Assembly: GCA_963969365.1 (NCBI GenBank)
Contig: OZ017763.1
Coordinates: 248,001 to 312,000, forward strand
DNA: 64,000 nt
Reading direction: 5' to 3'
DNA from: Asterochloris sp. CNOR1
Taxonomy: Eukaryota > Chlorophyta > Trebouxiophyceae > Trebouxiales > Trebouxiaceae
Under the pieces are notes generated by a model. It saw only the letters and a list, made by a program, of their open reading frames with translations. It ran no database searches and was not told the origin of the DNA. Below, piece after piece: positions 1-64,000 of this stretch; position 1 is the first letter of the stretch, and each line of letters starts with the position of its first letter. The translations under genes were made by a program, and so were the position numbers.

Positions 1-1
1 C

Positions 2-958
2 ACCAAGGAGGGCTTTGCCAAATCCCTTGGCGAGCACCTGGAAGCTGCGCGTAAAACCATGAACAACATGCTCAGGCGCTGTGCACAGATCAGTCTGACG
101 TGCCCGCGCCGCATCTGCAAATTGTTTGATGCCTTGGTGCTGCCCATATTGAGCTATGGCTGTGAGGTCTGGTTCTGGGACCACAGAGCAGGCACACAAG
201 CCACAGCGCAGCTTGAGTCTCTGCATGCACAATTTTTGCGCAGATTGCTTGGCATCCACTGCCACACACACAGTCTGATTGCACTTGCTGAGTTTGGCAG
301 ATATCCCCTGGCAGTGCATCGGCAGCGGCAAGTGGACAGGTTCAGACAACGCATTTGGGACCTCAAGCTGAAGCTTCAGAAGGAGCCCCTGCTATGGGCT
401 ATGTATGACGGCGTCTGCTACCTGCCGCTGTACCACGACCTCTCCTTGGCCCCCTTCTGTGCACTACAGGCACATGGCAGCGCAGAGACAGCCCCTGGCA
501 AGGAACAGCATGAGCAGCGCTTCAGGGACTGCCAGGCCGCCACCGTGGCCACCTACATGCAGATGCGGGGTCCCAACACGGCCTATGCCATGCAGACATA
601 CCTGACCAGGATCAGAGGCTTCAGGCTACGCAGAGCCTATGCCAGCATCAGGTGCAGCAGCCACCAGCTGCGCGTACAGACTGGGCGACACCTATTGCCC
701 CAGCTCAAGCGAGAGGACCGGACATGCCGAATCTGTGGGTCACCGCATGAGATTGAGGATGAAAGCCATATCCTGCTACACTGCCCAGGACTTGCAGACC
801 TCCGGTCTGCTCACAGCCACTTGTTTGCGGAGCAGCAGCAGTCGTTGGCAACGCTGTTTGAACAACCACCAAGCCGAGTGGCCACATACATCAGGGCAGC
901 ACTGCTCCAGCACGCAAATGTGCTGGGCATCACTGGGGGCACATTTGGGCCTAAATGA
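2..958 (+). CDS. LINE reverse transcriptase, C-terminal fragment
   Basis: The frame is open from base 2, so the codons upstream of the first ATG (59) belong to the same ORF and that ATG is not the true start. The fragment begins in the thumb/connection region of a non-LTR reverse transcriptase: the segment LVLPILSYGCEVW is the diagnostic motif of the RVT_1 C-terminal region (a metazoan and algal LINE variant of 'LYGSE.W'). It ends with a zf-RVT-like zinc knuckle (CX2C-X10-HX4C, about 724-783) some 60 residues before the stop. The catalytic YADD motif and any endonuclease would lie to the left of the window. No frameshift or stop interrupts the visible part, so this may be a fairly young copy. 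Role: target-primed reverse transcription of the element. Confidence 0.85.
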   Translation, partial: TKEGFAKSLGEHLEAARKTMNNMLRRCAQISLTCPRRICKLFDALVLPILSYGCEVWFWDHRAGTQATAQLESLHAQFLRRLLGIHCHTHSLIALAEFGRYPLAVHRQRQVDRFRQRIWDLKLKLQKEPLLWAMYDGVCYLPLYHDLSLAPFCALQAHGSAETAPGKEQHEQRFRDCQAATVATYMQMRGPNTAYAMQTYLTRIRGFRLRRAYASIRCSSHQLRVQTGRHLLPQLKREDRTCRICGSPHEIEDESHILLHCPGLADLRSAHSHLFAEQQQSLATLFEQPPSRVATYIRAALLQHANVLGITGGTFGPK

Positions 959-1503
959 GAAACAGACACCCTGGGTGACCCCTCTATGTGCCGCGATGTG
1001 TCCCCAGCTCACCAGCTGCTGATTAGAGCCCCAATTTCATAGCAATGCGCTAGACTCATCACATGATTGTCTTCCTTTAAGGTCCCCATGCTGAGTTGTT
1101 GCTTGGGGTGTGCCGCCTTGGAGCCTGGTGCCCTGCGAGGGGAAGACTGCTGGTCACAGTCATACCCAAGCATAACTCTCTCATGACTGCGAAGTCTACG
1201 AGCTGAGAGGGCGTGGCAAGCCAATCAGGGGGGCTGGGCCCCCCCCTGCGCCATACAGGATCCAGGGTGTTTGCATTTCGGGCAGCAACCTCAGCTAGCA
1301 GTCCAACGTGGTGATGAAGCCCAGCACAGTGCCAAGGCCTGCTATGAGCGCCGGCTCCCTCTTTACCAGCCAAGTACAGTGACCTGCTTGATATGCCTGT
1401 ACTGCTTCTTTTTGTACCCCTACACCTTCAGCAAAGTTCATTGGTAGGATGAAATGATCATAGTCCTATGCCCGTGCATTGAGGCTACGGACTTTAAAAA
1501 ATT

Positions 1504-1519
1504 CAAATCATCATCATCA
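1504..1519 (+). repeat. (TCA)n tail of the LINE
   Basis: Four to five TCA/TCATCA units follow an A-rich run at 1495-1503. I read this as the 3' terminal repeat of the retrotransposon. It also marks where unique host sequence resumes. Confidence 0.6.
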
Positions 1520-2359
1520 CATGGCCCCTGCCTTCGTCTGTGTGGGTAGTTGTCTCATCTGATGACTGCCTTAGCAGCCAAGCCTGCTTGGGTAGGCCTG
1601 AGGCATGGCACATGCTGCCTTATCATGTTGAGGTTGGTCACTGGTCTGCGCGTGAACATCAAGAGCTTGTTTGCCCTGGACTGCAGGTGCACCCCTGAAG
1701 CCCTTCCCGGTGGCAAGCTTTGTGCTGTGTGCTGACAAGCAAATACTCGGGTCAGCCTGCACAATCTGCTTCGTCTCCAAGTGCAAGCAACCAGGCAGAC
1801 CTGTGCTTTCCCAGTTGCCTGGTCACCCACAGCACCCCACTGCAGGTACAACGAGATCAGCAGGCACACAGCCTTGGCGCCTTGCAGAGGTCTGCATCTG
1901 ACAGCGGCTGAAACTTTCAGAGCTTGCTCTAGCCTCTGGGCTTATTCAGGTGCCCCTGCAGTTCAGAGGCTCCATGAAGACCAGTCCTGCAGCCTGTGAC
2001 AGATCTGCGCACGAAGCACATCTCGCACCAGCATACGAGGTTCTCAAAGGCCTCAAGATTGCAGCAAACCATGCACTGTCGACTCCCTGCGTGGCAGCCA
2101 TATGCTCACTGAGGGGGATGTCAGCTGCAACCTGCAGTGCCAGAAGCTGCAACCTGCAGTGCCATCAGCTGTGAAGTTCAGGCAGTGGTGAGGTTGCCAG
2201 GACCTGTGGCACCTTCATGCATCCCAGTGGCACCCTTGACACTTGGCGCACCTGTATGCACCCCTGCTCCCTACTCTACCACAATACTTACTGTATCCCA
2301 TGCCTTGAGCAGGGATATGCCTCTTTCTTTTATCAGCATGCTGTGATGCTGCTTGTAGG
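1520..2359. other. intergenic, nothing recognised
   Basis: Short frames only, none with a recognisable domain or a convincing splice pattern. There is a direct repeat of about 18 bp (AGAAGCTGCAACCTGCAGTG-like) near 2126-2165. Confidence 0.4.
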
Positions 2360-5067
2360 ATGCCAGCCACACCTGCCCAAGCAAGGAAACTGGCATTAAA
2401 GCTGAGGCCTGAAAGGGGGCCTGAGCGGGGGGTGCTGATGGATTTAATTGATGCCCACCGTGGGGGATGGCCAGATCTTGAGGAGGAGGACGTCGAACAC
2501 ATGATGCAGGCCACACTGGCAGGACTAGGTGAGCTGCCACCAAACCTGTGGTTTGGTGTAGAGACTCCTGCCGTACTGCCCTGCCTCAGCGGTGGCGTGA
2601 GGCTGCTCGGCAACTGCCCTGTCCGTCACAAGGGCAGCTGCATTGGCTGCATCTCTGTGGCCGTTGTCAGAGGCCTTGGGATCTCAGCAGAGCACCGCGG
2701 CTGGATCACGTCGCAGCTGGCAACACATGAGAGCCTGCAGGCGGCCTTGTGCGCCAAGCAAGTGGCACAAGCTCTGCGTCGAAAGGGGCCCTGCTGACCT
2801 GTTGCACACCAGGCACCCCTCAAAATCATTCCGACATGGCAGCACCAGATTGTGCAAACACAGCATCCTGGTGTTTGTGGTGCAGCCCCTCCCTAGTGCT
2901 CATCCCCTTTTCCCTTATTTTGCAGGTGGCCCCATCACAGCAGACTTTTTCGACTTCAAACTGCGCCCAGAGCCCTTTGCCATTTAGCAGCTTGGCTTCA
3001 GGGGAGATGCACACGACCTGGCCAGGCAAGGTGGTGTCCTGGCCAGATGCGCTGGAAGCCATTCAGCAGCTGCCAAACGCCATGCGCAGCACCAGCAGCA
3101 GCAACGTTCAGGACGCTGTCATGATGCTGGGGAGAGAGAAGTCTGCCTGAGGAGCTCGCTGGCATGGGCATGACCTCACGCTCACGCTGTGTCCTGTGCG
3201 CCGTCTCCAAGTTTGCAAAAGGGCTTCCGCAGTTCGCTGCCATCTCAATTGGTGGGCTGACCTGGGCACAGCTGGCCCAGTCACTGTCAGTCAGGCAGCA
3301 AGTCTCTTCAGCAGCTGGTGTTGCAGCACAAGCAACAACAGCTGGCAAGCAGCAGGCTCGCCAAGCAGCCGCAGCTGCCGTGAGTCAATTGCCAGAGGCC
3401 ACAGCTGCACATCAGCTCAGCAAGGCCACGACGACAGCCGGCACAGGAACCTCTCTGGGTGGTGTGACTGCTAAGCGGCCGGCAGAGGCAGAGGCAACAC
3501 CTTCTGCTGAGAAGAGGCTCAAAGCAGCCATTGCCAACGCCCAGCAGCACTCCGGGGCCACCTCAGGTGGTTTTGCCATCAGGGACTTGCAGGGCCGTGA
3601 ATATGTCACTGTTGCGCTCAGGGGGCCTGCCTACCTGACATTATCACGGGCAGAGCCTGTCCCTGATCTTGTTGAGGTCTACAGCAGCCGCTGTTCTCCA
3701 GGTGCGCCTTCGCTGGCAAGTACCTGTGGTCTGTTCCAGTGATCTGGCAGCGTCAAAAGCAGGTCTGCTGTCTCATGCAGGCGCAAATCAGTACAGCAGG
3801 CTGCTGTTCAGGAACGTGTGTTCATTGCTGGCTCAGTTGAACGACTACATGAACAGGTGGGTCATGCATGGCTTGGGCAGAGCCAGTAGAGGCCTAGGCC
3901 CCTGTGCAAACATGGCTGCGCCTGTTTGATGCAGGGCCCACACCAGCATTGGCCTCATCAGCACGGGCAACCACTGGTGGTTGGTCAAGCGGGACGGCAG
4001 CACCCTTGAGGCAAGGACATGTCACTCTGGTGCTTCTGGCATGCTGCATGCAGGCGCCTCCGTCCAGTCAGCTGGAATTGTGTGGTTGTCACCAGAATGC
4101 TCCATTCCCCTGCAGGTGTCAGCTGCCATCGAAACCGGGTCTAGCCCTGGACCACAGGCTGCTGTCATGTATGCACTGCAGCTGGCCCTGATCACAGACA
4201 AAGTTCTGTGAGCCTCAGGCCCCTGGCATGCCAGCTGGTCCAGACCCTGACGCAACAACTTCAGAGGAGCTGCCGACAATGTGTCCCAGTAGCCATGGTG
4301 CCACAGATGATGTCATTGCCAGAGGCTCGCTGCAGGCAGGGCGTCCTATGGCTTCTTGGTCAGCCCTGCCCTGAGCTCTACATGGCAAGCCTTGCAGCCA
4401 TTCCTGCACCCTGTTTGTGAGCAATCGTTCACAAGGCAATGCTTTTGCAGGAGGACGACGGCAAAGCAGCTTCAGCAGCGAGTCTGGTCAGCCCCTGGCG
4501 TGCCTGCTATGAGGCCAGTGACATGCACCTGCAGCCTGGCCCGTTTGCAGAAGGCTGGACTGGATGCGTGTTGGAAGGCTTCTTGCACGGCGAGAGGGCT
4601 GTGTTCACAGTTGCAGCAGTATCCAGCGCACACGCGCAGGTGGGGTTGTTCAAAGCTATGTGGCTCCTGGTGTCTTGCCTGATGATTTGTCTTGAGATCT
4701 AGTGGATTTTCAGGCGTTGGCCACAGAGGCAGAAGTGTACTGCCGGCTTCAGCATCTTTGGGGAATCCATGCACCTAAGTTCTTGGGGTTTGGCGCCACT
4801 TGTGCAGGCTCTGTTTAGTTCCTGGCCACACGCTATCATGACGCAACTTCCTTGGCATACTGTGCTGTGACCCCTAAACGCAAAAAGTCGACGATTGCGG
4901 CGCTTCAAGCAGTGCATGAAGCAGGCATCCTGCATGGTGACATACGTCTGGAGAGCTTCATTGTGCAACGCCGCACAGCTCATCATTATGGATCTCGAGT
5001 GTTCATTCTAGATTTTGCAAAATCTAGAAACCCAATTGGGTTCTCTGCTTTCTCCACATCGCTCTGA
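2360..5067 (+). pseudogene. decayed spliced gene with kinase-like C-terminus
   Basis: Seen: short coding blocks joined by credible introns. One junction joins 3856 to 3935, giving a block with LISTGNHWWLVKRDGS. Another removes 4640-4713 and joins a glycine-rich N-lobe (GWTGCVLEGFLHGERAVF, about 4548-4603) to EAEVYCRLQHLWG. The C-terminal block (4819-5067) carries a catalytic-loop-like HGDIRLESFIV and a DFA segment, so it is a divergent protein-kinase fold. Lesions: an in-frame TAG at 4816-4818 where a Trp codon (TGG) would fit, an apparent +1 frameshift near 3145, and stops after about 4210. The Mg-binding Asn of the loop is Ser, and DFG is DFA. Known: kinase-like proteins with HGD loops and long unrelated N-termini form large families in green algae. 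Inferred: a dying family member. The N-terminal blocks (2360-3750) are unrecognised, and a missed intron could explain some breaks. Confidence 0.5.
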
Positions 5068-7251
5068 GTTCCGCACGGAACATGACAAGCTGCTCAAGAT
5101 CCTTTGATAACAGCTGGTCTTGAGACTACACTGTCAAGAAGTGTCACGACAATCTAAAAGTTCCACACCTTTTATGGCTGCTGGAGGCTGTGAACAACAG
5201 TGGAAATAGCTGCACTACCTCAGTTTCCTCTGGGGGCGCAGATGCATGTCACTGGCTGCAAGGCTCAGTAGAAAGCACTGATGTCATTTGAAAGGGCGTC
5301 TATAAATTCCAAAGGGCTACATAGACAATGCCTGATACATCTGGACATCTCCTGGCAACCATGCCTGCAGGCAAGGACTTGCATGGCTGATGCTTCTCAT
5401 CAAAATGTCCTTGCTACACTGCTGCCTACTGGCAGTGGCTGGAATCAATAGCTGCCTCGCCACCTGGCTGCCATGCTGTCATTTGCTGCTGTAGCCAGAA
5501 CCACGTGGAAGATGTCCAAACAGTCCTGCATACCCTGTGCAGCTTCCAAGCGCCTCAGCAATGTGTTTGCCTGGTCCTGCAACTTGCTGCTGTATGAAGG
5601 AGCTGAGATTTCTTGCTTGCTGACTGCCACAAACTGCTGACTGCTTGGATGACCTGATGCAGAAAACAGTGGTCCGCTGTCTCAACCTCCATTGCGATGT
5701 TTCTCTGTTGACCTACTGCAGAGGCAGTGTCCCATCTGATGATGTTGAGAGAGCTCAGCAATGTCCAACACCGCGTTGCAATCGAAGCCAGATTTAAATC
5801 AACACTTCAGAGGTGAGTCGCCTAGTCTGCCACTGAGGTGGCAGTAGTGGGGCCTGGATGTTGACTACATCATATCTGTTTGCTGCAATCTGAGGTGAAT
5901 CCTCTGCCATACGGCAGGGCACAGAGCAGTCAGGCATGCTCAGTTGAATGGGAGGCAGTCCTGCAGAAGCCGACGCCTGGAGGGGATCTGCTATGCTGCC
6001 AGCGGTAATGCCGAACTACAAACAGGCAGTGATCAGGGAGCAAGTCCACAGCGAGGGGTTGTTATCTTGCCAGGCAAGTTACAAACTTGCGGTCCCAGGC
6101 CAACTGTTCCTGCTGGCAGCCTTGCTTCTGTGAGTCCTGCCTGCTGATGCACAGCAGCCTGACTCCTGCGTTGCAAATGCAGCAGCTTGACGCATGGCCT
6201 GCTTCAGGCTGCTGTGCATGAGTCAGCCAGCTCTAAACCAACAAAGCCACCTCGAGGTCTACCAGCTGCCTGAATCCCCACAAGGTCACATCTCTCATGC
6301 TGTGATGGAAGCAGGTGGTCAGGTTGCCGAGCCTGAGTGCACATCAACAGCACTCTGCGTGCTGTTGCTGGCCTCCAACTGCAGCAGAATGTGACTGCGC
6401 TGTGTTCCACTGTGCCATCTTAACCTCCGCGTCACCAGCTCGGGGCTGCCGCTGTTACAGCACTGCTCCCAGCCTGTGGGACCCCCTGCCACCAGCATTG
6501 AGGTGTCATGGTGTCAGCTGACGCTCTCAACCATGTGCTTTGGCTGCAGACCTGGGCAGCCCCCAGAATCCTTATGTCTCGATGGCTGAGTCGCTGAAGT
6601 AGCAGCAGGGCCCAAATACCCAAAGAACACACATGATCGAATGCACTTGCTTGCAGGGCCCCTGCTGGTGTCACTGCAAGACAACATACACTCAGCTGAT
6701 GTGCAGCAGACCTGCTGTGGGAAAAGGTGCTTCACTTAGCATCCTGGCCACAGGGCTGGGCAGCAGTACCAGCAAAGTATGTCTACAGGGGCGGTTTGAC
6801 AACAAGATTTACAGCAGTGCACACCTCCACAAGAGCATCCCGACCTGCCCTTAGGCTACAGCAGTACGTGAGTGCAGCCACAGAAGGGGACTTGAGCCCT
6901 CTGCTCTCACTGCCTGCAGGCCTGAGCACCAGCTTGGCGGCTTGTGACAGAGCAGGGCTAGAACTGGCAGCAGACACACATGAGCAATGGTGCCCATGTC
7001 TGCAGGGCAGAGCTGTGCACCCGCTGCGCAAAGCATCTCAATGTGCAGGGCCTGACCAGCACACATACTCATGAGAGATGGTGTGCTGCCTGCAGGCCTG
7101 GCCAAGAGCGAGGCGGACTGAGCACAACTGCTTTGCTCCACCTCCACCTCGTGGACATGCCGCGCGACATGATGCAAAGTATCTTGTGCTGGTGCTTGTA
7201 CCGCCGTGCCTTCCAGCCAGAGACAGCCCTTCATGCTCCCATCGCCTGCAG
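5068..7251. other. gene-poor stretch; should hold the 5' exon(s) of the hydrolase
   Basis: Apart from the weak minus-strand blocks at 5445-5761 I see no domain. The alpha/beta hydrolase that follows must have at least one upstream exon ending in phase 1, because its first recognised exon begins inside a Gly codon. Blocks at about 6725-6870 and 7140-7220 are candidates, but none gives the expected hydrophobic beta-strand plus HG/PG motif with a clean donor. Confidence 0.35.
5445..5761 (-). other. possible orphan exon(s), hypothetical
   Basis: On the minus strand two adjacent blocks look protein-like. One is a Met-initiated block from 5761; the other (about 5640-5445) reads ...SAPSYSSKLQDQANTLLRR then an amphipathic, helix-forming stretch. 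They can be joined through a TGCAG acceptor near 5720, but no domain is recognised and no flanking exons were found. It may be a gene relic. Low confidence. Confidence 0.2.
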
Positions 7252-10200
7252 GCCTGGGCAACAGCAGGACAGACTATGCGCCCATGGCGGAGCTGCTGGA
7301 GGAGCAGGGGCTGGCAGTCTCCATTGCAGCGGTCAACAGGGTTGACTGGCTACGCAATGCAGCCGGCGTGGTGGACCCCAACTACTGGCGAGGGACCCTC
7401 AACCCGCGGCCCACAGTGGATTGGTGAGCTTGTTAGGGTTTAGGGTTGGTCCAGGAATGTTTCTTGGCTGACGCTTCGTTGTTGGCTGATCTCATCCTGC
7501 AATCCTCACCTGCTGCCCCAGAGCTGGCTGGTGAGCCTGCCTGGGAACTGGGGTTGCTGTGCATACCCGCTGCATCAGAGAGACTAGACTCACTGCAGCT
7601 GAGCAGTGTCGAGGCTGCTTTTGAAACACCCACCATGCTGGTGCCACTGCAGGCCTCCAAAGCACACAATGCTGCATGTACACCCAGCAATGGCCTCAGC
7701 GGGCCACTGCCGCTGAGCAACCCCAAGGCTGCCCTTCAGATCGCCACTGCATTGCTGCACCTGCAGGAACCTCAAGGTGACTTCAATTCCGCAAGCAATG
7801 GCCTTCAGCAGCCTCACCCACAGCTACAACCTCCTGCCTGCAGAATCGGCAGGAGGCAAGCCCTCCCCTGTATGCACCTGCAGGTACTTAAACCGCATTG
7901 AAGCTGCAGTCAATGGTCTGAAGCAGGAGACTGATGGCGCCCCAGTGACTCTTCTGGCGCACTCAGCAGGGGGCTGGCTGGGCCGCCTCTACCTGCTGGG
8001 CTTTGGCACATCCGGAATTGATCGCTTGGTCAGCATCGGGTCACCCCATCAGCCGCCCCCTCAGGTGGGCACGCAAAGCAGAGCGCTGCAGGTCGTATGT
8101 GCACCTGTGAGGCGTTTGCCTCACCCAACCTGGGACTGGCTTGCACTGTTGTGCCTGCTGGGCTGTGGCACAGCTGGTGCCCATGCTGAGGCACCGTTGG
8201 TCCTGACACAAGCTGCCCCCTCAGGTTCGCACAGACAGCTTCCATGCAGGTGTTGCGCAGCTGAAAACGGTCTCAGCTCACCTAACCAGCTGGCGCAGTA
8301 GGATGTCTGTGCAAACATAGCAATCAGCTCCTCATACTGCCCTCAGGGCATCAGGCAGACTGCTCTCAGCACCACATCTGTGATGGGTCCACAGTCAGCA
8401 TAACCTGTTGTACGGTCCTGCTCCTGGCCAACACAGTGCACTTCACAAATCTGCGCCTGCGCCTCAAATGTCCAGCACAGGTATTCCCCACCACATGCCA
8501 TGTCAGGCGGGTGTGCAGCAAGGCACTGCTGGCGGCTTGGGGCCCTGTGGCGCTGCTGGCTCACTCAGCTGTGCCACAGCTGTAATGCTGACTTGGTCAG
8601 CGCTGGGTGGCTGTTGATTCCCAGATCAGTGCAATCATTCTGTATCAATACGTGTACCAATGCTGCAGGGCCTGCACTGGTGCTAGGTGCTGGCAGCCCC
8701 TGGGAGAAAGCACTGTATTGCCTTGACGGTGCTGAGGTGGTCCTGCCACAGGGCATCAGCATCTGGCCCAGCGCTTGAACATCACTTACACTGCCAGCTT
8801 CAGCCAGCTTCAGCCACCGCTCCAACACCACGCGTTCCGCTGCAGGATGCAAAGGTGATGGACCAGACACGAGGCATCCTGACCCACGTCACCCAGGCCT
8901 GTCCCGGAAGGCACCATGCTGAGGTGGAGTACGTCACAGGTGAGCTGCTTGTGTGCGCAGCACAGGCAGGTATCACCCTCACACTGCAATAGGTCCAGCT
9001 GCTCTCCACGAGCCTTGCCCTGGCAGACATCAGGCGCAAGTGAGTATGTCACAGGCGAGCTGCTTGTGCGCACGGCACAGGCAGGTATCACCCTCACAGT
9101 GCAGTAGGTCCAGCTGCTCTTAACGAGCCTCGCCCTGGCAGACATCATGCACAAAGTGGGGTATGCCACAGTTGATATCAGTGTAGTAGTGCTTGTTGCC
9201 ACAGCTAGGTCTTGCTGTGGAACATATACTGCACAGGTGGAGGTGGGCTCAGTGGGACTCGCAGACATTCAGTTGCTGAGCTCAGAATGTCTTGGGCCTG
9301 TGGTGGCGGGTGCCATGCAGCAGTCAAGTGTGTTGCAGGGGACCAGCATGAGCAACGTGGTGAATGCTTGTGCACTTCAGGCTCTCATTGAGTCTGATTG
9401 CAACTTGCTTTGACCAGCCTGGCAGGCAGGCAAAGCTGTAGTCGCACGTGCAGGTGCGGGCTGTCGGAAACCTGTTGTCCACAGAGGCAGTGCGGCCCAG
9501 CACAGAAGCTGCAGTATATTGCAGGCACAGCTGCAGACATTCAAGCCTGCGCTGCCCACAAGGGCAGTGCCAGCTAGCACAGGAGCTGTAGCAAATTGCA
9601 GGTGCAACTGCATGCTGTTGAAAATGTGCTGTTCACCAAGGCAGTGCGGGGCCAGCACAGAAGGAGCGGGGACTGCACCTTGCTGGAGCCCTGTGAGACT
9701 CCTGCACTGTCCACAGCAACCTGCCTGGGTACTGCGCGCACATGTTTGCATGGTGACATGCAGGATCGACAGCTTGGCGTAAGTTCAAGAGCATCTTGCA
9801 GCCGTGTGAGGCTTGAGGGAACACAATTGCGCCTCTGACAACATGTTGACACTCAGAGCTGCATTTAAATTTGACCTGTACGCTTCCATGCACCTGAAAA
9901 CATTGCCGGTACTCTGCTGCCAGTCCAACAAAGCCCCTTGGCTGAGCCGGCTGTTGCCGCCGCGCGGTACCCTCGGCATCAACAGCTGCTCCTGTCCTCC
10001 AATGTGCTGCTCTGCTGCTGCAGTGGCTGGGAAGTACATTGAGGGAGCCACGCTCAGGCAGGCAGGGGCGACAGTGGCACAGAAGCTGGTGGGCCAGGTG
10101 AGGCCCTTGGGCATTCCTAGACACCAAGCATTGTGCAGAGCATGCCTGTTCTCATGTACTGGTTCACCAACACACACTGCCGGCAAGGTGATGCTCTCCT

Positions 10201-11732
10201 GAGGCCATCCCAGGCAGCAGCACTGCCTTGCCTCCTGTCTGGCACTCAGGCCTGTCAAAAGACCTAGAGGGTTGGTTGAGACCCTCCCGCCTGTTCTCGC
10301 ACTAGGGTCCCTGATCTGCAGGGATAGGTGCCGCCAGAAGTCCTGACTGACATCAAGTTGGCTACAGCACTACAGCGCTTCAGCGCAACCTGAGCTGCCT
10401 GCTGGTTCATAAATGCAATTCAGGTGCCTGGTGCACTGCACAGGTACAACTTCAGGTGCCCGCGGTGCCGCGGGTACAGCCAGGTTGCCCCTCCCATGGC
10501 TGCCTGCAGGCTGCACTGTATGATCACACAACTGTGATAGGGCCTGCATCACATGTATGCATCGTGTGGTGCACTGCAGGGCCACAGGCACGAACATGTC
10601 ATGCAATGCCTTGCATCAGGTCTGCAGGGCTTGCTGCATACCTCACATCTGCCCTGCTTGATACAGGGTTACAAGCAGGTCTGCGGGTTCGCCGATGTCT
10701 GGGGAGACGGCATCATCCCTCTGGATTCTGCACACTTGGACGGTGCGCAGGGTGAACTGTTTCAGGCTGAGATAAGAATATGGAGTTCTCTGTACAGTGG
10801 ATGACAACTTTGTCCAGCAACATGGGCTTACTCATTTCATGTGGCCACAAGGCACTGCCGAAACATGCCTGCCCGTGAGGTGCAGCGCAAGTTGCTGTTG
10901 TTACGGGATCTCTGACCCTTGCCCCTGCTTCACATTTGATGGCTGCTGCACAGGCTGCATCTGCCTCGCTGCAAAATGCACTCCTGCTGCTGCACACTTT
11001 TGACCCCCGGTCTGGGCGCCAATGGCGCCCTGTAGATGGACCTACTGCTGGCATGCAAACTAAAAGATTTGCTATGCAGGGGCCAAGCATGTGACATGGG
11101 TGGCCCCACATTCCAGAGCACTTGGGACGGCCAAATTTGCTGCTGAAGGCGGCTTGTGGCTGTGCAGGGGCCAAGCATGTGACACTGGATGGAGTTTATC
11201 ACAGCCCTCTAGGAGCCATCATAGCAGTGGACGGCAAGCCAGGCCGGCCATGGTATGGTGAGCCTGCCTCTGTGCTGCATGCAACGGTACAATGCAACGC
11301 TGACTGTGGAGCGCCTGATTGATAGCATGCTACGCCTGCTGTGATATGGTGAGTCTGCATGCATGGTGGATTGCTGGCACCTTGCAGCAGGTGTCGAGAA
11401 AGCAAGCCTGGCTGTGGTACCAGAAGTCTGCAGTGCAAGTCCACCTGACCCTGTTGTGATGAGACTGCCCACGCACTGGAGTGAATGGTATGCTCTGGCT
11501 TGCTGAGCTATCTCTGGATGCCTGCCCACGGGGTCTGCAGTAAGTCTGAGCTGGTCATGCCAAAGCACCTACTGGGTCTGACGGTGCCCGTATGTGTGAC
11601 CCTCACTGTTGCATACGGTGTGCAGGGTCGCCAGAGATCCTACCCCGCTGGATCCGCCATGTGGTCTGCGATGAGTCCGAGCTGCGGCAGTACAAAGTGG
11701 ACGTTGAAGACATGTTGCCCAGCGCTCAATGA
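7252..11732 (+). CDS. alpha/beta hydrolase (esterase/lipase-like), 5' incomplete
   Basis: Exons that join in phase: 7252-7423, 7884-8064, 8846-8939, 10024-10097, 10667-10751, 11168-11257, 11626-11732 (stop TGA), 267 residues visible. The first block reads GLGNSRTDYAPMAELL and continues to NPNYWRGTLNPRP-like sequence. The second holds the nucleophile elbow AHSAGGW (GXSXG with Ala at the first position, Ser nucleophile). Later blocks carry VWGDGIIPLDSAHLDG, where the Asp and His could complete the triad, and LDGVYHSPLG then GRPWYG. Known: this order is that of plant and algal plastid-type alpha/beta hydrolases acting on an unknown lipid or ester. The N-terminal beta-strand and any transit peptide are missing from my model. 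Introns contain duplicated splice edges (8927-9156, 11073-11192, 11254-11358) and a 76-bp minisatellite. Start not determined. Confidence 0.8.
7433..7447 (+). repeat. interstitial telomere-like motif (two TTTAGGG-type units)
   Basis: Two consecutive TTTAGGG-type units (TTAGGGTTTAGGGTT) lie 9 bases inside the first hydrolase intron. TTTAGGG is the plant and chlorophyte telomeric repeat. Confidence 0.5.
8927..9156 (+). repeat. 115-bp tandem duplication of an exon end plus donor
   Basis: Two copies (8927-9041 and 9042-9156) and the first bases of a third. Each starts with the last codons of the hydrolase exon (GAGTAYGTCACAG). The first copy follows with GTGAGC (used donor); the second with GCGAGC, so its donor is lost or of GC type. 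Confidence 0.8.
9472..9670 (+). repeat. about 76-bp intronic minisatellite, three units
   Basis: Units start near 9472, 9547 and 9626 and share CCACARGGGCAGTGC...CAGCACAG followed by TTGCAGG. Diverged, in the third resolved hydrolase intron. Confidence 0.65.
11073..11192 (+). repeat. duplicated acceptor and exon start
   Basis: TATGCAG followed by GGGCCAAGCATGTGACA at 11073 is repeated as TGTGCAG followed by the same bases at 11161, 88 bp later. The second is the acceptor and first codons (AKHVT) of the real hydrolase exon. Confidence 0.75.
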
Positions 11733-12362
11733 GATTCTGATACCGTCATCAGAGGGTGCTGCATGTGCCATGTGTGCATGCCACCAGAAGCAAGTCCAGC
11801 AGGCTCATCGCTAACCTGATATTCAGCAGCTAGTGCTGACCTGCTGAAGGCCTATTTGTTGCCTCAGCTGTCAGGCCTATGGCTGGCCTCCAGGAATGCA
11901 GCTGTTCTGCCGTGTGCCAGTAAGTCCCATATGCAGCTGTTGTGGGCTGCGGGATGTCGTGAACAGCTTTATGTTGCGCAACAAGTGCTGCTGCCCTAGG
12001 ACACCATTTGGCATGCAGCATATGCTTTTGCCAAGCCATTGAATTCTTCCCAGCTGTGTTCTTGCAGCCACTGCTTCTTACTGCATGTATACCAGCCTTT
12101 ACAGTTAGGTAGCTATGAAACAGATACAGCTTGCAGTTCAAGGTCAGCCAACTTGTCAAGCTGAGGCTGCTGGTGGTCAGTGTGTCCAGATGAGCACCAA
12201 ATTAAGTGAGAGGCAGGGACCAGGAGGGGCCGCTTAACTGTTCGCGCTACTGTCAAGCAAATCGATTTGTATCAAACAGGTTGAGTTTTGGTGTGGAGAT
12301 TCAGTACGTCTGTAGCAAAAGCAAGTGCCCCACATTGGGTGCTGGATGTAGAGGCCGGGCAT

Positions 12363-14449
12363 CTACTTGATGTTGCCATTAAGACCCAAGGGGAAGAAGC
12401 CACTGACAATGGCAACGACCTCCTGAGGAGTCCTCATGAAGGCCAGGCTGTTGGCATCAGCGGGGACGATATTGGTGAGCTGCAGGGCAGAATAGTGGAG
12501 GGTCAGCAGTGAGCCCAGAGCGGAAGCGGTGCCAGCAGCAGCTGAGTCAGGCAGCAAGCAGCGCCAGCCGGCGCATCTGGCAGGCCTAGCAGGCAGGCAG
12601 GACAGCACAGGCGAGGAGAGTAGCCTGCCCAGGAGAGCAATTGCTGTCCTTGGGCGGGCAGCTTGTGCAGAGCAGCCACAGCACGTTTGAGGCACTCACG
12701 TCGTTCATGGTGATGCCCTGGTCCTCGCCCTGGGGGGCAGTGGCAGGGTCCACCTGGATGGTCAAGTTGCCACGCAGAGCGGAAACCTGGTCAGCGACCT
12801 GGGCAATGGTCTGGCCGTAGGGGGTCTCCTCATCAGCGCTGTCGTACAGAGTCTTGCGCACCTGCAGGTGGGGGGTGAGAGGCATGTCAGCAGGAGCAGG
12901 AAGGTTTGCTCTGTAGTTGGGCCTGGCCATGCCATCAAGGTGTGGTTGGCAGCAGCAGGGCAGCTTTTCACAATCTGACTGAATACAGGTCGAGCTGTCT
13001 GGCTGGCAGCAATATGCTTCTGCTCAGCAACGACTCCAACTGGCAGCAAGCTGACGAATCGACCACGCAGCTCAGCCAGACGCTCACCAGTCCTGCGTGG
13101 TAGGCCTCGATGGCCAGGATGGAGGCAGCGGCGCTGGTGTAGGTCTTGCTGGTGATGGCGGGGATGGCACCGTTGTAGGCGGTCACACCAACGTCCTCAA
13201 ACACGTAGGCAGCCAGGTAGCCGAACAGGTCGTTGGTGGTGTACATGAAGGGGGGATTCTGCAGGGCAGGCAGCGGTGAGCCGTGAGTTGGCTGTGTGTG
13301 AGGTGTGCAATGGCAGTGAGGGTCCCAGCCAAAAGCTCAACAGGCCAAGGCTCAGTCCAGCAGGCTGGACCATTGATGCGCGACACAGCTGTCAGGCACT
13401 CTCGTGCCGCATGATTGCACAACACTCTAGCACGCAGACACCAGAGACACACACCTGCACGATGTTGGGGTAGGCCAGCTGGGCGGCCGCGGTCAAGAAC
13501 GTCAGGTTCAGCTGTGGCTGGGGCACGGGTGTTGCGCCAGCGGCGGTCAGAGCGCTCTGGAGGTACTGCAGGCAGCACATGGGGCAGGTCAGCATGTGGC
13601 AGCATGGCGGCAGGCATGGAGCTGGTTGGCAGGCAACTCTGTGCTGAAGGTGTACAAGCACTACAAGTGCCCAGGAGCAGTTGCAGCATGCCTGCGCTGG
13701 GCCTCAGGCGAAGCTGAGGCCTCCACCGTCGGAGGGCCAGGGTGCACACAATGAAGCCGTGATGGCACCATCATCATGATTGATGTGCACAAGGAAGATG
13801 CTCAAACTGCCCACCTTGACGTGGTTCAACTCGTCAGCTGCAATCTCGCCAAAGACATCGTATGTCTCCTCAGTGTAGTTGCCGCGGGCGCAGCCCTCAG
13901 TGATCACTGTGGTGGAGCCGGTCACGTTGGCCGGCAGGGGGGCGCCGGTGGTGGCACAGCTGTAGAAGGCAGCCTCCAGGTACTCAAGCTGGAGAGCGAA
14001 CTGGACTGCAGGCAAGCAAAAGCAGCGGGGGTCAGCAGGAGGGCTGGGAGTTGATGTGTGCTAGCCCTGAGCGTGGCAGTTGGCCCTGAGACAGCAGTGC
14101 CACAGAATATGCCAAAGTCACTAGCATGCTCGTAGGTGGACCTAAGCAGTGTGCATGCAAGGCAGTGCTGGTGCGGTGTCTGAGACGATGCTGTTGTCCA
14201 TGGCACCTGGCAGGCAGTTGCAATGACTAACAGAAGTGGCATGAAAAGAGGCACGCAAAGAGATGCAGAAGTGAGACTGCCCACTTCATTCAATGCGGGG
14301 GGCCACTCACGGAGGTCAGCATCTGTGATGGCGGGCATTGCTGGTGTGAAGGCTGCTGTAGGCGCCATAGCTGGCGCCTGCTGCAGGCTGCGGGCGGCCG
14401 CGCCTGAGGCGATGGCCAGGGCAGCTGTGGTGGCTGCGATGAGCTTCAT
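12363..14449 (-). CDS. secreted ferritin-like (Ferritin_2 / desiccation-related) protein, copy 1
   Basis: Six exons join perfectly in phase (14449-14311, 14005-13815, 13565-13455, 13258-13088, 12861-12700, 12479-12363), giving 296 residues. The N-terminus ([19 protein letters not shown]) is a signal peptide, followed by an Ala/Pro-rich linker. The four-helix core shows the expected carboxylate/histidine set: LEYLEAAFY (helix A Glu), DELNH (ExxH, helix B), VFEDVG (helix C Glu) and IEAYH (ExxH, helix D). A di-iron or similar centre is therefore plausible. Known: this family includes plant desiccation-related PCC13-62 and fungal Rds1 stress proteins; the enzymatic role is unsettled. Inferred: extracellular or vesicular stress protein. 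The next gene is a tandem paralogue in the same orientation. A 5'-leader intron (14654-14469) is likely. Start chosen as the Met that opens the signal peptide. Confidence 0.92.
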
Positions 14450-14720
14450 TGCTGTGTGTTGTGGGTGTCTGCAACAGAGCAAGCAGGCTATCAGCCCAAC
14501 TGCTGAGAGACCCACGATTAACACTCAAAGGGGCAGGCGGGCACGAGCAGTAGAGACGGGCGGACCGGTCAAGTAGCAGCACATTCCAAAAGATGCTCAG
14601 GCTGCGAGGCGGACCTCTGCACCCCGCCAAAACGTGACAGCAAGGCACGCTCACCTTGGGGATGGGGTTGGCTTGAAGCCGGAGGAGTGTGGAGTGCGAA
14701 GTGAAGTATAAACGAAATTC
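14450..14720 (-). promoter_or_regulatory. 5' leader and putative core promoter of ferritin-like copy 1
   Basis: Reading the minus strand, a donor (CAAG|GTGAGC) at 14655/14654 and an acceptor (TTGCAG|) at 14469/14468 frame a leader intron ending about 19 bp before the ATG. A TTTATAC element at about 14706-14712 is a possible TATA-like site some 50 bp upstream of the donor. Copy 2 has a similar leader donor (TGCAG|GTGAGC near 18617), suggesting the leader intron predates the duplication. Confidence 0.4.
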
Positions 14721-15395
14721 AGTTGGCAGGTGGTTTACCCGCCAAGCGGTGGCCGCCGTTCCCGATGTGACCTACGTTTGCACCAGCACGCAGCTTACAT
14801 GAGGCCAACTGCTTATGCGAGCTGCACTGCAGCTGATGAGCATTTGGTACTCCAGTTGTGTTAATCCTTGCATGGCCAGGATCCTGCCACAGCTGATCTT
14901 GTCTGCAAAGACACGACCGTGGCCACCAAGCAGACTCAAAAACACACCCTCAGCTCTTTGGGCTGGACATGGCTCGTATATGTTCCTGCCGCTGATATTT
15001 AGTGCAGTGCCTGACTTCTAACATCAGCACACGTTTAGTCCCAACTCCTCCCTGACCGGCTGTAACCCATGGCTTTGGTGCATCTGCAGCACACAGTCTT
15101 CCAACAAAGCCAGTTCCCTGTGCATTATTGACACTTATCCCTGACTAGCATCGCAGTTTTCATTTTCAAAAAACCAATGCAACCAGATAGAGACCAGGCA
15201 CCATGCTTGGTTTAGCATGAAGAGACTCATGCACCTCTCATATGGGTTCGGTCAACAGGGAAAGGGGATCAAGGATGGTCAGGGCGGTTGATGGAACCAA
15301 CAGATCCCAGATGGGGCAGGCAGTCTGAGTGTCCAGAGCACATCCACTAGCTATGGGCGAGCAGAGGGACAATAGTTATGTCTTGTGTATCGCGT
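14721..15395. other. intergenic between the ferritin-like paralogues
   Basis: 675 bp without a recognisable gene. It must contain the distal promoter of copy 1 and the 3' UTR of copy 2. Slightly AT-richer than its surroundings. Confidence 0.5.
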
Positions 15396-18257
15396 CTAAG
15401 AGCTCAGACCGCTCAGACCGGCTGGGAAGAACCCAGAGACAATGTTGGTGACCTCTGCAACAGTGCGCAAGAAGGCCAGGCTGTTGCTGTCGGCTGGAAT
15501 GATGTTGGCAGCCTGCAGCACAAATTAGGCAATAGTCAGTAGGGACACAAGCATGGAAGTTGGCAGCTGGCTTGGTAGGCTGCATCCCTGAGAGCCCGCA
15601 GCAGCAATGGCCGTCCACACAGACGCGCCAGCATAGCAGAGGGTGTGCAGCGCGGCTGACGCATTTTGCAGCAGAGCTTGCAGTGGGTGGTAGGTCCCAG
15701 CCAGCCCCACAGTGCAACCTGTGCAGCCAGCTAACTGTGTGTGCGCTGCAGAGTGCGCAGAGGAGCGCCAACACAAGCACTCAGTCGACCACCCTCCTTG
15801 TCCATAGTGCCGTCACATGTCCACAATGCAGCCCCATTATAACAGCTCACTCTCTGCCGTCATGCAATGCAGGACACCCTCAGCAGCATTCAAAAAAGCA
15901 TCTGCCACCCTTTCCCCTCATGGGCCCCAAGATATGAAACTCACCCCGCTGCTGGTAGTGATGCCTTGGTCATCACCGTCAGGGGCGGTGGCAGAATTCA
16001 CTGCAATTGTCAACTTTCCGCGCAGTGCAGAGATGGCATTGGCAACATCTGCCACAGTAGGACCATAAGGGGTGGCCACGTCGGCGCTGTCAAAGAGAGT
16101 CTTTCGGATCTGAAGGCAACAGGGAGGTGGGTGTTCAATGGGGCAGAGAGGTGGGTGCAGCTGCAGATGTAGACAGCCAGAGGTATGCATTCCATGACAG
16201 CGGGGCTTCGGCAGAGGATTGTTTACTTTGTTTACTCCTGAGAGTGGTGCCTGCCTCGCGAGTGCTGGGAGGCTCAGGAGAGCAAAGCCGCTGCATCATC
16301 CGCAGGCGTGCTTGCCAAGACCAAGGGTGGCACCTCCGCGAAGACAGAGGTGAGCAGGAGGCAGACCTCAATGACTCTTGTGGCTGGGCGAGGGAGCAAC
16401 ATATGAAGGCACCAACAGACACTACAGGTGCACCCTCATCCTTTATTAGTATTATTACTCACTGCGCCATATGAAGGCAGCGATAGACACTACAGGTGCA
16501 CCCCGATACGTTTATTGTTGTTGTTACTCACCGCGCCTGCGTGGTAGGCCTCAATGGCCAGGATGGAGGCAGCAGCGCTGACATACTCAGCCGCCATGAT
16601 GTCAGGGATGGCGCCATTGTAGGCAGTCACACCGACGTCCTCAAACACATAGGCAGCCAGGTAGCCAAAGAGGTCGTTGGTGGTGTACAGAAAGGGGGGG
16701 TTCTGCAGGCAGCCACACACAGGCCTCAGCCACAGCTCCTTCGACTTCTTCTTCAATGACATCGCTTTTGGCATGCTGAAGCCTGCTGTCATTGTGGACA
16801 AGCTGTGTTTCTGGGTCAAGAGCTTGTGTTGTGCAGGTAGAAAAGAACAGAGTAACCTAAGCCCTAGGCATTGACAGCTGAATGTAACTGCAGCACCTCA
16901 AGTCTGCCAGGTCGTGACGGTACAACAAGTACAGGGTATCTAGCACATTGATCTCACCAGCGTCTGGCCAACAGCCAGGTCTGCAGCTGTCTGCAAGAAG
17001 GTCAGGTTGAGCGGAGGGGAGGGTGGCGGAGTGACACCGGACGCAGACAAGGCACTCCTGAGGAACTGCAAGGCAGTGTGAAACAGCTCAGCGGTGTGCC
17101 CTTGCTCTGGCTAGGCTTGTATGATGTACACAGCTGGTGCACAGCAACAGGCATTCAAGCGCCTGGAGCCTGCAATGGCAGCACCAGCAGGTGGAGCGAG
17201 CCCTGGCAAGCATTCTTGCTGTGCTGTACAGCAGGCTGGGCAAAGCATTGCCGCTGTCAACCATGTTGATGCGCAGCAGGCAGGCGCAACATGAACGAGC
17301 CTGCGGCAACATGTAGACTGGCATGCACAGGTCGCCTGCCACCCAGTCACTCCCAACTTTTTAACCCTGGCACAGGTATATTGCATCCAAACCCGCCTAC
17401 ACAACCTGGCAGACAGGCCACAGCCGGTTGCCTGCCATGCAGCCCCTCCCTGGGCAGCAGTCGGCCCAGCAGCAGGCAGAGATCCCTGGCTCACCATAAC
17501 ATGGTTCTTCTCGTTTGAAGCAATCTCAGCCAGCACGCTGTTGGTGGCAGCAGTGTAGGAGCCCTTAGCACAGCCCTCAACGGTGGCGCTGCCCGCAACA
17601 CTGGCTGGCAGAGGGGCGCCGGTGGTGGCACAGCTGTAGAAGCTGCCCTCCAGATACTCCAGGTTTAGAGCAAAGATCACTGCAGGCACAGCACCATGGT
17701 TGTTCAGCAATTAAGTATGGCTGCAGCCATTTGTGAGCTCTATGCTGTAGGTACACCAATATGTCTTGTGGTAGGAATGCAGCATGCAAGCACAGCTGCC
17801 AAAGCTGCAGACCAGTTTGAATTTGTCTACACACATCGGACTTTTACGTGCAATCATGGGTATGCTCTTCAGGCCAATGGAGCAGGTGAGGTGTAGCTAT
17901 GAGTAAAAAGCAGCACCTGGTGAAGCAGTCATTACAGGCCAGCCAAGGCATGCAGGCAGCCTTGCATGACACTCCAAGGCAGATTGTATGTGACAAGTCT
18001 CACATACGTCCTGCCTTGGAGTGTCAAGCATGGCTCAGAAGAGGATGAGCCACATGACTAAGGCAGCTATGGGATGAAATAATGCTGTGATCGCACAGCA
18101 TCAAGGTTCACGGAGGCCACTCACAGATGTCAGCATCTGTCAGCCCAGGGGCTGCCCCTGCAGGGGCTGGTGCCTGCTGCAGACCCCTGCCTGCTGCCCT
18201 GGCTGCTGCGCCGGAAGCGAGTGCCAAAGCGGCGGTGGCTGCTGCCAGAACCCTCAT
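15396..18257 (-). CDS. secreted ferritin-like (Ferritin_2 / desiccation-related) protein, copy 2
   Basis: Six exons (18257-18125, 17679-17495, 17065-16958, 16702-16532, 16109-15945, 15512-15396) give 292 residues. Every intron falls at the same place and phase as in copy 1 (phase 1 after the leader exon, then phase 0), so the two arose by tandem gene duplication. Exon 4 has exactly 57 codons in both. Signal peptide [19 protein letters not shown]. Metal-ligand pattern retained: [14 protein letters not shown] (ExxH), VFEDVG, IEAYH (ExxH). The region before helix C has diverged most, which suggests an altered surface rather than loss of function. Intron 4 (minus-strand order) contains a 68-bp duplication including the donor (16400-16537). 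Role as for copy 1; secreted stress protein inferred. Confidence 0.92.
16400..16537 (-). repeat. 68-bp tandem duplication with the exon-4 donor of ferritin-like copy 2
   Basis: Copies start at 16400 and 16468 (CATATGAAGGC...). On the minus strand each contains GCGC(A/G)GTGAGTAA, i.e. the end of exon 4 and its GT donor. The exon-proximal copy is the used site. Confidence 0.85.
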
Positions 18258-19240
18258 ATTGGTGGAGAGTGTGAGTGGTCTCAGAGCCTGAAGGTGCTGC
18301 GATCATGAGGTCAGCAAATGAAGTGACCAAGTCTGGCACCACACCAGTCTCAGGCGCTGACGAGGTAGAGCATCCTCACTAACCGGGATGCAATCAGGCC
18401 AGCACCCATTGACTGTCAGCTCAGGCCACGCAGAGTCTGCGAAAAAGTGCGACAAACATGCCACGCTAAGCACCCTCGGGAGCATCAATGGACTGAAAGG
18501 AGACAGTGCCGCTGCCGATTTCTCAGCTGATAAGTAACGCAGCAGCCCGACAAACGCAGACAGAGATCTCCCCATTGGATCAGAGCGGCAAACGATAAGG
18601 TCGCTCTCGTAGCTCACCTGCAAAATCAGCTGTGATGATCAGATCTGGAATGCTTGGGCGTGCGTGATAGTGGGAATGGTCTCAGCTAATGCAGACCTAG
18701 AAGGGTATGCTTCTGACCTTCTGGGGCAACATTGCTATGCTGACCCAACTGCAGCTCAGGCATGGGGTAAGCAGTGCTGCATCACTGAGACATAGAGTTA
18801 GGTTCAAGGAGTCATGGCAGTGAACTGGCTAAGATGTCTTGCATGGAGGCAGCCAGCACCTGTTGAAGACAGCAGCTGGTGACCAGAGTGGGCAGAAATG
18901 CAAATGGCTGCCGCAGCACACTCCCAGTGCAGCAACTATTGCCACCACCTCCAGGTGATCTGGCGTGACTGCTGGTCCTCACCAGCTGCCACAGCTCTTG
19001 ACGTTGCTCATGTCTCTGCTGGGAGGCTCTGCAAACTGTCCTGTGCATTTCCCTCTGGAGCACTGTGCAGCCGCACGCAGCTGCAAAGCTCTGAGCTGCA
19101 CGCCTGCAGATGCGCAGGCTTGCATGTGGCCGCTTCTGCAGCAGCCTCAGCAGCCTTTGGCCCTTGCCTCTCCCCTGCAGGGCCCTACACTTCCCACAAT
19201 GATCTCTGCACAGCATCTGAACCCCGCTGCCCGCTTGCAG
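18258..19240. other. divergent intergenic region, ferritin-like copy 2 / GTPase
   Basis: 983 bp between the two start codons. It holds the leader (probable 5'-UTR donor near 18617, minus strand) of the ferritin-like gene and the promoter of the GTPase. A long minus-strand frame here (18812-19564) has no recognisable domain and overlaps the GTPase exon, so it is discounted. An inverted repeat with arms of about 19 bp and a 14-bp loop sits at about 17970-18024 inside intron 1 of the ferritin-like gene. Confidence 0.45.
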
Positions 19241-22200
19241 ATGCTGATGCTCGCACGGCGTGGCTTCTGCAGTCGCCCCAGCAGTCTGTGGCAGACGCGG
19301 CCGCCGACCAAGCTGCAGCGTGCTGCCGCCCTCGTGCAGGAGCTGGCCGCACAGGCCCAGGCAGGCGGCCAGGGAGACAATGGCACGCAGCAGGCAAGTA
19401 GGGCAGGGACTGGGCTTTGCCTGCCTGGCTGGGGATATGGAGTGCATCAGCTGTGTCAGAGCTAGCCACAGACTTGGGCAGCCAATGAGGGAGGCAGTGG
19501 CATGCAGCAGGCAGGTAGGGCAGGAAGAGTAGTTTGACTGCTTGGTATGGGACCCAGACTGCATCAGCTAGCTGCACAATCCCATGCATGCAGATCCAAA
19601 GAGACTGCATGCAGCAGATGAGTTGGCGAGCAGACAAGTCTGGGCTTCTCAAGTGGGGAAGGGCAAGGGCAAGGGCAGCAGCCAGGTGCGCAGCCTCAAC
19701 TAGGCCACGGCGCAGGTGGCAGCACCCCAGCTACTTGTGCATCCAACAAGATTCCCTCCGCAGCTGTTGCTCAAAGGACAAGGGCCCCAGCAGACAGTGT
19801 GACATACCTGTGCCTTTGCTTGCAGCTCACACATCGCCAGTGGCGTTTTGTACGCATGGGTATTGACATTTCGGCAATGCAGGCAAACCATTTAGAGAAA
19901 TGCTATAGCATTGTTCACGTTGGTGCCTAGTTGCCAGGGTGCACATGCCCTTTGATTATCCCCTTGCCCTGTGCAGGCAACGGAGGTACCCAAGCCAGTG
20001 CTCGGAGGAGACGCTCCAGCAAATTGTCACACAGCTCTCTGCCCAGCCCCTTGTCTGGCCCGCCCAATGAACCCTCCGAGAAGCCCTCTTGAGTGCTGTG
20101 CAGGCAGCACGAGTGCCTCAGCGAGGTCTACATTGTAGAGCTCCCAGCAGATAGGCACAGCGGCCTGACTGCACCTGTCACTTTTGGCCCCGCCTGAGTG
20201 GCCCTGTGACTGCATGAGCTGTGCTGTGCAGGCAGCATTTGCCAAGCAAGATTGCAAGGGAGCACACCCCAGTACACAGACATGAGGCATCTCTGCAGCT
20301 GCCATCATGATTCTTACTGGATGAGCCCTCTGTTGGTTTCCTCCTGTCGTGTGCAGCAGAAGTCCACCAGTCAGATCTTTGGGCAAGCAGACCCCAGCAG
20401 GCAGGCACAGGGGGTTTTCCACAATAACCAGTCGTGGCCCCAGCAGACCGCCCTCTGATGGTTCCCCTGTTCTGTGCAGGCAGCAGACGTCCTCCAGTCG
20501 GACATTCAGGAAAGGAGGTCCCAGCAGGCAGGCACAGGGGCCTTTGCACAATTGCCGGTGGTGGCCCCAGCAGAAGAGCACATCGTGTCGGCCATGAAGC
20601 GCGCTCGCAAGGTGCCGCCCAACAATCGCCTCAAGAATGAGGCCCAGCGGGCACGCAACCTGTGAGTCTGGGGATGTATCTGACACGCAGACAGGCAGAT
20701 CCTGCACTCTGTCTGTGGCGCTGCTGCCTGTTTCACGTGCTGGTGCCTGCAGCCGCTGGCTCTGCTGCCTGCTGAAGTTTCAGATTGTGACACCTGCCCC
20801 TGAGCACAGCATGCGGAGTGCGCCTAAACACAGAGGTGACACACCATGCTGGGGCTGCCTCGTGGTCTGGGGCATTTCACCTGAGTGCAAATTGCTGACG
20901 CCCCTCTAGCTCCTGTGATAGGCCTGGGCCTTGCGGCAGTGGCTGTGCTGCCTGCTGAAGCACTGTAGAGTGACTCTGTATGTAGTGTAGCACAGCCTCC
21001 TCAGTAGGGCTGGCCCTAGACTGACTCTACAAGTAGTGTAGGGCGGCCTCCTTAACAGAGCTGGACCCGTCCAAGTTGCCGGGCTATGGCTGTGCTGTCT
21101 GCTGAAGGGCTGGCTGCTCAGCCGCTGCTGCAGGCACTAGGCTGCCTCATCTCGAGCAAGACATTGGTCTGACGGTAGGCGCTGGTCAAAGAGCAACAGC
21201 AGAGGGTGGTAGCCCAAAAGGTTGATGTAGCTGATGTCACAAGCTCTTCATCTTCATCAGTCCCTCCCAATCTCCCCAGATGTGCTGTGTCCTCCTGCTG
21301 TGCAGGGCTGCCAGGCAGTTGGACACCCTTACCAAGGAGCTGACCGGCCCACTGAGCAGATACGTGAAGGGTTTTCAGCACCCCTCACGGCTGCACCCCT
21401 TTGAGCGCGCCCTGCTGGAGCTGACGCTGGGGGAGGCCCGCTACTGCATCGCAGTGGAGCGCGTGGACACGCTGAGGAAGGCCATGCTGGAGGTGCGGGG
21501 CACCCCTGAAGCTGATGTTGTTTGGGCGGTTCTCATGGGCACAGGCGCTGCTGCACTGACACCGAGACCACTTGATGCGGCATAGCGGTGGTGGATGTTA
21601 ATTTGGGAAGAGCCTGCAAGCTGCGTGTTGATAACTACATCATTGATGTATAGCAGGCCACAGCTGGGAGGCCAACGACTGTTGGTCCCAGCATGCTATT
21701 TGTTACTGCTGTCCCTGGCCCTGGCAGGAGCCGATCTGCCTACGCAGGGGTTCTCAAGGCTGAGATCAAGATCCAGCTTGCGGCGGCGGAAAGCAGTTTT
21801 GAACAACCCCTGGCACACACGTGATGAGCAGCCATTCCTGCTTTCCCCCATCTACAGGCCAGCAACACAGGCCCTTGAGCAGCGAACAGTCTTGATTTCT
21901 CATGTCTGCAGACGGGCGCGGACCAGGCTGCCTACTCAAGACCATATATGAGGTCAAGACTTTGGCAGCTGACGGCTTTCATATGGATTTACCATGAAGG
22001 CATTTGATCCGTTTCCGCTTCCCCATCTGCAAATTGACCAAGGCCTCAGCTCTCTGGACATCTGCTATTCCATTCTTCATCCTGCCAATGGTTTTGGCTA
22101 AGGTCATGCATACTGTCGCTGCAGGCTGGCAAGGTCCAGGCTGCCCGTGCAGGCAAGCTCAAGACCAGGAAGGAGGCTGAGGCCGTGGCCGCTGACGGCT

Positions 22201-24647
22201 TTGAGCGTGTGGAGTCTGCCTACCGTGCTCGCTGCGGGGCGGTTGAGGAGTTGAAAGGCGTGGCAAAAAGGCTGCGGCGCCTGCCGGTCATCCAGCCAGA
22301 GATCCCCACGGTGAGACATCGAGTCTTGAAGATCTGTGACAGGTGCACTAAGGAGGCGGAGGCTGAGGGCTGGCATGTATGCAAAGCAGCAGCGCACACG
22401 GTGTGTGAAGTGCCCCAAGATGCTCTTGTGCTGGCTGCCCACCACGCTAGCTGCGAAGCAGTCATTGACATGAAACATCTGGCTATCAGGCCATGGCACT
22501 TTCCATTACATCCAACCAGCAACTCCCATGGTCAGCCAGAGTCTCTTGGCAGTGAAGCTGTGTCAGCTGTGCTATCTGCTGCAGTTGCAAGCCGCAGTGG
22601 TGCTGGCATGGAGTCATATCTGAGCTTGAAGCTGGCAGTGGTGCCCCCAACATGCAGGTCCTGTGCTCAGGGCTGCATAGCAGATATCTTAATGACCCAA
22701 CTGCATAATCATCGCCTGCAGGTGGAACTGCTGGGCAGCGCCATCTCAGCGCCAGCCAACAGACCACATAGAGGCCTCCAAGCCCTGATACTGCTCATGG
22801 TTGTGCAGGCGGCAGCCAGAAGATCAGGTCCAGAGGCCTGCAAGTCCGGATATTGCCCATAGATATTCAGTTTGCATGATCTAAAGTGGGCCAATTCTGG
22901 TGCGGCTCTGCCCTCGGAGCAGGCTGTCATACAAACATGGCAGCCGCCACCTGCCTGCTCTGCCGTGCGTGCAGGTAGCCTTGGTGGGTGCCCCAAATGT
23001 GGGCAAGTCGTCCCTGGTGCAGGTTCTGTCCTCGGGGCTGCCCGAGGTGTGCGACTACCCCTTCACCACGAGGACCATCAAGATGGGGCACTTCTACGTG
23101 GAGGGGCGGCGTCACCAGATCACCGACACCCCCGGCCTGCTCAACAGGTCTGCTGCTGGGATATCAGGGCTGCTTGTGCCCCGGCATGAAGCATTTGGGG
23201 GGGTGTTTTGCTGGCCAGGGCGTAGGCGTCAGCCATACCTGTTACACATCCAGGGCTGCGGCCATGCGAGACACTAGGCTGCCCAAACTTCTTTCTCACT
23301 TAGGATTTACTGATCTTGAGTAAAGAGTATGGCTTCGTTCTTCTGAGCCTTACAGTGTGTGTCTTACAATGCCTGGCCGCCAACCTTGGCAGTCGACACC
23401 TGTCCAAGTTTGCTTCTTGGTGCTCACAGGCGTCTCATGCAGGACACTCAATTTCTGCTGCAAATGGTGTGCACAGTGTCTCCATGTGCACCCAAGCAGA
23501 TTTGACAGGCACATGGCGCAATCAGCTGAGCTGGGTTGCACCACTTCAAAAACAGGTGGCAGGGTGGTGATGCTATGCAGGTGACAAGGACGGTGTGAGT
23601 CAGTACAAGGGGCATGCCTGCCTGTGCCACGGCCTGTCCGCTGCTTGTACACAACGTATGACCAGTTCAGTGAATGACTGCAGGCCTGATGAGGACAGGA
23701 ATGCAATGGAGCGCCTGACCCTGGCCTCCCTGCAGCACCTGCCCACGGCCGTGCTGTTTGTGGTCGACCTCACAGAGGGCTGCGGGACCAGCGTGGGGGA
23801 CCAGCGCGCAATCAGGTAGGCTGGGGTGTGGGGTTGTTGCATGCTGGAGAGGTCAGGAGTGCCTAAGCAGCAGCTTCAGGCCGGGCGGCTGGTGCTTTGG
23901 ATGGGGGGCTCCAGCTTCAGCAGGGGGGCAGGGTGTACATGTGCAGTCGCTGCCTACAATGAACGCTGCACTGCAGCTGCTGAGGCCTTGCATGGTCAAG
24001 CACCTGAGCTTTGGCCCATGGGCAGGTTGTGCATGTTCCAAGCGCTGCTGAGGGCTCGAGAAGCTCTTGGCAGCTGGTCTGGGCAACTTTGGCTGGCCAG
24101 TGGTGTCGGCACTTGCTGCACACCCCAGGACAGCAAATTCATCATCATGCAAGTTCTGCAAACCATCTTGGCAGTTGTGTATGTGTGCGCTCTGTCGGGC
24201 TTGCGTCGGGGTGTCCTCACCCGCCTGAAGCTTGTGTCTCACTTGACGGTCCAGCCCAAAGACTGCAGGCGGGACTTGAAGAGGGCTTTCCCCTACAAGC
24301 TGTGGCTCGACATCTTCAGCAAGGCTGACCTTCTGGAGGACATTTTGGGAGACTCTGGGGCAAAACGTGGTGCTCCAGGGGAATCAATAGAGCCTGAGGC
24401 GGACGATGGCCACAGCGGTGTTCAGGAGGCATCATCACAGCCTGAGGCGACTGGCCCACATGCAGCAATGCCTCCAGTGCCCGAGGAACCTCCTCAGCAG
24501 GGCCTTGATGCAGCCAGACGGCGCCTGGCAGCCCGACAGCTTGTCCAAGAAGTCCCAGGGGCGGTGTTTGTGTCTGCCACAACTGAGCAGGGCTTGGACC
24601 AGCTGAAGGGCTCTGTTATACACATGCTGTTGGAACAGACTGGGTGA
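19241..24647 (+). CDS. NOG1-like Era-type GTPase, probably organellar (PDE318-like)
   Basis: Exons 19241-19393, 20480-20661, 21306-21492, 22125-22310, 22975-23147, 23684-23815, 24269-24647 join in phase to 463 residues. The Arg/Ser/Ala-rich N-terminus (MLMLARRGFCSRPSSLWQ) resembles an organelle presequence. The NOG1 N-terminal helical domain is clear (LHPFERALLELTLG, VDTLRKAML). The G domain follows: G1 GAPNVGKSS, G2 region YPFTTR, G3 DTPG, G4 SKAD in place of NKxD, G5 SATTEQG. It stops soon after G5, so it lacks the long C-terminus of nucleolar NOG1 and matches the shorter plastid relatives such as Arabidopsis PDE318. Inferred role: organelle ribosome assembly. Intron 1 uses a GC-AG pair (CAG|GCAAGT). 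Introns carry acceptor, donor and exon ghosts (19381-19620, 19970-20600, 21723-21805). Confidence 0.88.
19381..19620 (+). repeat. 109-117-bp tandem repeat of the GTPase exon-1 end and donor
   Basis: TGGCACGCAGCAG|GCAAGTAGGGCAG at 19381 (used GC donor) recurs at 19498 as TGGCATGCAGCAGGCAGGTAGGGCAG, and more weakly at about 19607. The sequence between (GCATCAGCT..., GGGCAG) is also shared, so whole units were duplicated. Confidence 0.8.
19970..20600 (+). repeat. five-unit, about 125-bp array of the GTPase exon-2 acceptor
   Basis: Units start at 19970, 20097, 20225, 20350 and 20473, each with TGTGCAG then (in four) GCA; spacings 127, 128, 125, 123 bp. The last unit contains the real acceptor (exon from 20480). 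Units 2, 4 and 5 share CCCAGCAG...GGCACAG and GGCCCC further in, which is coding in the last unit. Confidence 0.85.
21723..21805 (+). repeat. ghost copy of GTPase exon 4 (22125-22310)
   Basis: This intronic block aligns with 22128-22206 with a single 3-bp indel. In the matching frame it encodes a protein-like stretch with A.AG.LK and AAA..SFE aligned to AARAGKLK and VAADGFE of the true exon. It has no compatible splice phase with the upstream exon, so I do not include it in the CDS. Confidence 0.65.
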
Positions 24648-25180
24648 CACCTGTCTAGTGGACTGAATGAATGCCAGCGCTTTACGTGCCCTACCTGAAG
24701 TTGCATATGGATCAGGGAAAACGCCACCATGCAAGCAATGCACAACAGGTGTACAAGCTGGCAGCTGAGAGCAAGCATGGGCAGCACTGAGCTAGCTGAG
24801 GCTGTGCCAGCGCTGAGGTTTAGGCATGATGAGGAGACATTAACCCTGCAGTTGTTGAGATGAAGACTGCACAACATTGTCCTCTCTCCTGTTCGACAAA
24901 CATGATCCTGGACCCTGGAGCAATATTCTGAAGGCAGACAGCACCGCAGGCATCCATCCTTTGCCTGACAGACTGGCACTGCAACCATTTCTGGATTGTT
25001 GTAGAGGGTCTGCAATGCCATATTTTCACAGTATGAAGGATATGTGCTGTGGCCAGACTGCCACCACTATGGCAGCAGTAGAGCCACTGCGGGCCAGCGG
25101 GCATATGTCTCTGGAAGCGTCACACTGAAAGGCACAAGACTGTGTAAGATTATAAGAGAGCGCTGTGTGAACCCAAGCAG
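24648..25180. other. convergent intergenic region, GTPase / ceramide synthase
   Basis: 533 bp between two stop codons facing each other. Only 3' untranslated sequence is expected. No clear gene or structured RNA seen. Confidence 0.5.
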
Positions 25181-28100
25181 TCACTTGGTCTTTTTCAAAA
25201 CTACTTCTTCGGGCAAATCCTCCCTAACATCATCCAGGGAGCCTTCACGCACATCGCGAATTGCAACTCGTACGATCAGATAGGACCTGCAGCAACAAAA
25301 CTTGGAGGATCAGTACAGAGCTGCTGCTCAGGCAGTGGATATTGTTGCCAAGTGAGTCATCTTATTTACCAAAGGCAGCAGCCAGCAATGACAGCGCCTG
25401 GCAATGTGTGCCAAAGGCTGTCAACAGCAATCAATGCCATTTGCCAGCACCCAGCAACATCAGCCTGGCTCATCTGGCGGCCTCCTACCGTAAAGTTTCT
25501 GTTAAGCAGTGCAGTGATAAACAGTAATCTTGAGCATAAAGGGTCAGGAGCTCACCAGTAGATGTGCAGCCCCAGCAGGAAGAACAGCAAGGTGTTGATG
25601 ATGGCATAGTGCGGCATTGGGTCCACATCGACACTCTGGGCAACCTGCAGGCAGCAGGGTCCATGCCTCAGCTGCAACACCTTTACTATTGACTGCACCA
25701 GAGTGCCCTCCCCAGACTATGCCCATGGCAAACGTCTTAGTCTCAGCTCACAGTGTAGGTAGCATGTGATGCATTTGTGCTGCTAGCACTGCTTCAGACA
25801 GCCTTCCACAGCCCAGGTCCTGAATGGCAATTGAGGCGGGCACAACATGCAGGCATGCCACTACTCCCGTGCCTGCTGCTGCACAGAGTGTGCGCAGCAT
25901 GCGATGCAGAAATCTGCGCGTCTGGCACTGATGCAGACTGCCGTCAGGTTGTGAACGCCTCAGAGTGGGTGCCTTCCGCCACCCCTGTGCCTGCTGCTGG
26001 AACCAATCTTGATGACATGTGGGTCTGGGGTGGCCAATCTGGGTTGGCTTAAGCTCACCTCAAGGCCATCAAGCCATTCAGTGCAAAATGCACTCGGCTG
26101 CACGATGCAAACTGGTGTGCACACTGTGCAAGCCCACCTTGAGAAACTTGAATGGTGTCAAGGTGTTGCAGTTAAGGAACATGATCAAGCAGAGCCACAC
26201 GCACTGACTTGCTTGCAAGCCCCAGGCACGTCACACTGATCAGCGCATCTGAACTCACCTTGAGGCAGTCATGCTGTGCTGACAATGTTGCAGAGAGCTG
26301 CTCCACCACTCAGACATTCCAACAGAACAGTTTGTACAAGCCCACCTTTTGGCAATTTTCACTCCATGAGATGCATTTCTAAGGGCAGCTGTGGGGGACT
26401 GCCGTGCAGGGGCTGCACATGCAACAGGTGGGGGCGCACCTTGAGGCATTCAAGCAGGGTGGAGTTCAGGACGTAGGCAGGGAAGTAGTAGAGCCTTGTG
26501 ATGAACCAGGTGACCATGAACACCACGAAGAAGGTGCGAGACACCTGCAGCATGAGGTCATGAATGGGGTTGCTGGTCATCATGCGGCACTCATCACCTG
26601 ACACACCAGCAACACCGACAATGAAACAAACGGTTGAGATTCCCATGTGGTGGTTAGGGTTGCCACCTCCTCCACCTGACAAAGTATCAGATCACAAAGG
26701 TGACACATCCCTGCCGCCAGCTGGGCAGTGCATGCTCTCTGCTTTGCAGCAAGGCCCCCAGATTCTTGAGGTAGGTCAGATAACAACCTCTCTCTCTCTG
26801 TCTCTCTCTCTCTCTCTCTATTGATTGATATCTACCAGCCAAACAGCCTGCACTCGCGGCAGTGCTGGCCCTTCAGGACAATCATGATGGTTATTCTTAG
26901 CTGGCCTGCAGCAGACCCAGGCTGCCTGTGTGGAAAGCCACACCCTGTTATATTGCAGCGCCATGCTCTACACCCACAGCTCTCCTGCTGCGTGAGCACA
27001 TGTGCAGATGCCCAGGTACCAACGTCAGCCCTGCTGCCCTCCACAGTGCAGGACAGCCCAGCCACCATGGAGGCAGCAGCCCTTGCTCACAGAGCGCCAC
27101 GCAGCCCTGCTGCCACACAGACAGTGCTGCAGACGCGCTGTAACATGGCAGCTCTACAGCCCTGCTGCTCTGCCAGCAAGCCTGTAGCTGCCCCGGCACA
27201 ACAGTCAACCCTGCTGCCAAATCTGCAGCACAGAATAGTCGCTTACAAACTCCTCAGCTGCAGCTCATGGAGTCTCAGTACAAAGCGCACCGTATGGTGC
27301 TCAGTATAGCGCGCCATCTTGGCTGCCTCCAGGAACAGGTCGTTGAAGTCGTGCAGCATGAAGACCGCACAGCCGACCCGGATGAAACTGCAGCCAGAAT
27401 AGGAATATCCCCGATGAGAGACACTCTACAAGCGCAGCACGCTCTTGGGCACATGACGCACCTGCAGGGTGCTCGCAGGTGCTGTTATGTGTGCATCTTT
27501 CTCACAATTGATGAAGCAGCTGGCAAGATCGACGGAAACAGCTGTGGGTCAGGAATGGCCCGACGACTTGAGCTTGTAGAGCTCTGACGGACTACTGGTG
27601 CATCCAGGTCTTCCCAACGCGGATGCATTCAGCTGCCAGACTCACTTGAGCTTGTAGGAGTAGACTATGAGCGCTAGGGTACAGATGTGGTGCCCAAACT
27701 GCTCCGCTACATCCTTGCGGCGGGTCTCCCACCATATCAGGGAGGGGATGGCCTGCAGCCAGACCACCTCAATATGGTTGACTTGAGTCCAGGGGCAAGC
27801 AAGTCAGCTAATGGCAGCAACTTCACTGGACATGTGAGGGGCTAGCCTGCAGGCAGCCAACACACCCTGAGTCGTCTTGACCCGCAAGTAATCGCCACTG
27901 CCTGGCATGGCCACCGCAGCCTGGCATGGCCGTCACAGCCCGTGTGCCCCCTCTCAGTCAAGTTTCCCAGGGCTGCCTTGCAGCAGGAGCATGGCTGCTG
28001 GCTGAGGCCAGGCCTGGGTGCACTGAATGGTGCTGGGCACTGAGCAGGCATCATGGGGCCCACCTGCAGATAGTGGCCCATCTCGAGGCTGTACAGGACC

Positions 28101-29668
28101 CAGATGCCCAGCAGGGGCTCAGGAGGAGAGCAGGGGATACTGTTGCACCCCTCCCAGAACTTGAGCGTGTTGAACAGGAACCTGCAGGGAGCAAGCAGTA
28201 TTGTATCTTTAGATTGGGCCGCCATTTTGACTGTGCACACACAAGCTGCTTGGGTCAGGTTGTGCAGGGGCCTGCACAGGCAAGCAGTGGGAGTGAAGTC
28301 TGGCAGAGAGTGAGGATAGGCTGGCTGTCATGCCTTCAGGGCTTGCCACCCAGATGGGAAGCTGCAAAGGCGAGAGATTCGGGGGAAGACAGGCACGACA
28401 GCATTGAAGCTCCTGAGTCTACTGCTCAAATCAATCAAGCGTATGCACACCAGGAGGATATGCTTGCCCCCTTCTTGGGGGGTACAGAACATCTCAAGTG
28501 CAGGGGCACAGCACTGGTCCACCAAGCAGGCAGGCAGACCCATTTTAGCTGTTGTTTTGACAAGCTAGAGGCTTCAGTGAACACCCTGTGCTCCTCTCAC
28601 CACAGCGCTGTGCGGCACGCAGAGTAACAGGTGGCAAGAAGCTCCCAGCTGAAGCCAGACACTGCCAGGCCTTGCATGGGGTTTGCCTCTGCTGTTGGAC
28701 CGTCTTTCCAGCTATCACAGAGACCCATGCCTGACAGATCCCCTGACTGCATCCGCAAATCCCACCCCCGAGCTGGCCCACATGCATCCTCTTGTCTGAC
28801 TATGCCAAAAATGACCAGCCCACCAGGTGCTGGTTCTTGTTGGGGCTGTAGGTACTTGCATGAATATGCCAACATATACTGGTCTCTACAGCCAGGGAGC
28901 ACATCTACATAGACACCCCAGAAGCCTAGGGTCACTCACCCGCCGCTCACAACAATATAAAAGCCACCAGCAAACAGTGATCCATAGCACAGCATCTTCC
29001 AGAAAGACTCTGCAGAAGGAAGGAGCTGGATCAGGCAAATCTCGGTGGCATGCCCTTCACTCCCACACCTTAGACATCAGCAGAGCTGTGCCAGGGCCAG
29101 CTGTAAGTGGCCAGCTGCACAGCAACTTATTGCAGCCTTTGTTGCAGAAACATGCACCTGCCATGCAGACATGTGCATGCAGGTGACAGCCGCGCAGCAA
29201 GCAGACATCAGCCGTAGGCGTGCCCTGGACGGTGTCAAGTGCCAGCTGACAGCGGACATCAGATTGCAAAAGGGACCCGCAGACCAGCAAGCAGTTTGCT
29301 ATCTAACCTTTGAACTTGTTTACATGCTGCTGCAGAGATTCCTTCTCTGCATGCAGCTCAGACTGCTCCTGTATGCTGCGCCGGCCCTGCTTTGTGGTGG
29401 CAGAAATCCAGACAGCCTGCACAGAAGGCAGAGTTTCAGTCGCGTAGCTTCAGCAGCTGAGTGAATGGTGTCACTCCATTCAAATCAGCAGCAGGAGGTA
29501 AAGGCTACTCACTTGGAAGAGGGTGCGGTCCAGCACAAGTCTGAGCAGGGGCAGGCCTACGGCGAAGGGCAGCGCGGCCCATGGAATTCCCATGCGGTTC
29601 AATGCCTCTGCCACTGGTCTTAGCTGAGTGACCAGCTGCTGCACATGTGCTTGTACTGCTGCAGCCAT
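25181..29668 (-). CDS. LAG1: ceramide synthase (LAG1/LASS, TLC domain)
   Basis: Nine exons (29668-29513, 29416-29308, 29009-28940, 28181-28064, 27752-27646, 27387-27291, 26544-26440, 25644-25556, 25286-25181) keep frame throughout and give 318 residues. It catalyses N-acylation of sphingoid bases with acyl-CoA in the ER membrane. The Lag1 motif is complete: WWETRRKDV..., HHICT (the two catalytic His), SYK..FIRVG and LHDFNDLFLEAAK. Several hydrophobic segments flank it (GLPLLRLVLDR, FFVVFMVTWFITRLYYFP, INTLLFFLLGLHIYW). The acidic C-terminal tail (REDLPEE) is usual for LAG1 homologues, which lack the animal homeodomain. The start is the only Met upstream of the first membrane segment; no further exon is needed. 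It is head to head with a lipase gene. Donor copies fill the intron after exon 7. Confidence 0.94.
26053..26466 (-). repeat. array of five donor copies of ceramide synthase exon 7
   Basis: On the plus strand, (G/C/A)C(T/C/G)CACCTTGAGGC-like blocks occur at 26053, 26133, 26253, 26341 and 26434. The last is the real exon 7 end (minus strand CTCAAG|GTGCGC). Three of the other four also read (T/G)(C/T)(A/G)AG|GTGAG or GTGGG on the minus strand, so they are near-functional donors. Spacing 80-120 bp. A comparable copy of the exon 5 end is at about 27563-27585 against 27641. Confidence 0.7.
26788..26820 (+). repeat. (TC)n microsatellite
   Basis: About 16 TC units with one G interruption, in the intron between exons 6 and 7 of the ceramide synthase. 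On the transcribed strand this is (GA)n. Confidence 0.9.
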
Positions 29669-29900
29669 AGGCCTGAAGAGGCTGAGATACCCTCCCAGCT
29701 AGGCTGTGTTATCCACCACCTCCCTGCAGTGCTCTCCTCAACGACCTGTGAGTTTGTTCATTCGCTCTTGAGTAAGCCCTGGTGCAGGATCTGGTCACCA
29801 GTGAAGGAGCTGCAGTTTTGTCTTCTTGCCAAACCTAAAGACTTCATACTACCATGAGAGCGCATAGGCCTGCTCAGGCCTGACAGAGGGCTGATTGGAG
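29669..29900. promoter_or_regulatory. shared divergent promoter region, ceramide synthase / lipase
   Basis: Only 232 bp separate the two start codons, so both 5' leaders and both core promoters must fit here or overlap. No TATA box is obvious. Co-regulation is an inference from the geometry. Confidence 0.5.
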
Positions 29901-32900
29901 ATGTCTGCGAGCCATCCAGAGCATCTCATCTTTCTGGTCAACGGATTGTGGGGATCCAGCCGCAACTGGTACGGCTTTGTGTACGGCAGGCGTAACCCAA
30001 CAAGGTGCCAATTGCCGTTTTTGACCAACACTTGCTATCCCGTCAGCAGGAAGTTTTTCAAGCAAGCCCTGCGGAAGAGGATGGCTCCAGAGAGAATCCT
30101 CGTGATTGCCAGCAGGAGCAACGGATTCCTGAAGGTGGGAGATCATGCATGGCAGGCGGTCAATGTGCACGTGCTAGCACCTTCCCTGCTCCTTGCTGGC
30201 TCAAGCTGCTCTCAGCAGTGCTTGTGCTTCTGCATGCGGGCATGCTGTAAGCAACTGCCAACTAATCATCTCACTGGTTAGTGATGACTACCCTGGAGGA
30301 GAACCTGCCTTGTGATGGTCTGCCAGCAGTTAGGCAGCCATCACATGTAGGATCTGCTCTGCTGTGTATCATTTTGCCTTCACCACTGCCTCACTATGTG
30401 CTATGCTCTGCCGGCAAACCTGTGCTGGCCTGGCACCCTGCAGTTTGTAGCCTCCTGCCCTGTATGGGGTATTGCTACTGGCTAGGCTTCAGTCAAGCTC
30501 CTCCATGCACAGGAGCCAATGTGCTCGCGGGAAGCAGCATGCACTCAGGACGGCTCTTGCACTGCATCAATGTGCACAGGAAGTGCCTGGCAGCAAAGGG
30601 CAGGGCTGTTGCTGCCGCTCTCTGATGGGTGGTCCTGCAGGCCTACGGCAGCGTCGTTGTGTAACGGCTTTCATTGGCAGCCACGATTGGCAGCCACACT
30701 GCAGCTAGCGCCACCGTGAGTGATGCTCTGTGCTGTTGCAGACCTATGAGGGCGTTGATGTGTGCGGTGACCGCCTGGCAGCCGAGATCAAACGGGCGGT
30801 GAAAGAACACAAGTCCCTCAAGCGCATTTCGCTGATTGGCCACAGGTGAGAGCCTTCCTTGCTGATGCTCTTTTGTGTGTGCTGGTGTAGTCATGCAGTG
30901 TCTGCTGCCAGGGTGGCCCGATCTGACACTATGCTGTGGACTCAGAGGACTGACGCTTGCTGTCTGCCTGCAGCATGGGCGGCCTCATCTGTCGCTACGC
31001 TGCGGGGCGACTGTTCCAGCCGGGCAGCAATGGACAGGCCCCCACCATTGCGGGGCTTGCCCCCTGCCACTTTCTGTCATTGGCGACGCCCCACCTAGGC
31101 TGTGCAGCCTCAGGGCCTGCAGAGGTGAGCCGGTGCTTTGCAGGAGCGCCATGATGGCTGCCTTCACAGGCTGTCCTCTGTTGGCTGTGGGGTGCTGCAC
31201 AGCGTGGCCAGCAGCATGTCCAAAGAGGGCCCTGCGGCTGTATCATGTGTGATGAGGCGCACTTGCTGCAGTCCTTGACTGTCAATTGCTGCCGGACACG
31301 TATCCCCTGCTGCCCTGGGCCTTGCTGCCAGGCACCTCGTGGGCAAATTCAGAGTGTCTTGCACTTGTCTGTGGTCCCTCCTGACTGGTAACCCTGTTTC
31401 TGCGCATCCCCTCCTTTGCCTTGAGTAAGTAAAGCGCTTGACATGTGCTTGTACCCCTCCAGCAACACAACGAGCAACAGATGTGTATTTATCCTGATGC
31501 AGATTCCCTTCTGGGCCAATATGGGGGCAAAGCGCTTCTGGACCTTCGTGTCAGTGCTGACCCTGCGGCAGAGCGGCGTTCACATGTTCTGCCAGGACGC
31601 CTCTGACTCCCAGCTTCCCCTCATGGTCAGCGGCATCCCCATCTGTGAAGCCAGGGATGATGCATTCCTGTTCTGCCAAGACAGCTCCAACTGTAGTTTC
31701 TCCTCATGGGCCCCATTTACACCAGGCAGCTGGTCAGGGCTATGGCCAGCACTTGTGCCCAGATTCAACCCCTGCTCCCCCCGGGCAACCAGACCCTCGC
31801 GTGTCTTCCAAAACCCTTCAATGGTGCCAACAGCATTGTCAGAGATGCTTCACAGCCACAGGTGTTGGGGTCTGATTGCAAAAAGAAACTTACTTCTACT
31901 GTGTGATCTGGTGTGAACTGAGGCATGTTGAGCTGCACGTGTGCCCATATAGCCAAGTTACGAATTGGTCAGGGCGCATGCTATCTCTGACTTGTCCCTG
32001 TGTGCGCAGCTGCAGGCAAGCCTGGGGCTGTGGACGTGCATCACAGTGCAGCAGCAGGCTGTCTGAGCAGGGTCTGAGATTTTCAAGTGGCTGCTTCTGA
32101 GGAAAGCACGCCACTGCAATGCAGCAGCCACACAGAGCACAGGATTACTCATGTAGCAGGCTGCTGCACAGCGATGCACGTGCAGAGCTCTGCATGGCTA
32201 TCGGCATGGGCATGCTGCAGGTACGCCTGACCGAGGACGTGAAGGGGGAAGGACATTTTTGGTCAGCGCTGGCTTCGTTCGTGACGCGAACCTGCTTTGC
32301 CAACGTGGAAGGTGGGCTTGCCTGCGTGCAATCATCTCGCCCCTCCCTGCCTACACCGGAGCCGCACTGCCTGGGCGTGCTGGCTGGAGCAGCCTACGTA
32401 CCTGACAGATCAGCTAGACACTGCGCTGTTAGGCTGTGGTACCTTACAGGCTGCGCAGCCTCATCGAGGCCCAAGACAGGACTGGTAAAGTCTGCTGTCA
32501 GCGAGACACGTACGAGTCAGCATGGACGATACTAGTGTTGTGACATGCACCTCCAGGCAGGAGATGCTATTGATGGCTGACCGTGCTTTTGGACTGCAGG
32601 CGACCAAGTTGTGGCTTGGGCTAATGCCAGCCTGCGCAGGAAGGACAAGTTGCCACGCATCTCGTATGAAGGTGAGGCTTCTTGCTAACGGTGGCTAATT
32701 AAGCTGCACCTGGATACGCTCAGCTATTGCAGCATGGCGCCTGTTCTTCTTGGGGAACCTAACCTGATCTACACTGAGCAACTGCAGCAGGAGTGCAGAG
32801 GTTGTAGCGCAAGTACTTCTGCTAGCGTCACACTGGCACTGCACTTGAAGTACAGTTCAGCATTGAACTTACAGCCTTGCTCTGCTGTGCTCCTGCCTGA

Positions 32901-34319
32901 CAACATGTGCATATTCCATGGGCCTGCAGCGGTGCACTTCCCAGCCGTTGCATTTTCCCAGCCGTGCAGGCAGGAGGTAGCCAGATTCGACCCGCCTTGT
33001 GATGCATCCATTTCATCAGGTTTCTTATCACTCATGGGCTTGGTCATGCCACAATGTGCATGTGCTGTGCATGTGCTTTCACACTGCTCCGCCTGTGCTT
33101 TGTCATGTCTTGCCACCAGGGCAGATTCTTCATGGGGTGCACAGGGCCATTTGAGCTCAACAGGCTTCCGCAGCCTTGTCCAGCGCTTCCACTATGCCTT
33201 ACAGTTTTGGCGGCACCTCTTGTCTATGAAGCTTGATGAAGTGCTCAAGCGCTGCAGTCCCTTGCTGCGTGACTGCCATCTGCAGACAAGAGGCAAAGTG
33301 AGGGGGAGAGAGGTCCCCAACCAGCCGTCGGTGGTCTCATTCAGCTGCCTGTGGCAGGTTGCCTGTCCGGGCACAGCCTGCTCCAGCTCTTGTGGTGTGT
33401 AGACTCGATCTGAGGAAAGCACGCTCACATCTGCGGCGCTCACAAACACACTCATCCAGAGGCTCACATCTCCTTTATTGCTTGTGCAGGTCGACGCGCG
33501 GGCATAGTGCAGGCAGACCCACTGCTGGCTGGCCTGTCTGCTGGCTGGATGGCTGTCAAGCAGCAGCCAGCCCCCAAGGCTGCCAGCCCAGAGGCCGGGG
33601 TGGGGGAGGCAGCAGCCAATGTGGTGCCGGCACCCCAACCTGCTGGCAAGCCTGGTCATGCGACACTAGAGCCTCAGCCTCATGTGGGAAGCTCCTCTGC
33701 CGCGCAGGACCTGCTGACTGCGCGTACCACAGCAGATGCACGGAAGCCTGTCGAGGAGAGCAGCTCTGGTGCGCAAGAACTGCCGCCTGCGGCAGGCCTG
33801 CTGCCCCTCAGCAAAGTGGTGACTCCTGAGCACGGCGTGAGTGTGAAGCTGGGCAGTGGCGGCCTGGAGAATGGTCAAGCAGCTCCTCTGTCTGAGGAGG
33901 GCAGCAGTGATCTGTCAGAGAAGAGGTCGTATCCAGCAAACCACATAACCAGCAATCACAGTGAGGGGGCACATTGCACAGCACCATGGACATGCTGTGA
34001 GAGTCAATTGGCCATGCACAGCCTCCCACCATGTCAGCATGAGGCTGCCAGCCTGCCTCGAAACTCAATGCATAGGAGGTCTTGCAAATGTGCTGTGGCA
34101 TTGAGCATCCGGTACACCGGCACCATGCTGGAGAGGCTGCAGCAGCTCAGCTGGCGCCGAGTCGATGTGTCCTTTGAAGACGCTGCCCTGAGCTGCTTTG
34201 CCCACACCCACATTCAGCAGACCAGGCCGCTGCTTGACAGACCAGGCAGCGCTTTTGTCAAGGGCCTGGCCCACTTGCTTTCAGAAATGGAGTCCTATGA
34301 CTATGTGCAGATTCAGTGA
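29901..34319 (+). CDS. DUF676 serine esterase / lipase (ROG1-like)
   Basis: Exons 29901-29968, 30050-30134, 30742-30845, 30974-31124, 31503-31625, 32221-32311, 32600-32671, 33490-34319 join to 507 residues. The N-terminal strand HLIFLVNGLWGSSRNW is the DUF676 opening (VHGLWG), with Asn in place of the usual His before GLWG. The nucleophile elbow GHSMGG is split across an intron (30845/30974). SLATPHLG follows, as in the family. The C-terminal half has a low-complexity Ala/Pro/Gln/Ser stretch, then a conserved end (MLERLQQLSWRRVDVSF, AHTHIQ). Known: these enzymes hydrolyse acylglycerols or phospholipids; yeast ROG1 is a monoacylglycerol lipase. Substrate here unknown. The last exon may hide an intron near 33926-34110, because that stretch is open but not family-like. 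Exon 5 has a ghost copy at 31669-31711. Confidence 0.86.
31669..31711 (+). repeat. ghost copy of the lipase exon-5 end
   Basis: TGTTCTGCCARGAC... at 31585-31626 (exon end, then GTCAGC donor) is repeated 84 bp later inside the intron with roughly 10 substitutions. The frame stays open (FCQD conserved). Confidence 0.7.
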
Positions 34320-34801
34320 GTGCTTTTGAGAGGCATTTGTTTGAGACGAGGAGCAAGATGAAATCCAAAGTTAGTTATAGTCCAGAGTTCTTAGCATCAC
34401 CGAAGAACAGGCAGACCTGACAGACTGAAACCGGGCGAGCCTGTTTACCTTCCTCCGGTTATGTCCTCATAGGCCCAGACCTCTACGAATTGCTTTGAGC
34501 AGTGGAGTCCACGCCATCACAATTTGGCGGGTTCAGCGCACAGGGGTCTTGCTTTGCACATCAGGCAAGTGTCCAGGAGCACATCAGATTGCTGTCAAGC
34601 GATTGCACCCATGCATTCAGACCTCCCCATGCCATGTTAACTGACGGTCAAATCTTGCCACAGACAGCCTGCATGATTGTGTCTAGGCTTGGCATCAGCC
34701 ACTAGAGGCCTCTTCACTTCTGCAGACACCCAGCTGCGCTTGGTTCATTGCACCAGGCAGCAGGGCGGCCACGCACGCGCTGACCTATCTCAACAGCAGA
34801 C
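34320..34801. other. intergenic, lipase 3' end to AP2 start
   Basis: 482 bp between codirectional genes. It holds the lipase 3' UTR and the AP2 promoter/leader. A TTCTGCAG acceptor-like site near 34718 could end a leader intron. No other gene seen. Confidence 0.4.
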
Positions 34802-37800
34802 ATGGCAGGACAGCAGCCCACCACCACAGTCAAGTACCGTGGCGTCAGCTGGCACAGGTGAGGAACCAAAGGCCACATGTGGCGCGTCTGCAGCCCAGTC
34901 CACAGGGCTTGGCCAGTCACATGTGGCGCCCACCTGCCACTGCACAATCAGGCCTTTGAAGTACTCAGAGACACATCGAAATAGGGAGCAGCCTGGGCTC
35001 CAGGGTGCCCACCTGCTCATGCACAGCAGAATGGGCCGTGCGAGGCTGCCTGCCAAGGTCGCCACTCCCGCCGCCCACCTTTGAGCCCCACATGAGGTGG
35101 TCCTGGCATGAGTGCGGCATGCCTGCGCCTCCAAATGCAGCTGCCAGAGTGCTGCTCAGCAATTTTACCGGGCTCACTCAGGGGGTTGAGCTGATGCACC
35201 CTGTGCATACCTGGGTGACTGTGAGGTCGCTGTCACTTGCAGCAGGGCTGTACAGGCGGGAACACCCTGTCTCATAGCAACACTTGCTGAGGACCTGATG
35301 TTCCAACCGCATTGAGGAGGCTGTGCAGGTAGCACTGCCCTGTCGCACGACACCTGCTGCACAGTTGTTGGCCCTGCCTGCACATTAGCAGCCGGTGCAG
35401 CATCGCAGGCAGCTCCGCCCTGCTGCGGATTTGCTGCACAGCTGGTGGCCTGTGCTGCAAGCCAACAGGCTGTGCAGGCGGTGCTACTCTGCTGCAGCAA
35501 GTTCCCTGCGGCACTGTCAGTGGCCCACACTGTAAAGTGGCTGGCTGTGCAGGCAGCACTGCTCTGTTGCATCAGGTCTCTTGCTGTACACCTGGTGCCC
35601 CAACGTGCAGACTGAGTGCGGGCTGTGCAGGCAGCACTGCCCCATTGCAGCAGGTCACTGGCAGGGTGATTTGCAGCACGGCCCACAGCTGCTGGCCGTG
35701 CTGCAAATCAGCTGCTGGCTGTTCTGCAGCCCAGGGGTAGGAGGAGCAGGCTGCACACCGCCCGCTCTAGGCATTGATACAGTTGGAATGTGCCCTGCTT
35801 TTACAGGTCTAATCCTTTCCAAGTGGCTCGGTTGTGCAGCACTTCATGCTGCATCAAGCTGTGCTCTAATCAAAAGTTCTGCTGCACAGCACACAGTTCT
35901 TGCAGACAAGTTCTGCCCTTGCACGCCTCTTAGTCTGTCCTCTTGCCCTGCAGGGACAATCGCAAGTACCGTGCCACCATCTTCAAGGGCAACAAGCCCT
36001 GCCACATCGGCTACTTCCGGGACCCAGTGGAGGCTGCAAAGGCCTATGACCGCGAAGCCATCAAGACGCGGGGGCCCCACACTGCCACCAACTTCGACGT
36101 CTCAAACTACCTGGTGAGTTCCCTGGTGAAGTTTGGTATGTTATGGCTCTGACCGCACGGTACCTGGTACCTTTGACCATGCACTTTCTGCTGCATGCTG
36201 TTGTGAAGCGCAGGCCTGCTGTCCCTCTGGTGTCTCATTGTAGCGAGTGAGTGCTGTTGTGTCAGTTGACCACACAAAGCCGGGTGAGTGCAGTCGTGAC
36301 ATGCTGACATGAGGTGCTGTCGACCTGAAAGCCATCAAGACGTGGTGGGCCTGCACCACCACGATCCTTGATGTGTCACAGAGTTTGGTGCATGTGCTGC
36401 ATGGGACTCTGACAGAGAGGCCGTCTGGCACTGATACCACTTCTCACAAAACCTTGTGAGTGCTGGCTTAGTGGTGGCCAGCCTTTGCAGCTCAGACTGC
36501 CTCCCAAGCGCAGCTGTGAAGATGCATGGACCGCGGTACCATAGATCTGATGTCCGTCCTAGAGGCTGTGGTCCACAGCAATCTGAGCTGCAGCAGGCCA
36601 TGCTGATTGTGAGACATGGGACTTTCAGCATTTTTGGACAGCACCGCAGAGAACATGATGGCATCTTGTGCTGTGTGTCTGACGAGGGTTCTCCTCTGGC
36701 TCCATGCTTGTAACCACAGGCTGTGTCTCCATTCTGGAGGTTTCAGAATGTGGCGCCATGTGGGTGCAAGAGGGGTCTGAAGCCGAGAGTGAGCCAGTCA
36801 AGGGTATGGTGCCGCTGAATAGTGCGTTGCTGTTGCCGCAGGGTCTGTTGCTGAGGAACATAGTGGGTTGCCTTTCAAGTGCAGAGCATGAACAGCGTGA
36901 CACACAGGCCCTGTCTGGCGCTGCAGGAGGGGTCTGATGCTGAGGAGTGTGGTCTGGATGAGGAGTGGCCAGCCTCTCCTTCCCCGCACCAAGGCCCCAG
37001 CAGAGCTACTCCACGCAGAAACAGCAGGTGGGGCACCTTTTGTGGGCCAGCCCTGTATGGCTATCTGCCTGTCCTGGAAGCCTGAGAGCTGCACCCTGTC
37101 ATGCCAGCCTGCTGGCAGAGCTGCCAGAAGCAAGTGGGGCACCTAATGTGGGGCAGGTGTGCACGAACATTGGCCTTTCTTGGAAGCAGAAGAGATGTAT
37201 ATTGTGATGCTGGCCCGCCGGCAGAGAATCTCAGAGCCCCACGCAAGTGGGGCACCTTTTGTGGGGCAATCTTTATGGGCTTCTGCCTGTGTTGGTGTAA
37301 TTCGCCCAGTCATTCGGGAAACGCAGAGCATGTTACCAAAATGCCGGCCTGTGCTGGCTGGGAATGTGGCACGCGCTCTGCTTAGGTCAGCCCAGCGTGT
37401 GGCAGGCCCTGTTGCAGCGTCAGGGATGATGTGTATGGGGAACAGTAACAAGAAACTATTTCAATTCCAAGAGCTGCGCCAGGAAGAAGCAGCAGTTTCC
37501 TTTAACCCTTCATGCAGCGCCTGCCCACAGTGGTTGCTGCTGCAGAAGTCAGGGTGCACACATGTGAGCAACTCTCTTGCCTGCTGGCACGCTGTCATGA
37601 GGGGCCACTGCCTGAAATACCAAACACACTCCGAGCAGGACCCCCCAGATGGTTCTGCTGTTGCAGGAGCCAGGGAGTCAGCAAGGGCCCCAAGTGCCTG
37701 CCCAGCCTCCACCATGCAGCCCCTGACGAGTGCAGGAGGCCTTGGCGCTCCACCGGCCCACCCAAGCACGCCGTCACCCAGCCCACCCATCCCTGCTGCA

Positions 37801-40800
37801 GGAGCACACGCTTCCCCATCTCCAGCGATGCTGCGACTGTTGCAGGAGACACACGCACCCCTCCTGCTGGTGCAGGAGCCATGGTGTGAGTGACAGGTGC
37901 AGCAGAGCACGGTCACCCATTCCCCCTTCACTGCTGCTGCAGGAGCCGCGGAGTGAGCAAGGTCCCCGCCCGCCAGCGCAGTGTCTCTGGGCGCAAGCGC
38001 CTGAGGGAGGCGGCTGCATACTACACAGACTTCCAGCGGGACCCTGCTGCGGCCTGGGCCAGTGCGAAAGACGCGCTGTCGGGCGACGAGGGCATGGGGG
38101 AAGAAGGGGAGGAGGACCGCACCAGCGTGGGGCAGCCACAGGTGGGTTGTGTCGTCTGTCAGGACTGATATGCAATCTGCCAGACCGACAGAAAGGTGTT
38201 GCCACGCAAGTTTGGGAATTGCCTGCCCCAGTGCAGTTGCAGCTCCCACAGCTGCGTGGTGCGCATTGGCATAGAGGCTGACTTTCAGCAGGCCGGCCCA
38301 TGGCAGCTGCAACAGGGTCCCCTGCACGACACTGCTCCTGCAGCTGACCTGTTCTGCTGTGCCTCTGCCCTACCTGCAGGGGTCTGCATGAACAAGCAGC
38401 ACAGCTGCAACCACAACCGCTCATTGTCGCCAGTCAGAACCCAGCATTGCACACACAACACACACATGCTGGCTGACACTCTGCCTGCCTCTCTTCTCTA
38501 GGGGTCTGCTCAGCCACCGCTGCGCAGCTGCAGCCCCTACAGCTTTTAGTTGCCTATGGGACCCCAGATCACACTGACATGCATTCTGATCAGGTTCAAA
38601 ACTCCCTTGCATTCGCAGGGGCTTGCGCCGCCGCCGCAGTGCAGCTGCAGCCGCCACAGCTCGATGTCGTCCGTCACGCTGAGCTCCCCGCAGGGGCCAG
38701 CTGTCGCTGGGGCCTGCCTGTGCGGAGCCTGCGGCTGCAGCCACAGGGGGACATGGGACGCCAACGGCCTCCTCACACAGGCAGGGTCCCAACAGGTGTG
38801 CAGCTTGTTGGCCTCCTCACAGAGGCAGGGTCCCCGAAGGTGTGCAGCTTGTTGGCCTCCCCACAGAGACAGGGTCCCACCAGGTGTGCAGCTTGTTGGC
38901 CTCCTCACAGAGGCAGGGTCTCAACAGGTGTGCAGCTAAGTGGCCTCCTCACAGAGACAGGGTCCCACCAGGTGTGCAGCTTGTGCATGTGTTTTCTTTT
39001 TCTCCAAGGACTGTGTCCCACCAGGTGGTCAGCCGTCATGTGACATCCGTCCTGCTGGTGCTTGCTCCATCAACACTGCGGTTGGCCTCAGGACAGAGCC
39101 AGGGTCCCAACGGATGCAGATGTGTGGTGACCATGCTGACCTCACCAGAAAAGTATGAGGTCACCATACAGATCTCTTCTGTCAGGGACCTGCTGACAGA
39201 GAAAGGTCGCTCCGGACGTGCAGCTCATGTATCACCCTGCTGTTGGCCTGCCCATGGGCTGCAACCAGTGGTTCTCACTATAGCAACACTGGATCTTATA
39301 AAACTCCTGCAGATGACAGCGCTGGACCAGCTGGCGGCTGTTGCGCTGGAGTCCGAGCTGCAGCTGCAGCAGGAAGAGGCTCAGGCCCGGGATGCGCAGG
39401 CGCAGGCTCAGGCCCGGGATGCGCAGGCGCAGGCTCAGGCCCAGGCTGATGAGCCCGCTAGCCTGGGGGGCAGGGGGGTTGCTGTGGATGCAGGGGGTGT
39501 GGCTGGCACAGCGACCGGCTTGGAGCCGGCGCTGGGCAGTGACACTGGGCAGGTGAGGTGCTCAAAACCCTAATTCAATCATCAAGCTTCAAAGCTGCCA
39601 GCCGACGTGACGGCAATGAGGGTGCCAGGGCTGGTCTGAGGCCAGCATTTGGGGCCAGAACATGTGGAGCTGCGGGGTAGGTGAGGACTGTGGGTGGGTG
39701 GGAGGAGTGGAGGAGTGGGCTTGTGGCCTCAGGAGTTGGGGGCAGCAGCAGGGGCAGCACGAACCCTTCAAGGTGGCAGCAGCAGCGGCAACCTTCAAGG
39801 TGGCAGCGGGCAGAGCTCTGCAATCTAGGGGCAGGAGACGTGCTGTAGATGTTATACTGGAGGCCAGCAAAGCAGCAGCATGTGAGGCGGCAGTGGGCAG
39901 CAGTGCTGAGCAGATGAGGCTCCTACTAGTGATCAGGCCGCTGTGCGTAGCAGGACGCTTTGGACAGCTGCTGCGCGTACAGACACAGACCAGCCTGCTT
40001 CCTAGTTGGGCTATATTGCCGCCAGCAGCAGAGCCACAGTGTAGCTTCAGCAGCAGTGCGCCTGACCATGCCAGTTACGCCTTCTGCAGGGCATTTCTGT
40101 GAACACCCACGGCATTGGGGCCACTCCGCAGCTCCCTTACAGTCTGGGTTCCAACAGAGGGGTCCCAGGCCAGGCCCCTGGCAACGTGCTGCGCACAGCA
40201 AGTGCCCCACTGGACTGCTCCACATTGTTCGCTGGCTCTGGCCCAACAACTGAGCACCGCCGCAGCCTGCCCACCCTGCCCCTGCATCAGCACCTGCAGC
40301 AGCACCTGAACCAGGCACAGGCGAGCCATACTTCAGGCCCCTCCGCTGCACCGGCAAGCGACATCAGGCCTGCCTCAGGGGCCACGTCAGGCACCCCCGT
40401 CAGGGGTGCTGCACTGCATGGTGGCTCTGGGCTGGCCACTCTCGTGCACGAGGTGCCGTGGCTGCAGGGCAGGCAGTCTGCAGCGCTGCACCCGCCTGTG
40501 CCTGCTGCGCCTGCAGGGCGTGGCCGGAACGCTGTCGCAGTGGAGGTGCATGCGGTGAGCTCCCTGGCACTGTCAAAAGTCTACAGTGGTGAGGGCATGC
40601 GCAAGTGCTGCGGGGCAGCTCGCAAAGGTGGCATTGTGCACAGAGATGTGGTGCTGACGTCATTGGCTGCATGGTGACAGCACCTTTGCTGTCCTACAGC
40701 GCAAGCCTGAGATGGACGCGGCGGCTGTCGTGCAAGCCGCGTGGGGCGCCCTCATGATTGAGCAGCGCTGGCTCACGGCTGGTGAGGCTGCAGCTGGCTC

Positions 40801-43601
40801 CTGCCATCTTGGCCGCTCTGAACTGGGAGCTGCCTCTGCCAGCATGTGATGCCTGTGCAAGCAGCAGAGCAGGCATGCATCTCAACATCTTGACACAGCT
40901 GAGGTGTTGGCAGTGACATGTGCCTGCCTGACAGATCTGGTGTGCCTGCCTGCAGAGGAGCTGCACAGGGCCATGGCCAGGCTGTTCCCCAGGCTGACAG
41001 GCGTCCCTGGCCCTGCCGTGCTGACAGCCCTCATCCTGAAGGACACTCACGGCAAGGGGCCGGCGTCAGAGTTCTCGGTGATGGCGCGCGGGCAGGTGGG
41101 TGTGCTACCACAGCTGTGGTGCTCGTTGCACAGCTGCAATCCTCAGCTGTTGGTGGCACGGGGTCAGGTGGTTGCTGCAGATGCTATCATGCTTTCTGAC
41201 AGCACACGCAAGGCAGCCTCAGAGGTGTCAACGACGTTGCAAGGCTCTGTGAGTGCAGGCTGTCCTTGTGGTGCAACATCTGTCTGCAATGACCGTACAT
41301 GGTGTGATTTGTAAAAGACTCGGGCTTCAGGCAGCAGCAGGCCCCACCTGCTTGAGTCGGAGCCTGCACTTGGGATGCAGTGGCAAGGCAATGACATCTG
41401 CCAGACTTGTGGTGGCATGTGCCACAGCTGGGAAAGACATGCTGACAGAAGCGGGCCTCATGGGTATTGTCAGCATGTCTGCGTATCTGTGTGGCGCTCG
41501 TGTCAGGGGACCAATGGCAGTCAGCTGCACGTTCATGACTCTTTGTGAGTTCTAGCTGCAGCAGGCACAACGGCTTCCCCTGCAGCTCTTGCTGGCCTCA
41601 TACATTGTTGAGCATGTGTAGTATGCAACGTGGTACTGTCAGGCAGATTGTACAAGGCAAGTGTACAGGGATGAGAGCCTGACATTGTCATGTTCCCTGC
41701 AGCAGGCTTCTGGACAGGGGCATCTCCACCTACTGGCCTTTGGCCTGAAGCGGCTGCAAGCAGGGCCGCCGCAGCAGCTGCTAGCTGGGGGGGACGAAGC
41801 GGCTGCAGCTGTGAGTGTGCAGGGGCAGGGTCTGCCTGCCTCTGCAGGGCCCAAGCGAGAGTATGGGGCTCCTGCAGACAGCAGTGTGCAGGCGGCAGCC
41901 GGGGTGCAGCAGCCGGCAGCCCCTCAGGTGCGCTGTTGTGTCTTGATTACCAGCTGTTAGTGGTGCTCAGGCTGTGAGAATGGTGACAGGATGCTCATGG
42001 GAATCGTCGTGGTTGTGGCTGAGGTGGCCAGTGGCCCATATTTGTTGTAATCCTGAAGAGGGATTCAGAAATTGGCAGACAATGCAGTGAGACAGGCACA
42101 ATTTTGGTGCCGCTTGGGAGAAGGGTGTGCTGCACCAGTGCTCTTGCTGGATGAGCTTGGGCACAGCCTGCAACTTGTATTATCACTTCGCTGCCTGCAC
42201 TGGTTCAGTAGCTAAAGCCCAATCTCACGACCTTGTGCGCCAGACAATGCGAAACATGTCATTTCCAGGGTATAACATGACAGGTGCTGTTCAGGATGGC
42301 CTCCAAACACTGTCTCTTGCTACCTGCAGACTCCTGCGAAAGCAGTGAAACAGTCTGCAATTTCAGCACTGCCACATGTCACTCAAAGGCAAAGCAGCCC
42401 TGCAGCTGTGCAGCCACGGCAGCAGCAGCACCCTGCCGAGCGTCAGGCTGGCTTATCCATAGGTGCATGGATTGCGACTGTCAGCCATGCAGCTCATCCC
42501 AGCAATGGCCACAGCTCCCCTCAGCAGCTCCGCCAGGCAGCGCCGCGGTTCGTGCAAGATGAAGGTGCATGGAAGTCTTGTCTTGGGCCAGGCAGACTGG
42601 GCCCACCAGATCCCTGCTGCTGATTGAAGCAGCAGTTTCTGTGGGTGGCTTTTGTCAGCGTAACCATGATACAAATGGACAGCACCAGTAGCACACTGCA
42701 GCAGCACCTGCGGCGTCTGCAGCAAATCCTCAGCTGCATTTTCCACACATGTGTGTATGCGCCTCTGGCTCCCATCCCTCAGTTGCAATGCCACTGTGTC
42801 GTACTGCCCATGATGGTGAGATGTCACTGTACAGAGCAATCTTCAGGGTACAGCGCCTGCCTGACTCGGCCAACAGCAACCCAACGCCCCCAAAGGCCTG
42901 CCAGCTTTGCCATGTCAACTGATGCGAGCCACTGCTCCTGTGCAGCACTGGAGGCAGGCGTCAGCTCAGCCTCCCCTGGCAGAGTGCCAATGGTTGCTGC
43001 CAGCCAGAGCGTCTCAACTGTGCCGGCGGTGGCAGTCTGCACTGTGGGCAGCAGGTGGGCAGCTCCTGGCGCCATGGCCCACACTGCAGCAGGACAGGCA
43101 GACCGCCAGCCTGCAGCCCACCAGGCTGCTGCAGCTGTGGCAGGCACCCCTGGGGGCCCATGTGACAGCAGCGCAGTCGGGGACCCAGCGGCTGCAGGCC
43201 AGGTGAGACATATGGCCCAGTGCTGCCTGGCTGCATGGCAGCAGAAAGGAGGCAGCCTGTATTGCATGGAGAGCTGCCTGCTTGAGGGTGGCTTCTCTTG
43301 GCCACTGGGGCTCAGTGCCTTTTACATGCATGCAACAGCCACAGGACAGTTGGAGGGTGCTGTGAGAGACAGCAATGATGCCAGGCTTCATGCAGAAGAA
43401 GACACCTGGCCGGCACTGTGGTGGCTACGTAGCAGGTCAAAGCTGACACATCTTTGTGCTGTGCAGGCTGGGATCAGGCACAGGCCGCTCTCACCGAGCT
43501 CTGAGGATGCATATGACGAGCTGAGCCAGTACTTGTCGCGCTGCATCTCAGACAGCAGCAAGCCGGAGCCCCTGCCCCATAGCCCTGTTTATGCCCAGTA
43601 G
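34802..43601 (+). CDS. AP2/ERF-domain transcription factor with long low-complexity C-terminus
   Basis: Exons 34802-34857, 35954-36113, 36927-37027, 37943-38141, (38619-38795), 39313-39552, 40090-40554, 40700-40781, 40956-41095, 41703-41927, 42330-42564, 42847-43202, 43467-43601 conserve phase, about 856 residues. Exons 1-2 encode one complete AP2 domain split by an intron: KYRGVSWH, then KYRATIFKG, HIGYF, EAAKAYD and NFDVSNY. An in-frame stop at 34781 supports the ATG at 34802. A basic patch (SVSGRKRLREAAAYY) and a serine/acidic segment (GDEGMGEEGEED) follow. The rest is Ala/Gln/Pro-rich with an imperfect AQAQARDAQAQA repeat. Role: sequence-specific DNA binding; target unknown, single-AP2 algal type. 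Exon 5 is tentative: it is the only choice that both keeps frame and ends on a unit of the 44-bp repeat. Introns hold several exon ghosts. Confidence 0.85.
35319..35700 (+). repeat. 75-bp minisatellite, five units, AP2 intron 1
   Basis: GGCTGTGCAGGCAGCACTGC-like unit starts at 35319, 35393, 35468, 35543 and 35621 (74-78 bp spacing). Each unit carries a TGTGCAG acceptor-like hexamer. Confidence 0.85.
36314..36390 (+). repeat. ghost copy of the AP2-domain exon end
   Basis: Aligns with 36044-36120, 270 bp upstream. The conserved core is GAAGCCATCAAGACG with downstream CCACCA and GA(C/T)GT(C/G)TCA. Frame-wise AIKT and DVS of the AP2 domain are preserved, the rest decayed. It lies in the intron right after the real exon. 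Confidence 0.75.
36765..37270 (+). repeat. duplicated acceptor and donor edges around AP2 exon 3
   Basis: Upstream: TGCAAGAGGGGTCTGA (36765) copies the real exon start CTGCAGGAGGGGTCTGA (36921). Downstream: CAGGTGGGGCACCTTTTGTGGG at the real donor (37025) recurs at about 37131 and 37246 with CAAGTGGGG. Unit length about 105-157 bp. Confidence 0.8.
37658..37970 (+). repeat. copies of the AP2 exon-4 acceptor
   Basis: The real start (GCTGCAG|GAGCCGCGGAGTGAGCAAGG at 37937) is preceded by copies at 37658 (GTTGCAGGAGCCAGGGAGTCAGCAAGG), 37867 (GGTGCAGGAGCCATGGTGTGAGTG) and weaker ones near 37790 and 37838. Confidence 0.75.
38781..38990 (+). repeat. 44-bp minisatellite, five units, with embedded donor
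   Basis: Units start at 38781, 38825, 38869, 38913 and 38957, exactly 44 bp apart, and differ by only a few bases. Each contains CAG|GTGTGC, the sequence that serves as donor of the tentative exon 5 in the first unit (38795/38796). Units 1 and 4 keep the mRNA in frame; the others would not. Confidence 0.92.
39565..39573 (+). repeat. telomere-like box AAACCCTAA
   Basis: Reverse-complement telomeric unit 12 bases inside an AP2-gene intron. Could equally be a plant-type telo-box by chance. Confidence 0.3.
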
Positions 43602-43961
43602 CAGGACTCATCCTGCGCACACTCAGGACTGCTGCAGCCCCCTAGAGCAACCAGCCCCATGTCCTCCCCGAGCTGCCACCCTTCACCCAGCCTCCAGAAA
43701 TTGAAACGCTGCAAAGCTGACCACCACAGATCTGTCGAATAACTCCTGACCTGCGCTACAACTTGTACATCGTGAAAATCTCTAGCACCGCACCAAGAAC
43801 TTTGCTGTGATCACGTCACCCTAGAGAAACAAATGAGTATCAGCTGACAATTTTTAGGACTTGTCCATGTGTTTCATGCAAGTTGCTGCCAACTGTTGGC
43901 GGTGTATGTCTGACCGCCCTGGCCTTCGATCTGCGAGGCCGAATTAAGAGGGACACAGGGC
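43602..43961. other. intergenic, AP2 3' UTR and next promoter
   Basis: 360 bp, AT-richer than neighbouring coding sequence. No gene seen. Confidence 0.4.
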
Positions 43962-46582
43962 ATGAACCACAGGCCAGACCATGCAACTACATGCAACCAT
44001 CAGGCTGAAGGAGCTCTAGAGTGTAGTGTCGAAGTGCAGCCCATAAGTGGGGCAGACTTGCGCAGGGGCAGATATGTGAGATATGATGGCCATGGCGACA
44101 TCATTCCTCTGTATAGGTGGGCGTCTGGCCAGAGACTGTCATCTTGATTCCACAGCCTCTTATGCGGTGGCTGGGCCATGTAGTGAGCAGGGGGCCCTCT
44201 CGTTGTGCCCTGCTGCAGAACCTGCCGACCTTCACTTCAAGATGTAGTTGAGGAAGCTTTCCACCATCAGGCCTTATCTCGCCTGCAGGAACTGTCAATG
44301 GCTGTTGTACTTTGATTGGGTGAGGCATTTGGCATTCTGATATATGTGTGATGCCAGCCAGTCACTGGCCACTCATACTTTGCAGTCAAGAAGGCCTGAC
44401 ATGCTCATGATTGTGCGCAGCTCCTCCGCTTCTGGGTATATTTTGACACCATTCCCCATTCAGTGGCCTGGCTCTCGTGTGCTGGCTTCGTATTTGGTGG
44501 GCATGCCAGCCTGCTGCTTGTTTTTCGATTCTGGCTGGCAGGCCCCTGTATATTGCCACCTGTTACACACCTTTTGCATAACAAGATACAGGCTGTGCTT
44601 GCTCCCTGATGTTGTATCAAAGAACAATTCCTCCTACAGGGGAGGCACTGTACGTGCTCGGGACGTTCGCTGGCGATGACATTTACACGGTGATCTGGGC
44701 AACTTGATCACATGTCCTCCTGGCAATCTCAGTCAGTGTGGAGTTTCTAACCAACCACAGCCTGGATTTGCCGCATCTCAGTGGGAGTTTTCGCCAAGGG
44801 TGACTATGCTGCCTAGTCTGCCACAGGTCACAAGTGCCGCCCGTCTGTTCTGTCTTTGATGGCTATACTGTTGTACCAGCACTGCCTGGACTGCAGGTGC
44901 GCAATACCCCTGGCAACTGTATGGGAGACCGCTTTGATTGGCTGGTCACGTTCACTTACTTCTTGGGAGACCTCCTGTGGCAGCCAGCAGTCTTCTGCAT
45001 GTTATTTGACGCTATGAACCACGATTTTGAGGCTGAGTGCGTCCATGTCCTGCTGCCGGTCCCTCTTACTGGTCCCTGCAGACCTGTATGCTTGGCCTGG
45101 CCCCTTTTGGTCTTTGTATCTTCTGCATAACCCTAGAGACTTGTCTGTTGCCAGACTACTTGTGTCTATGTAGCACACCTTGGGGATCTCGTCAGCTGCT
45201 CTTTTTGTGATCCATGCATACTTGAACATGCTGCTGCAGGTATGAGGCATGGTACCTGTCCGGACAACATAAGTCGAAACCGCGGTGAGGGAGAGTCGCA
45301 CGGCAACGCAGTAATGCTTGGTTTGCTGTCTTGCAAGTCTGTATTCCTGCTGTCAAGCCCTCACTTGGAGCTTTCATGTACATGAATTGAGGCTCACTGC
45401 ATCGCTAGGCAGCAGTGCTGAATTTTACCTCATGGTCTCATGCATTCTCCCCAGCCGCCAAGCTTGAGTCTGCCATGCCCTTGTGCAGGTATCGCATCTT
45501 TAGTTTCTTCTGGTGGAGTCTGGAGTGGTGGGGGGCCCAATGCTACTTCTGGGCAGTGGTGGCGTATAACACGTCGTCCATTGCGACCATCATAGCGGAC
45601 TGCATCTATATAGAACCCTCTGTTGCGGTATGTCATGGCTTAAGCAGATGTGAGGAATGTCAGGATGATGTGCCCTCAGCACTGTGCGCTTTGGGCAGAT
45701 CGCCCTCCCTGAGCAGGAGCTCCTCTGTGCTCTACAGTCAGGGGTGACCATATACCCTCGTATTGCTGGCGGCATCCTCTTCATGTTTGCTGGCGCATTC
45801 TACTCAATGGTCTTCATTCACCCCTGGTTGATTCCCAGTGAGTCTAGAGGACTACCTCATGGTTGCAAGCTCCTCAAGGCCTAGCTGCTTGGTCAGCAAC
45901 ACAGTATCTGTTATCCTCACAGAAGCCAATCCAGCCGCTGCAAGCTTCTCTGTGGATTGCTGGCTTGCAGGTATCTTCTTGCCATACAAAAGGGAGGACT
46001 GGAGAAGGTGTGCACATTCTGCTGCACTGCAGCTACCAAGCATGTTGTGCGGCCAAGCAAACTTCACCAGCCACTGCAAGACTCTGGGCCAGCTGCCATA
46101 GCCAGATAAAGCAAAAGCGCTGGCGCAGGGTTCAAGTGCTAGAACGTGCTGTGCACCCTGCTGCAGCTTGACATGGTGGGCCATGTGGACTCACTGGTGG
46201 GGTGGAGTATGTTTTTTCATGATTGGAGTGTGCCTATATTGGTACAGTCCAACAAAACAGGACTTGGGAATAGTGGTGAGCCAAGCTTGGGTCTTGTCGA
46301 GCCTATTGTTATAATGTGAAATTGCAAGGCCTGCCTGTCAGCTTTGGTATGAGGGCAAGCACGCCATGGCCAATCCTGCGCTATTCTGCTCATGTGCAGG
46401 CCTATTCTATTGTCAACAGCATTGGCTTTGGCCTGGGCTCACTGCTGTTTCACATAGGAGGCCTCATGATGCTGGCAGAGCAGTCTTCCAAGCGATGCCA
46501 GCCGTCAGTGGCAAAAGTCATCCCAAGCCTTGCAGAACCAGTCAAGCAAGCTGGTCCCCATGCTGCTGCTGAACGCACCTGA
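43962..46582 (+). CDS. multipass membrane protein, family unclear (YrhK-like?), model partial
   Basis: Recognisable coding blocks: 43962-44116 (MNHRPDHATTC... to GDIIPLYR), 44421-about 44535 (LLRFWVYFDTIPHSVAW, hydrophobic), 44639-44689 (EALYVLGTFAGDDIYT), from 44896 (RFDWLVTFTYFLGDLLWQ), about 45242-45284, 45490-45629 (YRIFSFFWWSLEWWGAQ then a long hydrophobic run), 45700-45840 (TIYPRIAGGILFMFAGAFYS) and about 46402-46582 (AYSIVNSIGFGLGSLLFHIGG to the stop). At least five hydrophobic segments rich in Trp, Phe and Gly predict an integral membrane protein. The repeated Trp plus Gly-Ser/Gly-Gly pattern recalls YrhK-type domains, but that is a guess. Phases between the first three blocks do not close, so an exon is missing or misplaced. 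Function unknown. Confidence 0.5.
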
Positions 46583-47164
46583 GACGTTGATTGAACGCTG
46601 CTGAACTGCTCGATCATTGAACACTGCTGATTTGCTCAGCGAGGGGCAGCCAGGCTGCCAGAGAGCTTCTAGCAAACAGCCATGCCACAAGTGAGAGGCC
46701 CCTCTTGTACCAATGTGCAGGCAGGCGGGTCCATGACATTAAGCAGAAGCACACTGTACAGCAAAGCAGCCCAGTGTCACCATAACCAGTTCCTGCACCT
46801 TGGGTGCATTGCACCGCAAACAAGTGGTGCAGGGCACCAGCTGGCAGGCCCTTGAGCACACTGGCTGTCGCTTGGTAGGGCCATCCTGAGCTGGCTCTGG
46901 CACCATTCTGTGGGCCCCTGCTGCAGTCTCCCGGGCCCCTGTATAGCTTCGTCATGGCAGCCTGCAGCAGTGCACAATGAGTAGCCAGCAGGAGCATGGT
47001 CATCCAAATGGCACATCCTGACGAGAAACCCTTTTGAGAACATGTGTGGTGAGAACATGTGTAGTGACTTTTGATCAAATGTCAGATGCATGTGGAAGAC
47101 CTACAGATGCAGTTAGTTATTCGATGTGCTCCCACGGTCTCCGGCGAGCTGCACAGCTGACCAG
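46583..47164. other. intergenic before the HAD gene
   Basis: 582 bp. Minus-strand frames here have no recognisable domain. A tandem copy of GAGAACATGTGT(G/A)GTGA is present at about 47036-47067. Confidence 0.4.
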
Positions 47165-49509
47165 ATGCACAGTACCGGGCTTAGGATCTCTTTAAGATCT
47201 TGCTGTCTCACATGTAGCTTTGCAGCTGCCCCTGCCTTGAAGCAGCCGCTGCTTTGCTCTGATCTGCGTAAACAGGACCACAGCACACCCCAGTTTAAGG
47301 CCCTCCTCGTAGACGCGGCCGGCACCCTGCTCTCACCTTCGGAGCCTGCAGCACAGGCAAGATCACCAGCACATGGCCACTTTGCGCCTTGAAAGATTAC
47401 CTGACGACGAAGCATGTTGCTACAGGTTTACTTGCGCTATGGCGCCAGGTTTGGAGTCACCAGATCAGAAGCTGAGGTCCTAGCGCACTTCAGAAGGCAT
47501 GCCACCCTCCTTTGCTACTCTTTGAGCCTTGCAGGCGCCAGATCTGAGCAACGCTTGATGCCATCATCCCTCATTCGCTGATTCTGCTTCCTGCTGTCCT
47601 GCCTTAATTGCCGTGGCACCTGTGAGGGTTCCACCCCACACCTGCCTGCAGGGCCTACAACACGCCCTGGGTCCTGACGCCACAGCGCTATGTTGGTGAA
47701 GGTCGCCCCTTTTGGTGAGGGGTGGCAGCAGTTTGCCAAGCCTTTGCACGCAACAGCCTCACCTGCATTCTCAGCCAAGGTCTTGAAGCAGTGTATGTAT
47801 CCTGCCAGGCAGAGAGGTGTGACGGCGCACTCTGACCTCTGCTTGTCTGATGTAGACCTGCAACGGTCGGCAGTCAGCATGCCATCTGCCTGCTGGCTCC
47901 GGAGCAGAGACACCATGCCCAAGGGTTGGCCACACACAGCCGAAGAAGAGCCTTGACTTGTGGTCCTGCGCAGATTTGTGCTCAGGTCACAGCCCACCAG
48001 AGTCTAGATGAGACACATGCAGTGCATTGTTGTTGGTATGCAGGCAAAGAGTGCACAGGGGTGCAGTCTTGAGACCCCACCCTGCCTGCTGCTAATTTGC
48101 CAGAGAAAGCAGCTGTCTGCATCTCAGAGCAGCCCATGTGTTGCAAAGCACGAGCACCACCATTGTCTTCAACTCTGGTACTGGAAGCACATTGTGAAAG
48201 AGTCCACAGGGTGCAGTGCTGAGAACTTGAAGCATTAGGCAGTAAGCTGCCTGACAAAGCAGCCCTACGTCGCAAGGCGTGACCACCACCAGTTCTGCTC
48301 ATGGTGCAGGAACCACATGGCGAAGGACTCCACATGCTGCCCAACTGCTGCACCAAGAGACCCCAACTGCTGCTGCTTTGCTGCAGAACGCAGGAGTCCA
48401 CATCACAGAAGCGTCCACCAGAATTGCCCATGCACTCACATCTGCATGGTGCTTGCAGGATCAGGGTGTTCTGTGCTTGTGCAGGAACCACATTGTGAAG
48501 GAGTCCACAGGGTGCGAGGATGTGGAGCTGGCAAACGATGTCTACGACTACTTTGCACGGCCCGAAGCCTGGACAGTCACCCCGGGCGCTGTCCCTGCCC
48601 TGCTTGAGATGAAGGCTGCTGGTGAGGGTGGCAGTACGTCAGTCACTCGGGCGCCACACAGACACACAGCTGCAGCTGTCACTCAAACCTGTGCAGGCTG
48701 CTGATCATGTTAGCGCCCTGTTGCAGGTGTCCGGATGGCGGTTGTCTCCAACTTTGACACGCGCCTGCGCCCACTGCTGCACTCCCTGGGCCTAGACTGC
48801 CTCTTTGACAGCTTGATCATCAGCGCTGAGCATGGAATCGAGAAGCCAAACCCCCGGCTGTTTGAGGCCGCCTGCGAGGAGCTGGCAGTGGACCCTGCTG
48901 ATGCAGTGCATGTGGGGGACGATCGTAGGTGAGGAAGGGTGGCTTCAAGAGAGTGGTGTAGGGCCCCACCAAGTGCCTGTAATGCCCACAGAGAGAAACT
49001 CATCCAAGGAAGGCCGGGTGGGGCATGCATGAAGACGGCTATGGGTGGTCTGAGCCACTGGTCATGTTGGGGACATGTATGAGGTCGCCTCTCAGAAGCT
49101 GAGGGTCAAGCTGGATGCAACACTGCATGTGCAGGCGGCCCACAGGTTGATTCCGCCTGCACCAACCAACCCTGGTTGACTTACATGCAGAGGGCCACTA
49201 TGCCTACCGTAACGGTCAGGCGGCCCCTGCACAGATGTCCTTCTAGCCATGGCAGCACACCGCCAGTATTGCCTACTCTGCGTTGGTGGTGCGCCCATCG
49301 CTGTGCTGTATCATGGCCATTAGCCTGCCCAGCGTGTGGTGAGCGCAGCTGAGCCTGAACCCCTGATGCTTGCCTGCAGGACTGATATCTACGGTGCGCG
49401 TGACGCTGGCTGCTATGCTTGGCTGTGGGGCGTGGACGTGCACAGCTTCAAGCAGGTTGCAAAGCTTGTCCTGCACGGCGGTGAAGTCAGCTCAGACGAT
49501 GAGGACTGA
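47165..49509 (+). CDS. HAD-superfamily hydrolase, HDHD3-like
   Basis: Exons 47165-47356, 47426-47496, 47652-47714, 48485-48621, 48727-48928, 49380-49509 give 264 residues in one frame. All HAD motifs are present: I DAAGT (second Asp of DxD replaced by Ala, as in many HDHD3 relatives), II SNFD, III the Lys of EKPNP, IV GDD. RYVGEGRPFW, W.HIVKESTGC and GCYAWLWGVDV are typical of the HDHD3 subgroup. Role: Mg-dependent phosphatase or related hydrolase with unknown substrate. The roughly 50 residues before motif I (Ser/Cys/Leu/Arg-rich) may be an organelle presequence. Introns 1 and 2 appear to be GC-AG (CAG|GCAAGA and AAG|GCATGC): no GT exists between 47357 and the next acceptor that keeps the conserved joins. 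The first exon start is the first in-frame ATG and is less certain. Confidence 0.9.
48039..48519 (+). repeat. three or more ghost copies of HAD exon 4 start
   Basis: The real start (GCAG|GAACCACATTGTGAAGGAG, 48481) is preceded in the intron by copies at 48181 (GAAGCACATTGTGAAAGAG, nearly intact), 48305 (GAACCACATGGCGAAGGAC) and 48039 (weak, AAGAGTGCACAGGGGTGCAG). Flanking CAAAGCA...GCACCACCA/GACCACCACCA blocks are shared too, so whole units of about 125-180 bp were copied. Confidence 0.85.
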
Positions 49510-50668
49510 AACGCGCCAGCGCAATTTTGTCTGCCCTCACCCAGCCCCAGCTTTGTACGTCTGCTTTGCAAGTGCACACGTGTAGACAGCTCAGCTCAGC
49601 AAATGTCTGCCCTGATTCATGCATGTTGCATGAAACTTCTTGCAGCAACTGCTGATTTTGATCAAGAGAGGCCCAGACATGCACATGCAACTCAAAGAGT
49701 GAGTTCATTGACCAGCCCAGATGCAGACCCAATATTGGAAGGCTTGCCTGATTTGCCGGCAGCAACAACATAGCCTGGACCGCAGTCCAAGCAGCTGCCT
49801 AGCTTGACTTTCAAGCCACCAACGGCAACCTGCTCAAAGCATGTCCAGGGTTTCTCTCGAACACACAGAGGCAGCATGTGAGCCCCACTCACAAAGGGTG
49901 TTGCCTCTGCCTCTGTGGCTGGCAGCAAACAATCTTTCGCAAGCTCCTGCTGTCCTCAAACTATAGTACATTACATGGACCTGCCTGGAGCCACCCAGTA
50001 ACTCGCTTAAACAATCTTTGCAACACCCAACAGCCTATAGGTAGCTACCTGGCCTCATGCATCTAAACTGCCTGTTCACTATGCAGAAGCAGGGTCCAGG
50101 GACTTGCTTATCACCTGGAATCATGGCAGGACTGTCTTTGGCAGGCATCTAGACAGATCATCATCAGTCAAGAGGGCCACGTGTAGCTGGCTTCTGATGG
50201 GCCTACCATGCTGCTCAGTTTGAAGTGGTTGTTGATGGTGCCATCGTTGCTGTGCTTGACATGAGAGGCAGATATGCATGGCTGGCTGGGCACACTGGCA
50301 CACACTAGGCCCGGCAACGTTTACATAGAGCAATGACAACACCAGGGACACTTTCAAGCAATCTCTGCGGCAGTGCAACAGGATCAGGTACAGAGTAAAA
50401 ACTGAGAGAGGTCTGATGGTCTTCCCATCAAAGCAGGGTCCATGCATCTGCCTGTGGCCTGAAGCAAGCTGCATGCATCTGTCGATTGGCTAGAGAACAA
50501 ATCGAGGTGACAGAGACGGTGTTGACTTGGTTGCTACCAGTTCAGGCTGCGAGCCTCTATTGTCAGCGGTTCTGCCGCCGCCTGAGCAGCTTGCAGCACG
50601 CAGCACTGCCTGCTCCCCCGCAGGCAGGGTGCCAGCAGCTCAGTGTTGCCCGGATGAGGCGCAGGCCA
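49510..50668. other. convergent intergenic region, HAD / eIF3a
   Basis: 1159 bp between facing stop codons. No domain or RNA gene recognised; 3' UTRs expected at both ends. Confidence 0.45.
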
Positions 50669-53600
50669 CTACCAGCGGCTGCCGCCGCCACGCGGCGCTG
50701 CGGGAGGAGGGGCGCGCCGGTCGTCGCGCCTGTCGCGATCATCACGGCGGTCGTCACGCGGCCGGTCATCGCGCCTGTCCCCAAAGGCACGTGGCCTGCA
50801 GCAGGGCAACATAAGTTTCTGAGTTCTCAGATCTGGGGCTGGCTTCTTCTGTGTTGGCTATCATCTTCATCCCTGCAATTAGGGGCCTGCAACAATATGT
50901 GCCTGTGATGACTGATGCCCAGGCCCCATCCAGCTGCTGCCATGACCTTAAGCGCCTCAGTCCAGTCAGGTAGACCTGCCTGGACCTCTTGCTATTGACA
51001 ATAGCAAGGTGACACAGCCACACCAGCACTCCCCACACAGTGAGGTAAGGGCTGCTCACGCCCCCCCAGTTGTAACTTGCTCTGCACTAGTGTTCCCTGA
51101 GCAACCTTATCCATTGAGGGATAAGGAGAGTGCGACGGATTCCTGTATTATCTTGTGGGAATGCAAGCCTGGCACAGCAGTCCCAGGCAGCCTCTGGTTG
51201 AACAGTGCTCACCTGTAGGGCTCACGCTCTCCGCCAGCACGGGGCACAGGCGCACGCTCCTCACGAGCTGGGGGCGGAGCTGCATCGCGGGGGGGCTCGG
51301 CGCCCTCCCTCGAGCCGCGCGGGCGCCACTTGTTGTCGCTGCCAGCTGCAGGGGCAGGGCAGGGCGACTGTCACAATGTTGTGCTGACAGGTCATCTGCG
51401 GCCACTTGTTTGGCGCGCCAGCTGTAGGGGCACGGCAGATGAACCGTCAAAGCGGTGTGCTGAGTACGGTCACGTCAGTGACGGCTGCGTGTGGACCGCT
51501 TGTTGTTGCTGCCAGCTGCAGGGGCAAGTCAGGTAGGGACCTGGCAGACTAGTCTGCAGAGGGCGCCCACACAAGCCAAGGCGCCTGGGGCCGAGTGGAC
51601 GAGAGGTGACAGCATCAGCACCAGGCTGGCAGGAGGCTGCCACCCTGCTTTGTCAAGATGCTGCTAGGTCTGCTCAGACATGTGCAGGCCTCTGCAACGG
51701 TGCGCAACTTGGAGCTGGTCGATGCCTCGCTGCCAAGCGGAAAGATGCAAATGTTGGCCTCCTGAGCACGCTACTCGAGTCTGTCACCAGCAAGGCCACT
51801 GCAGCCCTAACAATATGGCAGCTCCATAGGGACCTACAAACGTCAATCGGCCTGGCCGCCGCAGCCCTTGCCAGACCCTGACTCCCCAGTACATTGAGCT
51901 CGTATCACTGAAGCTGCTGGGTGATGCCCGTGTAAATAAAGGCAGCTCACCTGCGGGCGCTGCGCCCGGCCCTGTCGTCCGGCTGGGAGCCCAGGCAGCC
52001 CTCTTGTCATCCTCTGCTGGGCGCTCCCCCTGGCGGGCCTCAGCCCTCTCGGGCCGGTCAGCACCAGCTGCAGGGGCCCCCTCACGGCGGCCCCACCGGC
52101 TGGGCTCCTGCAGGAGATGGTGTGGGTCGTCACATTTGGGTCTTGAACGCCTCGCCCAAAAGGGCATCCTGGCCTGCCACCTGCTGCTCACTGCAAGGGT
52201 CAAGGGCCTGGACATGGCGGGGCAGTTCGCCCAGTTGGGGCGGTGTCCTTGGACGCAGCAGCTTGTCATATGTCAGGCAGGTTGTGGGCCCAGTAGCAAG
52301 GAAGCCGGCTCACAAAAGAAGCCAGGCTGTCCTGCAATCTGCTGGGATCATCGAAGGCCAAACGCCTGGGGCAGGACAGGTAAGGGCAATGGATTCAGTG
52401 GATGCGTGAGAGGGGGGGCTTTGCAGCATGGTCTGGGCCTGCTGCTTCACGAGTGCAAAGTCAGGTGTGCAGGGCAGCTGGCCATTGCCTCAGCCCCTGT
52501 TTTGTTGAGACTTTTTAACAAGGTGAGGGTGCTGCATCTGCAGGCAGCTGGGTGCCAGATGCACCTGCCGGCAGCGACAGCTGCATGTCTTGCCTTAGCA
52601 ACTGGGGGCACATGTGACTCATCCCCACAGACTTCTGATGCAGGACACAGTGGTGCATTGCAGCAGATTCCCCACACAACATTGTATTCACAATGATTTT
52701 GGACCTCGCCCTGCCAGCCTGTGTGCAGCAGCACATTGCCCAGGCAGCAAGCTCACCTCGCCCGAGCGGGCCGGAGGCGCCTCCTCGCGTGCCCGCGCAG
52801 AGGGAGGGGCGTAGCCGCCTGTCCGACGTGTGGGGGGCAGGTAGCCACCGCCGCCGCCGCTGGGAGCTGCTGTTGCTGCTGGGGCAGGGCGGCGCAGGAT
52901 GGCCTCTTCCCTGTCCTTCTTCTGCAGGCAGAGGAAGCAGTTCTTTGAGACCAGAGATGACCTCTACTATGTGCTTATTGTGCAGGCACGTGTGCTGAGG
53001 ACCTCCTTCACACACACACACAATGCAATTCGTGCTTGTTGAAACTATCTGCTGACAAGAGTGCAGATGCTTGGCCTGCAGACTGGCCTCGTTCAGGCTG
53101 GGGAGTGCAGTGCGCAGCAAGAATGGAGTGCAGCTAGCCAAGCTTTGAGACCTGCAATGCGCACCCACTGTCATAGCTGCCCTTTATAGCTGCCAGGCAC
53201 TTCGCCAGCTGACCTCCGCCATGCAGTAGTTCAGCAGGCAGTCCTCACGTCGCTCTCTGTGCTGGCGATGCTCCTCAAGCAGGGAGAGGCAGCCAGCCAT
53301 GCTTCCCTCCTGGGCTGCTGTGGCTTGTGAAGACACCGGCAACAGGACTGGGCTGTGCACATTTGTTTCAACTCACTGCTCGCTCCTCAATTTCCTTCTC
53401 CCTCTGGCGCTGCTTCTCGGTGGCCTCCTCCAGCTTGCGCAGACGCTCTGCCTCCTGCTCCTTCTTCAGGTCAGCCTCTCGCTGCATGCGCTCAGCCTCC
53501 TGGCGCATCTCCTCTTCCTCTTGCTGCAGCAAAGGACGAATGCTCAGGGGAAACGACGGTTGAGACTGGGGCACATAGGTGCTGGCTGCGCTCAGCATCC

Positions 53601-56600
53601 TGCTGCCTCTCCTTCCTTCTCCTCGCTGCAGAAAAGGGATACTTCAAGTGGTCTCTCCTGCACCAAAGCTTGTGGACAAGGCCCCCTGGCACACTGCTGC
53701 ATGTTTGCCTTGTACACTGATGGCGATGTGCGTACGCTGGCGGTAGGGTGCACAGGTTAGCTGTGAGCTGAGGGTAGTTGCATGAGTGCAGTGCTTGCCC
53801 TCAGCCGCCTGGCACAGGCACTCCTCATCATGCTGCAGCAGAATTTTGGTGCACTCCCTGATCAAAAGTGACTAGGAGGGTTGAGGGACACTTGTGCTGC
53901 ATGCCCTCATTTAGTTACTAAAGCTCTGCTCACAACTCCACCATCATAGAGCCATCATTCCACATGTGCTCCCTACTGCATGATTTTCTTGACTCAAAAA
54001 TTGGACTAGCGGTTGCATGCATTCAGTCACAGAGGATCTCACCTCGTGCACAGCTGACATGACATCCTGCTTTTCAAGTCGTCAAACATGTCGCATGTGG
54101 AGGCCATGCGGCCAAGTGCTGCACACCTGGCTGCCAGCGCATGCCCCAACCTGCAGCCATGCTCCTCTACCTGCTACCAGGCCCATTGCCACAAATAGTG
54201 GCCACCAGGACAGCCCAAGTAGGAACAAGTTTGAACTGTGCACCAGGGCATCCACCCACCTCAGCCCTGCGCTCCTCAATCTGCACCCGCACACGGCGCA
54301 CAAACTCGCGCTTGCGCGCAACGTCCCTCTCGTGGCGACGCATGGCCTTGCGCTCCTCAATCTCCTCCTCACGGGCCCTCTGCAAGATGGTTGAGCTGGG
54401 GGTCAGTAACAGGCCTAGGCTCTTGTGGAAGATGTCAGTGGACAAGATTGTGCTGGAAATGTACAGATGGGAGGGACGGCAGCAGCGTGACGCATCATGC
54501 GGCACAGGCCCCATGTGCCGTCGTGCAGCCATCAGCACATGGGGCGCTGCATGACCCCTGAGTGTCTCTTGTGTCATGCAGGCGTGTGGTGCTGGCACAG
54601 CAATTGCCGGCAAGGTGGCTGCATGCCCAGAGCTGCTGTGCCAGGGCTGTGCTTGCTTGCCACTATCGACCGACAAGCTGCAGGCTGCTCGACCCACCCT
54701 GAGGGCACCAGAAATGTTGCACCGCTGAAGTTGCCATGATGCTCTGTGGAAAAAACAGTGTAACTAGCCACAAGAAACTCCCACACTCCCATAAAGGCTG
54801 GTGTGAGTGCCGCAGCGAGCTGGGATTTGGCCACAAAACGGAACCCACCTCGAGATCAAACAGACCTGTCTGCCTGCTGCCTCATGGTCTGCAACCGAAC
54901 TACTTCTGGCTGGGTGGCAACCCTAGCAGTCACAGGATACTTCCTTTCAGAAGCAGGCTGGGCCTGCCCCAGACATCTGCCAGCCTAGAGCACTTCAATG
55001 GGTCCTCCGCCTGCCCACCTTGAGGTCGGCAAATTCGTCAGCCCGCCGCTTCATGATCTGCTGCTGGAAGTCCTCCTTGTGAGGCAGCATCTTAGCCAGG
55101 CGGTCCTTGGCCACCTTGGCTGCCTCCCAATCTGTCCTGTGCTGGGCTGCAAATTGGCGCCGCTGCTGTGCAAACTCCACCTCGTCCAGCTGCAGGGCAC
55201 ACAGCGAATGCAGTCAGCATCGTGCATTGATTCTATGGTGACCATGCTGTGCCTCTACCCCACAGGGGCGGCCAACCACTGCCCAGGCAGCAAGGTGGCC
55301 TGCCTCCACATCCACCCCTGCACCACCTCATAGCCCCTGTTGAAGAACCAGAGAGGACAAAATTTGGTTTGAGATTGAAACAAACCTTGAGGGTTTCCGT
55401 GCCTGCTTGTGCTTCAGCAGCAGGTAAGCTGCCATGCTACCTCATCTCCCGCCCTGCACCATGCTGGCTGCCCCTTGCCGCCAACAGCATGAGGTGCAAC
55501 ATTGGGGGCCCAGGCACGCTGCTCCTGGAGCAGAGGGCTCCTCCAATGCAGGACAGGAGCATGCATAGCCTGACAAGTCTCACCTTGAGGCTCTCAGCAT
55601 ACTGCTCTTGCAGCAAAGGGGCCTCCACCTCCCGGCGTGCCCGCTCCAGGTGGTCCATGCGCTTGATGGTCACCTCCATACGCTTGCGCTGCTCAATACG
55701 CGCCTTTTGTTGCTCCTCCATGGCTTCCTGCAGCACACAGTGCACAACATGGCTGTCAACGAACGCTCCTGGCAGCTCAGTCGAGTCAGCAGCTGCCCAG
55801 GGCGGGGGTGTGCCTGCTGCTGCTCAAGTGGTTCCTGCAGAATCAAGTACAGCAGAACCCCTTGATGGCACGCTCAACTCAGCAGCTGCTTTAACACCGC
55901 TCTGTGCGCACGTTCCACTGCATCTCCATGGCTTCCTGCTGGTGGCCGGAGCAGAGATGAGCTACATGCAGAAGGATACGCACCAGGCAAGCTCGGGCGT
56001 TCGGACCTCGGTGCTCTTTTTTGCAAATGCCTCATCATACAGACAGGCCCCCACCGTCTGAGCTGCTCTGCCATCAAGGCCTAGAGCAGAGCAGCCAGCA
56101 TTCGTAGCAAGATATATTGGATGGGCCAGCATGCTCAGGTTGACAGCTACTCACTACAAAATTATGTATGTCTTGCTAGCAGCTTACCAGTACAGCGGGC
56201 TGCAGCTGCCCTTCATCACAAAACAGAGCTGCAGCATAACCTCTGTGCTGAGCACGTCACGGCACAAGCGGCCACAGCAAGTTGCTGACTGACGCTACGC
56301 CAGATGGAAAGAGCACCTGCGTCCCCCAAAGCAAGGACCTGAGGATTGCCTGGCTGGCTTTGATTGGCGGCACGGCATTGCCACTGCTTGCCAGCATGGG
56401 TGAAATCATGGACCCAAACCCTGTGCCCCAGGGCCCACCTGCATGAGTGCCTGCTTGTCCAGCTTCTCGCCATCCTTGCGTGGGCGCCGCTTTCCCGCAG
56501 CCTTGGCCAGCAGCTCCTCAGCCTCCTGCAGTAGTACGTAGGGCAGCTGGTGAGACACATGCTGGCTAACGTCAGATAGTATTGCCCATTACGGCAGTCA

Positions 56601-59600
56601 GCTCTTGCTGGTGGGACGACGTATATGACTGCATATGCAGTTGCAGGCTGTACAGCAACAGGCTGAACATGGGGTACCAGGTGCGTCAGATGGTGGCTGG
56701 TCTCAAGAGCATGGCTGCGGATCCGGCAAGAAGCAGTCAAGCAGACCTGATTATGAGCAGTCGGTGAGCCACCCGCTTTCCAGAACCTCAGGCATGGATA
56801 TGGCCTGCCGAATTGCATGAGAAATCAGACCAGCAGGTTAACCCCAGAATATGTGCCTGCTAACTGCTACTGCCTTGGGTCTCCGTGCCTACAATGCCTT
56901 GAGCACAGGATCTGTGTGAGAATCTGACCTCACCTGCAGCTCCTTCTCCTCCAGCTCGCGCTTAATGCGATCTTCCTCACGCTTGATCCTGCAGGCAGAC
57001 ACTGCCAGGGTGATTTTCGATGAAGTGTAGTGTTGCACTCAAGGACAGCTCAGCTTGGGTATGTCACTGGCCTGCTCTCTTCAGACATTATGTCTAGTCA
57101 GGCATTTGTCTGGCAGCTTGCACACGATGCCTAAGACGATGCAGCACCTCTTGGTGGCCTGCTCTGACTGTCCTAGATGCTGCAGCATGGTAGCACCTGC
57201 AGGCTGATCCCCATGCAGCCATGCTAGGCCTTCAGCCCTCCTAAAACAACCATCAGAACTCTGCCTGACAGGCTTCCCTGCCCACTCACAAGGGTCACAT
57301 CTTCCTGCATGAAGCACAAGCCCAATCTGCCATTCCAAACCTCCTGATGTCCTTCCCCAAACGGTGCAGTCGCCCAAACACTGCAATGGACTCACATGTC
57401 CTTGCGCCGACGCTCCTCCTCGGCCTGCTCTGTTGCCTTCAGCTGCATCATGCGCGAGCGCTCAGCCTCCTCCTCAGCCTGCATGAGACGGCGCTCTGCC
57501 TCCTCCTTGCGGCGCTCGATCATCAGCTTGCGGGCGTTGGCACGCACATTGTCCTGTTGGGCAGACTGCAGCGCCTGCTGGATGGCCTGCAGTGCATTGG
57601 AGCATGGACTTAGCAGGGCAGCTGCTTGGCCTGCAAGGGATTGAAGCCAGCTTCACAAACGTCTACTTTCGAGATATTGATGTGATGACTCTGTTCGCAA
57701 GACATCTGTTGGCCTCCAGTTTGATGCCCCCACGCCTAAAGAGATATGCTTGCAAAACCAGAAAGGGCATCTGCATGCGCCTTGCCATGAGTCGATGAAA
57801 AGGGCTTTGTGCAGCACAGACTGTCACAACACAGCTCTCACCTTGTCATGCCCAAAGTCAGCACAGCCCCCCGGCTGAGCGACTGTTATCTGAACGCGTC
57901 TGGCCATGTGATCTTCATACCGATCAGAGCAAGTCTTGGCATGATGCCGACCCCACACAGCTACTGAATTGATAAGGAGCCTGTGATCTGTCCTGCCTGA
58001 AGCAGATAATCCTCCGGCTGAGTCACTGTCACCTGGATGCGCCTGACCTCGTGGTCCTCTGGCCGGTCAGGGCGAGTCATGGTCAGTGCGCGGCTGAGGC
58101 GCTTGGACAGCGTGCTCAGATGATCCTGCAGCTGCTCAGACTCCAGCTGGGGCGCCCCAAAGTGCACTGTTCCATTCCTGTGGTCAATGCGGACCTGCAT
58201 GGCACAGGCAAGTAACGGTGCTGAGCTTGTGCATCACATTTGAGCATGGGGCAGCTGCAAGCAAACTAACAAACCCTGCCAAGGCACACCTGATAATTAG
58301 CCTCAGGCTAGTGGACTCGGCAGTGTCAGTGCCAGGCATGCTGCCAGGAAGCATTGGCTCTGGTAAGAGTGGATGGGCTACAGACGAGGCCTGCTGGATT
58401 GGCAGAGGTAGGCACACAAGTGACCATGACACGCCCAGGCAGGGGCCCCACCTGCAGAAAGTCATGCTTGACTGCGTCCACAATCAGCTGCTCCACATCG
58501 CTGAAGCCCATGAAGGGCACCAGCGCCTCCAGACTGTCGACGCGCATAACTGAGTACACCTGGCTCAGCTGCTGAAGCAGGCGCAGGACAGCGACCTGCT
58601 GCAGGCTGGCCGTGTACTGCTCCAGGCCAACATCCACCACTGGGCTGGCGCCTGCAGGGCAGTGCAGGCAGTTGTCGGTGAGGCCGGCCTCAGATGATGC
58701 AGCAGGCTTTGGACAGCTACCTGCTGCAGGCTGGTTGTGTACAAGGCCAGCATCCAACACGGCGCTGGCACCTGCAGGGCAGATGCCATGCGGGCTTGAT
58801 GGCATGCCACTGCACCTGCAGGTGCACACCTGTGGGGAAGATGCCACTTAAGCAAAGCTGCTTGGAGGCCTGATCAGCATCTGCAGCCTACACCTGTGCA
58901 AATGTGCACTGCAGCTGCAGCTGATCACCAGCATCTGCCCTGACGTGGGTGTGTCGAAAAAATGGGCTTGACCGCACGTCAATGCATCTGAGCATCAAAT
59001 GCAGCTCTGCTCTTCCACACCAGCACCAATTCGTACCCCCCTCTTGTGCAGGACTGACCCGAGCCACGTTTCAGTAGACCACTCATCATCGTGCGGAGCA
59101 GCTGCACTTCCCAAATTACATCACCCACTGAAGGTGCCCACTGACAGCTCCAGAGACTACCCACCTGACATGGGCTTGGACAGGCCGCCCAGCGTCTCGA
59201 GCAGCGGCTGCAGGCGGTGACACAGCTCCAGGGGCACAAAGTCGCCCTCCAGAAGAGTCAGGATCTGCTTGATCTCATCTGGCACCAGGTTGCCCACACC
59301 CTTGGAGGCCAGCTCCCCCACGAGGGCTGTGCGGGCCAGCACATTCCTGCAGGCACGCCGTAGACAGCACCTCAGCTGGCTTGACTCGGCGACAGCAGGC
59401 ACCAGCTTGCCCATGCCCCTCAGGCCAGCCCCCACACTGGGTGTGCTGACTGAATGCATGCCCTTACATGAGAGGGAAGACGCACCTCAGCGCAGTTGTT
59501 GTGCAAGATGAATCAACTGGCAGGTTCCCACAACCACCTGGCAGGCCAGCCTCCCCAAAAGGATATGGGAACATGCCCTGATAGCCCCGCATGAACCCAC

Positions 59601-62600
59601 AGGCAACACAGCTGCACTGCATTGGCCCCACACCATGGCAACATACAGAATGGTGGCCAAGCACATGCTTCAGGCCCACCAGCCTGACAGATGCACTCAC
59701 AGCTTGGTGAGTGCATACAATTATTTCTACCTTCCAGCCCTGTATGCATGCTGCTCTGCAGAGATTCATTTCTGCGATTTTCAGCATGCATTCCCACCTG
59801 GCGTCACGCTTGGCGTCCACAGCAAAGCCCAGTATGGTGGCCATGCGCATGCTGCGCTCCTTGTCCAGCTCTGCATCTGCCTCAGAGCGCCCCCCTGTCT
59901 GCCCATCATACGGCAGGATGGACAGCGCGGCCAGCAGAACGGAGCAGGCCATCATCTGCATATCTGTCTGAGTCAGGCCCTTGTTGTAGGTCTTGGACAG
60001 ATTGAACAGCTTGTACCTGCAGCAGCAGGGTTGGTTGATCTCAGCACCAGCATGACAGAACCATCAGCTCTGCAGAGCCCTTGCTGTGGATATCCAGCAT
60101 ACTAAAAAGCTTTCAAGCCACTAGTGCTTGGCACACTCTGGCTGCATTCACAGCCAGCCTTGGCCACAAAAGGCGCCAAGCCTCACCAGGCGTAGCCATT
60201 GTACAGGCGGCTGCCTGAGACGCTGAAGATCTTGGTCAGCTTGGCGTAGTAGGTGGCCATCATCTGGGGCTTGGCTGGCTTGCGCTTCATGGCAAGCAGG
60301 CCCTGCAGGTCCTCCACGGACCGGAAGGCCTCCTGCCACAGCTCAAGATCACAGGCCACCTGCAGCGCAGGGGACAGATACATCCATTAGTCATCACTGC
60401 TTTGCCAATCGACATAGCCCCTGCCATTGCCTGAGTCTGCAGAACACCTTCACAGAGATGCTTGTCAGGCAGTCAGCCAGCCTGGACAACCGGCTGCTGG
60501 CCCTAGCAGAAGCATGCAGGCCACCGGTAAGGTGCTGCAAGCAGCCACATGGGGCACCTAGCAGCAGCCCTTGCAGTAGCAAAACGGCCAGCAACAGACA
60601 TGGGTATCAGCATGGCATACATCCCACCAGCAGGTGCCTGTCAAAGTGTATGGGCGTATGCTATGGGGCACACAGCAGCAGACAACAAGGCAAAACAGCG
60701 AAGCTGCAAAACAAGCTGCAGAATCAGTTGCACCTTAACCCCTGGTGTTAGTGTGACATACTGCAAAGGCACTCTCCTTGGATTCCTCAAAGCTGTTACC
60801 AGGTGCATCTTGAGAGGCCGTGGTCTATGTTGTGTGCAGAGAGTCGCTCTGCAAGAGACGAAGCGCATTGGGTACCCACCTTGAGCTGCTCAAAGCGGGT
60901 GTCCAGGTACAGCTGCATGGACTCGGGGTTGCCCAGGTCGGGCCTGTCCCTCTGGTCGCGATACCTGCACAGCACATGAAGACAGGTGAGGTCAAGTTGC
61001 TACAGAGCTGCAGATCGTCGTTGAAATGGCAGGTGTAGCTAAACTGCTGCATGAACCTGTCAGGAAGTGCTCATCTCCAGACAGACCAGGGTGGCTAATG
61101 CACCGCCGGTGCAGGTACACTGACGCCGCAGCCAGGACCTGGGACGGGCTGCTGATGCCTAAAGCACAGACAGGCCCTGAGTCTGTACACCCCCCCCTGT
61201 GAGCACGCCAGGGCTTCAGGCGGCGCCAATGCGGGTGCACTGACACCGCAGCCATGCTGTGGAGGGGCTGCTGATGCCTCGCACAAAGACAGGGGCAAAG
61301 CACACGTGGCCCTGAAGCCTGGCAAGTTCCTTGACGCCCATGAATGTTGTGTAGCCTTATGCAGGCCTGCAGGTGCTCACTTATTGAGGTTGACCAGGTG
61401 GTTGCGCAGGATGTCACACAGGCGCCGGAACTCAGTGGTGCGCTTGTAGGTCATGCAGAACTGGAAGGCCTTGGTGGCCGTCATGGCGTACAGAGCCTCC
61501 AGCCTGCAACCAGGAGAGCACAGTGGCTGCTGCCAGTGCACCACAGAAAATCACTGAGCCTTGCTTGCAGAGTGGCATACAGAGCCTCCAGGGCGCCCAG
61601 TGGCACTGCCTAAAGATGCCTGCAACTCGTAGACTGCCCATCAGACAAGTTCCAAAAGGTGTGCGCATAGATAGCAGTCCAGGTGAGCACACCCTTTGCA
61701 GCATGCCAGCAGCAGGCCTGAGTGCTGTGCAAGCAGCTGCATCCAGCAATACCAGCCAGCAGAGGCAGACAGCAGCGACTGGTGGCAGAAATCTCCATCA
61801 TAGCAGTAGGACTCAGGCAGGCCTGCAACCAGACCACTGGTTAAAATACCAGCCCTTGCCCACATCACAGCTGTCTGTTGCTCACCTGCTGTTGTTGCGC
61901 AGAATGTCCAGCACAGTGCGGTAGGTCTCCCACAGGAACTTGAACCAGGGGGTCACCAGCTCCCGATCCAGGCGGTCCTGCAGACACAACAAGAACTGAT
62001 GACATGCTGTAATTTTGGACAGATTGGGGGAGCGGTGGACCAGCATTGGGACTTGTGGGGTGAGCGGCCCACAGGGGGAATGGAGCCAAGAAGCGCCAGA
62101 GAGAGTGCAGGGAAGCCCTCCGGGAGAAGCAGGCCAGAGCAGGCGGGTAGCACTGCAGCACGTCTACACATGATGTGGAGTTGGTAGGAATGCACCTGAG
62201 CAGTTGCAAGTTTGAGAGGGACCCAGTGAGCACCATTGCAGGCCTTTACTTGTGAGGCTGCGGCCAGACATGGGCAACCCGACAACTGCTCTGGGGCGGC
62301 TCGGCGCAACACAGCACCAGTCTGCATCTGGCCAGCCTGTTGCTGCCAGTACATGCATGCATTGCAGGATGAGCGTGACTGGACCAAGGACAGCCGGCAA
62401 ACAGCTGGGGAAGCACCAACACATGCATCAGCATTTACACCTTGCCCTTCTCCCCGCTGACGTAGCTCATCATCAGATCCTCAGGCCGGGCATCTGCCTC
62501 CAGGTCCTCTACATCCTCCAGAGCAGCCTGCGGGGCAGAAGCATGTGAGGTATCCAGCCAAGGGAGTCACATTGATGAAAGTGACCAGCTCTCATATATC

Positions 62601-63951
62601 AGTCATGTCCTCCAGGGCACCCTGGAGGCCAACAGGGACACTGTGAATGCGAAAGCTGCTGGACCCACACTAAGAGGAGTTGTCGTCTGCAGGTCCTCAA
62701 GGATAGTTGGCAATAGCAATTCATGTGAGTTGCACAGCTGATGCTAGCATGAGCATGGTCACATATGCAAGGAGCTCCTTGAGGACCTGCATGCAATCAC
62801 AGGTGTCTGGCCCCTGTGATAGATGATCCCTGTGAAGGGCACCCATGCAGTGTAGCGGTAAAACATTGCACTGAACCTGCTGGTTGACCTAGTGCACTTG
62901 GGCACAGAAATCAGCAGGCAACAAGGCAGGAGCCACCCTTGACATTCTCTTCGCATACTTGATGCATGGGAAGCGCAGGCCTCACATGCACGAAGATCCC
63001 AGCCTCTGGGCAGCCGCAGCGTCCCCAGCTCGGCCTAAAACCCACATCCTGGTCTTCTAGTGCGGCACAGTTTCTGTAAAGACATCCCCATGCCTTGCTC
63101 TGCGCCTCATAAACTTTGGATTTCATTGCCGCCCTTAGGGTGCCAGTGCAATGCAGGGCGGTGCTGAGGCCTCACAGTGCTTTGGGCAGCTGCACTCTGT
63201 CCAGCTTGGCCTTGCCCTTTCTTTGTGCAGTGTAGTCCTCATCTGCAAGGGCCCTAGAGAGGGTCATCTAGCTCACCTTGGCCTTGCTCTGTGCCTCCTC
63301 GGCCCTGTCCGTCGTCGTTTTGAGGTAATACTTGATGACCTCCTCCAGGGATTGCACATTGACCTGCAGTCACATGGTTTCAAATCAGCAGATGTCTCTT
63401 GCCGCTGGCTGGTGAACCTGTGTGGCGGGTCCACAACCTGAGTCACCGACGTCCAGGGCTGCACCAATGTCTGTGAGAAGCAAGCCCAGGCAGCGCTGCA
63501 GCAGGCCTCAGGCTGCTTGCACTACTCAAGCCAAACGCGAGCTCAAGGCAAGCGCAATACCCCGGCATTGTCAGGGTGCACATGCCTGTGGACAGTTGCA
63601 GCCAGGGGATCAGCATGATGGCAGTGGACTTAGGGACAGTGGTATCCATTCAATTGCTGGATGTCGTGCAGGACGGGATGCAGCCAAGCTGCCGCCTATG
63701 GCCACTGGGTTGGCTGCCTCTGCAGCCTTGGAGATGCACAGCAGCGCCCATCTCACATGCACAGCCTCAGGCTAAGTGGCTAGCTTTGAAGCCTGCACCC
63801 TTTCTGACAACAGGAAGTGACTGAACTGAGTGCTTTAGAGGCGCACCTGTTGGCAGATGTTACGATAGTGGATGAGCCCATCTTTGGCATGGCGCCCCTT
63901 CTTCAGCTCAATGCACAGGTCCACATACTTGAACATGATCTGCTCCAGCAC
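50669..63951 (-). CDS. eIF3a: translation initiation factor eIF3 subunit a (N-terminal exon outside window)
   Basis: Phase-consistent exons: 63951-63847, 63363-63277, 62527-62441, 61977-61886, 61503-61381, 60964-60880, 60359-60187, 60016-59798, 59346-59165, 58651-58452, 58194-57997, 57586-57396, 56988-56934, 56525-56439, 55727-55584, 55189-55019, 54379-54260, 53523-53377, (one small exon near 53271-53213), 52921-52757, 52107-51951, 51345-51213, 50795-50669; about 1,016 codons plus the small exon. The opening block ([17 protein letters not shown]) is the family signature, so only some 40 residues are missing. Helical repeats and the PCI domain ([33 protein letters not shown]) follow, then a highly charged coiled coil (spectrin-like), and finally an Arg/Asp/Gly tail of RRDD repeats ending RGGGSRW. 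Role: scaffold of the eIF3 complex on the 40S subunit in the cytoplasm. Intron after 57997 is probably GC-AG. Exon ghosts occur in several introns. Confidence 0.95.
57852..57955 (-). repeat. ghost copy of an eIF3a exon end, still open
   Basis: The block 57870-57938 aligns without gaps to 58014-58082 in the exon 58194-57997; by hand I count 20 differences in 69 bp, about 16 of them transitions. In the corresponding minus-strand frame it is open, keeps EDH..RR(V/I)Q(I/V)TV.QP and runs on to a good donor (GACAAG|GTGAGA at about 57843). It may be a decayed copy or an alternative exon. Confidence 0.7.
58565..58783 (-). repeat. about 125-bp duplication of an eIF3a exon start
   Basis: The region 58591-58662 (exon start plus CTGCAG acceptor) is repeated at 58717-58783: ACCTGCTGCAGGCTGG, GTGTAC, CCA(A/G)CATCCA and GGCGCCTGCAGGGCAG are shared. 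On the minus strand the copy sits upstream of the real acceptor and carries its own acceptor. Confidence 0.85.
61101..61294 (+). repeat. intronic direct repeat, about 75 bp, spaced 120 bp
   Basis: 61101-61175 and 61220-61294 share TGCA(C/G)...CACTGACRCCGCAGCCA and GGGCTGCTGATGCCT then CA(G/A)ACAGG. Within an eIF3a intron; not linked to an exon edge that I can see. Confidence 0.75.
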
Positions 63952-64000
63952 CTGCACAGGCAGCCAGACAGGACTAAGCACAGCAACTGCAGCCTGCGCA

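Follow-up and report, generated by a model that had tools for sequence, protein, structure and literature searches.

Tandem duplications that involve introns have been described in several systems. In the potato RdRp gene a tandem duplication takes in the last part of an intron together with the beginning of the exon that follows, and an 83-bp tandem duplication lying wholly inside an intron is also mentioned (PMC4974935). Tandem segments inside genes, introns included, are known to us through citing papers, where the stress is on the creation or multiplication of introns. Small tandem duplications can arise from staggered breaks followed by fill-in and end joining (PMC8355091). For Drosophila, novel intron positions have been discussed in terms of tandem duplication or intron sliding; duplication of exon sequence that carries a splice motif, one copy then becoming intronic, was considered, and the authors report no support from remaining sequence similarity (PMC2891723). 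In relatives of Chlamydomonas introns are long (median 198-343 bp), with an advantage described as unknown, and the accessible part of that study does not discuss tandem duplication as their cause (PMC8226300).

Here we present an analysis of intronic copies of exon edges in the green alga Asterochloris sp. CNOR1 (GCA_963969365.1), centred on the window, the whole stretch of 64,000 nt at positions 248,001-312,000 of the forward strand of OZ017763.1. As in potato, tandem duplications cross exon edges, and the 83-bp intronic case belongs to the size class found here. In potato, however, a single event led to a new intron, whereas in this genome introns already present were lengthened by many events, and a signature of gain is seen in 0 of 153. 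The position inside genes, introns included, is shared with the tandem segments known from citing papers; what distinguishes the present case is lengthening, high density and decayed copies. The duplications are short and direct like those of the break-and-repair system, but have a mode of 60-130 bp, are mostly old and are known from sequence alone. The idea considered for Drosophila is comparable, but here similarity is the observation itself. Introns are conspicuously long, as in the Chlamydomonas relatives, with computed medians of 374.5 bp (280 introns) or 394 bp (156 confident introns).

Intronic copies of exon edges

Gene models were computed without transcripts by a self-trained, splice-aware HMM with an imposed minimum exon length. 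The main sample comprises 125 introns from the window and 13 further loci, and a held-out sample of 21 brings the total to 146. Loci judged transposon- or virus-like from their predicted proteins (L002, L007, L013, L014 and window positions 1-4300) were left out of the main counts, removing 24 of 156 introns and 10 of 138 near pairs; the plastid contig L019 was counted in one early far-offset comparison and is absent from all later counts. In the swapped-edge control, which covers introns of 120-2000 bp, each intron is compared with exon edges taken from other loci.

Against this control, an own-edge copy is present at p<=0.01 in 34 of 125 introns, where about 2.5 are expected, and in 7 of the 21 held-out introns; permissive scoring gives 37 and again 7. 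Altogether 41 of the 146 introns hold a readable own-edge copy. Counted by edge, 48 of 294 carry copies (67 copies in total) versus 26 of 1764 swapped comparisons at score 26, and at score 34 at most 0.02 % of comparisons between an intron and edges of other loci give a match. A preliminary description of the window had proposed a recurrent local process and suggested comparing introns with their own flanking exons and with swapped pairs, equal rates pointing to CTGCAG-rich composition. Own-edge rates proved far above the control, swapped edges rarely match, the far-distance controls are nearly empty, and a recurrent local process of direct duplication is supported. The copies are real, these controls confirming that composition does not produce them.

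Within the window, nine genes with 43 introns of at least 120 bp (86 edges) were tested against 105 control introns from other loci, using an exon list entered by hand from the HMM models, with low-scoring exons omitted and the hydrolase exons set by eye. Pfam supports the ferritin-like, NOG1 GTPase, TLC (ceramide-synthase type, CerS), DUF676 lipase and HAD proteins; the matches of AP2 and the first hydrolase fall under the curated cut-off, and eIF3a-like is a putative name from the first reading alone. At p<=0.02, 21 of the 86 edges match their own intron under strict scoring and 26 under permissive scoring (1.7 expected). Strict scoring finds six of the nine genes positive (hydrolase, NOG1, CerS, lipase, AP2 and eIF3a) and permissive scoring eight, adding HAD and ferritin copy 1, which like CerS are weak in this test. 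Eight of nine is also the number first reported, with a gene list that differs in the ferritin copy. Ferritin copy 2, where the HMM misread the exon end, gave no match, and a 68-bp pair visibly repeats that exon end. Stronger support for HAD comes from two copies of the exon-48485 acceptor that lie upstream of it, in an intron outside the window edge test. The introns of the two neighbouring ferritin-like genes no longer align, hence their unit numbers are not comparable. The individual features are as follows.

8924-9171, forward: hydrolase donor edge with downstream tandem copies, exon end near 8939 (by eye); TRF period 115, 2.1 copies; spacing 115, 130 aligned, 88 %
7088-7109, forward: upstream copy of hydrolase acceptor CTGCAG/GCCTGG (real edge 7251/7252), offset 156
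6902-6933, forward: further upstream copy of the same acceptor (edge 7251/7252), offset 332
8101-8172, forward: decayed copy of hydrolase segment 7939-8010 (exon by eye) in the next intron, offset 162, 69 % over 72 bp
16400-16537, reverse: ferritin-like copy 2, exon end with GTGAGT donor, repeated once; TRF period 68, 2.0 copies
21935-21979, forward: intronic copy of 22158-22202 of NOG1-like exon 22125-22310, 33 bp inside the acceptor, offset 223
22653-22676, forward: intronic copy of the acceptor edge of NOG1-like exon 23023-23147, offset 365
31669-31710, forward: weak copy of lipase exon end 31585-31626, offset 84, score 30
36329-36378, forward: copy of AP2 exon segment 36055-36104 in the downstream intron, offset 274
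37655-37691, forward: copy of AP2-gene acceptor edge 37942/37943, offset 276
37864-37890, forward: second copy of AP2-gene acceptor edge 37942/37943, offset 67
48175-48214, forward: copy of HAD acceptor edge (exon 48485-48621), offset 301; the two HAD copies are 88 % and 86 %
48304-48340, forward: second copy of HAD acceptor edge (exon 48485-48621), offset 175
51401-51533, reverse: two intronic copies of eIF3a-like acceptor edge at 51345, offsets 76 and 170
53581-53637, reverse: intronic copy of eIF3a-like acceptor edge at 53523, offset about 100
55924-55939, reverse: short intronic copy of eIF3a-like acceptor edge at 55727, offset 208
58689-58787, reverse: intronic copy of eIF3a-like acceptor edge at 58651, the strongest edge copy of the window; offset about 120-125, score 90, 85 % over 85 bp
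59398-59438, reverse: intronic copy of 59281-59321 of eIF3a-like exon 59165-59346, about 25 bp inside the acceptor, offset 117
59646-59669, reverse: intronic copy of 59830-59853 of eIF3a-like exon 59798-60016, about 33 bp from the donor, offset 184
61573-61591, reverse: short intronic copy of eIF3a-like exon start at 61503, offset 89
37023-37268, forward: intron-interior copies with no exon edge involved, spacing 106 and 113
20325-20572, no strand: tandem pair lying beyond the predicted genes, a duplication of this type that involves no exon edge; 78 % over 127 bp, spacing about 125

Geometry and age of the duplicated units

A scan of 249.7 kb yielded 128 near pairs (spacing 40-500) versus 5 far pairs at 3.0-3.46 kb. 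Among 5364 tiles at score 30, 228 have direct and 13 inverted matches, compared with 10 and 4 in the far controls. After correction for detectability the spacing has its mode at 60-130 bp, in place of the 45-130 bp first given; corrected density per bp of unit size is 1.12 at 110-135, 0.28 at 170-225 and 0.05 at 350-450. The pairs share with small tandem duplications their direct, local orientation and a unit below about 200 bp. Minisatellite or satellite arrays of fixed period and many copies are not the pattern, as 35 of the 48 copy-bearing edges have a single copy. One array, five copies of 44 bp at 38766-38984 (TRF), is an exception.

Simulated decay predicts a ratio of aligned length to spacing (L/d) of 0.84-1.0. 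Among 20 pairs with 80 % identity and 45 or more bases, L/d is 0.85-1.15 in 6 and below 0.7 in 12; intron-interior pairs have a median of 0.55-0.66 at 68-84 % identity (24 pairs), and the five above 84 % give 0.13-0.59. Because aligned length is often well below spacing and a match between the spacer and its own flank (p<=0.05) is seen in 17 of 66 pairs, strict head-to-tail adjacency is established for a minority of pairs.

Two expectations about age are not supported. The process had been taken as ongoing, but pairs of at least 92 % identity number 0 of 78 with 45 or more aligned bases and 2 of 109 with 30 or more, to which the dropped locus L013 adds one 68-bp pair at 96 %; few young pairs exist, and the process hardly looks active today. 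Copies farther from the exon had been described as more decayed. Offset and identity show no significant correlation (Spearman +0.13, p=0.39), and the nearest copy is more similar than the farthest at 7 of 13 multi-copy edges.

Exon edges as target or as readable remnant

Copies also occur wholly within introns and outside genes. Tile match rates at a 1 % null are 10.5 % in intron interiors versus 12.6 % at edges, and of 118 pairs 36 are wholly intronic and 19 touch sequence outside predicted genes; 1 pair lies wholly within exons versus about 5 expected. Under a unit-level null 52 of 88 pairs cross an edge (odds 2.46, 95 % 1.61-3.75), an earlier unit-level result being 40 of 71. This null replaced a first permutation that slid short aligned pieces and yielded a stronger edge excess (36 edge-crossing pairs versus 19.1 expected, pairs running wholly from exon to intron 4 versus 13.0 expected), because the duplicated unit exceeds the piece that still aligns.

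We consider these copies to be probably ordinary small tandem duplications, largely gene-blind, dense here and retained where splicing hides them. Units mostly of 60-130 bp, usually with one extra copy and sometimes in short series, would have arisen frequently in the past of this genome, when duplication output was presumably higher, perhaps by breakage and fill-in, with end joining of staggered breaks or paired nicks. Within an exon, a unit would mostly be removed by selection; within an intron it would be tolerated. A unit straddling an exon edge would also be tolerated, because splicing would keep the exon-attached copy in use and remove the other as intron; the intron would gain about one unit and retain an exon end with its splice site. 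The spare copy would decay neutrally while the real edge stays under selection, and with mainly the exon part and the splice signal still readable the pattern would seem edge-centred.

Simulation of such unequal decay yields edge odds of 1.29-1.92. Median alignment reach is 8 bp (donor) and 12.5 bp (acceptor) on the intron side, and 44.5 and 31 bp on the exon side (44 edges); the longer reach into the exon agrees with the prediction. Slower decay of the exon copy would thus largely explain the edge excess, and a residual preference for exon edges may exist, the observed odds lying above the simulated range. The exon-edge specificity of the preliminary description is therefore not upheld: interior tiles match nearly as often, and unequal decay probably makes up much of the excess among pairs.

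The same surplus over simulation would suit an edge-seeking process that uses exon ends or splice sites as templates, such as repeated patch synthesis or RNA-related copying, and inserts the copies into the intron. Five of the 294 edges carry three to four copies, some of them (L017, L010) sharing a short TGCAG| core with little similarity between cores, and aligned length is shorter than spacing. We nevertheless regard such a process as unlikely, given the wholly intronic and non-genic pairs and the scant excess of inverted copies. TGCAG occurs in both copies of 15 of 41 interior pairs and in either copy of 18, versus 12.3 (sd 2.9) in random intron segments, and reverse-strand CTGCA is similar or stronger (both 16, either 28, random 12.9). 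Copying driven by the acceptor motif was rejected as a candidate, since TGCAG in interior pairs is near random and the reverse motif at least as frequent.

Intron gain and intron length

Tandem duplication had been proposed here to create introns or to extend them, and the second part stands. A gain should leave donor and acceptor regions that resemble each other one intron length apart. For gains still recent enough to be visible, this signature is found at score 20 in 0 of 153 introns (1.08 expected) and at score 18 in 2 (2.86 expected), the first intron sample having given 0 of 156. Existing introns were lengthened, and the sample is without sign of new ones. The Rogers model, in which new introns come from tandem duplication of an exonic AGGT segment, is reported as demonstrated elsewhere in the accessible parts of two sources (PMC3443670; potato RdRp, PMC4974935), and edge-crossing tandem duplications do exist here; the counts nonetheless mostly refute it for gains recent enough to be seen, very old gains losing their trace, and as an account of this sample it is improbable. 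Resemblance of an intron to its own exon edge is by itself no evidence of intron gain.

It is about as improbable that the copies are functional, as alternative acceptors or donors, decoys or recursive splice points under selection. Many retain TGCAG/G or GGTG, and the splice dinucleotide is identical in 16 of the 21 copies that cover it, but overall identity predicts 15.1, and offsets do not cluster at multiples of three (remainder 0 in 14, 1 in 7 and 2 in 12). Introner-type mobile introns, or a dispersed repeat common to introns, would suit the high density here, introners being reported, in the accessible part of one survey (PMC9860276), for about 5 % of the species searched, but are next to inconceivable in view of the near-empty other-locus and far controls; these refute them for the present sample. 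Equally negligible is an artefact of CTGCAG-rich sequence, codon bias and splice consensus: the CTGCAG|G acceptor consensus of the computed models is very strong, yet swapped edges with the same consensus and composition rarely match, and same-locus far offsets likewise.

To our knowledge, how introns lengthen without transposons is poorly understood. The duplications would offer such a route to long introns: a readable own-edge copy is kept in 30 of 69 introns of at least 450 bp and in 11 of 77 shorter ones (Fisher p=1e-4). With selection fixing one copy, such edge pairs serve as a one-sided clock of intron growth. The suggestion that long introns are largely fossil tandem copies is not supported by the coverage, recognisable copies making up 5.6 % of predicted intron bases. 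By a rough estimate about one fifth of intron length was added within the visible time window, and given this it is possible that long introns consist mostly of fossil copies. More tentatively, and with considerable doubt, intron length might be set mainly by the turnover of tandem duplications of about 100 bp, with a past genome-wide pulse, units kept where splicing hides them, long introns as decayed stacks and edge copies as their readable layer. If so, exon edges would be dated marks, and the history of intron growth would be readable from a single genome.

Gene models and genome setting

The genome comprises 56.4 Mb in 21 contigs, the window being C18:248001-312000. A rubisco large chain gene of plastid type lies on contig C21 (215 kb; sampled GC 0.40), and its top PDB match is 8q04. 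This and the next-ranked PDB matches, which we take to be green-algal proteins, together with the gene itself indicate a green-alga-like organism.

Gene models were predicted from sequence with a splice-aware gene finder trained, without outside labels, on the window plus 17 loci of ten kilobases each from the same genome (L002-L018). Predicted introns in this set have an extended CTGCAG|G acceptor consensus, in which CTGCAG is a PstI site, and a CAG|GTGAG donor consensus, with GC instead of GT at about 11-13% of donors. Median length is 374.5 bp for predicted introns (n=280) and 123.5 bp for predicted internal exons. Internal stops are absent from all 51 predicted genes, an absence partly enforced by the gene-finder model itself. 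Five of seven named window proteins exceed the curated Pfam cut-offs, AP2 and the first hydrolase falling below them, and an eighth, transposon-like protein has no Pfam match. Two adjacent ferritin-like genes (window 12366-14449 and 16493-18031) share three matching stretches 70-85% identical, their introns not being alignable.

Related predicted proteins recur in window 1-4208, L002, L007 and L013 and probably belong to a mobile element; three pieces of them gave no Pfam match. One stretch of L007 is apparently present in both orientations. The 622-aa protein predicted at L014:2209-6120 (+) matches D5_N and DUF5906 and looks like the product of a virus-type primase-helicase gene within the algal genome. 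Transposon- and virus-like stretches are left out of the counts for the 125-intron edge test and the 249.7-kb pair search described below.

Copies of exon edges within introns

The preliminary description had claimed that introns carry copies of their own exon edges and proposed aligning introns to their flanking exons as a check. The two edges of each intron (at most 80 bp of exon plus 20 bp of intron) were therefore aligned to the remainder of that intron, with scores of edges from introns at other loci as the control. At p<=0.01, the donor edge matched in 16 and the acceptor edge in 21 of 142 introns of the first sample. With transposon- and virus-like stretches removed, either edge matched in 34/125 introns, where about 2% are expected, and in 7/21 introns of six held-out loci fetched later and kept outside training, which bears the claim out. 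Pooling both sets, edge copies occur in 30/69 introns of at least 450 bp and in 11/77 shorter ones. At a fixed score of 26, 48/294 edges carry 67 copies, five edges having three or four, versus 26/1764 swapped edges with at most one copy each. Copies covering the splice dinucleotide keep it in 16/21 cases against 15.1 expected from overall identity, with no sign, in these small numbers, of selection for or against it.

Three intronic copies per edge, each about 77-202 bp from the next, are found in the introns before L010 811, before L017 2111, and near L024 5560 and 7286. The L017 copy cores, read by eye, contain neither indel nor stop.

Local copies far exceed chance. Ungapped alignment at near distance (offset 15-600) gave 133 matches at score 18 across the window and 18 loci, among them the plastid locus, whereas the two ranges of far offsets gave 6 and 1. 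In the six held-out loci the corresponding counts are 25 near matches and 0 and 0 far ones. Gapped alignment of 249.7 kb of transposon-free sequence gave 128 near pairs versus 5 at 3.0-3.46 kb. At score 30, direct copies occur in 228/5364 tiles, inverted copies at the same distance in 13, and far controls in 10 and 4. Two further repeats lie downstream of the AP2 exons:

window 38766-38984, array of five 44-bp units
window 39369-39446, 27-bp unit repeated 2.4 times, within a predicted exon

L012:6184-6600 is duplicated about 400 bp downstream (spacing 393-404 bp, copies 79-86% identical) with predicted exon sequence in both copies, perhaps a whole-exon duplication and not an edge copy.

Placement and age of the duplicates

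Near-copy rates at a 1% null are 10.5% for intron-interior tiles, 12.6% for edge-crossing, 8.8% for exon, 5.5% for intergenic and 13.6% for mixed tiles (13.5%, 14.2%, 11.5%, 8.7% and 14.9%, respectively, under permissive scoring). Among 118 pairs with an aligned length of at least 25, 52 link intron sequence with an exon edge or exon, 36 are wholly intronic, 19 include some sequence outside predicted genes, 10 contain exon or edge in each of their copies and one is wholly exonic. Within the edge-type and intron-interior classes, uniform unit placement predicts an edge-type share of 37%, giving an odds ratio of 2.46 (95% 1.61-3.75). An exon-derived copy would remain readable longer, its exonic partner being held still by selection, and simulating such unequal decay yields edge odds of 1.29-1.92, so that much of the excess is expected; a residual preference for exon edges is possible. 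Specificity of the process for exon edges is not supported, although the odds exceed those simulated: interior tiles carry copies nearly as often as edges and many pairs are wholly intronic. At 26 acceptor edges the alignments extend by a median of 12.5 bp into intron and 31 bp into exon, and at 18 donor edges by 8 bp and 44.5 bp, a longer exonic reach attributable to the same unequal decay. The coding-strand acceptor motif is not notably enriched in interior pairs.

Once detectability is corrected for, the distribution of unit sizes has its maximum at 60-130 bp and declines on both sides. Among 78 pairs with at least 45 aligned bases, none is at least 92% identical, 9 fall at 84-92%, 31 at 76-84% and 38 at 68-76%, simulated detection being complete up to 20% divergence. 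Identities of 93-94% occur in 2/109 pairs with at least 30 aligned bases (lengths 30 and 31 bp), and a 68-bp unit at 96% lies in L013, a virus- or transposon-like locus dropped from the counts. Since under constant production the youngest class should equal or exceed older ones in size at any loss rate, duplicates seem to have been produced at a higher rate in the past than now; the earlier view of an ongoing process finds little beyond these exceptions. Alternatively, young pairs may be scarce through high allelic divergence at birth, or through assembly collapse, although identities of 91-100% are seen in several shorter repeats with units of 15-27 bp, and young short repeats therefore survive assembly.

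Aligned length relative to spacing in intron-interior pairs has a median of 0.55-0.66 (24 pairs, 68-84% identity) and 0.13-0.59 (five pairs above 84%), lower than the 0.84-1.0 simulated for simple decay even with large indels. In 17/66 pairs the spacer is similar to its own flank (p<=0.05). Later indels within units account for some of the short aligned lengths, as in L009 at 1148, where matching read by eye resumes past a gap; repeated short patches copied from a distance are a possible alternative.

Lengthening of existing introns

If tandem duplication of an exonic AGGT segment creates an intron, donor and acceptor regions are expected to be alike at an intron-length offset. Such likeness reached score 20 in 0/153 introns (1.08 expected) and score 18 in 2/153 (2.86 expected). 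The suggestion that introns were created in this way is thus not borne out, and the visible duplication events extend introns that already existed. Among open-access papers, there are accounts of the intron-gain model, of individual duplications spanning an exon edge and of repair models, but no title or abstract opening among those listed presents dense copies of exon edges as a cause of longer introns, which, for a search of mainly open-access papers, lends weak support to novelty.

The share of bases lying in recognisable copies is 5.6% for predicted introns, 6.3% for exons and 3.9% for intergenic sequence. A hand estimate from 67 copies less about 4 by chance, 294 edges and units near 100 bp suggests, roughly, about 0.002 duplication events per base within the readable window. 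By this rough reckoning, a 450-bp intron would have undergone near one event, which would have added about a fifth of its length.
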